Of a stretch of 64,000 nucleotides of DNA, positions 1 through 64,000 are shown piece after piece. The stretch is taken from positions 930,001 to 994,000 of the forward strand of contig NZ_WNIJ01000001.1 of assembly GCF_009725755.1 (NCBI RefSeq), given 5' to 3'. The notes beneath the pieces were generated by a model. That model was given only the letters and a program-made list of their open reading frames with translations, did no database searches and was not told the DNA's origin. Positions within the stretch are counted from its first letter, which is position 1, and the number at the start of each line of letters is the position of its first letter. Both the position numbers and the translations under genes were made by a program. This DNA comes from Bombella sp. ESL0385 (GTDB lineage Bacteria; Pseudomonadota; Alphaproteobacteria; Acetobacterales; Acetobacteraceae).

Positions 1-349
1 GGACACCCCCGCAAATCACACGCGTTTTGAGCGGGAGTTGACGGCCCAACTGGCGGCACACTGCTGCGGTCTGCATGGCTAAATCGCGTGTTGGCTCTAA
101 GATGAGGATGCGCGGGATAGAGGGGGTAGAGCCATCCTCTTTAAGACGAGCAAGTTTTTGGAGGGCAGGGAGAACAAAAGCGGCGGTTTTGCCGGTCCCT
201 GTTTGGCCGGGTAACAGAACATCTCGCCCTGCCAGCAGGGGCGGAATAGCGTGTTGTTGAATCGCTGTCGGTTTCATCATGCCCGCTTTTTGTGCAGCAT
301 GCGTAAGAGCATCGGAGAGGCCAAGGGTTGTAAAATCACTATGGGTCAT
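1..349 (-). CDS. DEAD-box ATP-dependent RNA helicase (N-terminal part, cut by window edge)
   Basis: Read leftward from the ATG at 349, the first 116 codons are open to the window edge. They contain a Q-motif-like segment (KPTAIQQHAIPPLLAGRDVL) followed by the Walker A motif GQTGTGKTAAF and the motif Ia start EPTRDLA, the order seen in DEAD-box RNA helicases that remodel rRNA or mRNA structures in the cytoplasm. The rest of the protein lies outside the window, so the DEAD box itself and the paralogue (RhlE, DeaD or similar) cannot be decided. It is divergent from the ELM1-like gene, with 64 bp between start codons. Confidence 0.9.
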   Translation of the reverse strand, partial: MTHSDFTTLGLSDALTHAAQKAGMMKPTAIQQHAIPPLLAGRDVLLPGQTGTGKTAAFVLPALQKLARLKEDGSTPSIPRILILEPTRDLAMQTAAVCRQLGRQLPLKTRVICGGV

Positions 350-413
350 GGAGGATAGTCTTGCTAGAGAGGAGGAATGATGATGGCTTAATACCCTAGG
401 GAGCCTTTTCACG

Positions 414-1364
414 ATGCATGCGACGATTATTGCCGAGGATTATGCCGGGATGCGTTCACAAGGGCGAGGCTTGGCAGAAAGGGCGGGTTTCTCTTGGGAT
501 TTTCAGCCTATTATAACACAAAAAGATTCATGGGTCCTTCGCTTACCCGTTCGGTTTTGGCCGCGTTCTTTGGGTCTTTTTGCACCATTTCATCTATCCT
601 CTGCAACCCGTCTTATTATCAGCCTCGGGGGGAAGGGCGGGGTCGCAGGGGCGGCTCTGGGAACACATTATGGTCTTCCTGTCGTACAGATTCAGCACCC
701 TAGAGCGCGCCTTTCTCCCTATGCGCTAGTGATTGCTAATGAGCATGATAAGCTTAGCGGGCCGAATGTATTATCTATTCGCACGGCGTTACATGATGTC
801 ACCCCCGCCCGTTTAGTAGAGGCTGCACGGTGTTGGCATACCCCCATTCGCGCAGGGGCGGAGAGGGTCCTAGGGGTTCTTCTTGGCGGGTCTAATGGGC
901 GGTATCGTTTTGAGGAGAGTGAAGCCGCAGCTCTTGCTGCACAAATTGCCGGCTTTATACGCAAAACGTCAGTTCGATGTGTTATCACGCCATCGCGCCG
1001 CACATCCCCTAAGGCCCTTGCCTTTATGCGTGCGCATCTTCACCCCCTTGGGGCTGTGGTGATGGATGGTGAGGGGGAGGAGAACCCTTATATGGGCTTG
1101 CTCGCTTGTGCTGATATTTTAGCCGTTACCCAAGATAGTGTCTCGATGATTTCAGAGGCGGTGGCAACAGATAAACCCGTATGTATTTTGCCGCTAAAGG
1201 GTAGGTCTTCACGGATAGATTCTTTTGTAAAGACCTTACAAAAAGCGGGACGTATTCAGTCTTCTTTAGACGTAGCCTCATTTATTCCTTGTTATCACCT
1301 TGACGATACTTGGCTAGCAGCGGAAGAAGTAAGACGGCGTATTCAGTTTGAGCAGAAAGGGTGA
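414..1364 (+). CDS. ELM1/GtrOC1 family protein (DUF1022)
   Basis: The 316-residue protein resembles the mitochondrial-fission ELM1 family found widely in Alphaproteobacteria. Visible signatures are the glycine-rich LGGKGGVAGAALG segment near residue 71, the LGVLLGGSNGRY strand-loop near 150, and the sugar-nucleotide-transferase-like end around 'ADILAVTQDSVSMISEA' near residue 237, typical of GT-B-fold glycosyltransferase relatives. The biochemical role in bacteria is not settled; envelope or polysaccharide transfer is an inference from the fold. An AGGGAG about 10 bases upstream supports the ATG at 414. The next gene starts 4 bases after the stop, so the two are probably co-transcribed. Confidence 0.7.
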   Translation: MHATIIAEDYAGMRSQGRGLAERAGFSWDFQPIITQKDSWVLRLPVRFWPRSLGLFAPFHLSSATRLIISLGGKGGVAGAALGTHYGLPVVQIQHPRARLSPYALVIANEHDKLSGPNVLSIRTALHDVTPARLVEAARCWHTPIRAGAERVLGVLLGGSNGRYRFEESEAAALAAQIAGFIRKTSVRCVITPSRRTSPKALAFMRAHLHPLGAVVMDGEGEENPYMGLLACADILAVTQDSVSMISEAVATDKPVCILPLKGRSSRIDSFVKTLQKAGRIQSSLDVASFIPCYHLDDTWLAAEEVRRRIQFEQKG

Positions 1365-1368
1365 TTCC

Positions 1369-3258
1369 ATGTTGGACATTAAAACTTTTGGACCGCAGGG
1401 CGGTAATGTCCTCTATAAGGCTCTCTCTCACCCGCTGATTGTTGAGGAGATGAAAACGCTGGAGGCGGCGTTAAAAGGCAAGAGAGTTGCTTTTTATGAC
1501 CCTGATGAGTACGCCCCTACGTTATGTGGGCTTTATCCCGCTATTCAACCGGCTTTGATTTTAACGCATGATAGTGAGCAAGTTGGTCAGGCTGATGGCC
1601 TAGGCGGGCAGAAGTGCGCCATTGTTCACGCGGCTAATTGTGATGTGGATGCCATCCTCGCTTTGTCGTTTGAGGATGCTAAAATGCGTTCCCGCCTTGG
1701 GGCATTTATAGGGGCTATACCGCTTTATACATTGGGTATAGCGCGCCTGCCAGATATGTTCTTCCCCTATAAGCGGCCTTATTTAGATAAATGTAATTTC
1801 GCAACTAATTTTGCCTTCTTTCGCGAGACAGAACATTTCAGCACCCGCTTAGTCACGGCGAATTATTGGTCTAATTACGGGGCAGAGTCTTTACGCTATT
1901 GGCTCCGTCTTTACGATGAGCAGGGCCTTATTCTGGCAGAATGGCATCATGATGTAGAGAACCCCGCCGCCGGTGTGGTGATTGATAGCCAAGAGGTGAG
2001 GGAACGCTTCAATCTCCCGCATTTTACAGGGCAGCTTTTCATCCATGTAATTGGGGCAAAAGGGCATGATGTCGTAAAATACGCTCTTGATAGTTTTGGT
2101 CGCAAAGGTGACCCGAGCCTTTCTGTGACGCATGACGCTAATGCGTGGCCCTCCATGCGCTTTGCGACCCTTCCCGCGCCTGATGATGATGAGACCGTAT
2201 ATCTCTGGCTGCAAAATAGCCACGGCACAACCATTCCCGCAGGGGCTATAACCCTCAACCCTATGGGGGAGGATGAGCATTACCCCATCGCTCAGCCTAT
2301 CGGCCCTTATGAGACGGTTGCGCTGGATGTCGGCGCGTTATTGCCTAAATGGCGGTGGCCTGCCCAGTTGGAGTTACGCTCTGGCCAACATCTGGTTCGC
2401 CCACGGTACGAAATTGTACAGCGGGGGCGCACACGCATTGCCCATATGAATGTCGAGCGCGCCAATTTACAACCCGACCCCGCACTTCGCACTATGTCGC
2501 CCCTCTTAGGGCGCGGGTTTGTACTGCCTTTCCCCATCCCTAATCCCGCTTTGTATGAAAGTTTCGTCCAGCCCAACCCGATGTCGGAAGCACTAACACA
2601 TATGCCGCTGCGGTTGGATGTGTTTGATGAAGCCGGTCAGGAATGTGGCCAGCATTTCCTTGGCAATTTACCGCGTAATTATCAAGGGGCGATAGCCCTG
2701 CATGAGCTTCTTCAAAAACCCGGCCATGCGGAGCTTGTATATGACTTCCGCGATGGTGGGGAGGCTGACGGCTGGCCTCATGCTTTAATGCGTTATCGCC
2801 ATCGCAAAACGGACCATGCGGCCGAGACGAGCTTTGGCGGGCATATCTTCAACACTATGATGACATGGCGTAACGAGCCGCAATCTTATGCTGGTCCTCC
2901 GCCGGGCCTGACAACTCGGCTCTTTTTAAAGCTTGGTCAAACTCTTGATAGCACAATGCTACGGAGTTTTTGTTACTTGATTTACCCGACCTCCCTGCGT
3001 GAAGGCCGCGCCCCATCCCAAACGCGCTTGCATCTTCATGTTGCTGATGGGGCGGAGCTGGCTCAGGCTGATATTACCATCCAGCCTTCTGGCTCTTACC
3101 TTCTTCAACCGCATAAGCTGTTTGATGCTTCATTGTTAGACCAAGCAGGGGAGGGCGGTTATGTCTTAATTCGTGACTTAACATGCCGTCTTTTTGGGTA
3201 TCACGGTTTAGATAATGAGGCTGGTGGTTTTTCATTAGACCATATGTTTGGTTTTTAA
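1369..3258 (+). CDS. Large conserved-looking protein of unknown function, coupled to the ELM1-like gene
   Basis: This 629-residue protein is not recognised. The ATG at 1369 is chosen over a TTG 21 bases upstream because AGAAAGGG sits 7 bases before it and the gene then follows the ELM1-like stop by 4 bases. No signal peptide or membrane span is evident. The sequence is rich in aromatic and proline residues (for example YWSNYGAESLRYWLRLYDEQ near 177 and GGHIFNTMMTWRNEP near 490), and looks beta-rich rather than coiled. The tight spacing suggests it works with the ELM1-like protein, perhaps in surface glycan assembly, but that is only inference from context. Confidence 0.75.
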   Translation: MLDIKTFGPQGGNVLYKALSHPLIVEEMKTLEAALKGKRVAFYDPDEYAPTLCGLYPAIQPALILTHDSEQVGQADGLGGQKCAIVHAANCDVDAILALSFEDAKMRSRLGAFIGAIPLYTLGIARLPDMFFPYKRPYLDKCNFATNFAFFRETEHFSTRLVTANYWSNYGAESLRYWLRLYDEQGLILAEWHHDVENPAAGVVIDSQEVRERFNLPHFTGQLFIHVIGAKGHDVVKYALDSFGRKGDPSLSVTHDANAWPSMRFATLPAPDDDETVYLWLQNSHGTTIPAGAITLNPMGEDEHYPIAQPIGPYETVALDVGALLPKWRWPAQLELRSGQHLVRPRYEIVQRGRTRIAHMNVERANLQPDPALRTMSPLLGRGFVLPFPIPNPALYESFVQPNPMSEALTHMPLRLDVFDEAGQECGQHFLGNLPRNYQGAIALHELLQKPGHAELVYDFRDGGEADGWPHALMRYRHRKTDHAAETSFGGHIFNTMMTWRNEPQSYAGPPPGLTTRLFLKLGQTLDSTMLRSFCYLIYPTSLREGRAPSQTRLHLHVADGAELAQADITIQPSGSYLLQPHKLFDASLLDQAGEGGYVLIRDLTCRLFGYHGLDNEAGGFSLDHMFGF

Positions 3259-3313
3259 AGCAGCCCTCTTGCATGGGGAGAGAACAGGTGCTAGAAGCCA
3301 CTCACCCCATTAA

Positions 3314-3388
3314 GGATGCGTAGCTCAGCGGTAGAGCACTGCCTTCACACGGCAGGGGTCACAGGTTCAATCCCTGTCGCATCCACCA
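3314..3388 (+). tRNA. tRNA-Val (anticodon CAC)
   Basis: A 75-base cloverleaf with acceptor GGATGCG pairing with CGCATCC, D arm GCTC..GAGC, anticodon stem CTGCC/GGCAG with loop TTCACAC (anticodon CAC at 3346-3348), T arm with GGTTCAATCC and encoded CCA at 3386-3388. It reads GTG valine codons. Confidence 0.97.
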
Positions 3389-3770
3389 TAAATCCCCCTG
3401 AAACATAAGTGTTTTTAGATATTGGGTGACGCCCAACATGCTGTCCACCGTCATTTGCGCATGACCGTGAAAATGTGCGAGCGTTCAAGAGTCTTGCCCA
3501 TTCATTTTCAGGGATTTCTCCCTCAGTGAGTGCCCCTTTCTTTAAGGGCATGATTCAGGGTGACCATATGGAGGCAGCGGCTTCATCTGTAATGGGAGAT
3601 GCACTGACGATAGAGGGGCGGCCATATCCTCATTATTGCGCCCATAGAACGCGTTACCGTCATGCTAACGATATACAATTATTATGGAGCGCAGCATAAG
3701 CTTTGCTGGTACGTTTGCAGCGTGCGAATTGTAGAAGGTAGTTAGGCTCTATTGCGTATTGGGGGTTGTG
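3389..3770. other. Intergenic stretch without a supported gene
   Basis: About 380 bases between tRNA-Val and the first secreted repeat protein. Open frames exist on both strands, but none has a convincing ribosome binding site or a recognisable product, and a leftward one runs into the tRNA. I see no clear promoter or terminator. Confidence 0.4.
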
Positions 3771-5226
3771 ATGCGGGGATTTGTTGCGGGTATTTTGAGT
3801 TTTGTGGCGTTTGTTTTTGTGCCTGGTTTGGGTGTTTGTGCTGATGGGATACCGCCTATAGAGGAGGGGTTGAAGATGGTTGCGGCGCAGCAGCAATATG
3901 CGTTGCAGCGGATGGGTTTGAGTGCGTCGTTAGCGCGGCAGGCTTTGTGGGGGGCGAAGTATAAGCCTGAGTCTATGTGCGCGCAGCATGTGAGTTTGCT
4001 GTTGAGCGGGTATGATGCGTTGCATCCTGAGTTCCCTGATGATGGGCCGCCGGATAAGGATAGGCAGGAGCGTATTCGCTTAGCGAATTCTGGGTCATGG
4101 CGGTTTGTTTACGATATTGAGCAAGTGCATATTTGTAGCAAGGCTTTTTTGGATAAAACGCCTGCGAGGCCTGCTTATAACCCGGGGAATGATCCTGTTC
4201 AGATTATGGCGCAGCGTTTTCAACAAGACCGGCAGGGGACGATTGATGAGATGGTGCAGGCTGGTGTGGAGAAGAATGTTGCGGAGAGTGCGGCTGTGCT
4301 TGTCACTTCTCAGCGAGGGATGTATGCGGGGTGCGCGGTTGTCGCAGTTGATATGTATCGTCGGATACCCGGTATGCCAATAAGCCGAGAGGATGCTAGG
4401 GCAATGAATATGCGGAATCCTGATACGGCGGAAACGGCTTGTGATATTAACTGGATGTATAGGGACCCGAATGCGGTTGACCCTTATGCGCCATCGATTG
4501 AGCGGTTGCAGAAGGCTTTTCGGGAGGACCGGAAAGGGACGATTAAGAAGCTTGTGAAGGTTGGCGTTAGGCGTGTATGGGCAGAGAATGCAGCGGATTT
4601 GGTGTTGGCGCAGAAGGGACGTTATCGCCGTTGTGCGGTTATTGTAGGAGGGTTGTTGGATAATATGGGGTATGAATGGGGAGATATTACCCATCATGTA
4701 GATGCGATAAATGAAGGTTATTATAGTATAGGGAGTATCGTTGGTGATGGGGTTTGTGATGTGGATAATGTGAATCATGACCCGCGGGAGGGGCTATGGT
4801 AAGTCGGTCAGTTCTATCTATCGGTGGGTTAGATTGCTCTAATTCTAGGATGGTTTTTGGCCGAGATTGGTGCGGATGCACTCTATGGTTGTGTGCCATT
4901 TGCCTTCTTGCATTTCTGTTGAGACTTCATGTTGGATGGCGATGGGTAGCCATAGGCCATCCCAAGGGGCTTTGCTGATAAGCTGGTGACTTTGGTTGGT
5001 GAGGCTGTCCGGTTGGTTGGGGGAAGGAAGCCAATTTTGAGGGGCGTATTTGCTCTCTAATATAAGAGGTTGCCAGAAGGCGATGTCTGGGCGGAGGAGT
5101 GTTGTGATGGTTGTTCCGGCCTCGTTATATTTGGGGTAGCCAACCATACCATTTTGGGCGGAGATGATGGGTATTGATTTTTCTTGCCCATTTGGAGAGG
5201 TGCCAGTGTAGGAGCCGCCCCAGATT
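3758..5226. repeat. Tandem duplication, copy A
   Basis: First copy of a duplicated unit of about 1.47 kb containing a secreted repeat-protein gene and, convergent to it, the 3' part of a decaying gene. The match to copy B starts about a dozen bases before the ATG (shared TTGTGATGCGGGG-like start) and ends in the shared sequence GTGTAGGAGCCGCCCCA. Small indels shift the register from 1772 to about 1752 bases along the unit. Confidence 0.85.
3771..4802 (+). CDS. Secreted cysteine-containing internal-repeat protein, copy A
   Basis: A 343-residue exported protein of unknown function. The ATG at 3771 (the longer frame starts at a TTG) gives a clear signal peptide, MRGFVAGILSFVAFVFVPGL, cleaved probably after VCA at about residue 24. 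The mature part has at least two imperfect repeats of the form DR.GTI...V..GV....AE.AA.LV.(S/A)Q(K/R)G.Y..CAV, around residues 150-200 and 250-300, plus a possible third, more diverged unit near 35-75. Each repeat carries a cysteine, suggesting disulfide-stabilised helical modules in the periplasm or outside the cell. A paralogue follows 740 bases downstream. No family is recognised. Confidence 0.8.
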   Translation: MRGFVAGILSFVAFVFVPGLGVCADGIPPIEEGLKMVAAQQQYALQRMGLSASLARQALWGAKYKPESMCAQHVSLLLSGYDALHPEFPDDGPPDKDRQERIRLANSGSWRFVYDIEQVHICSKAFLDKTPARPAYNPGNDPVQIMAQRFQQDRQGTIDEMVQAGVEKNVAESAAVLVTSQRGMYAGCAVVAVDMYRRIPGMPISREDARAMNMRNPDTAETACDINWMYRDPNAVDPYAPSIERLQKAFREDRKGTIKKLVKVGVRRVWAENAADLVLAQKGRYRRCAVIVGGLLDNMGYEWGDITHHVDAINEGYYSIGSIVGDGVCDVDNVNHDPREGLW

Positions 5227-5508
5227 TCAATTACCCCTAGATGGGCTGTTGTTTGGGAGATTTGCTGCTTGTAGCTGTTGGGGAGGTTGTTAGTCTCGTC
5301 TTGCGTAATGGGGGGTGTATTGTTTGAAATTATAGTTGATATGTGTTGCGTTTACGACCCCCTTTATTTGGTCTAGCGCACTCCCAGAGCGGTAATGGTT
5401 GGTGAGGGGGCGTTGTTATCATCGCTCACAGAGAGCATGATGGTGGTGCGGCCAGGGAGAACGTGGTTGAGGAATGTTAAGGTGACAATATGGTTTATTT
5501 GTTGATAG
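4845..5508 (-). pseudogene. Decayed gene A, convergent with the secreted repeat protein
   Basis: On the minus strand the frame ending at 4845 encodes 100 clean codons from an internal ATG at 5147, and its codon sense continues upstream (VIEIWGGSYTGTSPNGQEKS) without an initiation codon until a stop near 5336. Further upstream, other frames continue protein-like sequence (for example FLNHVLPGRTTIMLSVSDDN), so the gene looks broken by several frameshifts. The C-terminal part is nearly identical to that of copy B. The family is not recognised; its start is lost, so the upstream limit is approximate. Confidence 0.6.
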
Positions 5509-5528
5509 GGTGGTTTTGACTTTGTGAT

Positions 5529-6976
5529 TATTGGGGGGTGTGATGCGGGGCATTGTTGCGGGGATTTTGGGTTTTGTGGCGTTTATTTTGGTGCCTGGTT
5601 TGGGTGTTTGTGCTGATGGGATACCGCCTATAGAGGAGGGGTTGAAGATGGTTGCGGCGCAGCAGCAATATGCGTTGCAGCGGATGGGCTTGAGTGCGTC
5701 GTTAGCGCGGCAGGCTTTGTGGGGGGCGAAGTATAAGCCTGAGTCTATGTGCGCGCAGCATGTGAGTTTGCTGTTGAGCGGGTATGATGCGTTGCATCCT
5801 GAGTTCCCTGATGATGGGCCTCCGGATAAGGATAGGCAGGAGCGTATTCGCTTAGCGAATTCTGGGTCATGGCGATTTGTTTACGATATTGAGCAAGTGC
5901 ATATTTGTAGCAAGGCTTTTTTGGATAAGACGCCTGCGAAGCCCGCTTATAATCCGGAGAATGATCCTGTTCAGATTATGGCGCGAAGTTTTCAGCAAGA
6001 CCGGCAGGGGATGATTGATGAGATGGTGCAGGCCGGTGTGGAGAAGAATGTTGCGGAGAGTGCGGCTATATTGGTGACCTCTCAAAAAGGCAGATACTGG
6101 GATTGTGCTATGGCAGTGTATAATATGTATCGCCGAGCACCTGGTATGCCAATTAGTTATGATGAAGCTCGACAAGTGAATCTTCGACCTTTTGCAACGG
6201 CGGAGGGCATTTGCGATATTGGGCGGATGTATCAAGACCCGAATGCGGAAGACCCTTATGCGCCGTCTATTGAGCGGTTATTGAAGGCTTTTCGGGAGGA
6301 CCGGAAGGGAACGATTAAGAAGCTTGTGAAGGTTGGCGTTTTGAGGGGATGGGCGCGCGAGGCGGCAGATTTAGTTCTCTCCCAGAAGGGGCGTTATTGG
6401 CGTTGTGCGGTTATTGTAGGGGGGTTGTTGGATAATATGGGGTATGAGTGGGGAGATATTACCCACCATGTAGATGCGATAAATGATGATTCTTATAATA
6501 TAGGTAGTGGCATGGGGGATAGGATTTGCGATGTGGATAATATGAATCATGACCCGCGGGAGGGATGGTAGAGCAGGGGGTTAGGTTGCTCCGTTGTGAG
6601 GTGGTTTTTGGCCGAGATTGGTGCGGATGCAATCGATGGTTGTGTGCCATTTACCTTCTTGCATTTCTGTCGAGACTTCATGTTGGATGGCAATGGGGAG
6701 CCATAGGCCATCCCAAGGGGCTTTGCCGATAAGCTGATGGCTTTGGTTGGTGAGGCTGTCCGGTTGGTTGGGGGAAGGAAGCCAATTTTGAGGGGCGTAT
6801 TTGCTCTCTAATAATAAGAGGTTGCCAGAAGGCGATGTCTGGGCGGAGGAGTGTTGTGATGGTTGTTCCGGCCTCGTTATATTTGGGGTAGCCAACCATA
6901 CCATTTTGGGCGGAGATGATGGGTATTGATTTTTCTTGCCCATTTGGAGGGGTGCCAGTGTAGGAGCCGCCCCAAA
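5529..6976. repeat. Tandem duplication, copy B
   Basis: Second copy of the unit described at 3758-5226. The coding half is near-identical in the first 160 codons and diverged between about codons 175 and 235. The non-coding or decayed half is near-identical apart from small indels, including one extra base inside CTAATAATAAG that shifts the reading frame of the convergent gene. Confidence 0.85.
5543..6571 (+). CDS. Secreted cysteine-containing internal-repeat protein, copy B
   Basis: A 342-residue paralogue of the gene at 3771, with the same signal peptide design (MRGIVAGILGFVAFILVPGL, cleavage after VCA). Residues 1-160 are almost the same as copy A. Differences cluster in the middle: copy B has SQKGRYWDCAMAVYNMYRRA and ARQVNLRPFATAEGICDI where copy A has SQRGMYAGCAVVAVDMYRRI and ARAMNMRNPDTAETACDI. 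The C-terminal repeat is again similar. The blocky pattern suggests duplication followed by selection or gene conversion rather than uniform drift. ATG 5543 is chosen because it aligns with copy A and begins the signal peptide. Function unknown. Confidence 0.8.
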   Translation: MRGIVAGILGFVAFILVPGLGVCADGIPPIEEGLKMVAAQQQYALQRMGLSASLARQALWGAKYKPESMCAQHVSLLLSGYDALHPEFPDDGPPDKDRQERIRLANSGSWRFVYDIEQVHICSKAFLDKTPAKPAYNPENDPVQIMARSFQQDRQGMIDEMVQAGVEKNVAESAAILVTSQKGRYWDCAMAVYNMYRRAPGMPISYDEARQVNLRPFATAEGICDIGRMYQDPNAEDPYAPSIERLLKAFREDRKGTIKKLVKVGVLRGWAREAADLVLSQKGRYWRCAVIVGGLLDNMGYEWGDITHHVDAINDDSYNIGSGMGDRICDVDNMNHDPREGW

Positions 6977-7057
6977 TGACAAAGCCCATGCTGGGCTCGC
7001 CGCTATTGCCGCAACTCATACCACCCATACAAAGGCCGATAATGTCGCCTCCGCCGC
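6581..7057 (-). pseudogene. Decayed gene B, same C-terminal module as decayed gene A
   Basis: The reading sense runs in one frame from upstream of 7028 (GGMSCGNSGEPSMGFVIWGG) to about 6812, then continues in another frame to the stop at 6581 (LESKYAPQNWLPSPNQPDSL ... NLGQKPPHNGAT). The shift coincides with one extra base relative to copy A. Its N-terminal side (SLGGGGDIIGLCMGGMSCG) differs from copy A, so the two fragments share only the C-terminal module. It abuts the frameshifted LprI-like gene on its upstream side and may once have been one gene with it. Confidence 0.6.
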
Positions 7058-7443
7058 CTAAACTATACGTGATAATACGGCAATTTGCTCTTGCCGTGTT
7101 TTAATAAAGCAGGTTTTTTCTACTTCAGTGGGTGGGGTCGTTGTCGGGCCGGTCGGTGGTAGGGCACATTCATGTTGTAGAGCAGCATTATTCTCGGTTA
7201 GTTGCTTCTCTAAAAGCTGATTCTCGACCGGTGTATTTTGCCCTTTAAGGGCTAGTATGTTTGTGCGTAATGGAAGGCAGTAACCCTAAGTGCTGGGTCG
7301 GAACAGGCGGTAGTGGAGAGAATATTAGCTTGATTTAGCCTAGCACATAGTGCACCCTCATTCTTTTGTTCTTGTGCGGATGCTATATTATTGAAGTGTG
7401 AGAAAAACAAGAGTAAGCTTGTGCAAGCTAGCCATTTCTTCAT
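7058..7443 (-). pseudogene. Frameshifted LprI/DUF1311-like secreted protein
   Basis: From the ATG at 7443 the protein starts with a signal peptide (MKKWLACTSLLLFFSHFNNI, cleavage after ASA) and contains ACSDPALRV, resembling the C.DP.L core of LprI/DUF1311 lysozyme-inhibitor-like proteins. That frame stops at 7252. The sense continues in another frame (LALKGQNTPVENQLLEKQLT ... CFIKTRQEQIAVL) to a TAG at 7058-7060, and the CFIKTRQEQI stretch fits the second conserved cysteine motif of that family. One indel near 7265-7285 would join them. The LprI assignment is a motif-level guess; the frameshift itself is seen directly. Confidence 0.5.
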
Positions 7444-7655
7444 GATATACGATCCTGTATTTCATAATTTTATTAAAGGAACAATAGAATTATTTGTACA
7501 GTAAAGCAAGAAAATGTGGATTAAAAAGTAATTTTAATTTTATGGTTTAGTGATCTGTTTTTCTCGTTAGGAGTTGACTTTTAGGGAGGAATAGTAGAAG
7601 GGGACGGCTATACGTCTGTGGGGTGGTATTTGTTCTGTCTGTGAAGGAACGTAAC

Positions 7656-9077
7656 ATGATTAGTCCTATTGTTCCTGTGATATTGTCTGGGGGTTCTGGT
7701 ACGCGGTTATGGCCGGTCTCGCGTAAGAGTTATCCCAAACAGTTTTGTACGCTTTTGGGGCAGGAGACGCCATTTCAAGAGACTGTGCAGCGGACGAAGT
7801 TGCTAGGGTTGCAGGCAGCTCCCATTATTGTGGGTAATTGTGATCATCGTTTTGTCATGGCTGAGCAGCTGCGGCAAGTTGGGATAGAGGATGCGCGGAT
7901 TGTGCTGGAGCCAGTCGCGCGTAATTCTACTGCTGCGATGGCCGCAGCGGCGTTTTGGCAAGCTAAAACCGATGATGAGGCTATTTTATGGTTTATGCCA
8001 GCCGATGCCGCGATTACAGATATCCCCGCTCTGCAAGAAGCGGTCTCTCAAGCGCGAGAAGCTGCCGAGAAAGGTTATATCGCGACATTTGGCATGACAC
8101 CCACAAAAGCTGAGACAGGCTATGGGTATATTGAGCAAGGCAAAGCGTTAGACGGTACAGAGAATGCGTTCCATATTACGCGCTTTCTCGAAAAGCCGAA
8201 TGAGGAGGAGGCAAAACGTCTCTTAGCAGCGGGGAAATATCTTTGGAACTCCGGCATGTTTATGGCACGGGCCAAGGTATTTTTGTCTGAGTTAAAGACA
8301 CTTGCTCCAGAGATTTACAATGCGGTTGAGCGTTCGGTTGAGAATGTTCAGACAGATTTAGGCTTCCTTCAGCTAGAAGCAGAAAGTTTCGCGCAAGCTC
8401 CGTCCATCTCGGTGGATTATGCTGTGGCAGAGAAAACGCAACGTGCTGCTGTGGTGCCTGCTCATTTTGGCTGGATGGATGTTGGGAGCTGGGATGCCGT
8501 CTGGGAGCTAACGCCTAAAGATAGCGATGGTAATGCAACGCGAGGGAATGTCTTTTTAGACAGAGCCAAGAACTGCTATGTACATTCCGATAGTGTCGTT
8601 GCGACCGTAACAGGCGTGGATGACCTTATCATCATCGTTACCAAAGATGCTGTCATGGTATCGCATCGTGACCGTGCGCAAGATATTAAGCATATGGTTT
8701 CGCGCCTCCGGGAGGAGGGACGAGAGGAGGCCGAGAAGCATGTAAGGATGTATCGGCCTTGGGGCTTCTATGAGAGCTTGATTCAGGGTGATCGTTTCCA
8801 AGTGAAGCGTATTCATGTAAGCCCGGGGGAGAAGTTATCACTACAGAAGCATTTTCATCGAGCAGAGCATTGGGTCGTTGTCGCTGGTACGGCCCTTGTA
8901 ACGCGTGATGATGAAGTCCTTACGGTTAAAGAAAATGAGAGCGTTTATTTGCCATTAGGGGCTGTTCATCGGTTGGAGAATCCCGGCCGTATCCCAATTA
9001 CTTTGATAGAGGTGCAATCTGGCCCGTATTTGGGGGAAGATGATATTGTGCGGCTAGAGGATGTTTATAAACGCTAG
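7656..9077 (+). CDS. manC: Mannose-1-phosphate guanylyltransferase / mannose-6-phosphate isomerase (type II, bifunctional)
   Basis: A 473-residue bifunctional enzyme that converts fructose-6-phosphate to mannose-6-phosphate and mannose-1-phosphate plus GTP to GDP-mannose in the cytosol, supplying exopolysaccharide or lipopolysaccharide synthesis. The N-terminal pyrophosphorylase signature PVILSGGSGTRLWPVSRKSY is at residues 6-25, FLEKP lies near 182, and the C-terminal type II isomerase cupin begins at RPWGFYESL with the metal-binding segment SPGEKLSLQKHFHRAEHW. ATG 7656 is chosen over a TTG 33 bases upstream because AAGGAACG precedes it. It stands alone, and fits with other possible glycan genes in the window. 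Confidence 0.95.
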   Translation: MISPIVPVILSGGSGTRLWPVSRKSYPKQFCTLLGQETPFQETVQRTKLLGLQAAPIIVGNCDHRFVMAEQLRQVGIEDARIVLEPVARNSTAAMAAAAFWQAKTDDEAILWFMPADAAITDIPALQEAVSQAREAAEKGYIATFGMTPTKAETGYGYIEQGKALDGTENAFHITRFLEKPNEEEAKRLLAAGKYLWNSGMFMARAKVFLSELKTLAPEIYNAVERSVENVQTDLGFLQLEAESFAQAPSISVDYAVAEKTQRAAVVPAHFGWMDVGSWDAVWELTPKDSDGNATRGNVFLDRAKNCYVHSDSVVATVTGVDDLIIIVTKDAVMVSHRDRAQDIKHMVSRLREEGREEAEKHVRMYRPWGFYESLIQGDRFQVKRIHVSPGEKLSLQKHFHRAEHWVVVAGTALVTRDDEVLTVKENESVYLPLGAVHRLENPGRIPITLIEVQSGPYLGEDDIVRLEDVYKR

Positions 9078-9183
9078 CCCTTACGGAAAAGTTAGATTTT
9101 AAAGGGCACGCATCTTATTGAAAGTAATGTATGCGTGCCCATATCCTAGCAAGATGAATATCTTCAGGCGAGGAGAGCTTGCT

Positions 9184-9564
9184 ATGTTATATACACATGT
9201 TGTGTTGGGTACGAACGACCTTACCCGCGCTAAGAAGTTTTATGATGCGTTATTCTCCGTTATGGGTGGGAAAGCCTTAGGGGAGGCAATGCCCGGTAAG
9301 TTGCTTTACGAAAAAGACGGTCAGATGTTCATGATTGGTAAGCCAATAGATGGTAATCCTGCCTCGGTGGCGAATGGTTTCACGTTGGGATTTGCTCTTG
9401 GAAGCGAAGATGAGGTGAAAGCATGGCACAAAGCGGGCATTGAGCATGGCGGCTTGGATATAGAGAACCCGCCGGGGATACGTAAAGTCGGCGATGCGGA
9501 GTATTTTTTTGCTTATCTGCGGGATCCAGATGGCAATAAGCTTTGCGGACGGTACGACCTGTAA
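9184..9564 (+). CDS. VOC (glyoxalase/bleomycin-resistance fold) family protein
   Basis: A 126-residue protein of the vicinal-oxygen-chelate superfamily. It begins with the characteristic strand and helix YTHVVLGTNDLTRAKKFYDA and ends with YLRDPDGNKLCGRYDL, the usual metal-ligand-bearing C-terminal strand. ATG 9184 is chosen over 9118 because GGCGAGGAGAG precedes it and the protein then starts at the family's usual N-terminus. Substrate unknown; small stand-alone VOC proteins of this type range from glyoxalase-like enzymes to drug-binding proteins. Confidence 0.85.
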   Translation: MLYTHVVLGTNDLTRAKKFYDALFSVMGGKALGEAMPGKLLYEKDGQMFMIGKPIDGNPASVANGFTLGFALGSEDEVKAWHKAGIEHGGLDIENPPGIRKVGDAEYFFAYLRDPDGNKLCGRYDL

Positions 9565-9661
9565 CAGTCTGCAAGGGTTGGAGTGGGGCTATAATATGGA
9601 TGGCCCCTGTCCCTCAATGTGATAAGCTTGTGGAATTGTTTGATAGAGAAAGAGGTTAAAA

Positions 9662-10015
9662 ATGTCGGTATCGTCTATGCTAAAGCGGACATGCTTATTA
9701 TTGGGTATGGTGCTGGGGCTTTGTGCAACATCTTTAGGTGTAGCAGCCGCTCAGTCTGAGGCACCTGCGACCGGCGTGAAGCAAATCACAACGCAGTTTT
9801 CTGGCTCTGTAAGCCCAGCAGGGGCAGTGTTGGATAATAAGACGGGCAAGATTATTGGCGAGATTGATCGCGGCGGCGTTGTTTATAACAATCAGGGCAG
9901 TGCTGTTGGTTCTGTCGATGATAACGGGACTGTGCGTAATAAAGCAGGGGTCGTTGTGGCGCAGGTTGCGAAAACAAACAAACTTGCAGGTGTTGCTTTC
10001 CTGTTAGAGAAGTAA
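9662..10015 (+). CDS. Exported small beta-repeat protein (5-fold beta-flower-like)
   Basis: A 117-residue exported protein. After a basic N-terminus (LKRT) and hydrophobic core, a signal-peptidase site is likely at VAAAQS near residue 31. The mature region is built of short repeating GAV.D..TGK.IG.I and G.VRN..G.VVA.V units (residues 55-105), a pattern I associate with 5-fold beta-flower proteins; that name is tentative. AGAAAGAGG precedes the ATG. It probably acts in the periplasm or cell surface; function unknown. Confidence 0.7.
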   Translation: MSVSSMLKRTCLLLGMVLGLCATSLGVAAAQSEAPATGVKQITTQFSGSVSPAGAVLDNKTGKIIGEIDRGGVVYNNQGSAVGSVDDNGTVRNKAGVVVAQVAKTNKLAGVAFLLEK

Positions 10016-10035
10016 GATGCGTTGCTGCTCTTTCC

Positions 10036-10932
10036 TTATCCTTTAGTGGTGGGGAAAGAGTGTGCCATTGTTGATAGAATCTCTGTTAAGTCCTTTTGCA
10101 TAGTCTCAAAGTGACGATTAGGCTTTAGTGTTCCTAAGTTTACATAACAAGCGCGGTTGATTTCAATCTGTAGGCTTTGTTTATTTTCCTCTATTACGCC
10201 ATACCGGCTTGTTATATAACCGCCCGGATAGGGTACATTGCGTTGGACGTGATACCCTTTAGCGGTGAATAAATCTTCGGCCATGCTGATGAGTTCATGA
10301 GAGCATGTTGTACCGTGTTTATTGCCGAGTACAATGTCGCACGGCCGTGTTTGAGCAAGTGGCGGCATGGAGTGAATATCCAATAAAATAGCCGTACCAA
10401 ATTGCTCGGTGAGCGAGTTCAGCGTTGTATGGAGGGCATGATGATAAGGCTGCCAATAATGGGTAAGGCGTGCTCTGGCTTCCTCGACGGGTAAGCAATA
10501 ACGGTAAATACTTTTCCCCGGCGCAAGGCAACGCGGTATGACGCCATAACCTGCACGCACTTTTGCACTATAGATGAGGTCTTGCTCAACAAGTGGAGGG
10601 GAGAACATGCTGGCATCAAGCTCCCGCCAATCTCGGTTTACATCGCAAAAACTTCGTGGAAAGAGAGCCTGAATGAGGCTGAGGCCATGGGCGGGAAGAT
10701 CCTGTAAAAGCTCATGAATGAAACGATCCTCCATGCGCTCTAGTTCATTTAAGGAGAGAATAGTCGTTTTTAGGAACTCAGGCGGATAATTTTGCCCAGA
10801 ATGAGGGGATGATAATAAGAAGGGCGTCCGGCTTTTGCAGGGTGGCAGCTGTACCCCAACAGCGTGGGAGGAGCGGAGTGGAAGCGCACAGGGAGTTTTT
10901 TGAATTTTTTTCACGATAAAGGCTTGCCACAT
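10036..10932 (-). CDS. N-formylglutamate amidohydrolase family protein
   Basis: A protein of about 298 residues with the family signatures FLLSSPHSGQNYPPEF (metal-ligand HSG), FCDVNRDWRELD, AILLDIHSMPP and LQIEINRACYVN. Members hydrolyse N-formyl or related N-acyl amino acids, classically N-formyl-L-glutamate in histidine breakdown; no other hut genes are nearby, so the physiological substrate is open. The longest frame starts inside tRNA-Val(GAC), so I use the ATG at 10932; an even later start is possible since the first conserved block begins around residue 38. Confidence 0.8.
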   Translation of the reverse strand: MWQAFIVKKIQKTPCALPLRSSHAVGVQLPPCKSRTPFLLSSPHSGQNYPPEFLKTTILSLNELERMEDRFIHELLQDLPAHGLSLIQALFPRSFCDVNRDWRELDASMFSPPLVEQDLIYSAKVRAGYGVIPRCLAPGKSIYRYCLPVEEARARLTHYWQPYHHALHTTLNSLTEQFGTAILLDIHSMPPLAQTRPCDIVLGNKHGTTCSHELISMAEDLFTAKGYHVQRNVPYPGGYITSRYGVIEENKQSLQIEINRACYVNLGTLKPNRHFETMQKDLTEILSTMAHSFPTTKG

Positions 10933-10969
10933 CTTATAGGGCAAGGTAAATACCCTCTTACACCAGGCG

Positions 10970-11044
10970 GGGCGCATAGCTCAGCGGTAGAGCACTACCT
11001 TGACATGGTAGGGGTCACAGGTTCAATCCCTGTTGCGCCCACCA
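10970..11044 (+). tRNA. tRNA-Val (anticodon GAC)
   Basis: A 75-base cloverleaf: acceptor GGGCGCA/TGCGCCC, D arm GCTC..GAGC, anticodon stem CTACC/GGTAG with loop TTGACAT (anticodon GAC at 11002-11004), T loop GTTCAATCC, CCA encoded. It reads GTC and GTT valine codons, complementing the CAC tRNA at 3314. Confidence 0.97.
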
Positions 11045-11496
11045 CCCCTCTGGTGATTATCTCCTTAAAAAATTAATGTTTTTAGTTGGGACTGGTCCTT
11101 TGTGGGACCTCTGCTGTGCCATAATGACCTATTCTCGTGGTGGGGTGATTATCCTTACCCAGAAGCTGTTATGTTTTTAAAGATGCGGCGTGGGGTTGTG
11201 AGGGGTGTGCCATGATTAAAATGCAATTCATCTATAACTTGCTAATGGAGTGAAAAATAAAACCTTTGTGAGGCTGGTTATAACGCTCTGTAAAATAATA
11301 ACTTTATGAGTGTAATAGATTTTTCTTATATTTCTATATCGTAAACGGAGATATTCCGTAACAAGGGGTGATTGCCAAGCCCTTCTGAGCAGCTTTAACT
11401 TCCTCGGCAGAAGGCAGGTAATAGTGAAGCTAGCCTGCTTGTCGTTAGGTTTCGTAATTGTGCGGAGCCGTTGTTAAGTGGAGAGGATGTACTTAA
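11045..11496. other. Intergenic stretch upstream of the glucose-fructose oxidoreductase gene
   Basis: About 450 bases with no supported ORF. The AT-rich middle (11210-11340) could hold a promoter for the downstream gene, but I cannot point to a convincing -35/-10 pair. A GGAGAGG sits about 11 bases before the ATG at 11497. Confidence 0.4.
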
Positions 11497-12741
11497 ATGA
11501 ATGCTCATTCATCATCCAAAAAATCGGTCAATACAAGCCGTCGGCATGTTTTGGGCGCCCTTGGGGCTTCCATCGTAGCAGGGGGGGCAAGCTCCGCTGT
11601 GGCGCAGTCTCTTGGTTTCCCAGCTCCGCCGGCTGGTTTGGGGAAACGTCCTTATCCGAATCTTCTTCGCCCGCTGAATGACGGCCCGCGTAAGTTTGGT
11701 TACGCCATTGTTGGCCTTGGCAAATATGCTGTGAACCAGATTCTGCCTGCTTTTGCAGAGTGTGAATATGCGAAGGTTACAGCTCTTGTCAGCGGTGACA
11801 TCGAGAAGGCACGCCGTCTTGGCAAGCATTATGGTATTGAGGAATCTCACCTCTATACATACGACACGTTCGATAAAATCGCGCAGGACCCGGAAGTTGA
11901 TGCCGTGTACATCATTCTGCCGAACTCCCTGCATGCTGATTTTACGGAGCGTTCTTTCCGCGCAGGCAAGCATGTGCTGTGTGAAAAGCCAATGGCTGTC
12001 ACGGTGGAAGAATGTCAGCGTATGATTAACGCTGGTAAGAAAGCTGGCAAGAAGCTGATGATTGGCTATCGTTGCCACTTCGACCCCGTTACACATAAAG
12101 CTATTGAGCTGGCACGCACCAGCATCGGTAAGCCACAGATTATCAGCACAGATAACGGCGATAATACCGACCCGACCGATCCTACCTACCAGTGGCGTCT
12201 AACACGCGCGCTATCTGGCGGTGGTGCGCTGATGGACCTCGGTATTTACGGGGTGAACGGCTCTCGTTACATGCTGGATGAGGATCCGATTGAGGTTCAG
12301 GCCACAATCATGCCGCCATCTGACCCGATGTTCCGTGAGATTGACGAGACAATCGTTTGGATCATGCGGTATCGCTCTGGCGCGGTGGCACATGGTAGTG
12401 CCTCCTTTAACGTCAATGCGATGTCCCGCTTTAACCTGCAAGGGACGGAAGCCTCCCTGCGGATGGACCCTGCAACAAGCTATTGGTGTAACAGCGTAAG
12501 CCACTGCACAAGTGGGGATACACAAACATGGTCCACACCGATGTTCACCATCCCAGCATTGAACCAGTTCTCCGCTCAGCTAGACCATCTAGCCATCAGC
12601 GTAGCTAATAACACACCGCTCGCTGCAACGGGTGAAGAAGGCATGCAGGATGTGCGCTTGATTCAAGCTATGTATCAGTCTGCTAACTCTGGTAGTCGCC
12701 CTGTCTCCACTGATTGGGGTGACTGGCGTAAGACCATCTGA
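11497..12741 (+). CDS. gfo: Glucose-fructose oxidoreductase (Gfo/Idh/MocA family, Tat-exported)
   Basis: A 414-residue NADP-dependent enzyme closely resembling Zymomonas GFOR, which oxidises glucose to gluconolactone while reducing fructose to sorbitol with tightly bound NADP(H). A Tat signal (SRRHVLGALGASIVAGGASS, residues 14-33) directs the folded protein to the periplasm. The Rossmann motif GYAIVGLGKYAVNQILPAF begins near residue 68, the catalytic-domain hallmark HVLCEKP is near 165-171, and the C-terminal FSAQLDHLAISVANN and GEEGMQDVRLIQAMYQ segments match the family. Full length, single gene, with a terminator directly downstream. Sorbitol production fits an osmoprotective role in sugar-rich habitats. 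Confidence 0.92.
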   Translation: MNAHSSSKKSVNTSRRHVLGALGASIVAGGASSAVAQSLGFPAPPAGLGKRPYPNLLRPLNDGPRKFGYAIVGLGKYAVNQILPAFAECEYAKVTALVSGDIEKARRLGKHYGIEESHLYTYDTFDKIAQDPEVDAVYIILPNSLHADFTERSFRAGKHVLCEKPMAVTVEECQRMINAGKKAGKKLMIGYRCHFDPVTHKAIELARTSIGKPQIISTDNGDNTDPTDPTYQWRLTRALSGGGALMDLGIYGVNGSRYMLDEDPIEVQATIMPPSDPMFREIDETIVWIMRYRSGAVAHGSASFNVNAMSRFNLQGTEASLRMDPATSYWCNSVSHCTSGDTQTWSTPMFTIPALNQFSAQLDHLAISVANNTPLAATGEEGMQDVRLIQAMYQSANSGSRPVSTDWGDWRKTI

Positions 12742-12766
12742 TCGTCCTTTAAGACGCTCTGATGAG

Positions 12767-12801
12767 GAGGGGGCCGCATGGAGCATGTGGCCCTCTTTTT
12801 T
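12767..12801 (+). terminator. Rho-independent terminator after gfo
   Basis: Inverted repeat GAGGGGGCCGCATG / CATGTGGCCCTC (one bulge or mismatch region) with loop GAG, followed by TTTTTT at 12796-12801. It lies between convergent gfo and ruvX. Confidence 0.8.
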
Positions 12802-12815
12802 GTGGGTAAGATATA

Positions 12816-13283
12816 TTAAGAGGCTATCGTGGCATCCAACCAGCCTTGCAACATGTAGGCTGCGGCCATTTTATCGACCACGTCTCCGCGTTTTTTACGG
12901 CTCATATCGGCTTCTTGAATCAAAAAGCGATTTACAGCACTGGAGGAGAGCCGCTCATCCCATAAGCAAGTAGGTATATTAAGACGCTCGCTCAAATCTT
13001 TTGCCCAATCATGAGCAGCACGAGCAGCAGGGCCGAAGCTGCCATCAAGGGAGAGGGGAAGGCCGACAACGATTCCCCCTATTGCGTGCTGGGCGCATAA
13101 TTCCTGAAAGATTGGCAGCATCTGTTTAAGTTTTTTTCGCATCACAATGGTAAGCGGCGAGGCCAGCATGAGCGATATGTCAGACAGAGCAAGGCCTATC
13201 TGCTTACTGCCAGGGTCTATCCCCAGAACAGATTGTGAAGGTTGAAGCTGATTGCGTAGCGCGTGTGGATTGAATAGTGTCAT
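12816..13283 (-). CDS. ruvX: Putative pre-16S rRNA nuclease / Holliday-junction-resolvase-like protein RuvX (YqgF)
   Basis: A 155-residue RNase H-fold nuclease. Motifs are GIDPGSKQIGLALSD at residues 21-35 (first catalytic Asp), GGIVVGLPLSLDG in the middle, WDERLSS, and DVVDKMAAAYMLQGW at the end. The family matures the 16S rRNA 5' end in Escherichia coli. ATG 13283 gives the usual family length and avoids running into gatC; the start codons of ruvX and gatC are 66 bases apart, so the two are divergently transcribed from a short shared region. Confidence 0.92.
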   Translation of the reverse strand: MTLFNPHALRNQLQPSQSVLGIDPGSKQIGLALSDISLMLASPLTIVMRKKLKQMLPIFQELCAQHAIGGIVVGLPLSLDGSFGPAARAAHDWAKDLSERLNIPTCLWDERLSSSAVNRFLIQEADMSRKKRGDVVDKMAAAYMLQGWLDATIAS

Positions 13284-13348
13284 GGCAAGAGGGTATGCTC
13301 TCTCATAGCTTGAGGCTAACGTAACGATATTGGTGGACGGGACTATAC

Positions 13349-13636
13349 ATGTCGCTTGACGTGAAGACAGTGGCAAAAATGGCCAGACTGGCAAGAATTG
13401 GTCTTTCTGAGGAGGAGCTACAAGCTCATCAGAAAGAAATGCAGGGAATTATTGGCTGGGTCGATCATCTCAATGAGGTTGATATTACAGATGTCCCCCC
13501 GATGGTCGGCACGGGTTTGGCTCAGCCACGCTTGCGTGATGACAAAGTAACGGATGGAAATTGCCCAGAAGCCGTCCTCTCCAACGCACCGGAGCGTGAA
13601 GGTCCCTTTTATACCGTGCCGAAGGTGGTGGAATAA
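13349..13636 (+). CDS. gatC: Aspartyl/glutamyl-tRNA amidotransferase subunit C
   Basis: A 95-residue subunit with the family start [20 protein letters not shown] and C-terminal LRDDKV...[17 protein letters not shown]. GatC wraps around GatA and GatB and stabilises the complex that transamidates mischarged Glu-tRNA(Gln) and Asp-tRNA(Asn). Its TAA stop overlaps the gatA ATG by one base (13636), indicating translational coupling. Confidence 0.96.
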
Positions 13637-15123
13637 TGAGCAGCCTGTTTGATTACACATTAGCATCCGCACGGGATGCTTTGCGCGCCCGCAAGATTTC
13701 CGCTGTGGAGTTGGTCAATGCTCATATTGAGGCTATTGAACGCCTTGATGATGGGCTGAATAGCTTCATCACCCGTACGCCAGAGCAAGCGCGCATTGCC
13801 GCGAAGGAGGCAGATGCTGCTTTAGCAAAAGGGGAAGGGGGGCCTTTATGTGGCCTGCCAATCGGCCTGAAAGACCTTTTTGCCACCAAGGATGTCCGCA
13901 CAACGGCTGCGAGTAAAATCCTTGATAATTTCGTCCCCCCTTATGAGAGCACGGTGACAGCTAACCTCAAGCAAGATGGAGCTATCTCTCTTGGTAAGCT
14001 GAATCTTGATGAGTTCGCTATGGGTTCCACTAACCTAACATCCGCTTTTGGCGGGGTGGTGAATCCATGGCAACGGCGTGGCTCCACAGCGAAGTTAGTG
14101 CCCGGTGGGTCCTCTGGTGGTTCTGCCGCAGCAGTGGCGGCGGGGTTGGTTCTTGGGGCTACTGGGACGGATACGGGCGGTTCCATCCGCCAGCCTGCGG
14201 CTTTTTGCGGTATTGCAGGGATTAAGCCGACTTATGGCCGTTGCTCCCGCTTTGGGACCATCGCCTTTGCAAGCTCTTTAGACCAAGCAGGCCCGATGGC
14301 GCGTAACCTACAAGATTGCGCTATTTTGTTGGAATCTATGGCAGGGTTCGATCCAAAAGATTCTACAAGTGTGGATAAACCCGTCCCACATTATGAGGCG
14401 GCCTTGGGGCGAGGCGTGAAGGGCCTAAAGGTGGGGATTCCGAAAGAATATCGGATTGATGGCCTCCCTGCTGAGATTGCCGCTGTTTGGGACCAAGGGA
14501 TTGCCTGGCTTAAAGAGGCAGGGGCCGAGATTGTCGATATGTCTCTGCCACATACACAATATGGCCTCCCAGCTTATTATATTGCAGCTTTGGCGGAGGC
14601 ATCCTCCAACCTTGCGCGGTATGATGGTGTGCGTTTTGGTGAGCGCGTAACGGGGGCATCACTGGATGCTCTTTATGAAGCAACGCGTGCAGCGGGCTTT
14701 GGTGAGGAAGTAAAACGCCGTATCCTGCTGGGTACTTATGTGCTGTCCTCCGGCTATTATGATGCGTATTATCTGCGCGCGCAAAAGGTTCGTACCTTGT
14801 TACAGCGGGACTTCTTGCAGGCTTACGAAAAGGTAGATGTCATCCTCGCCCCAACGGCACCTTCTGGGGCTTTTGCATGGGATGAAAAACCAACTGACCC
14901 CGTGCAGATGTACCTTAATGACGTCTTTACCGTGCCTGCTAGCATGGCCGGTGTGCCTGCTTTATCCGTACCTGTAGGGTTGGATAGCCACGGCGTGCCA
15001 CTTGGCTTGCAGTTAATTGGTCGCTTCTTTGATGAAGAAACACTCTTAGCTGCGGGCTCCGTTTTGGAGAAAGCAGCATCCTTTACCCATCGTCCTACTA
15101 TCCATGCAGGGGTATCAGCATGA
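13636..15123 (+). CDS. gatA: Aspartyl/glutamyl-tRNA amidotransferase subunit A
   Basis: A 495-residue amidase-signature enzyme that releases ammonia from glutamine for the transamidation. The catalytic Ser-cisSer-Lys triad is visible: Lys79 in GLKDLF, Ser159 in [10 protein letters not shown], and nucleophile Ser183 in [13 protein letters not shown]. Length is usual. It overlaps gatC by one base and gatB by four. Confidence 0.97.
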
Positions 15124-16580
15124 GCGCGTATCGAATCACTGGTGAAACTGGCGCATGGGAAGTGGTCATCGGGTTGGAGGTCCACGCCCAGATTGTAAGC
15201 CAAGCGAAGTTATTTTCTGGGGCTTCTGCCTCTTATGGCGGGGAGCCTAACAGCCATGTTAGCCTAATTGATGCGGGCTTCCCTGGTATGCTGCCTGTCT
15301 TGAACCGTGAGTGCGTAGCCCAAGCGGTACGGACAGGGCTCGGCTTGCGAGCGCAGATTAATCTTTTCAGTCGCTTTGACCGGAAGAATTACTTCTATGC
15401 GGATTTGCCGACAGGCTATCAAATTAGCCAGTTTGAGCATCCAATCGTGGGGAAGGGCACTGTCGAGATCGAGCTAGCCGATGGTGAAACCCGGCATATC
15501 GGCGTGACCCGGATGCATATGGAGCAAGATGCCGGGAAGTCCATTCACGACCAAGACCCGACACGGTCTTTCATCGACCTCAACCGTGCTGGTGTGGCGT
15601 TGATGGAGATTGTGAGTGAACCCGATATTCGTTCCCCAGAAGAAGCCGGTGCGTATATCCGCAAATTACGGCAGATTCTGCGTTATTTGGGGACATGCGA
15701 TGGCAATATGGAGGAAGGCTCCATGCGCGCGGATGTCAATGTCTCTGTCCGGCGTGAAGGGGAAGAGGGCTATCGCACGCGCTGCGAGATTAAGAATGTG
15801 AACTCCGTACGCTTTGTCATGCAGGCGATTGAAGTTGAAGCGCAGCGTCAGGTTGATGTGTGGGAATCTGGTGGGGAAATTGACCAAGAGACCCGCCTTT
15901 TTGACCATGTAAAGGGCGAGACGCGCTCTCTGCGGACCAAGGAAGATGCGCATGATTACCGCTACTTCCCAGAGCCGGACCTCCTGCCTTTGGTGCTAGA
16001 GCAATCTTGGGTGGATGAGCTGAAGGCGGCTCTGCCAGAATTGCCAGAGGATAAGCGCGCACGGCTGGAGAAAGAATACGGCGTCTCTCGCTATGAATCG
16101 GGCGTTCTGACGGCTGAACAATCTGTAGCGGACTTTTACGAGACAGTGGCACGCGGGGCGGATGCACGTTTGGCGACAAACTGGATTCTGGGTGATTTCT
16201 TCGCAGCATTGAATCGAACAGGCCGGACGATTGAGAATAGCCCGGTCTCTGCTGAATCATTGCGTGAGCTTCTTGCCTTGATAAGTGATTCCACCATTAA
16301 CGGGAAAATCGCAAAAGAGGTTCTCGAAGATATGGTGGAGACAGGTGATAAACCTTCCGCCATTGTGGACCGTAAGGGCCTCCGCCAAGTGACGGATACA
16401 GGCGCGATTGAAGCGGCAATTAGCGAGATTTTAGCAGCTAATGCGGATAAAGTTGCTGAATATAAGAGCGGCAAAGATAAGCTCTTTGGCTTCTTTGTTG
16501 GGCAAACGATGAAGGCCATGAAAGGCAAAGCCAACCCGGCCATGGTTAATGAGCTGCTGAAGAAACTTTTAGCTTCATAA
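15120..16580 (+). CDS. gatB: Aspartyl/glutamyl-tRNA amidotransferase subunit B
   Basis: A 486-residue subunit that phosphorylates the misacylated tRNA and accepts ammonia from GatA. Signatures include [13 protein letters not shown] near the N-terminus, [50 protein letters not shown] and [10 protein letters not shown], with the C-terminal tail YqeY-like domain ([20 protein letters not shown]). It overlaps gatA by ATGA, completing a gatCAB operon. Confidence 0.97.
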
Positions 16581-16672
16581 AATCGTAAAAAGAATGGTGT
16601 AGGGGGCTTTACGTCACGCGCGTTTCCCCCTACAAACAGTCCTGCAAACGCCGTGTAAAAACCGTTTATAGC

Positions 16673-16765
16673 GGAGGGGTGGCCGAGAGGCTGAAGGCGG
16701 CGGTTTGCTAAACCGTTATACGGGTAACTCCCGTATCGTGGGTTCGAATCCCATCCCCTCCGCCA
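16673..16765 (+). tRNA. tRNA-Ser (anticodon GCT), prophage integration site
   Basis: A 93-base tRNA with a long variable arm: acceptor GGAGGGG/CCCCTCC, anticodon loop TTGCTAA (GCT), variable stem ACGGG..CCCGT, T arm GGGTTCGAATCCC, then discriminator G and encoded CCA at 16763-16765. Bases from 16702 onward are repeated at 54385, so the 3' two-thirds of this gene is now phage-derived and the tRNA stays intact. Confidence 0.97.
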
Positions 16766-16780
16766 CGGATTACCAGAAAA
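16702..16780 (+). repeat. attL, 79-bp direct repeat
   Basis: Identical to 54385-54463. It begins at GGTTTGCTAAACC in the tRNA anticodon stem-loop and runs 15 bases past the CCA end to CAGAAAA; the flanking base differs on each side (c/g before, t/a after). Confidence 0.97.
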
Positions 16781-16836
16781 TAGCCAAAAATTATCCTGAG
16801 ATGTAACGGTTTTTTATTCCGTTTATCGTGCTTGTC

Positions 16837-17133
16837 TCAGTCATGCTGTGGGGGATTTTGTGGGGGGATGGCAGAATGAGATGTTTTACCCCAGCACGCA
16901 GCATTTTCCCGCAGGGCGTAGTCGAGATCAGCGGCTTGGATACGGACGTTCTTTAGCTCCGGGTGGGCCATCATTTCGGCATAAGCACCCCGCTGTTGCT
17001 CTAGCGTAGGTGTACGGAGATAAAGGCATTGCTGGTGGATACGCACCTCACTGCATCCCCCTAACAAAGCTATGCCGCACGCTACGACCAGGGCGAAAGG
17101 AATATAGAGCCAGAGGGGGCTTTCTTGCGTCAT
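16837..17133 (-). CDS. Putative o-spanin-like lipoprotein (lysis module)
   Basis: A 98-residue protein with an N-terminal hydrophobic stretch ending in a lipobox-like LLGGC at residues 23-27 (PFALVVACGIALLGGCSEVR). Its start overlaps the stop of the preceding i-spanin-like gene by ATGA, the usual spanin pair arrangement that bridges inner and outer membranes at the end of lysis. Assignment rests on lipobox plus context; sequence similarity to Rz1 is not evident. It is the last gene before attL. Confidence 0.5.
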   Translation of the reverse strand: MTQESPLWLYIPFALVVACGIALLGGCSEVRIHQQCLYLRTPTLEQQRGAYAEMMAHPELKNVRIQAADLDYALRENAACWGKTSHSAIPPQNPPQHD

Positions 17134-17366
17134 AGGCCTTCTTTCCCATCGCGTAGTTTTTCCAGAAGCTCATCGTCAGTCTGCGGCGCATTGGCGGCCG
17201 CATCATTCATACGAGATAATGTAGCGTTCTCATCATTTGCCTCTGTTAGGTTTTGCTGCTCTGATTGAACCCGTGCAGCATTACGACCAGCGCGATGCAT
17301 CACGAAACCGAACAGGGTGAGGGCAGCGATGAACGCCACCCCACACCCGGCATAGAGATACATCAT
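17130..17366 (-). CDS. Putative i-spanin-like (Rz-like) membrane protein
   Basis: A 78-residue protein with one N-terminal transmembrane segment (MMYLYAGCGVAFIAALTLFG) and a polar helical tail rich in Q, E, N and A likely to form a coiled coil. This topology, between a holin/endolysin pair and a lipoprotein gene, fits an inner-membrane spanin. It overlaps both neighbours by four bases. Confidence 0.5.
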   Translation of the reverse strand: MMYLYAGCGVAFIAALTLFGFVMHRAGRNAARVQSEQQNLTEANDENATLSRMNDAAANAPQTDDELLEKLRDGKEGL

Positions 17367-17665
17367 GCCGCAGAACTGACCTGCGCCACTGGAGATGCTT
17401 TCTTCTTCTCCAGAGTAGCGATAACGTCTTTAATCCCTTCTTCTACCTCAGACAGACCGCCTTCAACGCGCTGGATGCCGGCAAAAAGGGCGGTACTATC
17501 GAAACGATCGGATAACAGAGAAGCAACCTCATCAGAGATGCTGCCCAAAATGACAGACGCTAAATGGAGGCGCGATTTAGTCGCGGCACTTTCGCTATCA
17601 CCTAGAGCTCCTTCAATGAGGGTGAGTAGTCCATTAATGACGGAAGAAGCTGTGTTGTCGGTCAT
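17363..17665 (-). CDS. Small phage protein of unknown function in the lysis module
   Basis: A 100-residue soluble-looking protein, alanine- and serine-rich and mostly helical, with no motif I recognise. It is translationally coupled (ATGA overlap) to the i-spanin-like gene downstream, so a role in lysis or in host-cell modification late in infection is plausible but unsupported by sequence. Confidence 0.6.
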   Translation of the reverse strand: MTDNTASSVINGLLTLIEGALGDSESAATKSRLHLASVILGSISDEVASLLSDRFDSTALFAGIQRVEGGLSEVEEGIKDVIATLEKKKASPVAQVSSAA

Positions 17666-17707
17666 GATAAGGTCCTTTGTTGTGAGAGATTGAATAGCCG
17701 GGTTCAG

Positions 17708-17959
17708 TCAACCAGGCTTGCTGTGTTCCTTATTGGCAGCAGAGCTTTTTTCTAATTCACTAACTGCCGTAGGAATGATGGAGGAGGCGATGGCACGGGC
17801 CGTGCTGTTGTCAGGCAAGAGCAAAGGCAAAGCGGCCATGAGCAAAGTGGCAGCTATATTGGCATCAAGCGCGCCTGTTTTTGCCCCCGCTAGGCCTCCA
17901 ATAATGAGAGATAATCCGTAAAGGGTGGTGGGCTGACGCATCCAGGACAATGTTCTCAT
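17708..17959 (-). CDS. Holin-like small membrane protein
   Basis: An 83-residue protein with two hydrophobic segments (LYGLSLIIGGLAGAKTG and IAATLLMAALPLLLP) and a charged C-terminal tail, a class II holin-like layout. It directly follows and overlaps the endolysin-like gene by four bases, which supports the holin assignment. Holins open the inner membrane so endolysin can reach the cell wall. Confidence 0.6.
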   Translation of the reverse strand: MRTLSWMRQPTTLYGLSLIIGGLAGAKTGALDANIAATLLMAALPLLLPDNSTARAIASSIIPTAVSELEKSSAANKEHSKPG

Positions 17960-18348
17960 GCTGCTGCCACCTTATCTACCAGCGGCCCGTAGGGATTTTT
18001 GCCATTCTCTATGAAGATGATAGCGCGCATGAGGCCAGCTACTAGCTGAGGTGTGAAAGGCCCTAATTTTTGGTCTGGCGTTACGCCAAGCGCATGAGAC
18101 ACGCCGTTGATATAGGCCGCCGTGTCATTCTCGGTCGGGGGTGCCCATTTGCTGATGATATCCTTGACGGTATCTAGGCCATCATGCTGGTTATAACGCA
18201 GCAACTGACCGCGCAAAGCAATTAAACCAGCTTCTGGCGTGTTGAAAGCCGCAAATCTCGGATGAACCCCTTGTTCAAGATGAGCCCCTGCTTGGCCTAC
18301 AAAGTCCAAATTTCCAGGGTTATTATTGCGGATGCCGCGTACTTCCAT
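17956..18348 (-). CDS. Putative endolysin / virion muramidase-like protein
   Basis: A 130-residue protein beginning RGIRNNNPGNLDF, with FNTPEAGLIALRGQLLRY and IISKWAPPTENDTAAYINGV. This motif set is common in small phage proteins annotated as structural lysozymes or transglycosylases. Position next to the holin-like and spanin-like genes argues for the endolysin role. A catalytic residue cannot be assigned from sequence alone. Confidence 0.65.
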   Translation of the reverse strand: MEVRGIRNNNPGNLDFVGQAGAHLEQGVHPRFAAFNTPEAGLIALRGQLLRYNQHDGLDTVKDIISKWAPPTENDTAAYINGVSHALGVTPDQKLGPFTPQLVAGLMRAIIFIENGKNPYGPLVDKVAAA

Positions 18349-18354
18349 GGTGCA

Positions 18355-18594
18355 TTAACCTCCGATGTGGAAAATCTTCATGATGACGGCGATGATGATT
18401 CCACCAGCACTTGAGCCGCCCGCGATGAAAAGGTTGCGCCATGAATTGCCGTGCCTAACCTGAGAGAGAATTTTCTCTAACATTTGCTGCTGGCTAGCTT
18501 GGCGGTCTTTGACGACAGCCATATCCATCTCGATGTCTCGGATGTCTTGTTTGATTTCTAGGCCTTCAGCGCGGGTTAGATACTGGTCATTCAT
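18355..18594 (-). CDS. Coiled-coil plus single-TM protein (XhlA-like)
   Basis: A 79-residue protein with an N-terminal amphipathic helix (EIKQDIRDIEMDMAVVKDRQ) and a C-terminal transmembrane segment (LFIAGGSSAGGIIIAVIMKI). This layout resembles XhlA-type hemolysin/holin accessory proteins and other phage lysis membrane proteins. Its stop is 6 bases before the endolysin-like ATG. Confidence 0.55.
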   Translation of the reverse strand: MNDQYLTRAEGLEIKQDIRDIEMDMAVVKDRQASQQQMLEKILSQVRHGNSWRNLFIAGGSSAGGIIIAVIMKIFHIGG

Positions 18595-18899
18595 GAGTGC
18601 TTCACTCCGGCCCCAGAGGCATCAACCCAAATTGTTCCGTTAAAGAAAACAGGTTGTCCCTGACCCGCACAGTCGGTGCAGAAAAATGCCGTGCCAATAG
18701 GAGCTGATAGGGGGAGGGCAGAGTAAGGCACAGCCTTTAGGCTGATACTTCCGGCCTCTCCAAATGTCATAATTCCTTGAGCCGATGGAGGGAGCTTTCC
18801 AGAATCAAAAATCCCATGCTGGGCCGGGGGAATAGCCATGCTGTTGGCCGAAGCCGTGCCAGTTATTAGCGATACCGAAAGTGCCAGTGCGAAGCGCAT
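18591..18899 (-). CDS. Exported small phage protein, first gene of the lysis unit
   Basis: A 102-residue protein with a signal peptide (MRFALALSVSLITGTASANS). The mature part ends with GTAFFCTDCAGQGQPVFFNG and IWVDASG, a CxxC plus 'product/name/label' type ending often seen near phage tail-fibre genes. It overlaps the next gene by four bases. The 18-bp late element ends 43 bases upstream of its ATG, and GGAGAGG provides the ribosome site. Confidence 0.65.
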   Translation of the reverse strand: MRFALALSVSLITGTASANSMAIPPAQHGIFDSGKLPPSAQGIMTFGEAGSISLKAVPYSALPLSAPIGTAFFCTDCAGQGQPVFFNGTIWVDASGAGVKHS

Positions 18900-18941
18900 G
18901 AATGTCCCTCTCCATCATCAGGATGGATAGGTAACCACGCC

Positions 18942-18959
18942 TTTGTAATTCTGGTGTGT
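18942..18959 (-). promoter_or_regulatory. 18-bp late-unit element, copy 1 (lysis unit)
   Basis: ACACACCAGAATTACAAA on the minus strand, perfect over 18 bases with three other copies in the prophage. It lies in the gap between the 838-residue ejection protein and the lysis unit, 43 bases upstream of the ATG at 18899. Likely a promoter or activator site for phage late transcription. Confidence 0.7.
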
Positions 18960-18968
18960 CCCCCAGGG

Positions 18969-21485
18969 TCATTTGGTCGCATTATAAAGATTGTTGGTTG
19001 GTGAGACTAAGAAACCCTGCCCTTGATTGCGCTGGACGAGCTTTTCATAACGGGCTGTGTAGCCGGGGTTAATCATGTCTTGCAGGCTGTAAATGACGCT
19101 ATATTTCAGGGCGGCATTGATGATAGGAAGATTGCCAAAAGGGATTTGTCCAGAGGCAAAACGGACAAGGTCGGCCAGATAGGTGCGGGCCTTCTCGGCA
19201 TCAGGGCTGCCAACCAGCTCATCACGGGTGGCGGTGAATATCCCGGCTAGTTTGGTCATGTCAGAAATGGTTGGTCCGGCTAGCGTTTCTAGCATGTTAT
19301 TGCCCATACGGCTCTGCTGGCCAAAGAGGAAATCGCCATAAATACCCGCACCACCACCCTGGCCCATGGCGGATATCCATGTGCGAACATCGCCTGCATC
19401 GCGTGGCTCTTTCCCGGCCAATATGGCTTTAGCCTGCATAGCGACATAGCCAAGCAAGGTTGTAGCGGCAATCATGTGGGCAATGCCCGGTAGGTCTAGC
19501 CCGTTGCGCTTCACCTCACGTTGATAAAGCCTGCGAACATGGGAAATGGGGAAGCTCTTAAATTGTAGCATCAGCCGTGCGGCCTGGCCGAGTAGCGGGT
19601 TCACGTCATCCAGCCGGTTGCTGATGCCCCTGAAGGTAGCCTGCGTGCGGACATCCGGCTCTGTCATGCCTTCTCGTGTTTGGTCGGTGATGTAGGCATA
19701 GAGCTTGCGGGTCAGGCTGTCCCGTATGTCATCTGCAGTTTGGCCTTTCTCGATTAGGGGAGCCACAGCCTCATCGGGCAATTGGCCTATCTCGCTGGGT
19801 AGGATATGGTCTTCTCCTGCCGCTGTCCGCACGGCCTGCCGCATCACGTCCCATTCTGGTTGGGTGATACCAAAGCGTTGCAGGCTGGCCCGCAATCGTC
19901 CATCAAGGGCTTCATATCCTAGGCCAGCATTCCGGCCAAGATTATGGGAAAGCATCAGGCCGATGCCTTCTGAGAGGCTATCTGTCCAATATTCCAGACC
20001 ATTGAAGCGGTAAAACTTATTGATGAGGTCGCTCATCTTTCCTAATGGCGCATCATTGGCAGAGAAGCGGCTCATGACAGAGCCAAGATGCCCTTGCAGC
20101 CCCACGCCCAGCATGCGGGCGACCTCTTTGCGTTCTTGAGGGTTTGCGCTGAATAACGCTGGGGCTAGAGATTTAAGGCTGTTCCAATAGCTTTCCAGCA
20201 ACGGCACACCATTATGCCGCAAAACGGAGGCATTAACAGCAAGGTCGGGTAGGGAGGAAATGACGACCCCGCCTAGTTTTGTGACTTGGTTCCATGCATG
20301 AGCATAGGCGCCGATGGTTTCCACTGTCTTGTTGGCCGGCTGTCTGGCCCTGCCTGTCACGATGTCCAGCAGGGCACTGCGTTCCAACCGGCGGAGCTTA
20401 TCTACCATTTTAGCATCGGCACGGTCACGCGCCGCCTGCACGGATTCCTCAATCATGCTGCGGAACATGCTCTCAGGGTTCGTACCTAAATCACCCATCA
20501 CGGCGGCGTTGCGTGCGCCACTGATAAGCCCTTTGAAGATGCTGTCCACCACATGGCCTTGGCCGAACTTTTTGTTGTAGGCCAACCAGCCATCAGCATC
20601 TTTGAAGTGTAGAACACGGTTCTGGCTGACCTTCTTGGCTTTGTTGGATGTGCCTTTGAAGCCAGAGAGCCAATCCCGCCCGTTGGCGTTATCATGCTCA
20701 CCTGTGGAGAGGTTAAGCCATACATTGCGGAGGAAGTCTTCCTTCGACTGCTTGGCGGGCATCATCTCAAAAGTACGGTCATCAAGTAGAGGGAGGATGG
20801 TGTCCCGCCAGTTCTGGTAAGACCTTTCCGACCCATCGCCTCGTATCTTCCACATGTCATGGCTCTGGCGGGTGACGTAATGATCCGCCTTGCCAATCCA
20901 TGCGCCTTGCTTGTTTTGCATCAGCCGCACGGTGTCTTGATACTCAGACAGGATGCGGGCAGCCTCGGCAGCCAGCTTATTGCCTGTTGGGGACCCTGCT
21001 TCTGGGTCATCAAGACGCCACATCTCACGCGCCACATCAGCATCGAATTGTTCATCGCGCTCTAATAGAGCTTTAAAAACGCCCGCTTTATCTAAATCAT
21101 GCATCAGAGGGCCAAGAAGCTGAGCAACACGGCCATGACTATGCGCATCTACAGAGAGGGCGGCATCACGTTCCCCGGTTTGCTTCCCGGCGAGAATACC
21201 TTCAAGGGAAGCCGCTTCATCTCCAGCAACGATGCGGCGGCGTAACTCAGCACGGACGATGAGGTTCTTCTTGCGGGCATTAGCCTCGATGATGGCGGCC
21301 AGACGCTCCTCATCAGCCATACGAGCACCAGCTTTCTCCAAGGCTTCACGCGGGGAGAGGCCTTGCTGCATGTAGCGGCCAGCTTCTTTTTCCAGCCGCC
21401 CAAACATCTCATCAAGCTCTGCCTTGGACATTTCACGGCCAGCGGCTTGCTCGGCTTCGTTGTAGCATGGATGTTCGTGCGTCAT
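18969..21485 (-). CDS. Large internal virion / DNA-ejection protein
   Basis: An 838-residue protein, mostly helical, with a Glu/Ala-rich N-terminal coiled region (SKAELDEMFGRLEKEAGRYM) and a more hydrophobic C-terminal third (HMIAATTLLGYVAMQAKAIL, SRMGNNMLETLAGPTISDM). It resembles large podovirus proteins placed after tail genes and called internal virion or polyvalent proteins, which are ejected into the host with the genome. The gene overlaps the upstream 926-residue gene by ATGA, so they are made together. No enzymatic motif is evident. Confidence 0.7.
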   Translation of the reverse strand: MTHEHPCYNEAEQAAGREMSKAELDEMFGRLEKEAGRYMQQGLSPREALEKAGARMADEERLAAIIEANARKKNLIVRAELRRRIVAGDEAASLEGILAGKQTGERDAALSVDAHSHGRVAQLLGPLMHDLDKAGVFKALLERDEQFDADVAREMWRLDDPEAGSPTGNKLAAEAARILSEYQDTVRLMQNKQGAWIGKADHYVTRQSHDMWKIRGDGSERSYQNWRDTILPLLDDRTFEMMPAKQSKEDFLRNVWLNLSTGEHDNANGRDWLSGFKGTSNKAKKVSQNRVLHFKDADGWLAYNKKFGQGHVVDSIFKGLISGARNAAVMGDLGTNPESMFRSMIEESVQAARDRADAKMVDKLRRLERSALLDIVTGRARQPANKTVETIGAYAHAWNQVTKLGGVVISSLPDLAVNASVLRHNGVPLLESYWNSLKSLAPALFSANPQERKEVARMLGVGLQGHLGSVMSRFSANDAPLGKMSDLINKFYRFNGLEYWTDSLSEGIGLMLSHNLGRNAGLGYEALDGRLRASLQRFGITQPEWDVMRQAVRTAAGEDHILPSEIGQLPDEAVAPLIEKGQTADDIRDSLTRKLYAYITDQTREGMTEPDVRTQATFRGISNRLDDVNPLLGQAARLMLQFKSFPISHVRRLYQREVKRNGLDLPGIAHMIAATTLLGYVAMQAKAILAGKEPRDAGDVRTWISAMGQGGGAGIYGDFLFGQQSRMGNNMLETLAGPTISDMTKLAGIFTATRDELVGSPDAEKARTYLADLVRFASGQIPFGNLPIINAALKYSVIYSLQDMINPGYTARYEKLVQRNQGQGFLVSPTNNLYNATK

Positions 21486-24262
21486 AGGGCTTTCCTTGTT
21501 AGGCAGGCGGCAGCGGAGGCGAGGGCATCGGCATTACCATCGGAGAGAGCTTTCTCACGGTGGATGTCTGCCAGTTCTTCAGGGCTGATCTGGTCGCCTA
21601 GGGCGGCAAGCTGCTGGTCGATCTGGTCGGAATAGGACTGTGCTTCAGTGATGGATTTATCTTGACTTTTGGGGGCAGTGTTTTCATTTTGTAAGAAGCT
21701 GTTGTGGCGTTCGTCATCTCTCCCAGACCTCAGAGTATCGGACATATTTTGCTCGTGGGGATTAAAGGAGTCGGAACCCTGTCCGGTTGGGTTCGAATTG
21801 GTGTTGAGATCCTTTTCCCACAGCAGCTTTCTGTTTTTCAGATAACCTGTTTTGAATTCATCGGCTGTTCCAACACGGTAATAGCCATCTTTTTTGATGA
21901 GATGCAGTACTGTAGTGGGGTGTTTATGTTTCGACCCCTGTTTATCTCCCATTTTCACGGTGAAGAAAGAACCATTTCCTTCATCTAGGCGAACCTGATT
22001 TGCATCAGCAATAGCCCGCTTTACAAAGTCATCAATACTAGCAAAGCCACGCTTCTTTAGCTCTTCACCATGCCGGGCAGAAATATGAAGGCGACCATGG
22101 CCTCCGCCAATATCTTGGCCCTTCCCATTAATTTTAACGGTATGCACGCCATCACCCAACACGATAGGCCATGCTGGCGCGCCATCCACCCCTTCCATCA
22201 TACGTCCTACTAAAGCAGGATTGCTTCCTACCTCTGAAAGGTCCAGATGCTCAATGCTACTAGCAGGCAGGGGAGACGTATTTTGCCCATGTCTTGGGCT
22301 GGGGGAGGCATCTTTTAAGGCAGAAAGGCCCGCGCGGCTTTGTGTGACTTCATGGCTTTCATACCCATGGAGGTTCCGCATGATGGCCTCAGCCGCATCA
22401 TTCTGCAAGGCATCAAGCTTTTGCTTTGCGGTTTGATAGGCTTCCTCTACATACCCTTGCCAGCTAGTAGCATCATGGCCTTTGCCGCGCTCTGCTTCGA
22501 TAGTCCGTAATGCGCTCTCTACGGCATCTTCTGTCCCGTTATGCTTTAGGATGGCATCTGCCATATCATACAAATCCATCCCATCTAGGGCGGCATCAAG
22601 GTGTTGCGCATAAAGGCCAAGGCGTTCACGGGTCAGGGCATGTAGAAGATTTTGCTGCTCACCGATGCGGCTCCTATGGAAAGCCCTCCCATGGTCGAGC
22701 ATTTCTTCATAACGCTGCCATGTGGAGTGACGAGATACGCGCAAAGCGTCCTCAATGGCGGCATCAGGATGGGCACCGGATAGGATGGTATTAATAGCGT
22801 GATTATGTTCATCAGGCGTTAGGTCAACATCTGCTGCATTGGCAGCTTCATCAACATCATCGGCTGCTTGTTCTCGATAATGGTCCTCAATGTTTGATAG
22901 GTCTGATGGGTGCTGAGACAATACGCCCTCAGGAAAAACCTTACGCCCATGGCTTTCTTCTATCATGGCCTCTAAGAGGTCATTGATGTCAGCATCAGGC
23001 TTGAGGTAACCATGCTCAACGGATAGTTCGCGCGCTTTATCCAGAGGCATCCCTCCGTTGCGGCGGACAAGCCCGATGCGTTGACGGTGAATGTCATTCG
23101 CTTTTAGCTCTCCCCCTTCATCAAGTACCCCGCCATGACGGGTGAGGAAGGTAAAGAGGGATGGGGCCGTTGGCTGTGGTTTTGTGATTGAAGTGGATGG
23201 GGGAATGTCTATATCAGTAGAGGCATCCTCATCAGGCGGCTCATAAAGAGAGCTTTCACTTACTGTGTCAGCATGATTTTGTTGGAGTTGCGAGAGGTCG
23301 TCTGCAATTTTATCCCGTAAAGGAACGTGCGTATCTACGTCCGTGTCCGTAGGCAACGCGTCATGCGAAGCTACAACGCGCTCAAGCTCATCTTTGGAAT
23401 TTTGGACTTCGTGGATATTGAGCAGGCTTTCTGCATTGCTAGGCGTATCACTGGCTAGAGATGTTAGACCATCAGCTAAAACCTGCCCTTTGGCATTAGT
23501 ACCAGCCCTTTCGAGCCTTTTACTAAGAGTGTAGCCAATCCCATGCAGTCCACCGCCCATGACGCCACCAAATGCGATGTTCCGTAGGGCCTGTCCCGCG
23601 CTCCAATCATTATGCTCATCGCGGTCCAGAACCATATTGAGCGGCTCAAGGGCGGCCATGCCAATGGCCCCTTGGCTGGCACCTTGCACTATACGCCCCG
23701 GAAGATTGCTGGATAAAGCGGCCCCAACGCGCCGGTTTAGTCCTTCGGCAGAAATAAGACCATCGGCCACACGTTCCATGCCAAAGCCCTCGGCACGAGC
23801 TGCGGCACCTCCCAGGGCCATGCCGATGCGTTCTTCCCCCAGACCAGGAATCAGCGCAGCAGCATAGTTGATGGGGTCTAGGAAAGAGGGAAGGGCACCT
23901 GCTGCTGTGTTCAGTATGCCGTTTATAGGCCCATCTGGTCCGTTGCGGATGGTATTCTGCCGAATAAGGTTGTTCTGTTTTTCCTCATTGAGGGTTTGGG
24001 CTAAAGCGGAAGAGACAGGCTTGTCGAAATTAAGCACCCCTTTGATGCCATAGCGCGCATTGGCATCTTCTGGAGTAAGGGTATCTCCCTCGCTGCTTTT
24101 GACTTCATGGCGTATCCAGTCACCAATGCGGACGACCGGCATATCGTTAATGCCTGCCGTAAAGGAGGCACCAAGAGATTGCTCCAAGGATGACGCCTGC
24201 CCTGCTAGCCCTTCATCCTGAACGCTCTTGAGTGTGTTCAGCCCGCCTGAAAATAATGACAT
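21482..24262 (-). CDS. Polyvalent internal virion protein with embedded nuclease-like domain
   Basis: A 926-residue protein starting with glycine/alanine-rich helices (residues 110-260, for example AIGMAALEPLNMVLDRDEHN and IAFGGVMGGGLHGIGYTLSK) typical of proteins that cross membranes during genome ejection. Residues 670-820 look like a separate globular domain: GGHGRLHISARHGEELKKRG, FTVKMGDKQGSKHKHPTTVL, and DGYYRVGTADEFKTGYLKNR. This pattern resembles the barnase/EndoU/colicin-E5/RelE-like nuclease domains found in phage polyvalent proteins. First gene after late element copy 2, with GGGAGGGG directly before its ATG. Confidence 0.7.
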   Translation of the reverse strand: MSLFSGGLNTLKSVQDEGLAGQASSLEQSLGASFTAGINDMPVVRIGDWIRHEVKSSEGDTLTPEDANARYGIKGVLNFDKPVSSALAQTLNEEKQNNLIRQNTIRNGPDGPINGILNTAAGALPSFLDPINYAAALIPGLGEERIGMALGGAAARAEGFGMERVADGLISAEGLNRRVGAALSSNLPGRIVQGASQGAIGMAALEPLNMVLDRDEHNDWSAGQALRNIAFGGVMGGGLHGIGYTLSKRLERAGTNAKGQVLADGLTSLASDTPSNAESLLNIHEVQNSKDELERVVASHDALPTDTDVDTHVPLRDKIADDLSQLQQNHADTVSESSLYEPPDEDASTDIDIPPSTSITKPQPTAPSLFTFLTRHGGVLDEGGELKANDIHRQRIGLVRRNGGMPLDKARELSVEHGYLKPDADINDLLEAMIEESHGRKVFPEGVLSQHPSDLSNIEDHYREQAADDVDEAANAADVDLTPDEHNHAINTILSGAHPDAAIEDALRVSRHSTWQRYEEMLDHGRAFHRSRIGEQQNLLHALTRERLGLYAQHLDAALDGMDLYDMADAILKHNGTEDAVESALRTIEAERGKGHDATSWQGYVEEAYQTAKQKLDALQNDAAEAIMRNLHGYESHEVTQSRAGLSALKDASPSPRHGQNTSPLPASSIEHLDLSEVGSNPALVGRMMEGVDGAPAWPIVLGDGVHTVKINGKGQDIGGGHGRLHISARHGEELKKRGFASIDDFVKRAIADANQVRLDEGNGSFFTVKMGDKQGSKHKHPTTVLHLIKKDGYYRVGTADEFKTGYLKNRKLLWEKDLNTNSNPTGQGSDSFNPHEQNMSDTLRSGRDDERHNSFLQNENTAPKSQDKSITEAQSYSDQIDQQLAALGDQISPEELADIHREKALSDGNADALASAAACLTRKAL

Positions 24263-24296
24263 ATCCCCTCCCGGTGGGGGAGGAGCATGGCAGCCA

Positions 24297-24314
24297 TTTG
24301 TAATTCTGGTGTGT
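24297..24314 (-). promoter_or_regulatory. 18-bp late-unit element, copy 2 (ejection unit)
   Basis: Perfect ACACACCAGAATTACAAA on the minus strand between two convergent-free minus genes, 35 bases upstream of the ATG at 24262. Its downstream flank (ATGGCTGCCATGCTC) matches copy 3 at 13 of 15 bases, so the similarity extends past the 18-bp core for this pair. Confidence 0.7.
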
Positions 24315-24315
24315 C

Positions 24316-26589
24316 TTAATCACCCAACTCCACATCCACACTAACGCTCGTGAGTGTTACGGGTAGTGGTTGGTCAGTTTGAAAGATGAGACTTCCCTTC
24401 TGGGTCCAGTTGGGCGTTGGTATCCTCATGGTTAGTCCAGAGATAAGGGCTGGCCTAACGTCCTTCTTCTGGTAAGGATTGGGAGCCATGCTTCCGGCAG
24501 CGGCACCTTGATTGTCCAAATCATGGAATGTGCGACCCTCATTTGTGGACACGCTCAGGCCGGTTGTGTTGTAGAGCGAGGCATAAACCTTGCTGACCCG
24601 CTTGCGCCGTGCGAATTGGGGAGGATTACCGAGGTCTATTGGTAGAGTGACAGCACGCGCATGGATGGGCAAACCGACTGTAACCACACTGCCTGACCGG
24701 GGCAGGGTGAGGGTGCCATCATTCCTCACTGTCAGCCCTGTAAATCCTTGCCCATCAATGCAGGCCGATACTGTGGCACCTGCCAAATGCCCCAGCCCAG
24801 AGACGGTGCTAGTTGGCTGGCCTTCATAGCGCAGGCCACAATCCACGAACCATGAGCGGGTGATGTCATCATTCTCTGCCCCTAGTTGGCGAGATTGTAG
24901 GCGTTCTATAGTGTAGCTTTGTCGTCCATTAATAGTACGTTTTACCACCAGATAAGGGGTATCTTCGATAGCTCCATATCCGTTTTCTTCTGGCACTACG
25001 GCCACGGACTGGAAGGCCCCGCCTACTGTACTGTGCTGATGCCATGCCATGACGTTCTGTTCTTTAAGATAGGTCATACTCAGCAAACCTCCATCAGACC
25101 TTACGGCCCATATGAGGTTGAATGGGAATTGAGCAAACGACCAGTCGGCAATCGTGTAGCCATAGAAGAGATGGTCAGCCAGAACGGATAGGTCGTTGCC
25201 TTGGTATATTTGGGCATACCAGTCATATTGCAGGTCACGGATATGGCTGCCCTTGTTTTCAATGAACAGCACGTCAGTATTGATGGGCAGGGGCTGCACG
25301 TCCGAGCTGCCAACGAACATCTGCGGTATGGCGGTGAAGTTGCTTGGTGTTATGGGAGTGCCAGTCTGGCCTCCGGAGATCTTCCAGATGCCCGTTCCGG
25401 TAAAAGCCAGAAGGTCCGCCATTGGTACCAGATGCTTAATGGTATTGACCTGCTGGCTAGCAATAGTGGCTGTTATGGCGTCATCAGAAACGACCGGTGT
25501 ATGAATGTCGAAATTGGTATAGTTGGCCGAGCGGGACATCCAGACCGTCTGGGGATAGGCAAAAGACCCGGCAAATACGCGCCGCTGCTGGAAATACGTT
25601 ACTGTAACAGGATTATTGCCAGCAAATGGGTTACGATGAACCGGCGGCCCATTTTCGGTATCTGGGGAATAATTAACGTCATCAAAGGATAGGGACGTTG
25701 TGTTACCGATTAAGCCCCATTGGCCAGCAAACCGGCGGTAAATATTATAATAATCAGCACCTACAACGGAAGGCCATGAAAGTGTATTATAATTACCGTA
25801 ATTTGTATAATATCCAATATTGTAGTTTGTAACAAACCGCCCAACTTGGACAGGTACTTGAGACGTCACAGTGCTGGTTTTGCCAGTTGCAGGGTCCGTA
25901 ATTGTCTGGGTTTGAGTGGTCATCTCCGTTTGAGAAGGAACAAGAGTTGCGTTACTCTCCGTATTCCTCTCATTAGAAACAGAGGTTACCGCATATTCGT
26001 AAGTAACGCGAGATACCCCTGGCGTTGTGCCTGTATTTCCTGCCTCGCCTTCTACAGCGTTTGCAGAGAGTGAATCAGGAGCAGAAATGCCCGCGCTATA
26101 GGAAATCGCCTCTAGTGTCCAATTAATCTCACCATGACGAGATAGATTCATGGCGGGATAGCGGGAATGGGTGAGGGTCATGACATCCGCAGATTGCGCA
26201 TGACGCAGCCAGAAAGCGTCCTCGATGTTGTAAGGCGTGGCCAGCTCATAAGGACTACCATCCTGATTGGTCAGATAGGCACCATTGCTGATGAAGCGGA
26301 CGTAATGGTCGCCAAACTCTAGTACATAGGACTGATTGTTGTTGTAGATGAAGGCAATTAGCTTCGGAGGCAGGCCAGACGCATCAGCTTTTGATGTGCC
26401 GATATATTGGGTGCCAGGGCGGTTTGAGATACCACCCTGCACATGCACAAAGAAATTGCTTAGCTCAGCTGCCCCGGAATGCCATTTTTCCATATCAGCA
26501 CGATAACCAATCAGCGGGGCCATAACCCCACCGCTGAAATTGCTGAACCATGTTAAGCCAACGTTAGGACCAAAAGATTGTTGTGACAT
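24316..26589 (-). CDS. Tail tubular protein B-like / tail nozzle protein
   Basis: A 757-residue structural protein with the podovirus signature start WFSNFSGGVMAPLIGYRADM and LSNFFVHVQGGISNRPGTQY, followed by a long beta-rich body. It matches the family that forms the lower tail tube (T7 gp12-type) in BPP-1-like and related podoviruses. It is the last gene of the capsid-tail unit and overlaps the tail-fibre-assembly-like gene by one base. Late element copy 2 begins directly after its stop region. Confidence 0.8.
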   Translation of the reverse strand: MSQQSFGPNVGLTWFSNFSGGVMAPLIGYRADMEKWHSGAAELSNFFVHVQGGISNRPGTQYIGTSKADASGLPPKLIAFIYNNNQSYVLEFGDHYVRFISNGAYLTNQDGSPYELATPYNIEDAFWLRHAQSADVMTLTHSRYPAMNLSRHGEINWTLEAISYSAGISAPDSLSANAVEGEAGNTGTTPGVSRVTYEYAVTSVSNERNTESNATLVPSQTEMTTQTQTITDPATGKTSTVTSQVPVQVGRFVTNYNIGYYTNYGNYNTLSWPSVVGADYYNIYRRFAGQWGLIGNTTSLSFDDVNYSPDTENGPPVHRNPFAGNNPVTVTYFQQRRVFAGSFAYPQTVWMSRSANYTNFDIHTPVVSDDAITATIASQQVNTIKHLVPMADLLAFTGTGIWKISGGQTGTPITPSNFTAIPQMFVGSSDVQPLPINTDVLFIENKGSHIRDLQYDWYAQIYQGNDLSVLADHLFYGYTIADWSFAQFPFNLIWAVRSDGGLLSMTYLKEQNVMAWHQHSTVGGAFQSVAVVPEENGYGAIEDTPYLVVKRTINGRQSYTIERLQSRQLGAENDDITRSWFVDCGLRYEGQPTSTVSGLGHLAGATVSACIDGQGFTGLTVRNDGTLTLPRSGSVVTVGLPIHARAVTLPIDLGNPPQFARRKRVSKVYASLYNTTGLSVSTNEGRTFHDLDNQGAAAGSMAPNPYQKKDVRPALISGLTMRIPTPNWTQKGSLIFQTDQPLPVTLTSVSVDVELGD

Positions 26590-27086
26590 TATGTTGTTAG
26601 ATCGTTAGGTACGGATGGCAGCGTTGTGCTAGTTGTATCTACACCGTTAATAATCGCACGTAGTTTTTGAGCGCATTGCCGAGTTTCAGGACCAAAAACT
26701 TCTCCCATTGCTGTGAGTGCTGATGCTTGGGACATTATACGCTGCAATGTGCTCTGCGCCCTGTCTTTTAACGGCAGAGGAGGGGGTGTATATGTAACAA
26801 TCTGTCCGTTTTGAACTGCTTTTGGCTCCTGCGTTGATGTGAGGTGGCTTTCCCAAAACTCTTTGGTAAGTGGGAGTAATTCGCTCAGCGGAGGCAGTCC
26901 CTTAGGTGAATTAAAATTCGCCATATCATACCACCCTGTAACAGGAGATGGTTCTGCAATTGCTGGGTCATAACCGGCATAAAACCTTTTTGGATAGGCA
27001 GATTGTACAGCGGTGGATTGAAACGAATCTACTTCAGAAGATGAACCAAATATTTTGTCTGTGTAAAAATCAGAAGATTGCGTCAT
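26589..27086 (-). CDS. Putative tail fibre assembly chaperone
   Basis: A 165-residue protein placed immediately after the tail fibre gene (ATGA overlap). It has the layout of Tfa-like proteins: an aromatic-rich first half with YAGYDPAIAEPSPVTGWYDM, then LTKEFWESHL and a helical C-terminal part. Such chaperones help fold the fibre tip. Sequence evidence is modest; context is the main argument. Confidence 0.55.
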   Translation of the reverse strand: MTQSSDFYTDKIFGSSSEVDSFQSTAVQSAYPKRFYAGYDPAIAEPSPVTGWYDMANFNSPKGLPPLSELLPLTKEFWESHLTSTQEPKAVQNGQIVTYTPPPLPLKDRAQSTLQRIMSQASALTAMGEVFGPETRQCAQKLRAIINGVDTTSTTLPSVPNDLTT

Positions 27087-27967
27087 GTCATAGTTCCTAT
27101 TGCTAAGCAGTTAAGTTTATATGTTGCTCCATTTGATGAAGTTCCTTGGTATCCATTATCTTCCACGAATACGCTAATTCCTTTATTGCTAAAGGTATTT
27201 GCATCAGTATTGACAATGCGAGCAACATTGTGCCCAGTATTTTGCTCATAATCTACACTAAAAAACACAAAAGGAACACTCCCAGGCATGTATGCTTGTG
27301 GAAATGTGACGAAATACCATCCAGCAGATGAGGGAATCTGCATATTCCATACCTGCATCACAATATTACCGTTCATCCCAATAACCTGTGGAACAATCCC
27401 GCCGATACTAGTTGTAATCTCCCCCCTCATTTGGCCTCCTGTTAGAGGGAGAAGCTCAGCCTCTGCTGCCTGCGCCCGTTGCGTCTCCTGCTGCAGGGCA
27501 GATTGGAGGGCGAGGTTAATGGTGCCGCCGCCTCCAGTGCTGTAAAGCCACGGCGTGCCAGATGATTTATTAACCCCCGCGCTAGAAACGGTGAAGTCAT
27601 TTTGGTACGGAATTCCATTAAGTAGGGTACCGGAGACAAAACTATTTTCTGCCGTTTGCGCCCGCTGCGTCTCTTGCTGAAGAGCGGATTGGAGAGCGCT
27701 CTTCTCTTCTTGAAGTTCAGAAACCGTAGCGTAATTGTTAAGTGCGGACGGGATAACTTCATTATTAATTGGGCCAGTAAGAACAGGCAGCAATACACTC
27801 ACTAAGGCAGCAATTTGCTGAGGAGATGCTGTATTTATCGCGCTGGATAGCTCCTCCATAACGCGGTCACTATCCAATTTTTGGGAGAAAAGAAGCTGCC
27901 ATTCTTCGACAGATGGAACACTCCCACGCCGCCACTGAGGATAACTATTAGGACCCAATTTAACCAT
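27083..27967 (-). CDS. Tail fibre protein
   Basis: A 294-residue fibre protein. The N-terminal part (KLGPNSYPQWRRGSVPSVEE) probably attaches to the tail. Two near-identical helical repeats, LQSALQQETQRAQ, separate GGGGTINLALQ and a LPLTGGQMRGEI turn typical of fibre shafts. The C-terminal tip (GWYFVTFPQAYMPGSVPFVF, with NGATYKLNCLAIG) is the probable receptor-binding part. The ATG at 27967, preceded by GTGAGG, is chosen over a GTG 12 bases upstream. A short fibre, so host binding may be via a glycan close to the surface. Confidence 0.8.
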   Translation of the reverse strand: MVKLGPNSYPQWRRGSVPSVEEWQLLFSQKLDSDRVMEELSSAINTASPQQIAALVSVLLPVLTGPINNEVIPSALNNYATVSELQEEKSALQSALQQETQRAQTAENSFVSGTLLNGIPYQNDFTVSSAGVNKSSGTPWLYSTGGGGTINLALQSALQQETQRAQAAEAELLPLTGGQMRGEITTSIGGIVPQVIGMNGNIVMQVWNMQIPSSAGWYFVTFPQAYMPGSVPFVFFSVDYEQNTGHNVARIVNTDANTFSNKGISVFVEDNGYQGTSSNGATYKLNCLAIGTMT

Positions 27968-28946
27968 TAACGGCCTCACTATCTGTCATATCTTGAGTAG
28001 AGAAAGATTCATGATACGGAGTACGCCAGCCTAGAGGTGTTTGAGAGATGACTAAAACGCCGGGGCGCGCTTCTTCATTGAACGCCGCTCGATAATTTTT
28101 ATTATCATCTACGCCTATTGTTTCGGCCGCCCCGATATCCCTAGACGTTAGGCCTGCTGGGATAACACCATTAGGCCCCATAGGAGGCGCATAAGGAGCG
28201 GCAATAGGTGCGGGAGGCTGATGACCACCGGCTACATAGCCTACATTCTGCGTGTTATTAGTCTGGTGGATGTCTGCTCCGCCCTCAAGCTCTGAGAAGC
28301 GCACATTAAGCCAATCAGGAATGACCTCAGTCTTGACTACGTCAACGCGTTGGTCAGCAAGACAGGCACGCTCTACTTCACGGGTAGCTTCCTGCTCGAC
28401 CGCAGCTGCTGTGCTGCCATCAATCCCTAGTGTCGTAGCAATAGACGCTGCCAGGCAAAGCCAAAAGGCTCGCCGGAAGGATGGTGGCCAATAATCAATG
28501 CTGACATTCTTCGTGATATAAGTCACACTCACGGTTTGGCTATTGGTTAAGATGACAGGGCGCGGCACTGTGCCACCAGCCTTGCCCATGCCTTCGCCAA
28601 AGCTTTCTCTTGGGGCGAACATCTTCATGCGCTGGTCCACGGGTTTGACGGTCTTCCCATCATCGACCCTCAGAACCCGCACGCTGTCTTCCGGAAGAAG
28701 GATTTCATACTGCCAGAGTGGACTGTCACTCGCCACAGCCGTGCCTGTGCCCACACAGCGGGGCCATTGCCATGTGTAGACAGGCCCTCCCACGCTAGCT
28801 GGATGAGCTAATAGGGAGAGCAACACGTCATCATAATAGGCAGCGCAGACACTGGCCTCCACAGAGCCGTCATCAAATGACGTGATATTACTCTGAGTTC
28901 CGAGGCGCATTAAAGCACGTTGGCAGAGGTCAATGGCTGTAGTCAT
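27960..28946 (-). CDS. Tail tubular protein A-like (head-tail adaptor)
   Basis: A 328-residue protein starting with IDLCQRALMRLGTQSNITSF and DGSVEASVCAAYYDDVLLSL, the characteristic helical start of T7 gp11-like tail tubular protein A. The family forms the upper tail ring between portal and nozzle. The C-terminal 100 residues (proline-rich APIAAPYAPPMGPNGVIP, then RPGVLVISQTPLGWRTPYHE) look like an added domain. It precedes and slightly overlaps the fibre gene. Confidence 0.8.
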   Translation of the reverse strand: MTTAIDLCQRALMRLGTQSNITSFDDGSVEASVCAAYYDDVLLSLLAHPASVGGPVYTWQWPRCVGTGTAVASDSPLWQYEILLPEDSVRVLRVDDGKTVKPVDQRMKMFAPRESFGEGMGKAGGTVPRPVILTNSQTVSVTYITKNVSIDYWPPSFRRAFWLCLAASIATTLGIDGSTAAAVEQEATREVERACLADQRVDVVKTEVIPDWLNVRFSELEGGADIHQTNNTQNVGYVAGGHQPPAPIAAPYAPPMGPNGVIPAGLTSRDIGAAETIGVDDNKNYRAAFNEEARPGVLVISQTPLGWRTPYHESFSTQDMTDSEAVNG

Positions 28947-28952
28947 CAGGAA

Positions 28953-29225
28953 CTATCCCTTTGCAGCCTTTTTGACCGTCTTATCTTCCTCGGCCTTAGA
29001 TGTTTCCTCTACAGCAGATGTTCCATCTGGCCGCGTCAAATCTTCTTGGAAAGCGCGGCCATTTACATTGCGCTGTGCATCTGCTGCCTGTTTTTTTGCA
29101 GCAATGGCGGCATCATCAAGCGGATTTAGGTTGAATCCGGGGATGCCCGCATAATCGACCTCCTCCCCAGCTTTTGCAAAGCGTCCATTGATGAAGCTAT
29201 CCTCAATTACGAGATATTTAGCCAT
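28953..29225 (-). CDS. Small phage protein between capsid cement and tail adaptor genes
   Basis: A 90-residue protein beginning MAKYLVIEDSFINGRFAKAG, a start seen in small head-completion-region proteins, with a lysine/alanine-rich tail (VEETSKAEEDKTVKKAAKG). ATG 29225 is chosen because the GTGAGG of the longer frame is its ribosome site. Function unknown; position suggests a head-tail role. Confidence 0.6.
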   Translation of the reverse strand: MAKYLVIEDSFINGRFAKAGEEVDYAGIPGFNLNPLDDAAIAAKKQAADAQRNVNGRAFQEDLTRPDGTSAVEETSKAEEDKTVKKAAKG

Positions 29226-29233
29226 GTTAGACC

Positions 29234-29671
29234 TCACGCCACATAATTTTTCGGATAAGCCAAATAAGCGGGCACATCCAAGTTAATGCCAGCCGTAACA
29301 GAGCCAGACGTCAGGGCCTGAGCAGGATTATATGTTAGGCGCATATAGCGATATGGCTTGTTAGAGAAAGCTGGCTTAGCGCGCACAGCAAAGGGTTGCG
29401 CCGCACTAATGCTGGAGAGGTCGATAGTTGGCAACTCTTCCAATGTCGTCCAGTTTTGGTTATCAGCCGACACTTGGATTTTGACCCCCAGATGACCTGT
29501 TGTAGGGGCGGGTAGAGAAGGGAACTCTACCCAGACCTTGAACCCCTCTGTTGGTCCAAAATCCCGCGCCTGTGAGAAGTCAATGACGTTAGTAGAAGGC
29601 GTATCCTGCCCAGCAGGTGCCTGTGTGAGGTCTTGAGCGGTGGAGAAATTAAGCAGTTTATCAGTAATCAT
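29234..29671 (-). CDS. Bbp16-like capsid cement/decoration protein
   Basis: A 145-residue protein starting MITDKLLNFSTAQDLTQAPA with STNVIDFSQARDFGPTEGF, a recognisable signature of the Bbp16 capsid protein of Bordetella phage BPP-1 and relatives. These proteins stabilise the capsid shell. It follows the major capsid gene by 12 bases. Confidence 0.8.
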   Translation of the reverse strand: MITDKLLNFSTAQDLTQAPAGQDTPSTNVIDFSQARDFGPTEGFKVWVEFPSLPAPTTGHLGVKIQVSADNQNWTTLEELPTIDLSSISAAQPFAVRAKPAFSNKPYRYMRLTYNPAQALTSGSVTAGINLDVPAYLAYPKNYVA

Positions 29672-29683
29672 GTAACGTATCCT

Positions 29684-30736
29684 TTATTGCACAGCATCTT
29701 CAGTGTTCATGAGCGCATCCACCACGCGGATAGGGATGCCACGGAAACGCAGCACTGGCTTGCCATCAAACTCATCTTGCGTGAGCAGAACGTTGGTTTT
29801 GTTCATCGCCTGAATAGATAGAGCAGATGCAATAGTGCGGTTTACGTAAAAGACGGGACGACCAAAGGATAGCGGGGCACCGCCTGTAGCGCGTGTGGCA
29901 GACTGCACATTGGAGGCGGAGCTTGGCATAGTTGGCGGCTTAAAGCAGGCCGCGGCCATTAAGGCGATTAAGTTTGCTGCATTGCTGCCAGTAAGCGCAT
30001 TGACATCAATGTTCGCGATGCGGACAAAATACCGCCAATCACGAATGGTCAAACCGCAGTCCCACTTATAATGCATCTGATATGCTTGATAAGGATTGCC
30101 ATTTTCATCATGAACAGGGGCATCCGTGGTTACGTCCTTTTGTTGAAGCCCTGCTGTTGAGCCTTTGGGGAAGATGCCAAATCCAGCCGTTGGCCCCCAG
30201 CAGCACAGCCAAATAGAGGTGTTTGTGCTGCCACGCCCGCCGGCATCCATGACATTAGCGGCGGAAGCGGCGTTTTCGGTATTAAGTGTGTTATAGCGCG
30301 GGGCTAGGCCGGTAAAAGCAGCAACATCTTGTTGCTCATTGCCATAAAAGAGGGTGCGGGCCATCTGCTGGTTCATACCTTCAAGGAAGGCCAGGTCCTC
30401 AGACAGGCGGAAGGCAGCAACATCCCCTTCCAGATTGGCGAGGTCTTTATCAATAAGGGAATAGGTCTCTAACATCCCACAGCTATCGGTAATCTGCGCT
30501 GTGGTAGATTTACCGCGCGGAACACCGTAATTAAGCATGCGCCACGTAGCAGCGGGCAGCCCCGTGCGAACAGTCGTTTTGTTGCCTGTCGGGAGGTTGC
30601 CTTCCTTCCAAATCATATCATCAAGGATTTCATTGGTCTGGGAGAGAAGGTTAATGGTATCGGCAATACCGCCATTCGGGTCGCGCCGTGCGGCCCAATC
30701 GGCTAGAGTGAGGAAGGTGCTGCTATTAAGCGACAT
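29684..30736 (-). CDS. Major capsid protein (BPP-1-like)
   Basis: A 350-residue protein with FLTLADWAARRDPNGGIADT, LVWKEGNL-type region DMIWKEGNLPTGNKTTVRTG and LFYGNEQQDVAAFTGLAPRY, features of the HK97-fold major capsid protein of BPP-1-type podoviruses (Bbp17). The product self-assembles around the scaffold encoded just upstream. Full length, no oddities. Confidence 0.88.
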   Translation of the reverse strand: MSLNSSTFLTLADWAARRDPNGGIADTINLLSQTNEILDDMIWKEGNLPTGNKTTVRTGLPAATWRMLNYGVPRGKSTTAQITDSCGMLETYSLIDKDLANLEGDVAAFRLSEDLAFLEGMNQQMARTLFYGNEQQDVAAFTGLAPRYNTLNTENAASAANVMDAGGRGSTNTSIWLCCWGPTAGFGIFPKGSTAGLQQKDVTTDAPVHDENGNPYQAYQMHYKWDCGLTIRDWRYFVRIANIDVNALTGSNAANLIALMAAACFKPPTMPSSASNVQSATRATGGAPLSFGRPVFYVNRTIASALSIQAMNKTNVLLTQDEFDGKPVLRFRGIPIRVVDALMNTEDAVQ

Positions 30737-30748
30737 GGTTTATCCTTG

Positions 30749-31453
30749 TTAGTTAGAGCCATAACGGCGACGTGCAATCGCCTCGTAGCTGTTGTCTTTT
30801 AATTCGCTGGCTGGTTTGCCTCGGTCGGGCGTCTGGGCGGTACCAAGGGCTTTCCCGATGGCATTGAAGGCGCGGATAACATCAGGGTGATTACCCGCCC
30901 CGGTCTCGACCAAAGCTTTGCGGAGGGCGTCTTTCTCGCCCCCGAACTGGCTGAATACATGGGATACGTTTTGCATGACCTCTGGCTTTAGGCTCTCACC
31001 ATCGGCAAGGTCTTTGTCCTTCAAGGACGCATCGCGCCACGCTTGTTGCTGGGCCGCATGTTGCTCTGCTAGGCCCGTCAGGCGGTTTTGGAAGAACTCC
31101 AACCCATGCTTCGTGATGGCATCGAACTGCTCTTGAGACAGCCCATGCTCACGGGCCAGAGCCTCGTAGGAAGATAAGGCCTCCTTATCGATTTCCATGC
31201 CATCGGGTGGGGTGAACTCGTATTTTTCGGGGGCTTTTGGCTTTTCTTGCCCTTCCGTCTTTTGAGCGTTATCGCCCTCTGTAGGATTTTCGCTTTGTTT
31301 AGCGTTGCTCCCATCGGGCGCATTGGCATTGGGCTGGTTTTCACCCGGGGATTGATTGCTAGTCAGCGTGGAATTGTCTGCCACTTCTTTTGCAGATTGG
31401 CTTCCTCCCGCATCAACCGCAGGGGCGTTAAGTGTCGGTTCTTCCGATGGCAT
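30749..31453 (-). CDS. Capsid scaffolding protein
   Basis: A 234-residue, acidic, helical protein with a low-complexity N-terminus (Asn/Ser/Glu-rich, residues 1-80), PEKYEFTPPDGMEIDKEAL, and a C-terminal basic end (YEAIARRRYGSN), the usual design of podovirus scaffolds. It directly precedes the capsid gene and is the first gene of the capsid-tail unit. GGAG stands before ATG 31453, 44 bases downstream of late element copy 3. Confidence 0.8.
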   Translation of the reverse strand: MPSEEPTLNAPAVDAGGSQSAKEVADNSTLTSNQSPGENQPNANAPDGSNAKQSENPTEGDNAQKTEGQEKPKAPEKYEFTPPDGMEIDKEALSSYEALAREHGLSQEQFDAITKHGLEFFQNRLTGLAEQHAAQQQAWRDASLKDKDLADGESLKPEVMQNVSHVFSQFGGEKDALRKALVETGAGNHPDVIRAFNAIGKALGTAQTPDRGKPASELKDNSYEAIARRRYGSN

Positions 31454-31496
31454 ACGCGCACTCCATCATTCATGATGAAGGCGAGCGTGGCAGCCG

Positions 31497-31514
31497 TTTG
31501 TAATTCTGGTGTGT
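31497..31514 (-). promoter_or_regulatory. 18-bp late-unit element, copy 3 (capsid-tail unit)
   Basis: Perfect ACACACCAGAATTACAAA on the minus strand, 44 bases upstream of the scaffold gene and directly downstream of the AT-rich cargo insert. The flank CGGCTGCCACGCTC resembles that of copy 2. Confidence 0.7.
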
Positions 31515-31582
31515 GTTTATTGAGGTGGAGCTTCAAAAAAGGCTTTAAGGCGGAAGAAGGGAAGCATATAATACCAGCACAC

Positions 31583-31617
31583 GATAGCCGTGTGATCCTT
31601 AGTCGGGCACGGCTATC
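31583..31617. repeat. 10-bp perfect inverted repeat between cargo and capsid unit
   Basis: GATAGCCGTG and CACGGCTATC with a 15-base loop. No T-run follows on either strand, so a terminator is not proven. It marks the boundary region between the TIR cargo and phage core sequence. Confidence 0.5.
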
Positions 31618-31708
31618 TAGGGTGGGCACTGCGTCAACAGGCCCGCCCACCATGCGATGGACGATTGGAAGAGATTTCTTCTTTATCGTGAAAAGGTCAA
31701 GCCTCCCA

Positions 31709-32572
31709 TCACTTCTTTGCTCTCACTCCTTCAGGTTTTTCTGCGTATAACGTATCAAGAAAATCGTATTTTGTTTTGCTTGGAGAATTTCGAAAACAAT
31801 CTCTCATCCTATTGAGGAATGAAAAATCAATTTCTTCAATATTTTTTAAATTCATATTAAAAAATGCATTGAAAGGTAACGGATTAATATACCTAGATCC
31901 ATATGCACTATCCTCGGCAAGATTAGCTTCTACAGATATTTTTTTCCGTTTTGGCTTATTAGTTTTTAATAACTGCATGGCCATATTTTCTGCATAAATC
32001 CAAACAGATCTAGTATGAATTGTTGCTTTTTTTGATGTATCAGTTCCAATACCATTTATATTTTCTATTATACTATTATCTGTCTTAAGAAAAATCGCAC
32101 ATTCTATGTCATCCATGATTTTTTGCAAAGAAACAACCAGAGATATTTGTAATAAAGCCGTTGTTATATTTCTTGTCTTATAATCATAATATCCATTTCT
32201 TTTTTTACAGTATATATTATCAATATGATAAAGAAGCTGACTATAATGACCCCACTCCCATGAATCAACAAAACATTTTAAATTAAATTCTTTTTCTAAA
32301 AATCCAACTAAAGCTTTAACTTTTTCATCATCATTATGAGAATGAGATATGAATATATCAAATTCATTATTTTTTATTGGAAACATATGATTGTTTATTT
32401 CGTTCATATCTAAGTTTCTACCCTTTTTAGGGAGATAAGATTTTACTTTTTCCAATATACTATCTTTATATTTTGATTTTGATCTTGATTGCTTTTCACC
32501 ATATTGAATATAACATGCATGGTTCGTTAAAGAATCAATTTTTTTCTGATCTATGACGTACTGAGCATACAT
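31709..32572 (-). CDS. TIR-domain protein, AT-rich prophage cargo
   Basis: A 287-residue protein (from ATG 32572). Residues 71-81 read FDIFISHSHND, the beta-A strand and box 1 of bacterial TIR domains, followed by helix KVKALVGFLEKEFNLK and beta-B CFVDSW at about 100-105; a Glu in the following segment is a candidate catalytic residue. Bacterial TIR proteins of this kind cleave NAD+ or make signalling nucleotides in anti-phage defence. A+T is far higher than in flanking structural genes, a sign of recent acquisition. It is head-to-head with a membrane-protein gene, only 11 bases apart. The C-terminal part is unrecognised. Confidence 0.75.
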   Translation of the reverse strand: MYAQYVIDQKKIDSLTNHACYIQYGEKQSRSKSKYKDSILEKVKSYLPKKGRNLDMNEINNHMFPIKNNEFDIFISHSHNDDEKVKALVGFLEKEFNLKCFVDSWEWGHYSQLLYHIDNIYCKKRNGYYDYKTRNITTALLQISLVVSLQKIMDDIECAIFLKTDNSIIENINGIGTDTSKKATIHTRSVWIYAENMAMQLLKTNKPKRKKISVEANLAEDSAYGSRYINPLPFNAFFNMNLKNIEEIDFSFLNRMRDCFRNSPSKTKYDFLDTLYAEKPEGVRAKK

Positions 32573-32583
32573 AAGGAGCCTCC
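32573..32583. promoter_or_regulatory. Shared 11-bp palindromic Shine-Dalgarno between divergent cargo genes
   Basis: The whole gap between the two start codons is AAGGAGCCTCC. Read on the plus strand it offers AAGGAG before ATG 32584; read on the minus strand it is GGAGGCTCCTT before ATG 32572. No room is left for promoters, so each promoter must lie inside the opposite coding region. Confidence 0.7.
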
Positions 32584-33099
32584 ATGATTGATTATCACTC
32601 ACAAGAAATAGTATCATATCTTAATCTAATTCAGAATATAATTACTCGTTTTTCAAATCACAATGTAACTGTGAGAAACTGGACTATTGTATCCCTAATA
32701 GGTTTATTATCATTTGAAGCCTCATATAAAATTGATATACTTTGTGACATTGCAATAAATATAGTTTTAATTGGACTATTTTTATGCATGAGTTTATTTT
32801 ATCATAACTTGATAAGAAAATATATATATTTGTACAATAAAGTACTAAAAGATAAAAAAGTACATAATTATATATTTCAAATATCCTTTAAAAATATGAG
32901 CATTTCAGAAGAGGAGAATTTTCCATCCTTTTTCAAATCTTTTCGAACGTCAAAATTCAATATATTTTTTTCAATTATAATAATGTTATCTGCTATATTT
33001 ATACCATTCTTAATACCTAATGGAGAACATTCAATTTTTCTCCTTGATATAACTAAGGATACCACAAATCATCTAGTAATTGACTTGATCAAAAAATAG
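32584..33099 (+). CDS. AT-rich multi-TM membrane protein partnered with the TIR gene
   Basis: A 171-residue protein with a short N-terminal helix (YHSQEIVSYLNLIQNIITRF), two adjacent hydrophobic segments (TIVSLIGLLSFEASYKIDIL and IAINIVLIGLFLCMSLFYHN), a cytoplasmic basic helix (LIRKYIYLYNKVLKDKKVHN) and a further hydrophobic pair near residues 125-150. The layout recalls SLATT-type two-TM effectors that disrupt membranes in conflict systems, but I cannot confirm the family. It is divergent from the TIR gene, with the same extreme A+T content, and is the only plus-strand gene amid the late region. Confidence 0.65.
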   Translation: MIDYHSQEIVSYLNLIQNIITRFSNHNVTVRNWTIVSLIGLLSFEASYKIDILCDIAINIVLIGLFLCMSLFYHNLIRKYIYLYNKVLKDKKVHNYIFQISFKNMSISEEENFPSFFKSFRTSKFNIFFSIIIMLSAIFIPFLIPNGEHSIFLLDITKDTTNHLVIDLIKK

Positions 33100-33297
33100 A
33101 ACGTTATGGTAATTTATTCAATCAATTTTCAGTTAGAGCTTTTACCAAGCCATCGCCCAAATATCTTCAAACCACTCTTGGTCACCCAATATGATATTAA
33201 GACTAGTCGTCCTATTTAAAAATATTATACCGATTTTTATAATAGGGTTGTTAGGGGGCTAAACCCCCTGACCAAGGCCCGATTTTCATTTGGTACA

Positions 33298-33322
33298 GAA
33301 AAGGGGCACCCGCTAAGGTGCC
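33298..33322 (-). terminator. Terminator of the portal-internal core unit
   Basis: On the minus strand GGCACC TTAGCG GGTGCC is followed by CCTTTTC. It lies about 30 bases downstream of the 926-residue transglycosylase gene and ends the first late unit before the cargo insert. A second G5/C5 hairpin lies at about 33252-33269. Confidence 0.65.
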
Positions 33323-33350
33323 TCAATCCCCGCCCCCAAACCCCACCTTT

Positions 33351-36131
33351 TCAAAGATGAAGATTGAACTTTTTCCAATTTTCTACCGCTATCTTACGAT
33401 CTGGTCCATATCGCCCTGCCAGAATATCATCCCTTCTGACAATAATCGGGTTTCCATCCCGGCCTTGTAGATACTGCCACTCGCCGGGTGCGGTTTTGCT
33501 GGGTATCATGAGGCTATAGCCGTTGCCATTGGCGTTATCATTCGCAACCCATTTGCCTGTAGAGCGCGCATTATCAAGCACTTGTTCGTTGGAGAGCTTC
33601 TCGCTAACGCCAGGTAGGGCGGCGACTGAAATATCATCAGGCTTTAGCTGCGACATAAACATCGCTAGAGCATCCTGCGTTGTGTCCATCTCACCCTTTG
33701 GCGTCCTTAGATAGCCTGATGTATCGTATTTTAAGTCCACAATATCCTTGCGCGCTTTGGTTATGGCGTCGCTAATGCTCAGACCTTTGCCCATATAGCC
33801 CATAGCTTGCATCTTCATCGTGTCGTAAATGTTGCGATAAGCGGTTTCTCCACCTTTTTGCAGCATCATAGTTTGGCGTAAATCAGCCAGACTATTGCCC
33901 ACAGGGTCATTGCTGGCTGTGGCGTTGAGCTGGCTAGCCTCCGGGCCAGCTAGACGTTTCAGATCATCCGGGCTTGTCTGAAGATTACGCTGTAAAATAT
34001 CCCGCGCTACACCCTGCTGTGGCGTATCCATATTAGCGATAACGGCATATGGTGCGGGAAGGCCACTTTGCACAAGCTCATTCAACACGCCATCCCATGC
34101 TTTGCCATAATGCTGCTTCATGCCGTCCATGATGGGAGCGATTTTCTGCTTCGTTGTATCAACCCCAGCAAGGCCAGAAATGATGTTATGGGCTTGGTCG
34201 CTGGTTAGATAACGCGGATTAGATACACCAATCATCTGCTGCACGGACCGCAGTTTCCCAGCATAGGCCGCAAAGGCTTCCGGCGTCTGGTTCTGCTGAT
34301 AGTTCTGCCATGCTTGTTGTACAGCGGGATGCCCAGCAGCATAGCCCGCCGGGTCATCATTAAGGGCTTTCATGCGCCGGGCCATAGCTTGTTGTAGATG
34401 GGCATTTATTTGGGCGCGAGTAGCAAAGTCATCCACATTCGCATCACCAAGAGCGGCTTGAGACGCTTGCATGTAGGCCCCGACCTGCGCTGGTGTGGCC
34501 CATTTTAGGGCATTGAGGGCCAGCCCGGCCTGTCGCCTCTCATTGAGGCCGGAGACGATGCGGTCAGCCTCATCAGGCTGGTAGAGCGACCTAATTTGCT
34601 GTTCGGGTACTTGATTTTGCGTATTGCCATTCATGTAGGCAGATGAAAGGTCATTGATTTGCCCATGCAGTGAGGCTCTTGCATCCCGTGTTTGTGCCTC
34701 CCACAACGCATTATTATGCATAGCGCGGGACATGGCATGGTCCTCAATCTCCTGCCCATAACCACGCTCCTGAGATACCTGGTGGATTTCTGCCAACTTA
34801 GCAGAAAGGTCCGGTGGTGTGGCTGAGGGAGCGGGGGCATTGCGCGACAGAGATGATGCAACGCGCGAGACATAACGCTGGGTTTCAGCGTAAGGAATGG
34901 CCTGAACAAATTGTTCATCACTGATGGCCCCGGTGCGCGGGTCGCCATATTGCTTCAGCCATTTATCAACCGTTCCCGGCCCCGCATTATAGGCGGCACA
35001 TGCCAACGTTTGGTTGTTGCCATACTTATCGCAGAGCTGGTGGAAGTAGGCCTGCCCCAGCGCGCGGTTATAATTCTCATCATGCAGGAAGCGGTTCTCA
35101 TCCCACGGGATGCCAACGCGCTTGGCTGTTTCCTCTGCCGTGGCTGGGAGCATCTGGGCTATGCCGATGGCTCCCTTGCCAGAGGTTATGGTGTTGCCAT
35201 CTTTATCTTTCTGCCGTCCACCGCTTTCTGCAAGAAGCATATTTTGCATCGTAGCGGCTGGGTCAGCATCGGCTGGGACGGCTTGCGGACCGCCATGGTC
35301 ATTCCAGACCTCATTGGCGAGGTTGTCCCCGACCTGCCTATTATATTCAGGCCTGATGGAAGCCATCGTCTGGGCAAAGACGGGAGCCGAGATGTTCTTC
35401 TCGTTAGAGAGCAGCATGTTACGGGCACTAATGGCATCACCCTTCTGCGCTGCTGCAATAATGGCCGTGTGAAAGTAGCTATCGTTCCAGTTTTGGATAT
35501 TGGCCAGCGTGACAGGATGGTCAGCCCCATATCCTAGCGTGGCATTGCGGGCAATAATGCTCTGCTTACCCTGTGCATAGGCATTAGCAAATGCTGCCGG
35601 ATTGTCGCTGTTAGCAGCCCCGCTGCTGGCAAGGGAGGAGAGCGTGGCGTCTTGTACATTGTCCTGATAACGCTGTCGTTGCCCTGCTGCATGGGCAGCC
35701 ATGCTCCCTAGCGCACCATTCATGAAAGGTTCGCTTTCCTGAGCAAAGATGCGCTGTTGGGCGGGTGTCAGGCCATTCATGAGGCCTTGTTGATATTGCC
35801 GGAAGCCATCAGCCGTTGGCTGCCATGCATCAAGGGCTGATTTATCTTGCAGTCCTAAAAACCCCGGCTTTGTCGGGTCTTGTGGGTCACCATATTGTAC
35901 GATGCGGCCATGGTCGCGAAGGTCATTCATGGCATTTTGCACAGCGGTGATGTCATCTTGCCGTTGCAGGCGGAAGGCGGCATCAGCCATATCTCCAAGG
36001 CCCTGGCCAAATTGCCCCAGCCCACGGGCAATCACGCCGCCATAGTTGGGGACATTCAGTACCTCAGTGCCACCAGCAGTGACCCTATCGGGGAGTTTAT
36101 ACAGTTCATCTGTGTAGGGGACTTGCGGCAT
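33351..36131 (-). CDS. Internal virion protein with lytic transglycosylase (SLT) domain
   Basis: A 926-residue virion protein. Residues about 295-395 form a soluble lytic transglycosylase domain: MLLAESGGRQ (catalytic Glu), GAIGIAQMLPATAEETAKRV and NQTLACAAYNAGPGTVDKWL. The rest is helical, Gln/Ala-rich, matching a T7 gp16-like core protein that drills through peptidoglycan during genome entry. The enzyme domain is internal rather than at the very N-terminus as in T7 gp16. It follows gp13- and gp14-like genes, completing the internal core set. Confidence 0.85.
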   Translation of the reverse strand: MPQVPYTDELYKLPDRVTAGGTEVLNVPNYGGVIARGLGQFGQGLGDMADAAFRLQRQDDITAVQNAMNDLRDHGRIVQYGDPQDPTKPGFLGLQDKSALDAWQPTADGFRQYQQGLMNGLTPAQQRIFAQESEPFMNGALGSMAAHAAGQRQRYQDNVQDATLSSLASSGAANSDNPAAFANAYAQGKQSIIARNATLGYGADHPVTLANIQNWNDSYFHTAIIAAAQKGDAISARNMLLSNEKNISAPVFAQTMASIRPEYNRQVGDNLANEVWNDHGGPQAVPADADPAATMQNMLLAESGGRQKDKDGNTITSGKGAIGIAQMLPATAEETAKRVGIPWDENRFLHDENYNRALGQAYFHQLCDKYGNNQTLACAAYNAGPGTVDKWLKQYGDPRTGAISDEQFVQAIPYAETQRYVSRVASSLSRNAPAPSATPPDLSAKLAEIHQVSQERGYGQEIEDHAMSRAMHNNALWEAQTRDARASLHGQINDLSSAYMNGNTQNQVPEQQIRSLYQPDEADRIVSGLNERRQAGLALNALKWATPAQVGAYMQASQAALGDANVDDFATRAQINAHLQQAMARRMKALNDDPAGYAAGHPAVQQAWQNYQQNQTPEAFAAYAGKLRSVQQMIGVSNPRYLTSDQAHNIISGLAGVDTTKQKIAPIMDGMKQHYGKAWDGVLNELVQSGLPAPYAVIANMDTPQQGVARDILQRNLQTSPDDLKRLAGPEASQLNATASNDPVGNSLADLRQTMMLQKGGETAYRNIYDTMKMQAMGYMGKGLSISDAITKARKDIVDLKYDTSGYLRTPKGEMDTTQDALAMFMSQLKPDDISVAALPGVSEKLSNEQVLDNARSTGKWVANDNANGNGYSLMIPSKTAPGEWQYLQGRDGNPIIVRRDDILAGRYGPDRKIAVENWKKFNLHL

Positions 36132-36134
36132 GGA

Positions 36135-36746
36135 TTACGCTTTCCATGGGGAAGGAGTTGAAGATGATGCTCCGGCTATGCTGTGGCCACTACCATTGAA
36201 GGGGTCGTTGAATGATGAGTTGCTAGCACTGCTAGCCATGTCATTCCATTTCGGAGAAAAGGCAGAGACACTTTGCGCAATCGAGCCAGTTGCTCCTAAT
36301 GCACCAGAAGCCCAAGCTGAGGGCGTGCTCGCAGCAGCAATGCGCGCTTGGTTATTATAGGAGATTGCTTGATTGCTATAGGCCGTAGATTGTGTGGAAG
36401 CGTTATATTGGTCCGTTCCTACAGATAAGCCCGTATCCCGCGCCGTGGATTGTTGTACGTCTAAAGCGGAACCACTGGATGTATCCACGCCATTTGCGGC
36501 TAAGAATGCCCGTTGTGCTGCTAAATGCTGGTCGCCTTGTTGGTAGTCGCGCTGGGCATTCAGATAGCCTTGGTCGATGGAGTTTTGCGACGCCTGTGAG
36601 GCAACTTGAGCCTGCTGTTTGCTCTGCTCTTCTTGAGCGCGGTTTGATGCTGCCTGACCCTGAGCAGCAATGAGCGCACTAGATGCAGAAGCCGCAGCAG
36701 ATACGCCAGCAGCGACAGCCCCTAATACTCCTAGCGCAATACACAT
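36135..36746 (-). CDS. T7 gp14-like internal virion protein
   Basis: A 203-residue protein starting with a hydrophobic Ala/Gly segment (LGVLGAVAAGVSAAASASSA) and continuing with Gln/Ser-rich helix (SNRAQEEQSKQQAQVASQAS). That layout and position match gp14-like core proteins, which form a pore in the outer membrane at the beginning of ejection. It overlaps the upstream GNAT-like gene by one base. Confidence 0.72.
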   Translation of the reverse strand: MCIALGVLGAVAAGVSAAASASSALIAAQGQAASNRAQEEQSKQQAQVASQASQNSIDQGYLNAQRDYQQGDQHLAAQRAFLAANGVDTSSGSALDVQQSTARDTGLSVGTDQYNASTQSTAYSNQAISYNNQARIAAASTPSAWASGALGATGSIAQSVSAFSPKWNDMASSASNSSFNDPFNGSGHSIAGASSSTPSPWKA

Positions 36747-37207
36747 TATAGGCCTCCTTGCATCTCAAATCGACAAAACATAGCCCCTGCCAGTCCAATT
36801 GGCTGTGGTGTGCCGATGGAAAAGCCAAGCCATGAGAGCCAGCGTATGGCCCCGCTGTAGCTGGCATCGACATGGTTCATGAGTAATGGATAGTTTCTTT
36901 GCCATTGCCGTACCCAAAAGCGTGTTTCTTTTAGGAAAGTCTTTTGATGGAGATTTATGGCATCTGTCCCCACCAACCACGGGATGCCGATGCCCAGTTT
37001 GGGAGCCACACCAAATAGAGCCACAGGCTGCCCATCATCCAAAAATAGGCCAGCCATACCGCCTTTCTTGGACTCTTCTACGCTCCGGCGCATAGCGGGG
37101 ATAATATGGCCATGCCCAGCGCGGATGACTTCCAGTGCATCATTGCGGCGGAGCAGGGGAGCAATGAGGTCGGCATCAGATGGTTCTGCGAAGCGGAATG
37201 TGAGCAT
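36746..37207 (-). CDS. GNAT-fold internal virion protein (T7 gp13-like)
   Basis: A 153-residue protein with acetyltransferase-like order: FRFAEPSDADLIAPLLR at the N-terminus, GLFLDDGQPVALFGVAPKL and SYSGAIRWLSWLGFSIGTPQ at the C-terminal substrate region. The acetyl-CoA loop (Q/R-x-x-G-x-G/A) is not convincing. Podoviruses of this type carry such a GNAT-like gp13 counterpart next to gp14, so a structural rather than enzymatic role is likely. Confidence 0.7.
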   Translation of the reverse strand: MLTFRFAEPSDADLIAPLLRRNDALEVIRAGHGHIIPAMRRSVEESKKGGMAGLFLDDGQPVALFGVAPKLGIGIPWLVGTDAINLHQKTFLKETRFWVRQWQRNYPLLMNHVDASYSGAIRWLSWLGFSIGTPQPIGLAGAMFCRFEMQGGL

Positions 37208-37208
37208 G

Positions 37209-37475
37209 TCAGTGCTTTCTTAGGGCGTCTGCCATCCAGTCTGTCAGCTGGATGCCGATGCTGCGCTGGCCTTCACGATAGGCCGTTGCCCCGGTATCTC
37301 CCGGCACGAATGATGCTCGGTCCCGGCCTGTAGCGAGAATGATGCGCTGGATGAGACGTTTCCCTTCTGGCAGTGCTAGAACGGCCTGAATGTCAGATTG
37401 CTCTTGCGTTGCGCGCGCTTTACGGCGGCGTCCGTGGTCCTTGATCTGTTCCTCATCATGTGGGTCGATCGTCAT
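37209..37475 (-). CDS. Bbp19-like phage protein
   Basis: An 88-residue protein with VLALPEGKRLIQRIILATGR and TGATAYREGQRSIGIQLTDW, the signature of Bbp19-type proteins from BPP-1-like phages. Function is not established; it lies between portal and core genes. Confidence 0.72.
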   Translation of the reverse strand: MTIDPHDEEQIKDHGRRRKARATQEQSDIQAVLALPEGKRLIQRIILATGRDRASFVPGDTGATAYREGQRSIGIQLTDWMADALRKH

Positions 37476-37480
37476 TTCTG

Positions 37481-39226
37481 TTACCCCTGTGCTCCGGCTG
37501 CAAAACTGCCCATGATTGCCTGTAGGGCGTTCGTGCCACCTCCGACATCCGTATCGGAGAGTGTCTTGGCCCCTGTGGCCAATTGTTGGGCTTGCGCGGC
37601 CATTTGCTGCTGCTGTTGTTGATAAGCGCGCTGCTGCCTTTGCTGCGCTACAAAATCGGGGTCACGCAGGATAGACGGGTCAACACCTAAAAGGTCCCCG
37701 TAACGGTCAATAGCCGCATCTAGGTCGAGATTATCTAAGATGGATGGGTCGGCCCCAGCTAAAGAGCCAGCAAAGCGGACGATTTGCTCGATACCGGTCG
37801 TCTCCGTGGCCCGCTGGGCCTGTGCCATGATGGAGCTGTAGGCGATTTTGATATTATGGCCGTTCAGCTCATCAGGTCGGGGCAAGATGAGACCATGACG
37901 CTCCATGATTTCTAGCGTTGTCGTAATGATGGGGTCTAACGCCTCATTATGGAACCGCTCTAGCACCGGACCGAGCGTGAGCATCTTTTCTTGCTGACGA
38001 ACATTAATCTCCGCAGCTGTTACGGGTTGGGTCGTCTCCATACCCTGCGAGACCATCAAGATTAGGTCATTCCGCAACGTCTTTCGTATTTGGTCCTGAA
38101 ACTCGGCAATGCGCTGTTGCAGCGGGGTTATATTAGGGTTGACTTGATAGACAGGTCGAATACCCGCACCAGCCCCAGCGGCATTGAGCCCCGGAATGAA
38201 GTTTAGTCCTCCAGGCAGAAGGTTCACCATGGTTTCCTGCAATGACGCATCAGCCATCGTGGGAGGGCGAGCATATTTATCGATGGCCTCAGCTAGCCTG
38301 ACCTGTGCGACCTGCAATGATTTAATATCAGGTAAAGCATCTTCACCAGGTCCATGGCCGTAGGCATCATTACTGGCTGTGGACCAGCGGGGCGCAATGA
38401 AGGGCTTGCGAGGATAGGCCTCGATAAGGAGGGCCGGATGCGTGTCGTTGCCATACTCATAATAGATGCCGATATAGGGTGCACCCTGCCAGCCAAACGC
38501 GCCGGCAATGCGGGAGCTATTGGGCATGATGGCATGGACGATGGGTAGCTCGACCGTAAGCTGTCGACTTTCCCATAGAGATTGAACGGTCGGTGACACG
38601 TTCTCCAGCCCAAAACGCTGGACAATCTGAGCTACGTTTTGGACGTATTCACGAAAGAGCGTATCCACTTCGCCACGGTCATTCTGGGCAAGGTAATATT
38701 CCCCTGCCGTGAGCGGATAGAAGCGGACGATATCCTCATAATCCTGAAGGATGATGCAGGCCGCCGTACCAAACCCGGCAAGCTCCTCGTAAGTCTGGCT
38801 CATGGCGGCATAGAAGTTTCCCGTTGCTAGCACCCGTTGCAAGCGGGACTTGGTGTCGGACAGCCAGCGTTTGATATTATCGTCATCATTTAGCTGGTCA
38901 TTATTCGTCTCCAATCGGAACCAGTCACGGGCAGGGGACGTGATGCCCGCCATGAGGAAAGCTGCTAGATTGCCAAGTGCGATTGACCCCGTCTTATCTA
39001 CAATCTGCGGACCCTTAATACGCCCACGGCTAGATTGGTTTGGCACATGGAAATAACGCCCCCGTGTCGGTAGAATATAATGGCTTATCTCACGCCATGT
39101 ATCCCGCCAGACAAGCCTATCAGAACGCATCATGACGAGCCTGCGGTCCGCCTCATCGCGGAGGGACTGCATACCGGTTTCATCACGCATTAACGGAGGC
39201 TGTTTTGTAACGGGGGTCTTGGCCAT
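37481..39226 (-). CDS. Portal protein (head-tail connector)
   Basis: A 581-residue protein of the podovirus head-tail connector family: SDRLVWRDTWREISHYILPT near the start, GSIALGNLAAFLMAGITSPA, RDWFRL and YEELAGFGTAACIILQD, with a helical Gln-rich C-terminal barrel region (QQRQQRAYQQQQQQMAAQAQ). It forms the dodecameric ring for DNA packaging. Located 2 bases downstream of the small gene at 39228. Confidence 0.9.
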   Translation of the reverse strand: MAKTPVTKQPPLMRDETGMQSLRDEADRRLVMMRSDRLVWRDTWREISHYILPTRGRYFHVPNQSSRGRIKGPQIVDKTGSIALGNLAAFLMAGITSPARDWFRLETNNDQLNDDDNIKRWLSDTKSRLQRVLATGNFYAAMSQTYEELAGFGTAACIILQDYEDIVRFYPLTAGEYYLAQNDRGEVDTLFREYVQNVAQIVQRFGLENVSPTVQSLWESRQLTVELPIVHAIMPNSSRIAGAFGWQGAPYIGIYYEYGNDTHPALLIEAYPRKPFIAPRWSTASNDAYGHGPGEDALPDIKSLQVAQVRLAEAIDKYARPPTMADASLQETMVNLLPGGLNFIPGLNAAGAGAGIRPVYQVNPNITPLQQRIAEFQDQIRKTLRNDLILMVSQGMETTQPVTAAEINVRQQEKMLTLGPVLERFHNEALDPIITTTLEIMERHGLILPRPDELNGHNIKIAYSSIMAQAQRATETTGIEQIVRFAGSLAGADPSILDNLDLDAAIDRYGDLLGVDPSILRDPDFVAQQRQQRAYQQQQQQMAAQAQQLATGAKTLSDTDVGGGTNALQAIMGSFAAGAQG

Positions 39227-39227
39227 A

Positions 39228-39434
39228 TTAGCCGCCGAGCAGCGTCTTCGGTGCGCTGTTATTTGTCTGTGTGAGGCCCTGCGAACCGGTTAGCAGGGTT
39301 GAATTAAATCCCCCAGCTAACTTAGCAGCATTAGTAGCCTGTTGCGCCTGCTGCTTACCGGCCTGCGTAACCGGGGTTGCAGGGGACGGAGTAGGGAGCG
39401 GAGTAGCGAGATGAGGTGTAGATGATGAGCACAT
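39228..39434 (-). CDS. Small phage protein upstream of portal
   Basis: A 68-residue, proline- and glutamine-rich protein (PHLATPLPTPSPATPVTQAG) with no recognised domain. Its ATG is 22 bases from late element copy 4 and it ends 2 bases before the portal gene, so it is probably expressed as the first gene of that unit. Confidence 0.6.
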   Translation of the reverse strand: MCSSSTPHLATPLPTPSPATPVTQAGKQQAQQATNAAKLAGGFNSTLLTGSQGLTQTNNSAPKTLLGG

Positions 39435-39455
39435 AATGCGCCATCATCGGGGGCG

Positions 39456-39473
39456 TTTGTAATTCTGGTGTGT
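39456..39473 (-). promoter_or_regulatory. 18-bp late-unit element, copy 4 (portal-core unit)
   Basis: Perfect ACACACCAGAATTACAAA on the minus strand in the gap after terL, 22 bases upstream of the ATG at 39434. A GATGATGG lies just downstream, as it does near copy 1 and (as ATGATGG) near copy 3. Confidence 0.7.
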
Positions 39474-39476
39474 GTT

Positions 39477-40973
39477 TTAGACAGCCCATGGGTCATAATC
39501 CGGCTGTTTTGGCTTACCCCATACTCCACCCGCATTATTGTTCTTTAGCACTGGATAGGCAAAAGTGAGGGCTAGCGCATCGGCCATGTCGGGGCTGGCT
39601 AGACCACGCTTCTTCATATCCTCCTTGCGCTCCAGTACGATTTCATTGCGGGGGTTAAAGAAGTACCATGGGCCGGAAAGGTCAGATTGCAACGCTTGGT
39701 CGTCCGGAATTCCCCCCGTTTGGAGCCATGTCCGCATTGTGCCCCACATCTCAGCCCGCTTATTGGCATATCGTTCAGCATTGGTGTCGTAATTGGCTCG
39801 GTCTGCCTTGGCTCCAAACTGGACTTCCATCAGCCCCTTAACATGCAGTTGACGGCATCTGTCCACCACGCCAGCCCCAACACCGCCGCCATCAATGAAC
39901 ACGGCATCAGCCCCATATCGCTGGGCTTCATCAGCCACACGGGCGGCAAGCTGCATCGTGTCTACCTTCCGCAGGCAAATAGGGGGTATCATGCGGGCAT
40001 CACGACCTTTGCGGAAGAAAATCACGCTCTGGTCGTCCCCGTAGCGGGCCACGTCCACGCCTATGACCAGCGCATCGGTGATGATGGCTGAAACATCACG
40101 CCGGGCTGCCTCTGCCACCGTGTCCGTGCCGATGAACTGCATAGAGCCTGCCCGTGGAAACTGTCCCTTCACACGCACGCGCATGAAGTCAGAATCCTCC
40201 CCATAGGCAGCGGCCCATTGCTCGAACAATGCCTTATTGGTGCCGTCCACCGTGCGGCTGTCCACCTGCCTGCCAGACCAGCGGTCACGCTGTCGGTTGA
40301 AGCACTCGAAGAAGCGGCCAGAAGGTTGCGTAGGGTTCCCGAACGCACACCAGACAATCTCCGTGCCCTCATCGGTCAGAGCACCTTCAGCGACCTCCCA
40401 AACACGGTCTATGATGCCGCTGGCCTCATCAAAAATCAGCAGGATGCGGCGACCCACGTTGTGCAGTCCGGCGAAGGCCTCCAGGTTCGTCTCGGACCAT
40501 GTCACGGCATCGGCCCGCCATGTTTTTGAATGACCCGGCATGGTGCTGTGGATGCTCATGCCATGCACTTTGAACCAGTGCGAACAAATGAGCAGCCGGA
40601 ACCATTTTGAGATTTCCGGGAAGGTCTTTGTTCTCAATTGTGGCTCTGTATTGGCCGTAATGACGGCCTTGGTATCGGGGCAGGTACAGAGTGCCCAAGC
40701 GGTTAGCATCGATACGAGAGCCGATTTTCCAATACCATGGCCGGACGCCACGGCCTGTAGGGCGGGCATCAGCACAGCACCTGGCTCATATCCAGCTCTC
40801 AGCTTCTCTCCGATGGAACGCAGAATATCGCGCTGCCAGGGGCGTGGACCATCTGAATCAGCTAGGTCAGTCCCAGCCTGTCCCCATGGGAAGGCGAACA
40901 ACACGAAACCTTCCGGGTCCAGAGCGTAAGATGCCACGGCCTCGGCAAGCTGGGCCTGTATGTCAGCCGTCAT
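39477..40973 (-). CDS. Terminase large subunit
   Basis: A 498-residue packaging motor (from ATG 40973). The Walker A variant SGHGIGKSALVS starts near residue 77, Walker B RILLIFDEASGI near 176-187, and the nuclease domain shows GVDVARYGDDQSVI near 305-318 with the later VFIDGGGVGAGVVD. It cuts and pumps phage DNA through the portal. The ATG at 40973 with AGGGGC before it is preferred over a TTG 33 bases upstream; it overlaps the small subunit gene by 11 bases. Confidence 0.93.
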   Translation of the reverse strand: MTADIQAQLAEAVASYALDPEGFVLFAFPWGQAGTDLADSDGPRPWQRDILRSIGEKLRAGYEPGAVLMPALQAVASGHGIGKSALVSMLTAWALCTCPDTKAVITANTEPQLRTKTFPEISKWFRLLICSHWFKVHGMSIHSTMPGHSKTWRADAVTWSETNLEAFAGLHNVGRRILLIFDEASGIIDRVWEVAEGALTDEGTEIVWCAFGNPTQPSGRFFECFNRQRDRWSGRQVDSRTVDGTNKALFEQWAAAYGEDSDFMRVRVKGQFPRAGSMQFIGTDTVAEAARRDVSAIITDALVIGVDVARYGDDQSVIFFRKGRDARMIPPICLRKVDTMQLAARVADEAQRYGADAVFIDGGGVGAGVVDRCRQLHVKGLMEVQFGAKADRANYDTNAERYANKRAEMWGTMRTWLQTGGIPDDQALQSDLSGPWYFFNPRNEIVLERKEDMKKRGLASPDMADALALTFAYPVLKNNNAGGVWGKPKQPDYDPWAV

Positions 40974-41409
40974 CACGCCCCTGCGCCCTTTTGCGTCCTG
41001 CGTCAATCAACTCTGCTAGATTGCCCGTGACGTTCATGTCCACGCTGGCCCGCTCTCTATAGCGTTCAGGGCGGTGCGCTTTGAGTAGGGTGATGAGCAG
41101 CGTGTCAGAATAGCGGTTCTGTGTAACGGGCTTGCCATCCTTGTCCAGCACCAGCCCTTTCCCGGTCGTGACGAACTCCGGCACGCCATCCCGTGCACGC
41201 CGCCATGCCTCTGCTTCCAACGTGTCGATGGCCCGGTCCATCGCCTCATCCCACTCACGGGCGAACTGTTCATCACGCTCACGGCGAGCGTATAATCCAG
41301 GGCGTGACAGGTCAGCCGCCTTGGCTGCCATGGAGATGTTCCCACATTTTGCCAGAGTATCCAGAAATACGCGCGTTGACCTGTTCATCCTGTCATTAGT
41401 CCGGCTCAT
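40963..41409 (-). CDS. Terminase small subunit
   Basis: A 148-residue DNA-binding protein: an N-terminal helix-turn-helix (FLDTLAKCGNISMAAKAADL...RPGLYARRERD), a central helical part with AEAWRRARDGVPEF, and LLKAHRPERYRERASVDMNV near the C-terminus, the classic small terminase ending. It recognises the packaging site and directs the large subunit. Coupled by overlap to terL and to the upstream regulator (ATGA). Confidence 0.88.
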   Translation of the reverse strand: MSRTNDRMNRSTRVFLDTLAKCGNISMAAKAADLSRPGLYARRERDEQFAREWDEAMDRAIDTLEAEAWRRARDGVPEFVTTGKGLVLDKDGKPVTQNRYSDTLLITLLKAHRPERYRERASVDMNVTGNLAELIDAGRKRAQGRDDG

Positions 41410-41741
41410 GACGCATCTCCCAGAACAGTCTGTCTATCCACCAGATAATACCCACAGTCTCGTTCGCAACGGATTTGACATTGAGACCCGACCGCTAACT
41501 CTAAAAACCCCCTCAGTTTCTTGATAGACCGGCGCACTGCTACATTGGAAAACTCAGGTTCATTACGAGGATACTGCCAGACTTCTTCAGCGATTGCAGA
41601 TACGGACGCCAAACGCCCGTTACGGCTCATAAGAGCCTGCATGACAAGAAAATCATTCTTTGCCAGACGAACCGAACCACGCGGGGCACTTAATTTTTGC
41701 GTTTCTTCATCAAGCTGTATTTGTCCGAACGTAATTTTCAT
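41406..41741 (-). CDS. Stand-alone winged-helix regulator (OmpR/PhoB-type DNA-binding domain)
   Basis: A 111-residue protein that is only the C-terminal DNA-binding module of OmpR-type regulators: ITFGQIQLDEETQKL at the N-terminal beta sheet, LAKNDFLVMQALMSRNGRLA, then SVSAIAEEVW, the recognition helix SNVAVRRSIKKLRGFL and the wing CERDCGYYLV. No receiver domain. It overlaps terS by ATGA. A late-gene regulator is a reasonable guess from position, but its sites are unknown. Confidence 0.75.
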   Translation of the reverse strand: MKITFGQIQLDEETQKLSAPRGSVRLAKNDFLVMQALMSRNGRLASVSAIAEEVWQYPRNEPEFSNVAVRRSIKKLRGFLELAVGSQCQIRCERDCGYYLVDRQTVLGDAS

Positions 41742-41802
41742 TGTACTGCCTGTCCTGTCCTGCTATAAAAACTGCCATTCCTGACAGACAAGACCAGTAT
41801 TC

Positions 41803-41838
41803 AGCCGCTCGGTTTCTCCACGACCGGGCGGCTTTTTT
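41803..41838 (+). terminator. Strong terminator facing right, against phage late transcription
   Basis: AGCCGCTCGGT pairs with ACCGGGCGGCT over 11 bp (one G-T) with a 9-base loop and T6 on the plus strand. The minus strand, which carries the genes here, has no T-run. It would stop rightward antisense transcription. Confidence 0.7.
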
Positions 41839-41841
41839 CTT

Positions 41842-41991
41842 TCATCCTCCCATCATCACCCGATAGAGGGCGACGAACCCGGCCATAAACACGCCAAGCC
41901 CGGCCAGTTCTGCGCCGGTTGGCTGGATGACGCCAAACAGCAAGAGAACAAGAAACGTCCCCAATCTGCTTACAGCGTCTAAATCACTCAT
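41842..41991 (-). CDS. Small two-TM membrane protein
   Basis: A 49-residue ORF starting MSDLDAVSRLGTFLVLLLFG, with two hydrophobic segments (LGTFLVLLLFGVI and LAGLGVFMAGFVALY) joined by QPTGAE, and a short MMGG end. GAGATGTGAG precedes the ATG. Holin-like or phage accessory membrane peptide are options; nothing more can be said. Confidence 0.55.
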   Translation of the reverse strand: MSDLDAVSRLGTFLVLLLFGVIQPTGAELAGLGVFMAGFVALYRVMMGG

Positions 41992-42030
41992 CTCACATCT
42001 CCTCCAAATGCTCTTCTCAGAGCCTCTTCG

Positions 42031-42456
42031 TTACAATCGTGTGTCTGGCAAACCGTACCCCTTGAATATGGGGAACCGCCTGGCTCTTTCTTTCTTCTTT
42101 CTTTTATTATTAACACTGTAATGCAATTTTCTTTTTTGATTAGTGCAAACATAACAAGTTTTTCCTCGCCCTGATTTGTAATGCCTGTCTTTTGAGAAGG
42201 CGTCCAGTTTTTTGATTGCCCCGCAAAATTTACATTTTTGCTCATCTTCGCCAATTATCTCGATTGGGGTGGAAAATAGTTGCGCCAAATGCTTAATTCT
42301 CTGTTCTCGCGGAACTGCGCGACCGCTCTCGTACCTGATAATCATCGCTGGACACACGCCCACTGCGCGCGCCAACGCTGACTTTGTCCAGCCATGCGCC
42401 TCTCTGTTCTCCCTGATCCAGCTAGAGATAGAGCCGTTTTCCTCACACAAAATCAT
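42031..42456 (-). CDS. XRE-type HTH protein with C-terminal zinc-ribbon
   Basis: A 141-residue fusion. Residues 10-65 form a Cro/CI-type helix-turn-helix (WTKSALARAVGVCPAMIIRY..GRAVPREQRIKHLAQLF). Residues 74-110 contain two CxxC pairs, CKFCGAIKKLDAFSKDRHYK and CYVC, like small zinc-binding repeats seen in HNH-type or phage zinc-finger proteins; no clear HNH histidine pair is seen. The C-terminal 30 residues are very basic. Role probably regulation; combination unusual. Confidence 0.7.
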   Translation of the reverse strand: MILCEENGSISSWIRENREAHGWTKSALARAVGVCPAMIIRYESGRAVPREQRIKHLAQLFSTPIEIIGEDEQKCKFCGAIKKLDAFSKDRHYKSGRGKTCYVCTNQKRKLHYSVNNKRKKKERARRFPIFKGYGLPDTRL

Positions 42457-42457
42457 A

Positions 42458-43261
42458 TTAATAATTCCTCACAATAACCTCGTTTGGCTCTTCCCCTCTG
42501 CTTCCCCCTTTGCAGTTAATGGCTCTTTTGGCGGATACTGTTTTGATGTCAAAGCCGCGATATAGCTCTCTAACAATCTCGGTATTAGAGTTAGAGAGCA
42601 TGGCTTTTACTCCTTTGTGTGAAAGCTCTTTAAAGAGTGCGGCAAGGTCTTCTTGGTCTTGCAGAGTAAACCCCTGCTTTGTGTAGCTAGAGAAGTTAGC
42701 TGTTGGTGTCAGCGGCACATAAGGGGGGTCGAGATACACAAAATCCCCTTTTTGAGCGGTAGAACGCACTTTTTTGTAATCATGACAGCTAATGGATATA
42801 GATTTTTCATTAAGATAGCCATGAATAGCGGTTAAGTTTGTCGCATCTAGGATGTTTGGATTTTTATATTTGCCGAATGGGGTATTGAATTTGCCCTTTT
42901 TATTCTCTCGATACAGGCCGTTAAAGCATGTTCTATTCAAGAATATGAACCGGCTGGCTTGCTCTACCTTGGAGAGCGTAGTCGGGTCTTGGGCGCGTAT
43001 GGCGTAAAAATAATCAGGGGTGTTCTGATGTCTGCTGAGAGCCTGCAATAGGCAAGGCAACTCATCTCTGATGATCGTATAAGCGTTGATGAGGTGAGAG
43101 TTAATGTCCGAGATGGCCGCCTTTTGGGGCAGTTGGCTAAAAAAGAGTGCGCCACCGCCTAAGAAAGGTTCATAATATGTATCAAATCTTTCAGGCAGTT
43201 CCTCTTGCAGGATAGCAACTAATTGACGTTTGCCGCCAGCCCATTTCACAAATGGCTTCAT
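42458..43261 (-). CDS. DNA adenine methylase (D12 class, Dam-like)
   Basis: A 267-residue N6-adenine methyltransferase of the Dam/DpnM family. Motif I PFVKWAGGKRQL at residues 3-14, TYYEPFLGGGALFF (SAM site), FIFLNRTCFNGLYRENKKGK, and catalytic motif IV FVYLDPPYVPLTPTANFSSY. It likely methylates a GATC-type site, protecting phage DNA or timing replication and packaging. No partner endonuclease lies beside it, so it is an orphan. It overlaps the upstream gene by ATGA. Confidence 0.92.
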   Translation of the reverse strand: MKPFVKWAGGKRQLVAILQEELPERFDTYYEPFLGGGALFFSQLPQKAAISDINSHLINAYTIIRDELPCLLQALSRHQNTPDYFYAIRAQDPTTLSKVEQASRFIFLNRTCFNGLYRENKKGKFNTPFGKYKNPNILDATNLTAIHGYLNEKSISISCHDYKKVRSTAQKGDFVYLDPPYVPLTPTANFSSYTKQGFTLQDQEDLAALFKELSHKGVKAMLSNSNTEIVRELYRGFDIKTVSAKRAINCKGGSRGEEPNEVIVRNY

Positions 43262-43896
43262 GCGCGCACCTCCCTCTTGCTCTTGAACCGTCCCAACGTG
43301 TCGTCCAACTGATGCTGTAGCTGGTCGCTCTGCTCGCTGGTGAGCTGGAGCGGCTCTGCGGCGTCATCCTCTGGCGGCGGGGCGTATCCCAGCGTGAAGC
43401 GTTTCCCTGCGTCGTGGGTCACGATCAACTTGACCTGCGCCGTCTTCTCCCGCCACGTCTGGGCGGCTTCTTCCGCCATCTCCAGAAGATCAGCGGGAGA
43501 GGGCATGAACTTGCAGCGTTTCAGGCAGGCCCTAGCGAACTCATCCCGGAACACCCGGCGGGGGACGTCAGCCAGGATCAGGCAGCACGACCGCACCCTG
43601 ATCGTGAGCGTGTCACCGTCCAGAGGATTCCTGACGCAGGCGTTCAGCGTGTCGAGAAGGTTCTCGATGAAGGCGTGGAGGGCCGGGGCCTCCAGCGGGG
43701 CCAGATAGCGGTGCTCCATCGCCTCGGCGGCCTGCCGGGCCTCAGCCACAACGGCACGGGGCAGGTAGGGGGCGCATGACGGGTCTGGATGCTGGGATTG
43801 CTGCTTGATCGCAGCCAGAAGGGCCTCGCTGAACTCGATCTGATGCGCCGTTGAAACGGCGGTATTCTGCTGGGTTGCAGTGATTTCACTGTGCAT
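43258..43896 (-). CDS. Phage replication-region protein (possible helicase loader)
   Basis: A 212-residue protein (ATG 43896, AGGAGG 8 bases before it). N-terminal half is unremarkable; residues about 125-170 read FARACLKRCKFMPSPADLLEMA and AQTWREK, the type of helical segment seen in helicase-loader proteins that follow O-like initiators in lambdoid phages. Position, coupled to the initiator gene by an 11-base overlap, supports a replication role. Not assigned with confidence. Confidence 0.55.
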   Translation of the reverse strand: MHSEITATQQNTAVSTAHQIEFSEALLAAIKQQSQHPDPSCAPYLPRAVVAEARQAAEAMEHRYLAPLEAPALHAFIENLLDTLNACVRNPLDGDTLTIRVRSCCLILADVPRRVFRDEFARACLKRCKFMPSPADLLEMAEEAAQTWREKTAQVKLIVTHDAGKRFTLGYAPPPEDDAAEPLQLTSEQSDQLQHQLDDTLGRFKSKREVRA

Positions 43897-44725
43897 TGCG
43901 GAGGGCCTCCTGTCGGGCACGGATGCGGTCGATCGAGCCCCGCCGGTTCTGCTCTGCCGGGCTCATGGGCCGGGGGAACGGGGTGACGTTGTGGGGCAGT
44001 TGTCCGCTGCGATCCGGCTTGACCGGGAACAAACCCTGCCATCCCATCATCGTGGACTGGTCCAGAACCGCCTCGGGGTCGTGGCCCTGAGCTCGCAGAC
44101 CGGCCAGTTTCTTCACGGCCAGCTCCAGCGCTCGGGGAGTGGCAGGGCATTTCTTGCCCCGGCGCATCTCCAGCCAGCCATCCCACGCCTTGAGCGGCAT
44201 CCAGTCGGGGAGGTCGACCTTGGGCATGGCCGCCTTCGGCTTCGAGGCAGTCGATTTTTTCGAGCGAGATTTTTCGCTAGGGGGGCTAGGGGGGATAGAG
44301 TGATGGTTCTTGGTGGTTATTGGTGGTTCTGGTACTGCGGAACCTACTTCCGTTTTTGTGGAAAGAGCTTCCGTTATAATGGAAGGAGTTTCCGTTTTGA
44401 TATTTTCGGAACGTGTTTCCTTTTTTCTGGAACCTACTTCCGTTTTTGTGGAAAGAGCTTCCGTTTTTTCAAAATTATCATCAAGAGAAAGGCGCACGTC
44501 ATTGACGCGCATCCATTGTTCTTTTGTGATAATCTTGGCGGCCATCATAGCCTTTTTGGCTGTGCGGATTGACCTGTCACTGAGGCCGGTTATCTCTTCA
44601 AGATAGGCCATAGAGGGGAATGCTATCCCTTCGTTATCGGCACAATCGGCCAGAACCAGCAAAACCAACTTTTGGGTGGGGCTGACACGTTGTTTTTTCG
44701 CCCAGTTCAATGCTGTAATACTCAT
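43886..44725 (-). CDS. Phage replication initiator (O-like) with origin embedded in its gene
   Basis: A 279-residue protein. The N-terminal winged HTH (residues 1-75) reads NWAKKQRVSPTQKLVLLVLA, YLEEITGLSDRSIRTAKKAM, typical of O-like initiators. Residues 85-125 are a repetitive linker (EALSTKTEVGS twice), encoded by the iteron array at 44339-44462. The C-terminal domain (LPDWMPLKAWDGWLEMRRGK, LKKLAGLRAQGHDPEAVLDQ) likely contacts the helicase system. The product should bind its own gene at the iterons, as lambda O does. Coupled by ATGA overlap to the RusA-like gene. Confidence 0.8.
   Translation of the reverse strand: MSITALNWAKKQRVSPTQKLVLLVLADCADNEGIAFPSMAYLEEITGLSDRSIRTAKKAMMAAKIITKEQWMRVNDVRLSLDDNFEKTEALSTKTEVGSRKKETRSENIKTETPSIITEALSTKTEVGSAVPEPPITTKNHHSIPPSPPSEKSRSKKSTASKPKAAMPKVDLPDWMPLKAWDGWLEMRRGKKCPATPRALELAVKKLAGLRAQGHDPEAVLDQSTMMGWQGLFPVKPDRSGQLPHNVTPFPRPMSPAEQNRRGSIDRIRARQEALRNAQ
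44339..44462. other. Putative phage replication origin: six GGAA-N5-TTCC iterons
   Basis: Six 13-bp dyads GGAANNNNNTTCC start at 44339, 44360, 44381, 44408, 44429 and 44450. Spacings are 21, 21, 27, 21 and 21 bp, two helical turns in four of five cases. Cores are CCTAC, AGAGC, GGAGT, CGTGT, CCTAC, AGAGC; the first pair and last pair form a perfect 37-bp direct repeat. T-rich 5-8 base spacers separate them, and an AT-rich stretch (TTTTTTCAAAATTATCATC) follows after the last. The array sits inside the initiator gene, the lambda-like arrangement. Confidence 0.8.
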
Positions 44726-45159
44726 GAGCGGCCTCCTTCAATCTCTGTTATTGTGACCACGGTTTTTTGCTCGGCTCGGCGGCGGCACTTAACCGGCCTG
44801 ACGATAACGTCCGCGTATTCAGGTGCATCATCAACAATCAGTCCGAGGCCGTATTTGTTGCGGATGCGCTGCTTCGCGCCGGGCGTTCGGACCTGTAGAG
44901 GGACGGGGGTTGTTAGGCAGTCCAGGAGTGCCTTAACCCCGCCATTCAGATTATCCTTATCAGGTGTTCCCACGCTCCAACGCTCAATTTCGACCCGTGC
45001 GAACTGGAAGGGGGAGGGAGGGATTTTATCCCTCACCTCGAACCAGACCACGTTGCGCAGCCTTTCTTTCTCACGAGACGCCCCGAACTTGTCCTTATAC
45101 AGCGTCGTATTCAGGGACGGTGTAGGCCGTGGCAGCGTGAAGGTAATGACGCGGGCCAT
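44722..45159 (-). CDS. RusA-like crossover junction endodeoxyribonuclease
   Basis: A 145-residue Holliday-junction nuclease. It begins FTLPRPTPSLNTTLYK and has PDKDNLNGGVKALLDCL with the two catalytic aspartates and GLGLIVDDAPEYADVIV with the third, the hallmark of RusA. It resolves branched DNA during phage replication and recombination. It overlaps ssb by one base and the initiator gene by four. Confidence 0.88.
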   Translation of the reverse strand: MARVITFTLPRPTPSLNTTLYKDKFGASREKERLRNVVWFEVRDKIPPSPFQFARVEIERWSVGTPDKDNLNGGVKALLDCLTTPVPLQVRTPGAKQRIRNKYGLGLIVDDAPEYADVIVRPVKCRRRAEQKTVVTITEIEGGRS

Positions 45160-45653
45160 CAGAACGGAATCTCGTCATCGAGCGGCTGGCTGCTGCCGCC
45201 ATACCCGTACCCGGCAGCATCGCTCATGGAGTTGCCGCTCTGGTAACGCTGGGTGCTGTTCTGGTTGGTGGCCTGTGCGGGCTGATTGTCGTTCCGGCCC
45301 TGCCCATCTCCGAGCATCACGAGATTGCCACGAAATTGAGCGATCACTACCTCGGTCGTGTACTTCTCCACGCCCTGCTTGTCCGTCCATTTGCGGGTGC
45401 GGAGTTCGCCCTCAATGTAGACCTTGCTGCCCTTGTGCAGGTAGCGTTCGGCAACATCACCGACACGCTCATTGAAGATAGACACACGGTGCCATTCTGT
45501 ACGGTCCCGCCGCTCATCCGTGTTGCGGTCGTTCCATGTGTCACTCGTGGCGATGGCCAGATTAACGACCTTGCTACCGGACTGTGTGTTGCGGACTTCC
45601 GGGTCACGCCCGAGATTCCCCACCAGGATGACCTTGTTTACGCTGCCTGCCAT
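45159..45653 (-). CDS. ssb: Single-stranded DNA-binding protein
   Basis: A 164-residue SSB with the OB fold start SVNKVILVGNLGRDPEVRNT, TEWHRVSIFNERVGDVAERY and VYIEGELRTRKWTDKQG. The C-terminal tail is Gln/Gly/Ser-rich and ends with the acidic tip LDDEIPF (DDEIPF), which recruits replication and recombination partners. Phage-encoded; coupled by one-base overlaps to both neighbours. Confidence 0.95.
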   Translation of the reverse strand: MAGSVNKVILVGNLGRDPEVRNTQSGSKVVNLAIATSDTWNDRNTDERRDRTEWHRVSIFNERVGDVAERYLHKGSKVYIEGELRTRKWTDKQGVEKYTTEVVIAQFRGNLVMLGDGQGRNDNQPAQATNQNSTQRYQSGNSMSDAAGYGYGGSSQPLDDEIPF

Positions 45654-46420
45654 TATGCGTCCCTCCGGCGTTCCAGCTCATCGTAGGCAACACGGCCCAT
45701 CAGCTTCATGAGCGGTGTCGGGATCACACCAGCGTTGATGGCGGCAAGGTCAGAGTCCGGCAGCTGGCAGAGGAATGTTCTGGCCCGTGGCTCTACCAGA
45801 GCAGGGCAGCCATGCTTCCGTAGTTCGTCATCGGTAGGGCTGGGGAAACTGCCACAGTCACGCCGTTTTTCGTCTCCGGCAGGCCCGTCATGCATGGCAC
45901 AGCCTGATTGATAGCAGGCGTGCCCTGCTACGCTCCCTGTGCACCCGGCGGAGTACGAGTCCGCCGGGTGCTGTTTATCAGAAGAAGGAAATGAAGATGT
46001 ATGATGTGACCATCCTTCGTTGGGCTGAGCGTGCCGCAACGCCTGATGAGATACTTGTGATTTTTGAGAGTAGGGCGCAGCAGGTTGTGTCCGTCCAGTG
46101 GAGAGCTGTGCTGCATGAAGATTACCGGAACCGTCAATTTTCGTTTCCATGGCAGCTTTCTGGAGAAACGGAATTTCTTCTTCAAAATGTCCCCGATATT
46201 CTTCCTGGTAAGCGGGAACAGTGGTTGAAGGAGAGACTGGCCCAGTTGCTTCCTCGATAATTTCACCAGTTAGAGAGCGGAATGTTTTCGGCGTGCATTC
46301 CGCCTCACTCGTTTTGAGAAGAGCGACCATGAAGCGATATTGCTTCTTGGTTTCCTCTGGGCAGCCTAGGGCCAAGGCAATTTTTAATAGCTCAAGACGT
46401 GTTTTTTCACTGAGGCTCAT
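45653..46420 (-). CDS. Phage early protein of unknown function, with antisense ORF inside
   Basis: A 255-codon frame. The ends look like real protein: MSLSEKTRLELLKIALALGC at the N-terminus and RTFLCQLPDSDLAAINAGVI...MKLMGRVAYDELERRRDA at the C-terminus, and the stop overlaps the ssb start. The middle (residues 85-185) is Ser/His/Gln/Pro-rich and overlaps a plus-strand ORF (45991-46260) and a perfect 12-bp inverted repeat (45941-45971). So it may be one gene or a fusion of pieces around an insertion. Low certainty about the central part. Confidence 0.45.
   Translation of the reverse strand: MSLSEKTRLELLKIALALGCPEETKKQYRFMVALLKTSEAECTPKTFRSLTGEIIEEATGPVSPSTTVPAYQEEYRGHFEEEIPFLQKAAMETKIDGSGNLHAAQLSTGRTQPAAPYSQKSQVSHQALRHAQPNEGWSHHTSSFPSSDKQHPADSYSAGCTGSVAGHACYQSGCAMHDGPAGDEKRRDCGSFPSPTDDELRKHGCPALVEPRARTFLCQLPDSDLAAINAGVIPTPLMKLMGRVAYDELERRRDA
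45941..45971. repeat. Perfect 12-bp inverted repeat, 7-base loop
   Basis: GCACCCGGCGGA and TCCGCCGGGTGC with loop GTACGAG. On the plus strand it is followed by TGTTTATC. It lies inside the minus-strand 255-codon frame and 20 bases before the plus-strand ORF at 45991. Confidence 0.7.
45991..46260 (+). CDS. Possible small plus-strand gene antisense to the 255-codon frame
   Basis: An 89-codon ORF with AGAAGGAA immediately before ATG 45991 and a convincing globular composition (MYDVTILRWAERAATPDEIL, FSFPWQLSGETEFLLQNVPD, WLKERLAQLLPR). It is not recognised. Only one of this ORF and the middle of 45653-46420 may be real; the good ribosome site favours it being translated. Confidence 0.4.
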   Translation: MKMYDVTILRWAERAATPDEILVIFESRAQQVVSVQWRAVLHEDYRNRQFSFPWQLSGETEFLLQNVPDILPGKREQWLKERLAQLLPR

Positions 46421-46632
46421 GATGCGCTCCTCTGAGTGGGGGCTTTTTCGGGCTTGTATTCGTCCATAAAAGCGACAAGTCGCTCTTCTGTTTTGACCAA
46501 GATTGAATGACCGCCACGGAGACGCTGGACGATCTGAGGATAAATTTTTGCCTTACGCGCCAGAGTGGTTTCCCCCATTCCGGTGCGTCGGCAAAAACTC
46601 TCAATCTTGTTGAGTAGGGCTGTATGTCTCAT
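46417..46632 (-). CDS. Cro-like HTH regulator
   Basis: A 71-residue protein with a helix-turn-helix (GMGETTLARKAKIYPQIVQR...GHSILVKTEERLVAFMDEY) of the type common to Cro-like phage regulators. It is divergent from the cI-like gene across an 84-96 base operator region and is the first gene of the leftward early operon, exactly where cro sits. It should compete with the repressor at the GT(T/A)AGA operators. Confidence 0.7.
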   Translation of the reverse strand: MRHTALLNKIESFCRRTGMGETTLARKAKIYPQIVQRLRGGHSILVKTEERLVAFMDEYKPEKAPTQRSAS

Positions 46633-46645
46633 AAGTTAGATATAT

Positions 46646-46727
46646 GGTAGATTTATCTAACAAAGTCAAGAATAGTAAGATGTTTCTTCCTACCTTTTCA
46701 TACGTATGGGTGTAAGATGCTTCTTAC
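46646..46727. promoter_or_regulatory. Left operator cluster of the phage switch
   Basis: Three 16-bp dyads: GGTAGA-TTTA-TCTAAC at 46646, GTAAGA-TGTT-TCTTCC at 46675 and GTAAGA-TGCT-TCTTAC at 46712. A partial site (GTTAGA) also stands at 46635. Consensus GTWAGA-N4-TCTWAC. The third ends 1 base before the cI ATG at 46729, so bound repressor could block its own translation start region. Confidence 0.75.
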
Positions 46728-46728
46728 T

Positions 46729-47421
46729 ATGCAGAATAGATCACCAGTTGCAGACCGCATTGAGGCCATCATGAAGATGGAGGGACTGAACAAAGCCGAA
46801 GTCATAAGACGTTCTGGCGTCAGTAAGGCTTATTTAACTGACCTTTTTAGTGGGAAGTCCAGAGAGCCAAGGAAAAGCAACGTGGAGAAAATTGCTAGGG
46901 CGTTGGGATGTTCTGCGGCTGAATTGTGGGGTGAAAGCAAACCATCTGCCAGTGACATGGCCCATCCCAAGCAAAGCCAGCTAGACGGCACTTATGGGCT
47001 GGTGCAGATACCTGAGTTTGACGTGCAAGCTGCGGCCGGCGCGGGGCTAGAGGTTCCTGACCTGCAAGACGTGTCCAAGATATGGACGCTGCCCAGAAGT
47101 GCGCTGGCTGGGGTACGGGCCACATCGCTCAACAATTTGGCCATCGTCACGGTAGCAGGTGAGTCCATGATCCCGGATTATCTTCCGGGTGAGAAAGTCC
47201 TTGTGGATGTGGGGGACCGGACCGTTTCGCATGATGGGGCCTACATCATCCACAATCGCTACGGTCTGGTGGTGAAGATGGTCCAGATCATCCCAGGTTC
47301 ATCCCCTGAGCAGGACGTCCTCCGCATCATCAGCAAGAACCCTGATTATTCCCCGTATGACCAGCCCGTGGCGGACGTGATGATACAGGGCCGTGTCGTG
47401 GGGAAGTGGGTCTGGAAGTAA
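46729..47421 (+). CDS. CI-like prophage repressor (HTH plus S24 peptidase)
   Basis: A 230-residue repressor from ATG 46729. The HTH reads ADRIEAIMKMEGLNKAEVIR...SGVSKAYLTDLFSGK (residues 8-43). The C-terminal S24/LexA-type domain has catalytic Ser146 in VAGESMIPDYLPG and Lys183 in VVKMV; a likely self-cleavage site lies in QAAAGAGLE (about 100-108). RecA-stimulated cleavage would induce the prophage. A longer frame begins at 46717, but that start lies inside the third operator. Followed by the ABC-3C-type operon 45 bases downstream. Confidence 0.9.
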   Translation: MQNRSPVADRIEAIMKMEGLNKAEVIRRSGVSKAYLTDLFSGKSREPRKSNVEKIARALGCSAAELWGESKPSASDMAHPKQSQLDGTYGLVQIPEFDVQAAAGAGLEVPDLQDVSKIWTLPRSALAGVRATSLNNLAIVTVAGESMIPDYLPGEKVLVDVGDRTVSHDGAYIIHNRYGLVVKMVQIIPGSSPEQDVLRIISKNPDYSPYDQPVADVMIQGRVVGKWVWK

Positions 47422-47466
47422 CCCGTTTGAAGGTTATTGTTTTTTGGAGGGGGGGAGGAGGATGAT

Positions 47467-48240
47467 ATGACTGAAAATGATAAAAAAAAGAAAAGGAAAC
47501 GGAAGGCTGTAAGTCAGGCTGTCCTGATACAGCTTTCTAGCCAGTCAGGGAATGAGTGTGCTTTTGAGGGATGCACGGAAAAACTCGCTCCTCTTGATGC
47601 ACCTGGTACAAAAGGGGAAGCGGCCCACATCTGCGCCGCATCACCTGGAGGTCCACGTTATGACCCAGAAATGAGCGACGAAAAGAGAAACTCCTGTTCC
47701 AATCTCATGTATCTCTGCCCCAACCATCATACAGAAATCGACAAGACAAATCCTGATAAATATTCCGCTGATGATCTGTTTAGCATGAAGCGCAAGCATG
47801 AGCAGAGAGTTCTTGCAACCCGCTTTAATGATGTCAAATTTGAAGAACTGGAAGAGGTATCTTCACATATCATATCTAATTACCGCAATTATTCTGCCGC
47901 ATCTGAGTTCGGAAAAATTCCGATGGATGAAAAAATAGACAGGAATAATTTGACTGAGGATGACCGTTACGTGATAGAGAGGGGACTTGAGATAAGCTCC
48001 ATGATCGAGAAATTTTTAAAACAGAAGGTCGAAAAAGAAGACCCTGACTTTATTAATAGGCTGCTTGCAGGATTTCAGAACGAATATAGCGGATTGTATA
48101 GAAAGGGGAAAAGGGGGCAAGACTTATTCAAAGGGATGTGCGATTATACAGAGTCGTGTCACGGTAGTCCTGGTCTCCGCCAGGCGGGGGTAGCTGTCTT
48201 GGTATATTTCTTCGAAACGTGCGATCTTTTTGAAAGATGA
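47467..48240 (+). CDS. ABC-3C-type component: HNH nuclease plus C-terminal ABC-3C domain
   Basis: A 257-residue protein (ATG 47467, GGGGGAGGAGG before it). Residues about 30-100 form an HNH-type domain: SGNECAFEGC, GEAAHICAASPGGPRY and NLMYLCPNHHTEIDKTNPDK. The last 110 residues (KIDRNNLTEDDRYVIERGLE ... AGVAVLVYFFETCDLFER) resemble the shared C-terminal domain of ABC-three-component proteins. With the two following genes it forms a conflict or anti-phage module; the HNH part is the likely DNA-cleaving effector. The stop overlaps the next ATG by four bases. Confidence 0.75.
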   Translation: MTENDKKKKRKRKAVSQAVLIQLSSQSGNECAFEGCTEKLAPLDAPGTKGEAAHICAASPGGPRYDPEMSDEKRNSCSNLMYLCPNHHTEIDKTNPDKYSADDLFSMKRKHEQRVLATRFNDVKFEELEEVSSHIISNYRNYSAASEFGKIPMDEKIDRNNLTEDDRYVIERGLEISSMIEKFLKQKVEKEDPDFINRLLAGFQNEYSGLYRKGKRGQDLFKGMCDYTESCHGSPGLRQAGVAVLVYFFETCDLFER

Positions 48241-48464
48241 TACTTCCGACAAAATATATCCCTGTTCCGCGTTGCCTTCTAGGCGTGTGCGCTGCGATTC
48301 TTGAATGTCTGGATCGTTCGAAGACCGTTTCGGAGCTCTGGGAGGACACGTCACAATCCTATGAAGATCTCATATTCGAACGTTTTATTTTGGCGGCAGA
48401 CCTTCTGTTCATCATGGGAACGGTCGACATGCGGAATGGACGTATTGAGAGAATGTTGAAATGA
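48237..48464 (+). CDS. ABC-3C-type middle component (MC6-like small protein)
   Basis: A 75-residue protein starting MILPTKYIPVPRCLLGVCAA with ERFILAADLLFIMGTVDMRN. It matches the pattern of the small helical middle components encoded between effector and ATPase in ABC-three-component systems. Overlaps both neighbours by four bases, so the three proteins are made in a coupled way. Confidence 0.65.
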   Translation: MILPTKYIPVPRCLLGVCAAILECLDRSKTVSELWEDTSQSYEDLIFERFILAADLLFIMGTVDMRNGRIERMLK

Positions 48465-50179
48465 TAGAAGCTATTTATGCTGATCATGACGGCTTTCATA
48501 AGGTGATTTTTACGGTCGGCGAGAATATCATTCTCGCCGACCGTACAGCAGCCTCCAGCAAGAAAGATACTCGCAATGCTGTCGGCAAGAGCCTTCTGCT
48601 TGAAATCATAGACTTCTGTCTCGGCAGTCAGCTCAGTGGAAAGAAAGGTCTGAAAAGCCCTGCGCTCAAAGACTGGTCCTTCACGATGAAGATAACACTG
48701 GTCGACGAGACAATATCCGTCACGCGACGTCTTGATGATAGTAAATCGGTGACGATTGAATATTTGTCTCAGAACAACCGGCAGAAAACCCTCTCCCTGC
48801 AGGAGTGGCAGCAAATTCTTGGGGAAAAATTATTTTCCCTCCCCACCTCTTTGAAGGAAGAAAAGTACGCTCCTACCGCACGTTCCCTTCTGAAACATTT
48901 TATTCGCACGGGAAAGGAATCCTATATTGACGCCTTTCGTCCTGTTCCGAAACAGAAGAGCTATGCTGCGCAGATCGACAACGCTTTTCTTCTTGGTCTG
49001 GATTGGCGCAACCCGCAATCTCTCCAGTTTCTGAAAGATAAAGATGCATCTCTTTCTGCGCTGAAAAAAGCTATAAAAGACGGTGTCATTGGTGCTGATA
49101 CAACGTCGGTTGCAAAGCTTGAGACAGAACTCATTCTTCTTTCAAGAGAGTGTGAGGAAACAAAAAATAACTTGGATCGTTTTGAAGTTCTTCCGCAGTA
49201 CCGCGACATAGAGGAGAAAGCAAATTCCCTTACGGTGAAGATAAGTCGCATGAATGAGGACAATTTCATAGATGGTGAATCTCTCAAGAATTATGAAAAA
49301 TCAATAAAAGAACCTGAAGATGTTGATAATGAAAAATTAGCGCGTCTTTTTAAGGAAGCTGGATCCATTCTGCCCAGAAATGTCGTGAAAACACTTGATC
49401 AGGCAAAGGATTTCCATATCAGTCTTATCCGGGATAGAAGAGATTTTCTTGCCAACACGATAACATCCCTCAGAGAAAGCATATCCAGCAGAAAAAAAGC
49501 CTTGGAAGAAGCCGTTGAAGAACGTGCTGCTCTGCTTTCTTTATTGAAGAATAAACGTGCCTTGGATGAGTTTACCGTCTTCCAGGAGAAGTATACGGAG
49601 AAATTGACCAGAAAGAATATTCTGGAGGAGGAGATTAGTCGGAAGAAAGAACTGGGTAGAGCAAAGCAAAAACTCAAGGATGAACGTGATGATATTGAAA
49701 AAAGAACATGTGCTGACCGTGACGAGAAATCTTCTCTTGTTGATGAAGCCATCTGTCTTTTTGATGACTTCTTAAGGGCGTTGTATAAAAAATCAGGTAA
49801 GCTGATCATTTCCGCTGGAAGAAACGGCTATGAGCTCAGCACGGATATCGAAGGAGCTTCCAGCGAGGGAAAAGGTAAAATGCAGATATTCTGTTATGAC
49901 CTTACTCTTATGATTCTTGCCAGAAAACGTGGTCTCGGAATTGATTTTCTTATCCATGATAGCACGATATTCGACGGTGTTGATTCCCGTCAGTGCGCCC
50001 GCGCACTTGAATTAGTAGCCTATCTTTCGGAAAAATACGATTTCCAGTACATCTGTACAATGAACACAGACTCTGTCCCTGAACAAGATTTTTCGGCAGA
50101 TTTTAATTATAAGTCAAAGGTTAGACTAGTACTGAATGATAAAGATATATCTGAGTCTCTTTTCGGTATCCGTTTTTGA
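48461..50179 (+). CDS. ABC-3C-type SMC-like ATPase (DUF2326-like)
   Basis: A 572-residue Rad50/SMC-like ATPase. The Walker A variant DTRNAVGKSLLLEIIDF begins near residue 36. Residues 200-430 are long coiled coil (KLETELILLSRECEETKNNL, RKNILEEEISRKKELGRAKQ). The C-terminal part has DLTLMILARKRGLGIDFLIH and DSTIFDGVDSRQCARALELV (Walker B / D-loop region). Such ATPases are thought to sense invading nucleic acid and license the effector. A 16-bp perfect palindrome lies in codons 17-29. Last gene of the three-gene module. Confidence 0.8.
   Translation: MIEAIYADHDGFHKVIFTVGENIILADRTAASSKKDTRNAVGKSLLLEIIDFCLGSQLSGKKGLKSPALKDWSFTMKITLVDETISVTRRLDDSKSVTIEYLSQNNRQKTLSLQEWQQILGEKLFSLPTSLKEEKYAPTARSLLKHFIRTGKESYIDAFRPVPKQKSYAAQIDNAFLLGLDWRNPQSLQFLKDKDASLSALKKAIKDGVIGADTTSVAKLETELILLSRECEETKNNLDRFEVLPQYRDIEEKANSLTVKISRMNEDNFIDGESLKNYEKSIKEPEDVDNEKLARLFKEAGSILPRNVVKTLDQAKDFHISLIRDRRDFLANTITSLRESISSRKKALEEAVEERAALLSLLKNKRALDEFTVFQEKYTEKLTRKNILEEEISRKKELGRAKQKLKDERDDIEKRTCADRDEKSSLVDEAICLFDDFLRALYKKSGKLIISAGRNGYELSTDIEGASSEGKGKMQIFCYDLTLMILARKRGLGIDFLIHDSTIFDGVDSRQCARALELVAYLSEKYDFQYICTMNTDSVPEQDFSADFNYKSKVRLVLNDKDISESLFGIRF
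48511..48545. repeat. 16-bp perfect inverted repeat inside the ATPase gene
   Basis: TACGGTCGGCGAGAAT and its exact complement separated by ATC, 50 bases inside the ORF. It encodes part of FTVGENIILADRT. The mRNA would form a very stable hairpin near the start of the message for this protein. Confidence 0.85.
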
Positions 50180-50339
50180 TTACCTTCTTCACCCTTCTAG
50201 GAACTTCCTGATGTCGGTCATTCCCGATCCCGAGAAGGACGTCCGGCTCCTGAAAGATATACCTGTGCTTGTCGAGATTGCAGAAAGTGTCTAATGCGTG
50301 GCAATCGCTCGAATCAGCATTTTCCCATTACTGCCTCCG

Positions 50340-50362
50340 CCGCCCTCAGGGGCGGTTTTTTT
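50340..50362 (+). terminator. Rho-independent terminator after the ABC-3C module
   Basis: CCGCCC-TCAG-GGGCGG followed by T7 on the plus strand. It would end transcription coming from cI and the ABC-3C genes before the right early promoter. Confidence 0.85.
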
Positions 50363-50404
50363 GTGGCTGCGGGATGGTAAGGGATTATCTAAAATCTAAC
50401 TAAA

Positions 50405-50450
50405 GTAAGATTTTTCTATTTTTTGCTTGCAATTGTTAGAAATATCTAAC
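50405..50450. promoter_or_regulatory. Right operator cluster of the phage switch
   Basis: GTTAGA-AATA-TCTAAC at 50435-50450 is a perfect 16-bp dyad of the same consensus as the left cluster; GTAAGA-TTTT-TCTATT at 50405 is a weaker copy 30 bp away. A half-site ATCTAAC lies at 50394. Here the repressor would shut off the Gp157-RecT operon that begins at 50488. Confidence 0.75.
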
Positions 50451-50487
50451 ATATTAGCCTCACACCGCACAAACACGGAGGTGAGAG

Positions 50488-50769
50488 GTGGAGAATCGAG
50501 AAGCTGCATCAGCGGCAATTTTTGATGACGTTGTCATTGTTGGGGCGGGGGTGCCCTGTCTTACGACAGAAGCCCTGCTGGGCCAGCTACAGGAGCGTGC
50601 CCAGAACGCTGGCTCGCTTGCTGAGTGTCAGGTGATTTTAAAGGGCATCTCAACAATCCTCGGCGACCTCAGCAGTAGCCCTGCACTGCCCCCATACAAT
50701 CAGGGGAAGGCCGACGCCGCTGGGGATATCGCCCTCCATGCTGCGATTGTGAGAGGGCTTGAGCCGTGA
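50488..50769 (+). CDS. Early phage protein of unknown function
   Basis: A 93-residue protein starting at a GTG with GGAGGTGAG just before it; no better ATG lies in frame nearby. It is Ala/Leu-rich with a possible helical bundle (LLGQLQERAQNAGSLAECQV). First gene after the right operators; stop overlaps the next gene by four bases. Not recognised. Confidence 0.6.
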   Translation: MENREAASAAIFDDVVIVGAGVPCLTTEALLGQLQERAQNAGSLAECQVILKGISTILGDLSSSPALPPYNQGKADAAGDIALHAAIVRGLEP

Positions 50770-51080
50770 ACTTGATAGAACATCAGATTATCGGCACCAG
50801 TCGCGCCAGTGATAACGGCTTGTTAGAGAGAATTGAGAGCAATCCTCGCCGCTCCGCTTATGACATGCTCGCTCTCATTACACGCTGCGCCAATCTTTTA
50901 GAGCGTGATGATTACATCATAGAGCGTTTAGAAGGTGACCAATATATCGCGTTTAATGCGCTGGATATTCTTCGTGGTCGTCTTAGTGACTGTATTAGTG
51001 ATGATGAGACTGGACGGACTGAAGAACGTGCCAAAGAGGATGCTGTTAGAAATTACCACGACCAGTGGCGTTACGACTGA
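50766..51080 (+). CDS. Early phage protein of unknown function
   Basis: A 104-residue, mostly helical protein (SDNGLLERIESNPRRSAYDM, ALDILRGRLSDCISDDETGR). No recognised domain. Coupled to the gene upstream by ATGA and 37 bases before the next one. Probably part of the right early operon with Gp157 and RecT. Confidence 0.6.
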   Translation: MNLIEHQIIGTSRASDNGLLERIESNPRRSAYDMLALITRCANLLERDDYIIERLEGDQYIAFNALDILRGRLSDCISDDETGRTEERAKEDAVRNYHDQWRYD

Positions 51081-51117
51081 TTACTAACTAACCACCAAAT
51101 AAAGCGAGGATTTTGAG

Positions 51118-51378
51118 ATGATGAAAGATGCAAACGGGACAAGTGCGTCCATTTTTCACAAATGGTTTGGAGTGCCGCCAGGAATTGCTGAACGCGCTCA
51201 ACACCAACGGCAGGAACGCTTCAGGGCCGCAAATGTAGCACAGATTAAATCGCAGATTGTGGATGATTTGCGCGCCGCCGAAGCTTACGAGCGTAATGGG
51301 ATGCTGCGCATTGCTGACACTCATCGATTGCACGTCGCAGATGGCGTTGCGGCGTTGGTGAAAGAAGGGGTGTTCTGA
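51118..51378 (+). CDS. Early phage protein of unknown function
   Basis: An 86-residue protein, basic near the middle (QRQERFRAANVAQIKSQIVD) and Ala-rich at the end. GCGAGG(A) lies about 10 bases upstream of ATG 51118. Its stop shares one base with the Gp157-like ATG, so it is co-translated with the recombination genes. Confidence 0.6.
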   Translation: MMKDANGTSASIFHKWFGVPPGIAERAQHQRQERFRAANVAQIKSQIVDDLRAAEAYERNGMLRIADTHRLHVADGVAALVKEGVF

Positions 51379-51824
51379 TGAGTCTCGTTAAAATCATCAA
51401 CGACAACCATGCCCCGTTGAAACGGGCCATTGATGATTACGTTCCGCTTCTTGCACAGGCCAGACAGGCCAATGAAATTCTCCCGGTAGCCGTACAGCTT
51501 CATGAAGTGCTGGGACAGATCGAAGCCATTGCAAAGGCAGCGCGAACCGCCATCAAGGCCGCCATTGTCAGCCAGATGATGGCGGATGGCGAGTTTCAGG
51601 TGGATGCAGGCCCATACATGGCCAGCATCCGCAAGGGGGCCACTCGTGCCGTGGTCACGGATGAAGCTGCCCTGAAAGATGCCGCCCCGGAGCTGTTCAA
51701 GCCTCAGCCGGACAAGATCGATGCCCGCGCCCTTGGCCAGATGCTGAAATTCCGCCCCGAACTAGCCGGGGCCGAACTGGTCGAGGGAGACCCGACAATC
51801 ACCATTAAAGGAAAATCGAAATGA
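51378..51824 (+). CDS. Siphovirus Gp157-like protein (recombination operon)
   Basis: A 148-residue protein with a helical N-terminal half (VPLLAQARQANEILPVAVQL, LGQIEAIAKAARTAIKAAIV) and a beta-rich C-terminal half ending in TRAVVTDEAALKDAAPELFK and EGDPTITIKGKSK, the pattern of Gp157-family proteins. These are encoded beside phage single-strand annealing proteins; their exact role is not settled. It overlaps recT by four bases. Confidence 0.7.
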   Translation: MSLVKIINDNHAPLKRAIDDYVPLLAQARQANEILPVAVQLHEVLGQIEAIAKAARTAIKAAIVSQMMADGEFQVDAGPYMASIRKGATRAVVTDEAALKDAAPELFKPQPDKIDARALGQMLKFRPELAGAELVEGDPTITIKGKSK

Positions 51825-52639
51825 GTACAGAGCTTACAACGCATAATAATGCGCCTTCTATCCACGCATCTCCGTTACAACCCCGCAATTTCAGCGAATT
51901 AATGCAGTTTGCTGACATGGCGGCTCGGTCTGGAATGGTTCCTAAAGATTATAATGGCAAGCCGCAGGCAGTCGTAATCGCGTGCCAGATGGGAGCGGAG
52001 CTCGGGTTAGCTCCGATGCAATCCCTTCAAAATATTGCTGTTATCAACGGGCGCCCGAGCGTGTGGGGCGATACGCTTTTAGCTCTAGTGCGTTCATCTC
52101 CCGTTTGTGAGGATGTTGAGGAGAAAATTGAAGGAGAAGGCGAAAAACGGACTGCTATTTGCATCGCAACGCGGCGAGGGAAGAAGCCGGTTGTCGGGCG
52201 GTTCAGTGTGCAAGACGCTAGAAGGGCTGGGCTGTGGGATAAACAAGGCCCGTGGAAGCAATACCCTGAGCGTATGCTCCAGATGCGGGCACGTGGTTTT
52301 GCTTTGCGTGATGCGTTCCCCGATGTGCTGCGCGGATTGATTACTGCAGAAGAGGCGCAGGATATGGTGATTGATGTTCCAGCCAAAGAACAGCCAGAGG
52401 AAAAAGCAAAGCGGTTAGCGGATGAGTTGATAGATAAGATTCAAAGCATAAAAAGTATCGATGAGCTGAACAATCTTATTAATCACGCGGCGTATAAGAA
52501 TAGAATGGTCACAATCGAAAAACATTTGCCTCGGCATGCGAGTACTGTTGAGGATAATGTTGAGGTTATGAAAGTGCGCCTAGAAGCTGCTGCAAAACGT
52601 GACGCTCAGACCGTTGATATGCAGGAGATTCCAGAATGA
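51821..52639 (+). CDS. recT: RecT-family single-strand annealing protein
   Basis: A 272-residue recombinase. Family signatures are SELMQFADMAARSGMVPKDY, VVIACQMGAELGLAPMQSLQ, VWGDTLLALVRSSP and KQYPERMLQMRARGFALRDA. The protein anneals complementary single strands for phage recombination and circularisation. A partner exonuclease (RecE-like or Exo-like) is not seen next to it. Confidence 0.85.
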   Translation: MSTELTTHNNAPSIHASPLQPRNFSELMQFADMAARSGMVPKDYNGKPQAVVIACQMGAELGLAPMQSLQNIAVINGRPSVWGDTLLALVRSSPVCEDVEEKIEGEGEKRTAICIATRRGKKPVVGRFSVQDARRAGLWDKQGPWKQYPERMLQMRARGFALRDAFPDVLRGLITAEEAQDMVIDVPAKEQPEEKAKRLADELIDKIQSIKSIDELNNLINHAAYKNRMVTIEKHLPRHASTVEDNVEVMKVRLEAAAKRDAQTVDMQEIPE

Positions 52640-52815
52640 CCTTATTAATATTAATTGCTGCCTGGCTCTACATCTGGGCGGGGCTCTTCGCGCGCTATCG
52701 AGAGACAATTTACCGCCGCCGCTGCCCTCGTGGGTTCTGGCCTGTGATGACCACAGTGCTGTTCTGGCCCTTTAAAATCGGGCGTGTGTTTTGGAAGAAG
52801 TGGAGGCGGGGATGA
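52636..52815 (+). CDS. Small membrane protein in the recombination operon
   Basis: A 59-residue ORF, ATG overlapping the recT stop and TGA overlapping the lar-like start. It begins MTLLILIAAWLYIWAGLFAR, a single or double-pass membrane segment, then a basic stretch (RYRETIYRRRCPRGF), a second hydrophobic part (WPVMTTVLFWPF) and a basic end. Position suggests co-translation; function unknown. Confidence 0.55.
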   Translation: MTLLILIAAWLYIWAGLFARYRETIYRRRCPRGFWPVMTTVLFWPFKIGRVFWKKWRRG

Positions 52816-53003
52816 CTGACACAAAATGGAAACCGTGCCCGTTTTGTGGGGAAGGCGGTTTCCTATGTTGGGGCCCAGATAAGAAATATGAATTTATTTT
52901 CTGTGAAAATTGTTATGCCCAGGGGCCATGCGAACTCACTGGGGAAGATGCGGAATATCTCTGGAATAATAGAGCGAGGGAGGCCAACCATGGCGACACC
53001 TGA
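52812..53003 (+). CDS. Lar-like restriction-alleviation zinc-ribbon protein
   Basis: A 63-residue protein (ATG 52812) with two CxxC pairs, KPCPFCGEGG near the start and FCENC in the middle, then the typical end GPCELTGEDAEYLWNNRA. This is the Lar/Rac-type zinc ribbon, which relieves type I restriction. Coupled to the upstream small membrane gene by ATGA. Confidence 0.8.
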   Translation: MTDTKWKPCPFCGEGGFLCWGPDKKYEFIFCENCYAQGPCELTGEDAEYLWNNRAREANHGDT

Positions 53004-53322
53004 GCAGCGCGTCAATGCTGCCTTTGTGGCAGGTTTTACAGGAATTCCCGCTAGTACGATTATCAAACTGGCCCAGCAGGGGAGGATGCCAGCAACCAAG
53101 ATAGGACGAAGATGGACATTCAGCCCGTCCAGGATTGAGCAGTGGATCAAGGAAAAAGAGGACGAAAATTTATGTCGAATTCAGCTAGGAGAAAGCCAGA
53201 AAAATCTCCACAGAATTGCTTTAAAAGAGGGAATGTCTGGTGGGCGGAGATCATCGTTTCTGGTGTCAGACACAGACAAAGCCTACGCACGAATGATGCG
53301 CGGGAAGCGGCGCGCCGTGTAG
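52990..53322 (+). CDS. Excisionase/AlpA-like HTH protein
   Basis: An ORF of 110 codons from ATG 52990. Residues 1-55 form a short MerR/AlpA-like winged HTH (AAFVAGFTGIPASTIIKLAQ, RMPATKIGRRWTFSPSRIEQ), the usual excisionase design. The remaining half overlaps the integrase gene in another frame and has no recognised domain, so the true end of the functional domain may be near 53160. Likely directs excision by the adjacent integrase. Start supported by the position just after the lar-like stop region. Confidence 0.7.
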   Translation: MATPEQRVNAAFVAGFTGIPASTIIKLAQQGRMPATKIGRRWTFSPSRIEQWIKEKEDENLCRIQLGESQKNLHRIALKEGMSGGRRSSFLVSDTDKAYARMMRGKRRAV

Positions 53323-54272
53323 CGCGTCTGCGGCAGGAGATCACTCGCAAGGCGGTCGGGGTAGAGGGTGAAAAATCCTGGAAAAGTGCAGTGGTTATGT
53401 GGATGGAACACGGACTTGATGGCGTTAAGCCGTCTGTTGCCCAGCGTTACCTGAGCAGCATAAGAAATTTTGATACTCTGTTCTCTAACCTCTTGCTTCC
53501 TAGCATCAAGACGAAAGATGTTGCCGACTGGGTGCGCTGGCGTAGGGACAGGGGACAAATGCCTAGAGGAGGAGCAGAAATAGACATTGGGAAGAAGCCT
53601 GTTTCGAATGCGACAATCAGACGCGACCTGACGGCCCTCTCGCGCTTGATGTCATTTTGCTGCTCTATTGGTTGGCGGGATGACAATCCTGTCCGAGCAT
53701 ATGATAGATCCATCATTAGGGAAAAGAGGGAACCGCAACGCCCTCCATCCATTCAGGAGATAGAAGAGGCCATCAAGGAAGCGTCCCCACCAATGGCTGG
53801 CATCCTCAAGCTTTTGTACCAGACAGGAATGAGGTTGAATGAGGCTGTACATCTGGAGAAAAAGCAGATCGATCCTGAGCGTCAGCAGATATTGCTGACA
53901 CGGACAAAAAGTAGCCATCCGCGGGCTTTATCATGGGAGACGCCGGGCGGGAATGCGACTGATGCCATCATGGACGGAGCCGATGAGGGGATACTATACC
54001 CCAGCTCTGATACGGGAGAGGCTTTCCGCAATTTTTCATCCAATCACGCTCAACTCATGAGAAGGCTGGTTAGGATGAATCCTGAATACAGGCGGTTTAA
54101 TGTCCATTCGCTACGGCATGCCTTCGCCATACGGTGGTTGAAGAATGGGGGAAGCCTGTATCGCTTATCACGGCATCTCGGGCATAGTTCAGTGAAGGTA
54201 ACTGAGCACAATTATCTTGGTTATCTGACAGTCGAAGAACAGGAGATTGTCCAGATGCAAACAGATGTTTGA
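53172..54272 (+). CDS. Tyrosine-type site-specific integrase
   Basis: A 366-residue tyrosine recombinase (from ATG 53172; the longer frame starts at GTG 53142). The core-binding domain spans residues about 45-170. The catalytic core shows LYQTGMRLNEAVHLEKKQID (Arg I), HSLRHAFAIRWLKNGGSLYR (H-x-x-R), LSRHLGHSSVKVTEHNY with Tyr nucleophile near the end. It catalyses integration at tRNA-Ser(GCT); attR lies 112 bases after the stop. Its first 150 bases overlap the excisionase-like frame. Confidence 0.93.
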   Translation: MSNSARRKPEKSPQNCFKRGNVWWAEIIVSGVRHRQSLRTNDAREAARRVARLRQEITRKAVGVEGEKSWKSAVVMWMEHGLDGVKPSVAQRYLSSIRNFDTLFSNLLLPSIKTKDVADWVRWRRDRGQMPRGGAEIDIGKKPVSNATIRRDLTALSRLMSFCCSIGWRDDNPVRAYDRSIIREKREPQRPPSIQEIEEAIKEASPPMAGILKLLYQTGMRLNEAVHLEKKQIDPERQQILLTRTKSSHPRALSWETPGGNATDAIMDGADEGILYPSSDTGEAFRNFSSNHAQLMRRLVRMNPEYRRFNVHSLRHAFAIRWLKNGGSLYRLSRHLGHSSVKVTEHNYLGYLTVEEQEIVQMQTDV

Positions 54273-54384
54273 GTGTGGGGGATTTTGTGGGGGGTGGTGC
54301 GATAATAGGGATGTTTTTTGGCATGAACCGTTCTCGAAAAATCACAGTATTCCGTAAGTTACGGAAGTTAATATTAATTTCATG

Positions 54385-54463
54385 GGTTTGCTAAACCGTT
54401 ATACGGGTAACTCCCGTATCGTGGGTTCGAATCCCATCCCCTCCGCCACGGATTACCAGAAAA
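54385..54463 (+). repeat. attR, 79-bp direct repeat with 3' piece of tRNA-Ser
   Basis: Identical to 16702-16780. It contains the 3' part of tRNA-Ser(GCT) from the anticodon stem through CCA, but lacks the acceptor and D arm, so it cannot make a tRNA. Marks the right prophage end. Confidence 0.97.
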
Positions 54464-55035
54464 AAGCAAAGAACACCTCAAAAATAGATTATCTCCCCTT
54501 TTTGAGGCCCCCAGCGAGGCCCCCAATTTTCTGCGCTCTCTCACAATTAATCTGTTTCTCTGCGGGCAGATTCGCGCGCGCTCTGTTATCTCGCTTCTTA
54601 GAAAACAGCCAAAAATAAACGTCAGAATGTGACAGATTGTGACATGAAGTGATAGTTAATGATAGGAAAATATGGGTAGTTGTGTGGGTAATAGCTCGGC
54701 TATAGAGGGAAAATGCTTACCGATATTGTTATAAAACGTTTCAACCCTAAGAGAAGCTTCATAGTAAAGAGGGATTAGTTATCAGAGTACTGCTTAATGG
54801 ATCGAAAATATAGCTGCTCAGGTACAAGGTAAGTAGAAAAGAGAATACATTATTAATTAAGCCATATTTAGATGTTTCTCTGGCGCAGGCTAGAAAAGTC
54901 TATTTCTTGGTCGCAGTCTGTTATATTATTGGCAAAATGGTATAGAATTGGATGTCTAGCTATTTCGGGGTTAGCGAAAGCTTTTCGTCCGCTTCCTGTT
55001 ATCACGCAGTCGCAGCATGAACATGGAGATAGACC
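54464..55035. other. Intergenic stretch right of attR
   Basis: About 570 bases with no supported gene. It holds tandem AGGCCCCCA pieces (about 54503-54521), a segment at 54602 resembling the sequence just after the tRNA at attL (GAAAACAGCCAAAAATA against GAAAATAGCCAAAAATT), and otherwise AT-rich sequence. The partial similarity may reflect an older insertion at the same tRNA. Confidence 0.45.
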
Positions 55036-55441
55036 ATGCCTACTTTATTTGTTGAAGCGATTGATCATCTTGTTCTGAATGTTAATGATATTGATGTATC
55101 GTTTGATTGGTATTCAAATATTCTTGGAATGTGTGGGAAGAAGATTGTTTCAAAAAAAGTGGCGTGCGAAAAATATACTTTTCTTTGGTAATCAGAAAAT
55201 AAATTTTAGACAGAAGGATATATCGCAAGAAGACTGGTTTACAGCGAGACATCCCCTTGAGGGAACAGCAGATCTGTGTTTCCTCGTCAGTCTGTCCGCA
55301 GATGATGTTGTAAAGCATCTGACACATCATAACGTAAAGATTGAATGTGGACCTGTAATAAAAGAGGGAGCTTGTGGGAAAATTTCCTCCGTTTATTGTC
55401 GTGATCCCGATGGGAATCTGATCGAATTATCCTCCTACTAA
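55036..55441 (+). pseudogene. Frameshifted VOC-family gene
   Basis: The frame from ATG 55036 gives FVEAIDHLVLNVNDIDVSFD and DWYSNILGM, then stops soon after KYTFLW. The sense continues in the next frame as ILFFGNQKINFRQKDISQED ... CRDPDGNLIELSSY to a stop at 55441. Together they form one normal-length glyoxalase-like protein, so a one-base change near 55185 has broken it. It is AT-rich relative to flanking host genes. Confidence 0.75.
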
Positions 55442-55589
55442 AGAGTCGGTTTTTTTTGCTAGTATATTTCTAAGATGTGTGGCAATCGTTAAATAGCTCT
55501 AGCACGGATATTATGATGGTCATCTTTCCATTGCTAGCGCTTGAAAAGTTATATTGTGATTTGTTTGGCTATCATGAGTTTTATATATA

Positions 55590-56111
55590 TTATACTTTTT
55601 TCTTGAAAAATAACAAACAAATCACACAAATCGGGAGGAATATTTGAAAAAAATAAAATAATCTAAAGAACCATTGGCTATTAATTTTTTTGTTTTTATC
55701 ATCACAACTAATTTGTGTTGTAAGTTGTATTGCCTCGTAGCCATAGGTTTTTAGCTTCTCTTCAATATCTTCTCCAACTTTTACTGCACTAATAAGAAAG
55801 TTTCTGTACCATTTTTCTGCAAAGAGACAGCTAAGAGCAATGATAACATAAAAAAATAATATAGAAATTATAATATATTTTTCATTATTTATATCTGAAT
55901 CTTTCAACAGGTAAGCAGCGAATAAGAAAAGAGCCGAAAAACAAGTTCCGAGTAATCCTCTTACGCGCATACTAATATCGTTAAAATGTTCTTGTGTATC
56001 AATGACTCTTTTCCATGCCTCTAGATAAATATTAACTGAAGCAATTTTATCGTCTTCTGTTCTTCTAACTCCAAACATCATGATTCCTTTCTCATGAAAA
56101 AGTTTCACCAT
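55590..56111 (-). CDS. AT-rich multi-TM membrane protein, possibly SLATT-like
   Basis: A 173-residue protein. It has an N-terminal cytoplasmic helix (VNIYLEAWKRVIDTQEHFND), two adjacent TM segments (RGLLGTCFSALFLFAAYLLK and IIISILFFYVIIALSCLFAE), a following amphipathic helix (WYRNFLISAVKVGEDIEEKL) and a C-terminal TM (FFQIFLPICVICLLFF). The helix after the TM pair is in the style of SLATT effectors. High A+T and position just outside attR suggest acquired DNA. Function unassigned. The ATG could be one of two in the first 12 codons. Confidence 0.6.
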   Translation of the reverse strand: MVKLFHEKGIMMFGVRRTEDDKIASVNIYLEAWKRVIDTQEHFNDISMRVRGLLGTCFSALFLFAAYLLKDSDINNEKYIIISILFFYVIIALSCLFAEKWYRNFLISAVKVGEDIEEKLKTYGYEAIQLTTQISCDDKNKKINSQWFFRLFYFFQIFLPICVICLLFFKKKV

Positions 56112-56152
56112 TTTATTTATTGTAGAGCAGCCTATGCGTCAGCTGACAATAT

Positions 56153-56181
56153 AAAAAAGGGACGGCAGAAAAACCGTCCCC
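56153..56181 (-). terminator. Terminator of gpmA
   Basis: On the minus strand GGGACGG and CCGTCCC pair around an 8-base loop, followed by T6. It lies 27 bases downstream of the gpmA stop. Confidence 0.85.
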
Positions 56182-56207
56182 TTCTTTAACAAAGTAAAGC
56201 CAGAAGC

Positions 56208-56960
56208 TTACTTAGCCTTACCCTGGTTAGCTACGGCAGCAGCCTTAGCGGCGATTTCTTCTGCATCGCCGAGGTAATAATGCTTCACAGGCTTAAAGTT
56301 CTCATCGAACTCATAAACCAAAGGCACACCGGTGGGGATGTTCAGGTTGAGGATTTCATCCTCTGTCATGTTATCCAGATATTTCACCAGCGCGCGCAGG
56401 GAGTTCCCGTGGGCTGCGATGATGACCTTTTCACCTTTTTTGATACGGGGTAGAATGCTCTTCTCCCAATAAGGGATAACGCGCTCAATGGTGAGGGCGA
56501 GGCTCTCTGTGGTGGGAAGCTCATTAGGGCTAAGATGAGCATAGCGTGGGTCATGGCCGGGGAAACGCTCGTCAGACCGCTCCAGCGCAGGGGGGGTAAC
56601 AGCAAAACCGCGACGCCATTGCTTAACTTGCTCATCGCCATATTTCTTGGCGGTCTCGGCTTTGTTCAGCCCTTGGAGCGCACCATAGTGACGCTCATTA
56701 AGACGCCAGTTTTTCTCAACAGGGAGCCATGCTTGGTCCACACCATCAAGAATGTTCCATAATGTATGGATTGCGCGTTTTAGAACGGATGTATAAGCGA
56801 AGTCGAAGGAATAACCCTCCTTACGCAGGAGCTCGCCCGCTGCTTTGGCTTCGCTGCGTCCTTTTTCGGACAAATCTACGTCATACCAACCGGTAAAGCG
56901 GTTTTCTTGGTTCCACTGGCTCTCGCCGTGACGAACCAGAACAAGCTTGGTTACAGCCAT
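56208..56960 (-). CDS. gpmA: 2,3-bisphosphoglycerate-dependent phosphoglycerate mutase
   Basis: A 250-residue glycolytic enzyme interconverting 3- and 2-phosphoglycerate. [20 protein letters not shown] near the start carries the phosphorylated His (residue 11), [20 protein letters not shown] the Glu region, and [17 protein letters not shown] the second catalytic His. Full length. Single gene with its own terminator. Confidence 0.96.
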
Positions 56961-57077
56961 GATAAACTCCTTAATATATAAGGTTTAACGACAGGGAGAG
57001 AGTGCGCCAGTATGGCGAGAACTGCAAGGCCCTCACTAGGATTTGCGCGCATTGTTGTGCATGGCCGTTATGATGAT

Positions 57078-57114
57078 CGAGAAAGGCCACGGTAAGTCGT
57101 CGTGGCCTTTCTCG
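57078..57114. terminator. Long perfect inverted repeat, probable terminator of the transporter gene
   Basis: CGAGAAAGGCCACG and CGTGGCCTTTCTCG, 14-bp stem, 9-base loop. The stem itself ends CCTTTCTC rather than in a clean T-run. It lies 8 bases downstream of the MFS gene stop and could act in both directions. Confidence 0.7.
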
Positions 57115-57121
57115 TATGGGG

Positions 57122-58411
57122 TTAGTTATTTTGTTCTTCTTGTTGTTGAATGTAACGCCGTGCTTCAGGCGAAATGCGCAGCGTCATTGTTAGGCCTGCC
57201 GTGATGAGATAGATGACCGCGAATGTCCAGATAACATAGGCCATGCCTGTCCCGAAGATGAGCTCGCAGAGGGATACAATGGCCGGACCAACCCATGTTG
57301 AGGCCCCAGCCCCTAAGCCAAGAATAGAGAGGGCAGCGGCTTTCTCGCGGGGGCAAATTTGCGGCATAAGCCCAGAGAGAGGCACAAAGGCTGCGATAGA
57401 AGCCCCATATAAAATCCCAACTGCGGCGGCAGCAGCAAAATTACCCGGATACCAAAGTGGAATGTAATAAAAGAGGGGAATGGTTACGAATCCACCAATC
57501 CCACCAAAGACAGCTACAACAAAACGATAGCCGATTTTATCCGCCACCATGCCAGAGATGAGGTTAACAATAATATTGCTTAAGAAAATTAGGGATAGAA
57601 GATTTAACCATTGCCCAAGAGTAAAGCCTAGATGGTCCACAAAGAAGCCCGGCATAATAGCGAGAAAAGCATATTCGGAGGAGGTATCAACTGTTCTTAC
57701 AATGCCTGCGATGAGAGTTTTAGGCTCCCGCCATATGATGCTGATAGACCCTAAAAACGCTTTTTTAGGGGAGACATCAGTGGGGAGGAGGCGTTGTGTA
57801 CCGGTTGGTTCATGCGTGAAAAGGAGGGCCAACAACCCGCCAATAACGACAAGCCCTAATGAACACCAGAAGGTATTGATTTCACCAATCGCAGGAATTG
57901 CGAAACGGGCGAATTGAGAGCCTAACGTTGGCAGCCCGGCGGAGAAGGAAAACCAAAACCATCCAGCCGCCGCACCTAACATTGTACTTGGGGTTGCTGC
58001 GGCAATCCAAACCAAGAAGCCATAAGCAAAGAGGGGGTAAGCAAAGCCGCGTAACGTGTAAAATGTAAGAATCCACGTGCTATTATTAGGCGTTAGCCCG
58101 AAGATGAGGAAGCCGACCTCTAAAACAGCCCATAAAATAAGGCCAATCCACATTACTTTTTTAGGCCCCATTAGGTCCGATAGGGGGCCGGCGAACCATG
58201 CAGCAAGCATGACCGTAATGCCGTAACATGTGAAAAGCTCATTCACAAAACTTTGTGGATGGCCCGTATGAAGCATGAAAGTATCTAAATACCCTGCCTC
58301 GACACCATCGCCCACCATGAAAAGTAGTTGCCCAACAAAGGCCCAAAAGAGGGCTTTTGGGATGCCTATTTTCTCGACAAAACTTGTTTTTTTGGTCACA
58401 GAGTCTGCCAT
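57122..58411 (-). CDS. MFS transporter, RbtT/DalT/CsbX family (polyol or related sugar uptake)
   Basis: A 429-residue transporter with 12 predicted hydrophobic helices. The start IGIPKALFWAFVGQLLFMVG and DGVEAGYLDTFML matches RbtT/DalT/CsbX-type polyol transporters, and the MFS loop motif appears as AGPLSDLMGPKKVMW. Likely imports ribitol, arabinitol or similar sugar alcohols by proton symport, which fits acetic acid bacteria. The exact substrate cannot be read. A long C-terminal tail ends in EEQNN. Confidence 0.85.
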   Translation of the reverse strand: MADSVTKKTSFVEKIGIPKALFWAFVGQLLFMVGDGVEAGYLDTFMLHTGHPQSFVNELFTCYGITVMLAAWFAGPLSDLMGPKKVMWIGLILWAVLEVGFLIFGLTPNNSTWILTFYTLRGFAYPLFAYGFLVWIAAATPSTMLGAAAGWFWFSFSAGLPTLGSQFARFAIPAIGEINTFWCSLGLVVIGGLLALLFTHEPTGTQRLLPTDVSPKKAFLGSISIIWREPKTLIAGIVRTVDTSSEYAFLAIMPGFFVDHLGFTLGQWLNLLSLIFLSNIIVNLISGMVADKIGYRFVVAVFGGIGGFVTIPLFYYIPLWYPGNFAAAAAVGILYGASIAAFVPLSGLMPQICPREKAAALSILGLGAGASTWVGPAIVSLCELIFGTGMAYVIWTFAVIYLITAGLTMTLRISPEARRYIQQQEEQNN

Positions 58412-58794
58412 TAAAAATCTCTCCCATGATGTAAAGAAAGAAGAAAACCATATTAAATGGCTTTATCCCTTCATTCTTAGTGGATGATGAGGTGATATAG
58501 TGTTGAATATCCTCTCAATATTTAAGCCTAACACTTATAAGCTTACGATTATCCCCTCCATAGCATGATGAGGATATTTTTTCAATTATCTATGGGTGTT
58601 TGAGGGGCGACCTATATCTCTTATTATTTCTTATAATGATGAAGTTATTATGGGTATTCATCGGTTTTACGGAGTCTTTTCCCATGATGTGTTGCAAGAG
58701 TTGGAGGGAGGATAATGGCTTAAAGATTTTAGTTGCGAAAGAATGTCATTATCACTAGCGTGAAGAAAGATTAGCCAGCCAGAGGCGAAGATAG
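58412..58794. other. Intergenic stretch between the transporter and bfd
   Basis: About 380 bases with no supported gene. A TGTCATTATCA at about 58744 matches one half of the Fur-like palindrome upstream of bfr and lies about 40 bases before bfd. No other clear signal is seen. Confidence 0.4.
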
Positions 58795-59058
58795 ATGATT
58801 ATATGCTCATGCAATGGGTTGTCGGATAGGGATGTGCAGACAGCCATCCAAGCCGGAGTTGTGAAACTCTCTGAGATTTATGCGGCGCGACAATGCCGGG
58901 TAAAATGTGGGAACTGCGTAAAGGGCGTAGCGTGTTTGCTCAAAGCGGCTCGCGAAACAAATTGCCCATGCCCCACAACCTTGGAGTTGGAGGAGCAAAT
59001 GGCAGCTCAGGCTGTTGGGGATGAGGAGCTGGTTATAAAAAAAGAGGCCACCCTATAG
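58795..59058 (+). CDS. bfd: Bacterioferritin-associated ferredoxin
   Basis: An 87-residue [2Fe-2S] protein. ICSCNGLSDRDV gives the first two Cys (CxC) and CRVKCGNCVKGVACL the second pair (CxxC), as in BFD-like proteins, which reduce and release iron from bacterioferritin. The C-terminal 35 residues extend beyond the minimal domain. It converges with bfr, 39 bases apart. Confidence 0.9.
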   Translation: MIICSCNGLSDRDVQTAIQAGVVKLSEIYAARQCRVKCGNCVKGVACLLKAARETNCPCPTTLELEEQMAAQAVGDEELVIKKEATL

Positions 59059-59097
59059 GGAGGCCTCTCTTATAAGCTTAGCAGCTAACAGTAATTA

Positions 59098-59592
59098 TTA
59101 TGAGCCGCTATTCTGGTCTGCACTCTCGGAGTTGAGAGTGATGTAACGCTCGATGCCAATTTGCTTGATGAGGTCGAGCTGGGTATCGATGAAGTCCTCA
59201 TGGGATTCTTCATCAGCGAGGATGCGGAAAAGAAGATCGCGGGAGACGAAGTCACGCACGCTCTCGCAATAAGCGATACCTTCGCGGATTTTCTCCAGAG
59301 CGAGAGCCTCGACCTTCAGGTCACATTCTAGAATCTCTTGAACATTCTCACCGATTTGCAGCGGGTTGAGATGTTGTAGATTCGGCAAGCCACCTAAGAA
59401 GAGGATGCGTTCAATCAGCCAATCGGCGTGACGCATTTCCTCGATGGATTCTTCATATTCCTTTTTGCCTAATTTTGTAACACCCCAGTGGTTCAGTGTC
59501 CGGGAGTGAAGGAAATATTGGTTAATGGCGGTTAGCTCATTAGCCAGTTGAGCATTTAAGAACTCGATAACTTTAGGGTCTTTTACAGGCAT
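59098..59592 (-). CDS. bfr: Bacterioferritin
   Basis: A 164-residue iron-storage protein from ATG 59592 (AGGAGAG precedes it). Ferroxidase ligands appear in NAQLANELTAINQYFLHSRT (Glu18), EEMRHADWLIERIL (Glu51, Met52 as haem ligand, His54), the mid-protein Glu94 region and LADEESHEDFIDTQLDLIKQ (Glu127, His130). It forms a 24-mer shell that stores ferric iron. The downstream convergent bfd gene encodes its likely electron donor. Confidence 0.95.
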   Translation of the reverse strand: MPVKDPKVIEFLNAQLANELTAINQYFLHSRTLNHWGVTKLGKKEYEESIEEMRHADWLIERILFLGGLPNLQHLNPLQIGENVQEILECDLKVEALALEKIREGIAYCESVRDFVSRDLLFRILADEESHEDFIDTQLDLIKQIGIERYITLNSESADQNSGS

Positions 59593-59914
59593 GTGCCTCT
59601 CCTTTGATGATTTTATAAAAGTAGGAACCATCCAACGGCAGTACACATAAAAGTTCTTTTGTAAAAAATCAATAAAAAAATTTTATTTCATGTATTCGTA
59701 GGTGATAATCATTATCATATATTGCTATTTGAAAAAGATTATCAGCTTCATCTTTGAAATTACATCATATCCCACATTTTTGGTTGGTTTTTAGGGGAGA
59801 TAATAGGGGTAATAAGCTATGCCTTTCAGAGTATTCATCCTTTAGCAAAATGCTTTACGGGTTTCTGTTTGTTTGATAGAGATAGAACGATTAGAAACAA
59901 GATGGAGACACATC
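59593..59914. other. Divergent regulatory region of bfr and the nitroreductase gene
   Basis: About 320 AT-rich bases separating the two divergent genes, with the Fur-box-like palindrome at 59703. No ORF is supported. Confidence 0.5.
59703..59717. promoter_or_regulatory. Fur-box-like palindrome upstream of bfr
   Basis: TGATAATCATTATCA, a 15-bp perfect palindrome matching the core of the Fur/iron-box consensus. It lies 111 bases before the bfr ATG and 198 bases before the nitroreductase ATG, so either or both could be iron-regulated. Confidence 0.6.
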
Positions 59915-60571
59915 ATGGACCTCCTCCATATTTTGCAGGCGCGTTACACGACAAAAGCCTATGACGCTACGCGGCGAATCCCTCAGGATAAAGTGACGCA
60001 GTTAATGGCGGCTCTGCGCTTCAGCCCGTCATCAGTGAATGCACAGCCGTGGCACTTTATTCTTGCTGATGATGAGGCCGGTAAGCAGCGTTTAGCTAAG
60101 GCAACCCCAGTGGAGAGCCCGGTGGCCTATAACAGGGAAAAAATTATAGATGCGTCCCACGTTGTCTTACTGTGTGCGAAGAATGAGCTAACAGATTCGT
60201 ATCTGCACTCTGTGTTAGAACAAGAAGAAAAAGATGGTCGCTATCAGGATGCTGCGGCGCGCGATGGCTTTGCAGCAGCACGCGCGGGCTATGTGCAACA
60301 GCATAAAACAGCAGGTGATGTAGCCCATTGGAACCAAAAGCAGGTCTATATAGCGCAAGGGTTTTTGCTACTTTCGGCAGCTATGTTGGGGATTGATGCA
60401 ACCCCTATTGAAGGCTTTGAGCCAGAAGCACTCTCTCATGAGTTTGGCTTAAAAGAGAAAGGCTTAACCCCACTTGTGATGGTCTCTCTGGGATATCATG
60501 CAGAACGCGATAATAATGCAAAGCGTCCTAAATCCCGCCTAGGGGAAGATGTTTTATTCTCTAAGGCCTAA
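59915..60571 (+). CDS. nfsB: Oxygen-insensitive NAD(P)H nitroreductase family protein
   Basis: A 218-residue flavoprotein with the NfsB layout: ILQARYTTKAYDATRRIPQD at the start, FSPSSVNAQPWHFIL (FMN-binding), AHWNQKQVYIAQGFLLLSAA and IDATPIEGFEPEAL, with SLGYHAERDNNAKRPKSRL near the end. It reduces nitroaromatics and quinones using NAD(P)H and FMN. ATG 59915 gives the usual length; a further ATG 42 bases upstream would add a non-conserved leader. Confidence 0.85.
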   Translation: MDLLHILQARYTTKAYDATRRIPQDKVTQLMAALRFSPSSVNAQPWHFILADDEAGKQRLAKATPVESPVAYNREKIIDASHVVLLCAKNELTDSYLHSVLEQEEKDGRYQDAAARDGFAAARAGYVQQHKTAGDVAHWNQKQVYIAQGFLLLSAAMLGIDATPIEGFEPEALSHEFGLKEKGLTPLVMVSLGYHAERDNNAKRPKSRLGEDVLFSKA

Positions 60572-60642
60572 GAGGCATAATTAATGGCTGGGGGAGAAAC
60601 TCCCCTAGCTATAGGCTATATGACAATTTTTAGGGGGGATGC

Positions 60643-60733
60643 TGGCGGAGAGAGAGGGATTCGAACCCTCGGTACGCTATTAACGTACACACGCTTTCCA
60701 AGCGTGCGCCTTAAGCCGCTCGGCCACCTCTCC
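60643..60733 (-). tRNA. tRNA-Ser (anticodon GGA)
   Basis: A 91-base tRNA on the minus strand. Acceptor GGAGAGG pairs with TCTCTCC (one wobble), anticodon stem CACGC/GCGTG with loop TTGGAAA (GGA), long variable arm TACGTT..AGCGTA, T arm GGGTTCGAATCCC, CCA encoded. Confidence 0.95.
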
Positions 60734-60758
60734 TGCGAGCGTGAGCCGGACAATAGCA

Positions 60759-61412
60759 TCATTTATGGTGACTGCAATCCCCTTTTTGAGAATTTTTTAT
60801 AAATGCCTCAATTAAGGCTGCGGATTTTACGCCGGGCCGTTCTTCCACGCCAGAGGATACATCAACTGCTGGAGCTTTGCTGGTGGTGATAGCCTCAGCA
60901 ACATTATGAGGGGTCAGCCCGCCTGCTAACAGCCATGGGGCAGGGGCGTGCCATGTCTTTGTAAGGCTCCAATCAAAGGTACGGCCTAGCCCGCCGGGGC
61001 GGGTATCCCCAGCCTGTGCGGGGGCTTCGATAATATAGCCATCCAGAGCGGATGAGTGGGGTAAATCCTCTTTATGGGTTACTCCACGGGCGAGCCAGAC
61101 CTCTTTACCAGTGGCGTGTTTTATATGGAGGGCTGTCGCTTCATCGGTGTAAAGCTGCAAAATATCGAGGGGAACATTTTGCAAAAGAGAGAGAATGTCC
61201 TCGCATGAGGGTTTAACGAATAACCCCACGCGGTAAGGCCCACCTTGTGCAGGTGTGGGGATAGCGGCGTGTAATGTTGCGGCGTGATGAGGATCTATAA
61301 AGCGAGGTGAGGCTGGGTGAAATACCAGCCCCACCCAGCGGGCCCCTAATGTAGCGCAAGCTTGTATGTCCTCAACCCGCGTTAGGCCGCAGATTTTAAC
61401 ATCTATGCTCAC
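60759..61412 (-). CDS. trpF: Phosphoribosylanthranilate isomerase
   Basis: A 217-residue TIM-barrel enzyme of tryptophan synthesis. Starts with VKICGLTRVEDIQACATLGA (catalytic Cys) and GARWVGLVFHPASPRFI, then LLAGGLTPHNVAEAI and VDVSSGVEERPGVKSAALIE (phosphate site). It overlaps pyrF by four bases, forming an operon that pairs tryptophan and pyrimidine synthesis genes, usual in Alphaproteobacteria. Confidence 0.95.
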   Translation of the reverse strand: MSIDVKICGLTRVEDIQACATLGARWVGLVFHPASPRFIDPHHAATLHAAIPTPAQGGPYRVGLFVKPSCEDILSLLQNVPLDILQLYTDEATALHIKHATGKEVWLARGVTHKEDLPHSSALDGYIIEAPAQAGDTRPGGLGRTFDWSLTKTWHAPAPWLLAGGLTPHNVAEAITTSKAPAVDVSSGVEERPGVKSAALIEAFIKNSQKGDCSHHK

Positions 61413-62128
61413 TGTGAGGCTGCCTGTAGTTCATCCTGAATCGCCTGCGCTGCGGCAGCAGGATCGTCCGCGCGGGTGATGGGGCGACCAACAACAATCC
61501 AATCCGCCCCTGCTTCAGCGGCTTGGGTGGGAGACATAACGCGCTTTTGGTCATCAAGCGCACTGCCAGCAGGGCGGATGCCGGGGACAATGAGTTCCGG
61601 TTTATTGCCAAGGGCATCACGCAGAGCAACAAGCTCGTGTGCGGAGCAAACAAGCCCATCTGCTCCTGCTTGAATGGCCATTTTCCCAAGGCGCACAACT
61701 TCATCAAGCGGTGTATCGTTGATGCCCACTTCAGCAAGGCTTTGCTCATTCATGCTGGTGAGGACTGTAACAGCAAGTAGCTTGGGGCGGTCTGGCCCGC
61801 CCTCAAAGGATTCCTCTAACGCTGCGCGGGCACGAGCAATCATCTCAGGGCCGCCAAGGGCGTGGATGGTGGTTAAAAAAGGACGGAGAGGCGCAAGAGC
61901 CTTTAAGCCTGATGCAACAGTGTTAGGGATGTCGTGGAGCTTGAGGTCCAAAAACAATTTTTGGTGTTCGCCAAGGGCGCGTACAGCATCCAGACCACAA
62001 GCATAGGTGAACTCTAACCCCAATTTAATGGCATCCACCTTTCCTTCAAGCTGGGTGGCCCATTGGGTGGCTTCCTCATAGGAGGCGGTATCAAGAGCAG
62101 CGATAAGGCGTGTGCGTGTGCTGGACAT
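61409..62128 (-). CDS. pyrF: Orotidine 5'-phosphate decarboxylase
   Basis: A 239-residue TIM-barrel enzyme that makes UMP. LIAALDTASYEEATQWA at the start, FLDLKLHDIPNTVASGLKAL with the Asp-Lys-Asp-type catalytic set (LDLKLHDIPNT), and PGIRPAGSALDDQKRVMSPT near the end. Starts 12 bases after the LapA-like gene and overlaps trpF. Confidence 0.96.
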   Translation of the reverse strand: MSSTRTRLIAALDTASYEEATQWATQLEGKVDAIKLGLEFTYACGLDAVRALGEHQKLFLDLKLHDIPNTVASGLKALAPLRPFLTTIHALGGPEMIARARAALEESFEGGPDRPKLLAVTVLTSMNEQSLAEVGINDTPLDEVVRLGKMAIQAGADGLVCSAHELVALRDALGNKPELIVPGIRPAGSALDDQKRVMSPTQAAEAGADWIVVGRPITRADDPAAAAQAIQDELQAASQ

Positions 62129-62140
62129 AAGAGGTTCTTC

Positions 62141-62473
62141 TTATTGAGGAAGGGGGTGTTTGGTCTCGGCAGATGATGCAGATGCGGCAGCGGGTTTAAG
62201 CTGGTCAAGTCTTTGGTGCAGCTCAATAAGCTGTTTTTGTGCGCCGCGTAATTGGGATTCGGCTTTGCGAGCGCGCCGGCGTTGGCGAATATCTCCTGCA
62301 GCCCCTAAGAGGAGGCCAAGGATGAGCGATGGGACAGAGAGCAACGCGATGAGCTTGCCCATTTTGATGGAAAAGCCAAAAGAGGCGATCCAAACAGTGG
62401 TGGCGTCCAAATTGCTCATAGAGAAAATGGCTATAAAAGCCACAAAGAGGACAATAATTAAAAGCCGTATCAT
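62141..62473 (-). CDS. LapA-like (DUF1049) membrane protein
   Basis: A 110-residue protein (ATG 62473; the longer frame begins without a ribosome site). Two TM segments (LLIIVLFVAFIAIFSMSNLD and LIALLSVPSLILGLLLGAAG) flank the hallmark short loop with TTVWIASFGFSIKMGK, followed by a basic coiled-coil tail (RRRARKAESQLRGAQKQLIE). Related E. coli LapA acts in lipopolysaccharide assembly control with LapB; the role here is inferred. It heads the pyrF-trpF operon. Confidence 0.75.
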   Translation of the reverse strand: MIRLLIIVLFVAFIAIFSMSNLDATTVWIASFGFSIKMGKLIALLSVPSLILGLLLGAAGDIRQRRRARKAESQLRGAQKQLIELHQRLDQLKPAAASASSAETKHPLPQ

Positions 62474-62707
62474 TAAGGTACTCCTATCCCGCTTCAGACA
62501 GGGCGACAAAGCAGGGCGCAAGGGCTGAACTGCGTTGAATGGTGAACATAACTTTAGAAGAAGTTATCCATTCTGTCATCCTAGGGGTGTAAATTGTCTG
62601 CATAATGCTTTTTGGGGAGGCTGGCGAGGCTACGTTCCCTAAGGGGTAGAATCTCTGCTATAGGTTCGGGGAGTATCTTGGAGCAAGATAAGGTGGCGGG
62701 GAGATTT

Positions 62708-64000
62708 ATGGATCAGGGTGAAGTTTTTGGTGAGGCACCAGCGAGTCTGAATCAGCAGGGGCCTTTATGGTCTGGGTTTGATGCTGCGTGGTATCGCCGT
62801 CGCTATGCGCATCAGCTTGCCCCAAAAGACGCTGCTTTAGATGATAAGGCACTGCATAATTATTGGGAGACGAACGAGGCGGCCAAACTTACGGCCCCTA
62901 ATCGTTATTTTGATGAGGCGTGGTACCTAGAACATTACCCTGATGTGCGCCGAAGTGTGCAGGAGCAAGGCATTTTTCGGAATGGGTTTCAGCATTATGC
63001 GGAGGTAGGCAACCAAAGCTGTGCGGGACATTGGTTATTCTCGGCAGAATATTATCTTAAAGAGAATCATGATTATGGGTTCAGGGCCTTACGTAAGGCG
63101 GGATATGCAAATGCGTACGACCATTTTTTAGCGGTAGGGGATAAGCAATTCCGGTCTCCGCATGTATTTTTTGAGCCAGAAATACTGATTAAAAGTTGCC
63201 TTGCTAAGGATATTCCTTTTGACCCGTCCCAAGGGACATTCTCTCAGTATTTATCGCTTGATGATGTGGAGATGGGGACAGTCCGTACCTCGTGGTATTT
63301 TGACCCAGCATGGTATGTAGAGACTTACCCGCAGGTTAAAGCGTTAATAGAGCAGGGCCTTTTCATTAATCCGCTTCATCATTATTTATGCTGTGACGAG
63401 CCACAGAGTTTTAACCCTAACCCTTATTTTGATGAATCCTATTATTTGGAGCAGTATCCTGATATTCGTGAGGCTGTAGCCCAAGGAGCCTTCCGTAATG
63501 GGTATGCTCATTTCATGCGTAGTGGGATAAGGGAGCTGCGTAATCCCTCTGCTGAGGTGGATATGCGGGCCTTTGCCGCGGGGCTGGATATACCGCGGGA
63601 TCTTCACCAAGCTCATGTGGCAAATATATTCCAACTTTTAGTAAAGCAGCGAGACGAGCCAGAGACGCCGCCAGTTGCTAAATTATCTGCCACAGCAGCG
63701 CGGACTGTAGCGTTAAAGAAGGTAGAGGCGAGTTTACCTTCTTTATGCCGCCAGCCTTTGTCTTTTAGTGCAAATGCGACCCCTCCCTTAACGGTGTTGC
63801 TCATCTCTCAAGGGAATTATTTGTTAGATGTAGCAAGCCTTACCGCTCTGCATGCGCAGGGGGTACCGGGCTTACAAATTATCATTATCGGGAGTGCATC
63901 ACGCCTAGCGCGTCAGCGGCTGGAATTGGCTATTGAGGGGATTGATTACTTTAACAGTGATGAGCATTTGCCGCTTTGGCAGCGTGTGCAGGATGTTCTG
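62708..64000 (+). CDS. Repeat-containing protein, probably glycosyltransferase (C-terminal part missing)
   Basis: An open frame of 431 codons reaching the window edge. The first 300 residues hold three or more imperfect repeats of the form (F/Y)D.(A/S)WYLE.YP.(V/I)......G.(F/I).N....HY, for example NRYFDEAWYLEHYPDVR and PYFDESYYLEQYPDIREAV, the type found in front of glycosyltransferases of surface polysaccharides. After residue 355 a new domain begins (PPLTVLLISQGNYLLDVASL), probably the start of a GT-A-like transferase. No signal peptide is evident. GGCGGGGAG precedes the ATG. End unseen. Confidence 0.7.
   Translation, partial: MDQGEVFGEAPASLNQQGPLWSGFDAAWYRRRYAHQLAPKDAALDDKALHNYWETNEAAKLTAPNRYFDEAWYLEHYPDVRRSVQEQGIFRNGFQHYAEVGNQSCAGHWLFSAEYYLKENHDYGFRALRKAGYANAYDHFLAVGDKQFRSPHVFFEPEILIKSCLAKDIPFDPSQGTFSQYLSLDDVEMGTVRTSWYFDPAWYVETYPQVKALIEQGLFINPLHHYLCCDEPQSFNPNPYFDESYYLEQYPDIREAVAQGAFRNGYAHFMRSGIRELRNPSAEVDMRAFAAGLDIPRDLHQAHVANIFQLLVKQRDEPETPPVAKLSATAARTVALKKVEASLPSLCRQPLSFSANATPPLTVLLISQGNYLLDVASLTALHAQGVPGLQIIIIGSASRLARQRLELAIEGIDYFNSDEHLPLWQRVQDVL

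Follow-up and report, generated by a model that had tools for sequence, protein, structure and literature searches.

What do four identical 18-bp sequences do when they stand at the heads of four late gene blocks of one prophage? The window analysed here, a stretch of 64,000 nucleotides of Bombella DNA, holds such a prophage, a temperate podophage of the BPP-1 type in a Bombella-type acetic acid bacterium. Its terminase, portal, internal virion protein, protease, major head protein and tail protein genes share the late strand, and the genes for SSB, a replication initiator, a methylase, a CI-like repressor and an integrase lie off it. Portal relatives were found in 228 records of the phage collection, including BPP-1, none of them above 60% identity, and the late region gave no megablast match in that collection.

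The 18-mer ACACACCAGAATTACAAA occurs four times on the minus strand (window scan), at 39456–39473 (copy A), 31497–31514 (copy B), 24297–24314 (copy C), and 18942–18959 (copy D), as the first-pass annotation had it. That annotation saw no further copy by eye, and we also found none: the window holds no further match with three or fewer mismatches (0.03 expected), and the 1.9-Mb host genome no other match with two or fewer. None of 100 shuffled windows reached four copies. The exact 18-mer is not unique in public collections: of the stretches that contain it, 14 of 23 viral ones and 14 of 20 from genomes have a single copy in another context. Contigs of B. apis, B. mellum, and B. pluederhausensis have it, letter for letter, in the window's own contexts, and the host was assigned to the Bombella type on this basis.

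Copy A, which stands at head A in all five class I prophages compared (the classes are described below), heads the portal/core block (unit A, 33351–39434; a 68-aa gene, the portal, an 88-aa gene, internal virion proteins, and a 926-aa endolysin-like protein). Copies B to D, likewise compared across class I, head a protease-capsid-tail block (unit B, 24316–31453; protease, major head protein, and tail genes), two large late genes (unit C, 18969–24262; a 926-aa protein of the unknown-function family phrog_3003 and an 838-aa virion structural protein, phrog_684), and a lysis-type block (unit D, 16837–18899; seven small genes), all on the minus strand. The blocks had been named portal-core, scaffold-capsid-tail, ejection, and lysis; PHROGs matches agree with the portal/core and protease-capsid-tail contents, while one gene of the supposed ejection block is a virion structural gene and the other matches phrog_3003 only, and the lysis assignment rests on weak evidence, namely one gene resembling an endolysin or transglycosylase and a weak match to an Rz-like spanin. 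The TerL and TerS genes (39477–41409, minus strand; PHROGs) lie between element A and the winged-helix gene discussed below, and no element precedes them in the window. The placement of each copy just before the first ATG of its block was correct, with measured gaps of 21 (A), 43 (B), 34 (C), and 42 nt (D), that is, 21–43 nt rather than the 22–44 bases first given. About 14 bases downstream of the 18-mer are common to copies B and C, as noted earlier. A promoter scan returned ordinary promoter-like sites upstream of copies A and B (39562–39534 and 31596–31568) and none that overlapped any element, nor did the elements carry an ordinary sigma-70 promoter with a −35 hexamer 16–18 nt before a −10.

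Related prophages in the Acetobacteraceae place the repeat in a wider frame. At the thresholds used, 299 family genomes yielded the winged-helix protein in six and the portal in six, the window's own genome being in both sets, and the two occurred together in G201, G158, G060, and G142; a search with an alignment of the winged-helix protein reached 13 of 395 genomes (of which G379, G292, and G125 were weak matches and were left aside) and 14 viral loci. A search for the motif before equivalent units of related phages had been proposed as a check, and the comparison shows that these phages have versions of their own, which stand at unit heads but are missing from some: 45 instances in 14 phages, falling into six classes. 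The element is ACACACCAGAATTACAAAC in class I, to which the window belongs, CCCnnTAGAACTTATAAAC in class II (with variants ending in AGAACTTAGAAA at head D of both phages and at head C of G201), CCACACGGTACTAACAAAC in class III, GGTACTAACAAAC in class IV, ACACACCGCCCTAACAAAT in class V (one head), and TCAAATTATAAAC, or a form ending in TAATT, in class VI. Counted from the last A of the element, the positions nearly common to all classes are A at −8, T at −6, T or A at −5, A at −4, −2, and −1, and A at +9.

The distribution of these elements follows the arrangement of the late genes in part. In both class II phages a fifth element, E, precedes internal-virion genes separated from the portal; in G060, G409, and G396 these genes are likewise separate from it, yet no element stands at their start. 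An element F lies inside an internal-virion gene, about 100 nt before the next gene, in G060 and G409, the two class III phages whose stretch spans it, and the head B elements of classes III–VI are located within the upstream gene. No element was found at head C of G060, G409, and G396, and head A of L011 showed none that could be recognised; for L006 the contig end left head D without a row. Terminators stand upstream of 2 of the 45 elements. Kept out of the 45 rows were L005, L019, L029, L059, and L086 (the window's own or a near-identical prophage); L008, L023, L024, L056, L082, L042, and L053 (as G310); L041 and L051 (as G330); L016, L017, L058, and L084 (as L006); L020, L057, and L083 (as L007); L010 and L085 (as G201); L009, L012, and L087 (as G158); L090 (as G142); L092 and L094 (as G060); L093 (as G409); L088 (short); and L038 and L045 (B. 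pluederhausensis, with exact 18-mer copies before heads B and D). Two further genomes carry single parts of the system: G136 has the winged helix without virion genes, and a class II-like core inside its lysozyme gene is probably there by coding; G059 (L080, 8 kb) has the portal without winged helix or element.

Within a phage, the copies have changed in concert. Element identity across the heads of one phage was 0.872 (60 pairs); when the same head was compared between classes it was 0.595 (159 pairs), and for classes I and II alone the values were 0.872 (39 pairs) and 0.488 (38 pairs). Leaders showed no such excess (0.345 within a phage and 0.384 for the same head across classes; 0.363 and 0.539 in classes I and II), and upstream flanks were at the random level in both comparisons (0.275 and 0.276), which bears out the earlier statement that the upstream flanks are unrelated (27.5% identity of 30-nt flanks over 60 pairs of heads of one phage). 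As the copies of one phage share a specificity and changed together, one phage-encoded trans-acting factor is implied.

Behind the elements stands a hexamer that may serve as a −10. Comparison of class I and II heads shows nAnnnT at +8 to +13 in seven of nine class-head groups (2.2 at the next best offset), groups that are not independent because class I and II heads are partly homologous; counted by head type, the figure is four of five. T at +13 was found in 19 of 19 class I, 8 of 10 class II, and 0 of 16 class III–VI elements, and A at +9 in 41 of 45, being absent at class I head D. On the minus strand of the window, the putative −10 hexamers, beginning 7 nt behind the element, are GATGAT at copy A (39443–39448), CACGCT at copy B (31484–31489), and CATGCT at copy C (24284–24289); the same position at copy D reads TTACCT (18929–18934), the weakest of the four, with the last T kept and the second-place A absent. 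With the +8 to +13 hexamer taken as −10, the element would span about −38 to −20, near the register of the BPP-1 branch described below. The head A ATG stands at +20 to +22, so that a start near +20 would leave a leader of 0–2 nt, which fits a head A without a ribosome site.

Which factor would read the element? The strongest candidate for a late activator is a 111-aa protein encoded at 41406–41741 on the minus strand, whose binding the first-pass annotation had proposed to test. Pfam Trans_reg_C matches its residues 23–100 with 34.6 bits (cut-off 26.2), its AF2 model has a pLDDT of 89.4, and the PDB matches of the model are the SaeR, PhoP, and PhoB domains; it is thus an OmpR/PhoB-type winged helix, and no N-terminal receiver domain of the kind found in two-component response regulators is present in it. 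Every one of the 14 phages behind the 45 rows has the protein. Among the window's regulator genes it was the only one recovered in relatives, whose stretches reach the early regions only partly; with the same partial coverage, an HTH_3 gene (42031–42456) had no match there. In G158 the winged helix and the virion genes are on separate contigs, and on the related L087/L012 contig the winged helix, at 13553, lies about 40 kb from TerS at 53324 and beside a TerS fragment. The sole match of the winged helix in the phage collection, MT835528, was rejected as a response regulator of bacterial origin, its gene lying next to recG and a histidine kinase gene.

The recognition-helix segment of the winged helix is constant within classes I (VAVRRSIKKLRG), II (DAVRDCIKNLRG), III (RVIREKISKLRG), and VI (YILKNEIKRIRG) and differs among classes, with classes IV (NTLRHKASVLRG) and V (LALRFHMRSVRG) represented by one sequence each. 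Between classes, the distance of elements was not significantly related to that of the recognition helix (r 0.16) or of the whole winged helix (r −0.18) in a Mantel-type test. The first-pass annotation had recognised no single-subunit RNA polymerase, and in agreement with this the host genome contains no PF00940 match; among 13 genomes or records (four of them virus records, perhaps fragments) PF00940 appeared in one, G060, on contig C4 with the prophage on C1. Since PF00940 is absent from the host genome and, of the window's regulator genes, only the winged helix was recovered in the partly covered relatives, an activator working with host polymerase, one of the options first listed, appears the favoured one, and the winged helix, for which DNA binding is predicted, is most likely that activator.

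A second branch of the same phage group seems to use another site and another regulator. In BPP-1, DC33, ctEw122, ctQRb9, and zth2-2, whose portals are 37.2–42.2% identical to the window's, a distinct element, GGGTRCCCGTRYC, stands at unit heads. A search for common 14-mers upstream of genes found them in four regions in BPP-1, three in DC33, four in ctQRb9, and four in zth2-2, against at most 3, 2, 2, and 2, respectively, in shuffled upstream regions (eight shuffles each); it missed ctEw122, although the element is present there. Across the five phages, 17 of the 18 copies at unit heads are followed by TAnnnT at a distance of exactly 15 nt from the 13-mer (the remaining copy has AAAACT), and the scan's other 29 late-strand matches all lack it there; the 18 were chosen by eye from the 47 late-strand matches, and a ctQRb9 match near 24444 was below the scan threshold and outside the 18. 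Several starts in this branch lie 4–7 nt behind the hexamer, as in leaderless mRNA. If the hexamers are −10 elements, the activator site begins at about −37 to −40 in both branches.

All five phages also carry a Bbp27-type HTH gene (13 records in all), which in this branch is found near TerS and in BPP-1 directly ahead of it, and the family matches of this protein are weak HTH domains, none of them OmpR-type. The BPP-1 group shares its virion module with the window and, like it, has several elements at unit heads, its own being followed at a fixed distance by a −10-like TAnnnT. It differs in that GGGTRCCCGTRYC and a Bbp27-type HTH take the place of the 18-mer and of the OmpR-type protein; from one branch to the other, the site and the small regulator are thus both changed. 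Unit-head elements were examined in 8 of the 228 portal-relative records. Two Caulobacter phages, Jess A and SR18, encode a Bbp27 relative and show a motif in three copies, GGGGTGCGCATGAT, that is similar in part but has no clear hexamer at a fixed distance. Carin1 is not among the 13 records with a Bbp27 relative, and none of its unit heads shows an element followed by TAnnnT.

The reading first given to the repeat, a phage-specific promoter, appears to be the best fit to its position at unit heads, the unrelated upstream flanks, elements E and F, the concerted copies, and the hexamers of the BPP-1 branch. On these comparative grounds we consider it likely that the four 18-bp elements are the sites of four activator-dependent late promoters used by host polymerase, with the winged helix as the most likely factor. 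A phage-encoded protein, most likely the 111-aa winged helix, would bind each element and recruit host sigma-70 RNA polymerase to a weak −10 beginning 7 nt further on, the element at about −38 to −20 replacing the missing −35. The capsid, tail, large virion, and lysis-type units would in this way be switched on together, and the portal-unit mRNA would be almost leaderless. Transcription from these sites, its start near +20, and the role of the winged helix are what we infer. Several observations count against this reading: the T at +13 that classes III–VI lack and the A at +9 that class I head D lacks, the uncorrelated element and protein distances, the heads that have no element, the remote winged-helix gene of G158 and of the L087/L012 contig, the scarcity of terminators upstream, and the ordinary promoter-like sites ahead of copies A and B.

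Other readings place the start or the factor elsewhere. The −10 might lie inside the element ([T/A]AYAAA), with the conserved A at +9 as the start and the factor on the class-specific upstream half; TWAYAAA is indeed nearly common to the classes, the A at +9 is widespread, and several leader stems begin near +9. This arrangement is unlikely, as it has an A in place of the final −10 T preferred by sigma-70, does not account for nAnnnT at +8, and sits poorly with the BPP-1 branch, where the hexamer is behind the element. An as yet unrecognised phage-made RNA polymerase with a T7-like start just behind the element would account for a contiguous signal of 18–19 bp with an AT-rich 3′ half common to the classes, and concerted change of the copies would also be expected from it; the large late gene at 21482–24262, which matches an unknown-function family only, offers a place for such an enzyme. 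The fixed −10-like hexamers behind the elements and the distribution of PF00940 given above nevertheless make it very unlikely. Binding of TerS or another packaging protein in a non-regulatory role, to which the adjoining winged-helix, TerS, and TerL genes of the window might point, is extremely improbable: the placement and orientation of the elements are promoter-like, and G396, in which neither TerS nor TerL of the window found a match, still has both elements and winged helix, an argument against TerS being the factor.

The element could also act as RNA, as a signal for translation, processing, or stability in late 5′ leaders transcribed from a promoter further upstream, and the leaders do fold: 22 of 38 distinct leaders reached z ≤ −2.0, often with the ribosome site within the stem. 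Against this, covariation in the leader stems is weak (both sides changed in 1 of 13 and 2 of 13 pairs), element F and the class III–VI head B elements lie inside genes, with F some 100 nt ahead of the next start, and several BPP-1-branch starts are just 4–7 nt behind the hexamer. Nor did the window hold a near-complete small-RNA complement, the scanned stretches of relatives giving only matches with 3–5 mismatches on the other strand. We regard an RNA signal as quite unlikely. The stems may act in addition to a promoter, as in gene e of phage T4, where a stem closes the ribosome site in read-through RNA. Predicted openness of the ribosome site in read-through RNA and in RNA from +20 was 0.39 and 0.70 at head A (13 leaders), 0.23 and 0.35 at B (7), 0.35 and 0.52 at C (7), 0.24 and 0.48 at D (5), and 0.36 and 0.50 at E (2), a difference that is suggestive only because a shorter RNA is more open anyway; read-through openness with the 5′ part shuffled was 0.45, 0.29, 0.45, 0.40, and 0.44, respectively. 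A lock on read-through RNA by the leader stem is possible, with weak support from the stem covariation.

Activator-dependent late promoters set out in this way have several known counterparts. In phage Mu, the phage activator C serves several late promoters with a poor −35, which is like the scheme proposed here, with another protein family and site. PhoB and OmpR act at pho-box promoters, where the site replaces the −35 and stands about 10 nt from the hexamer; the DNA-binding fold and the site in place of the −35 are alike, whereas the window protein has no receiver domain and its site-to-hexamer distance is 7 nt. RinA/ArpU-type late activators of Firmicutes phages share a gene near terS and late activation, and they differ in family and in having one late promoter. 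P2-like phages, according to the available part of PMC3931495, use the small activator Ogr (a CX2CX22CX4C zinc finger) at dispersed late promoters with the consensus TGT-N12-ACA, and phage Smp131 keeps P2-like late promoters on rearranged units (same part of PMC3931495). The likeness lies in one small phage activator serving several dispersed late promoters of one consensus; the regulators are unrelated, inspection of the 111-aa sequence by eye found no zinc finger of the kind given in that part of PMC3931495, and TGT-N12-ACA was absent from −60 to +80 around the four elements. No such elements are described in the available parts of PMC8566455, PMC9147383, and PMC12282179, which deal with phages of acetic acid bacteria or Bombella, and the literature searched, with partial coverage, gave no description of late elements of Acetobacteraceae phages or of the BPP-1 branch.

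The scheme appears to extend to the BPP-1 group, where both regulator and site are different. We put forward, as a tentative generalisation that is somewhat less likely than not to hold, that BPP-1-type podophages share one late-promoter frame (a site from about −40, a weak −10 at fixed distance, and an often nearly leaderless start) in which activator and site are exchanged as a pair: a Bbp27-type HTH with GGGTRCCCGTRYC on one side, and on the other, in the Acetobacteraceae, an OmpR-type winged helix on its own with six or more re-specified sites. Here every copy within a phage would change along with the rest, and at some heads the late start would fall within a stem by which the ribosome site is closed in read-through RNA.

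The six winged-helix classes, each with its own target repeated within a genome, together with a branch that has an unrelated regulator and site, would give a naturally occurring series in which regulators and sites are matched. Such a series makes testable what sets the specificity of an OmpR/PhoB-type domain and how a regulator and its three to five sites change together, and it may be a source of orthogonal activator-promoter pairs for use in acetic acid bacteria. For the phages themselves, it proposes a late switch for a group that includes the model phage BPP-1.

Directly before the gene of the 111-aa winged-helix protein, the proposed late activator, both strands of window positions 41740-41833 have stems resembling terminators. 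The region also holds a promoter-like site (TTTATA-18-TACAAT) and is a possible control point. The G396 prophage (stretch L115) has the portal, the elements and the winged helix, with no match to the TerS or TerL terminase genes of the window, and its terminase pair may have been exchanged. In stretches L079 (genome G158), L087 and L012, a TerS fragment adjoins the winged helix and a fuller TerS lies elsewhere, behind tail-fibre repeats (about 40 kb from the winged helix on the L087/L012 contig); this separation would reflect either rearrangement or an assembly effect. In G136 (L112, 2019-4802), small lysis-type genes follow a winged-helix relative, and no virion genes were matched there. A phage-type RNA polymerase domain was also seen in genome G060 (contig C4, 25828-27159), on a different contig from the prophage.

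Two further loci of the window were noted. Three plus-strand genes (47437-50179) adjoining the CI-like repressor gene carry ABC-three-component signatures (HNH + CTD10, MC6 and DUF2326) and constitute a candidate defence module. Between late units A and B, a 302-aa minus-strand gene (31709-32617) matched the TIR domain weakly, with a score that fell short of Pfam's cut-off, and was not found in the stretches of the relatives except for a single partial match (40%) in L075.

Record MT835528.1 (stretch L117, from 17555; 17546-21571), though filed as phage, looks bacterial, as it carries recG, response regulator and histidine kinase genes. Within the BPP-1 branch (BPP-1, DC33, zth2-2, ctEw122 and ctQRb9; L119-L120, L124-L126), the unit-head element is GGGTRCCCGTRYC, followed 15 nt behind by TAnnnT in 17 of 18 copies. 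Together, GGGTRCCCGTRYC and TAnnnT represent a putative late-promoter family of BPP-1-type phages.
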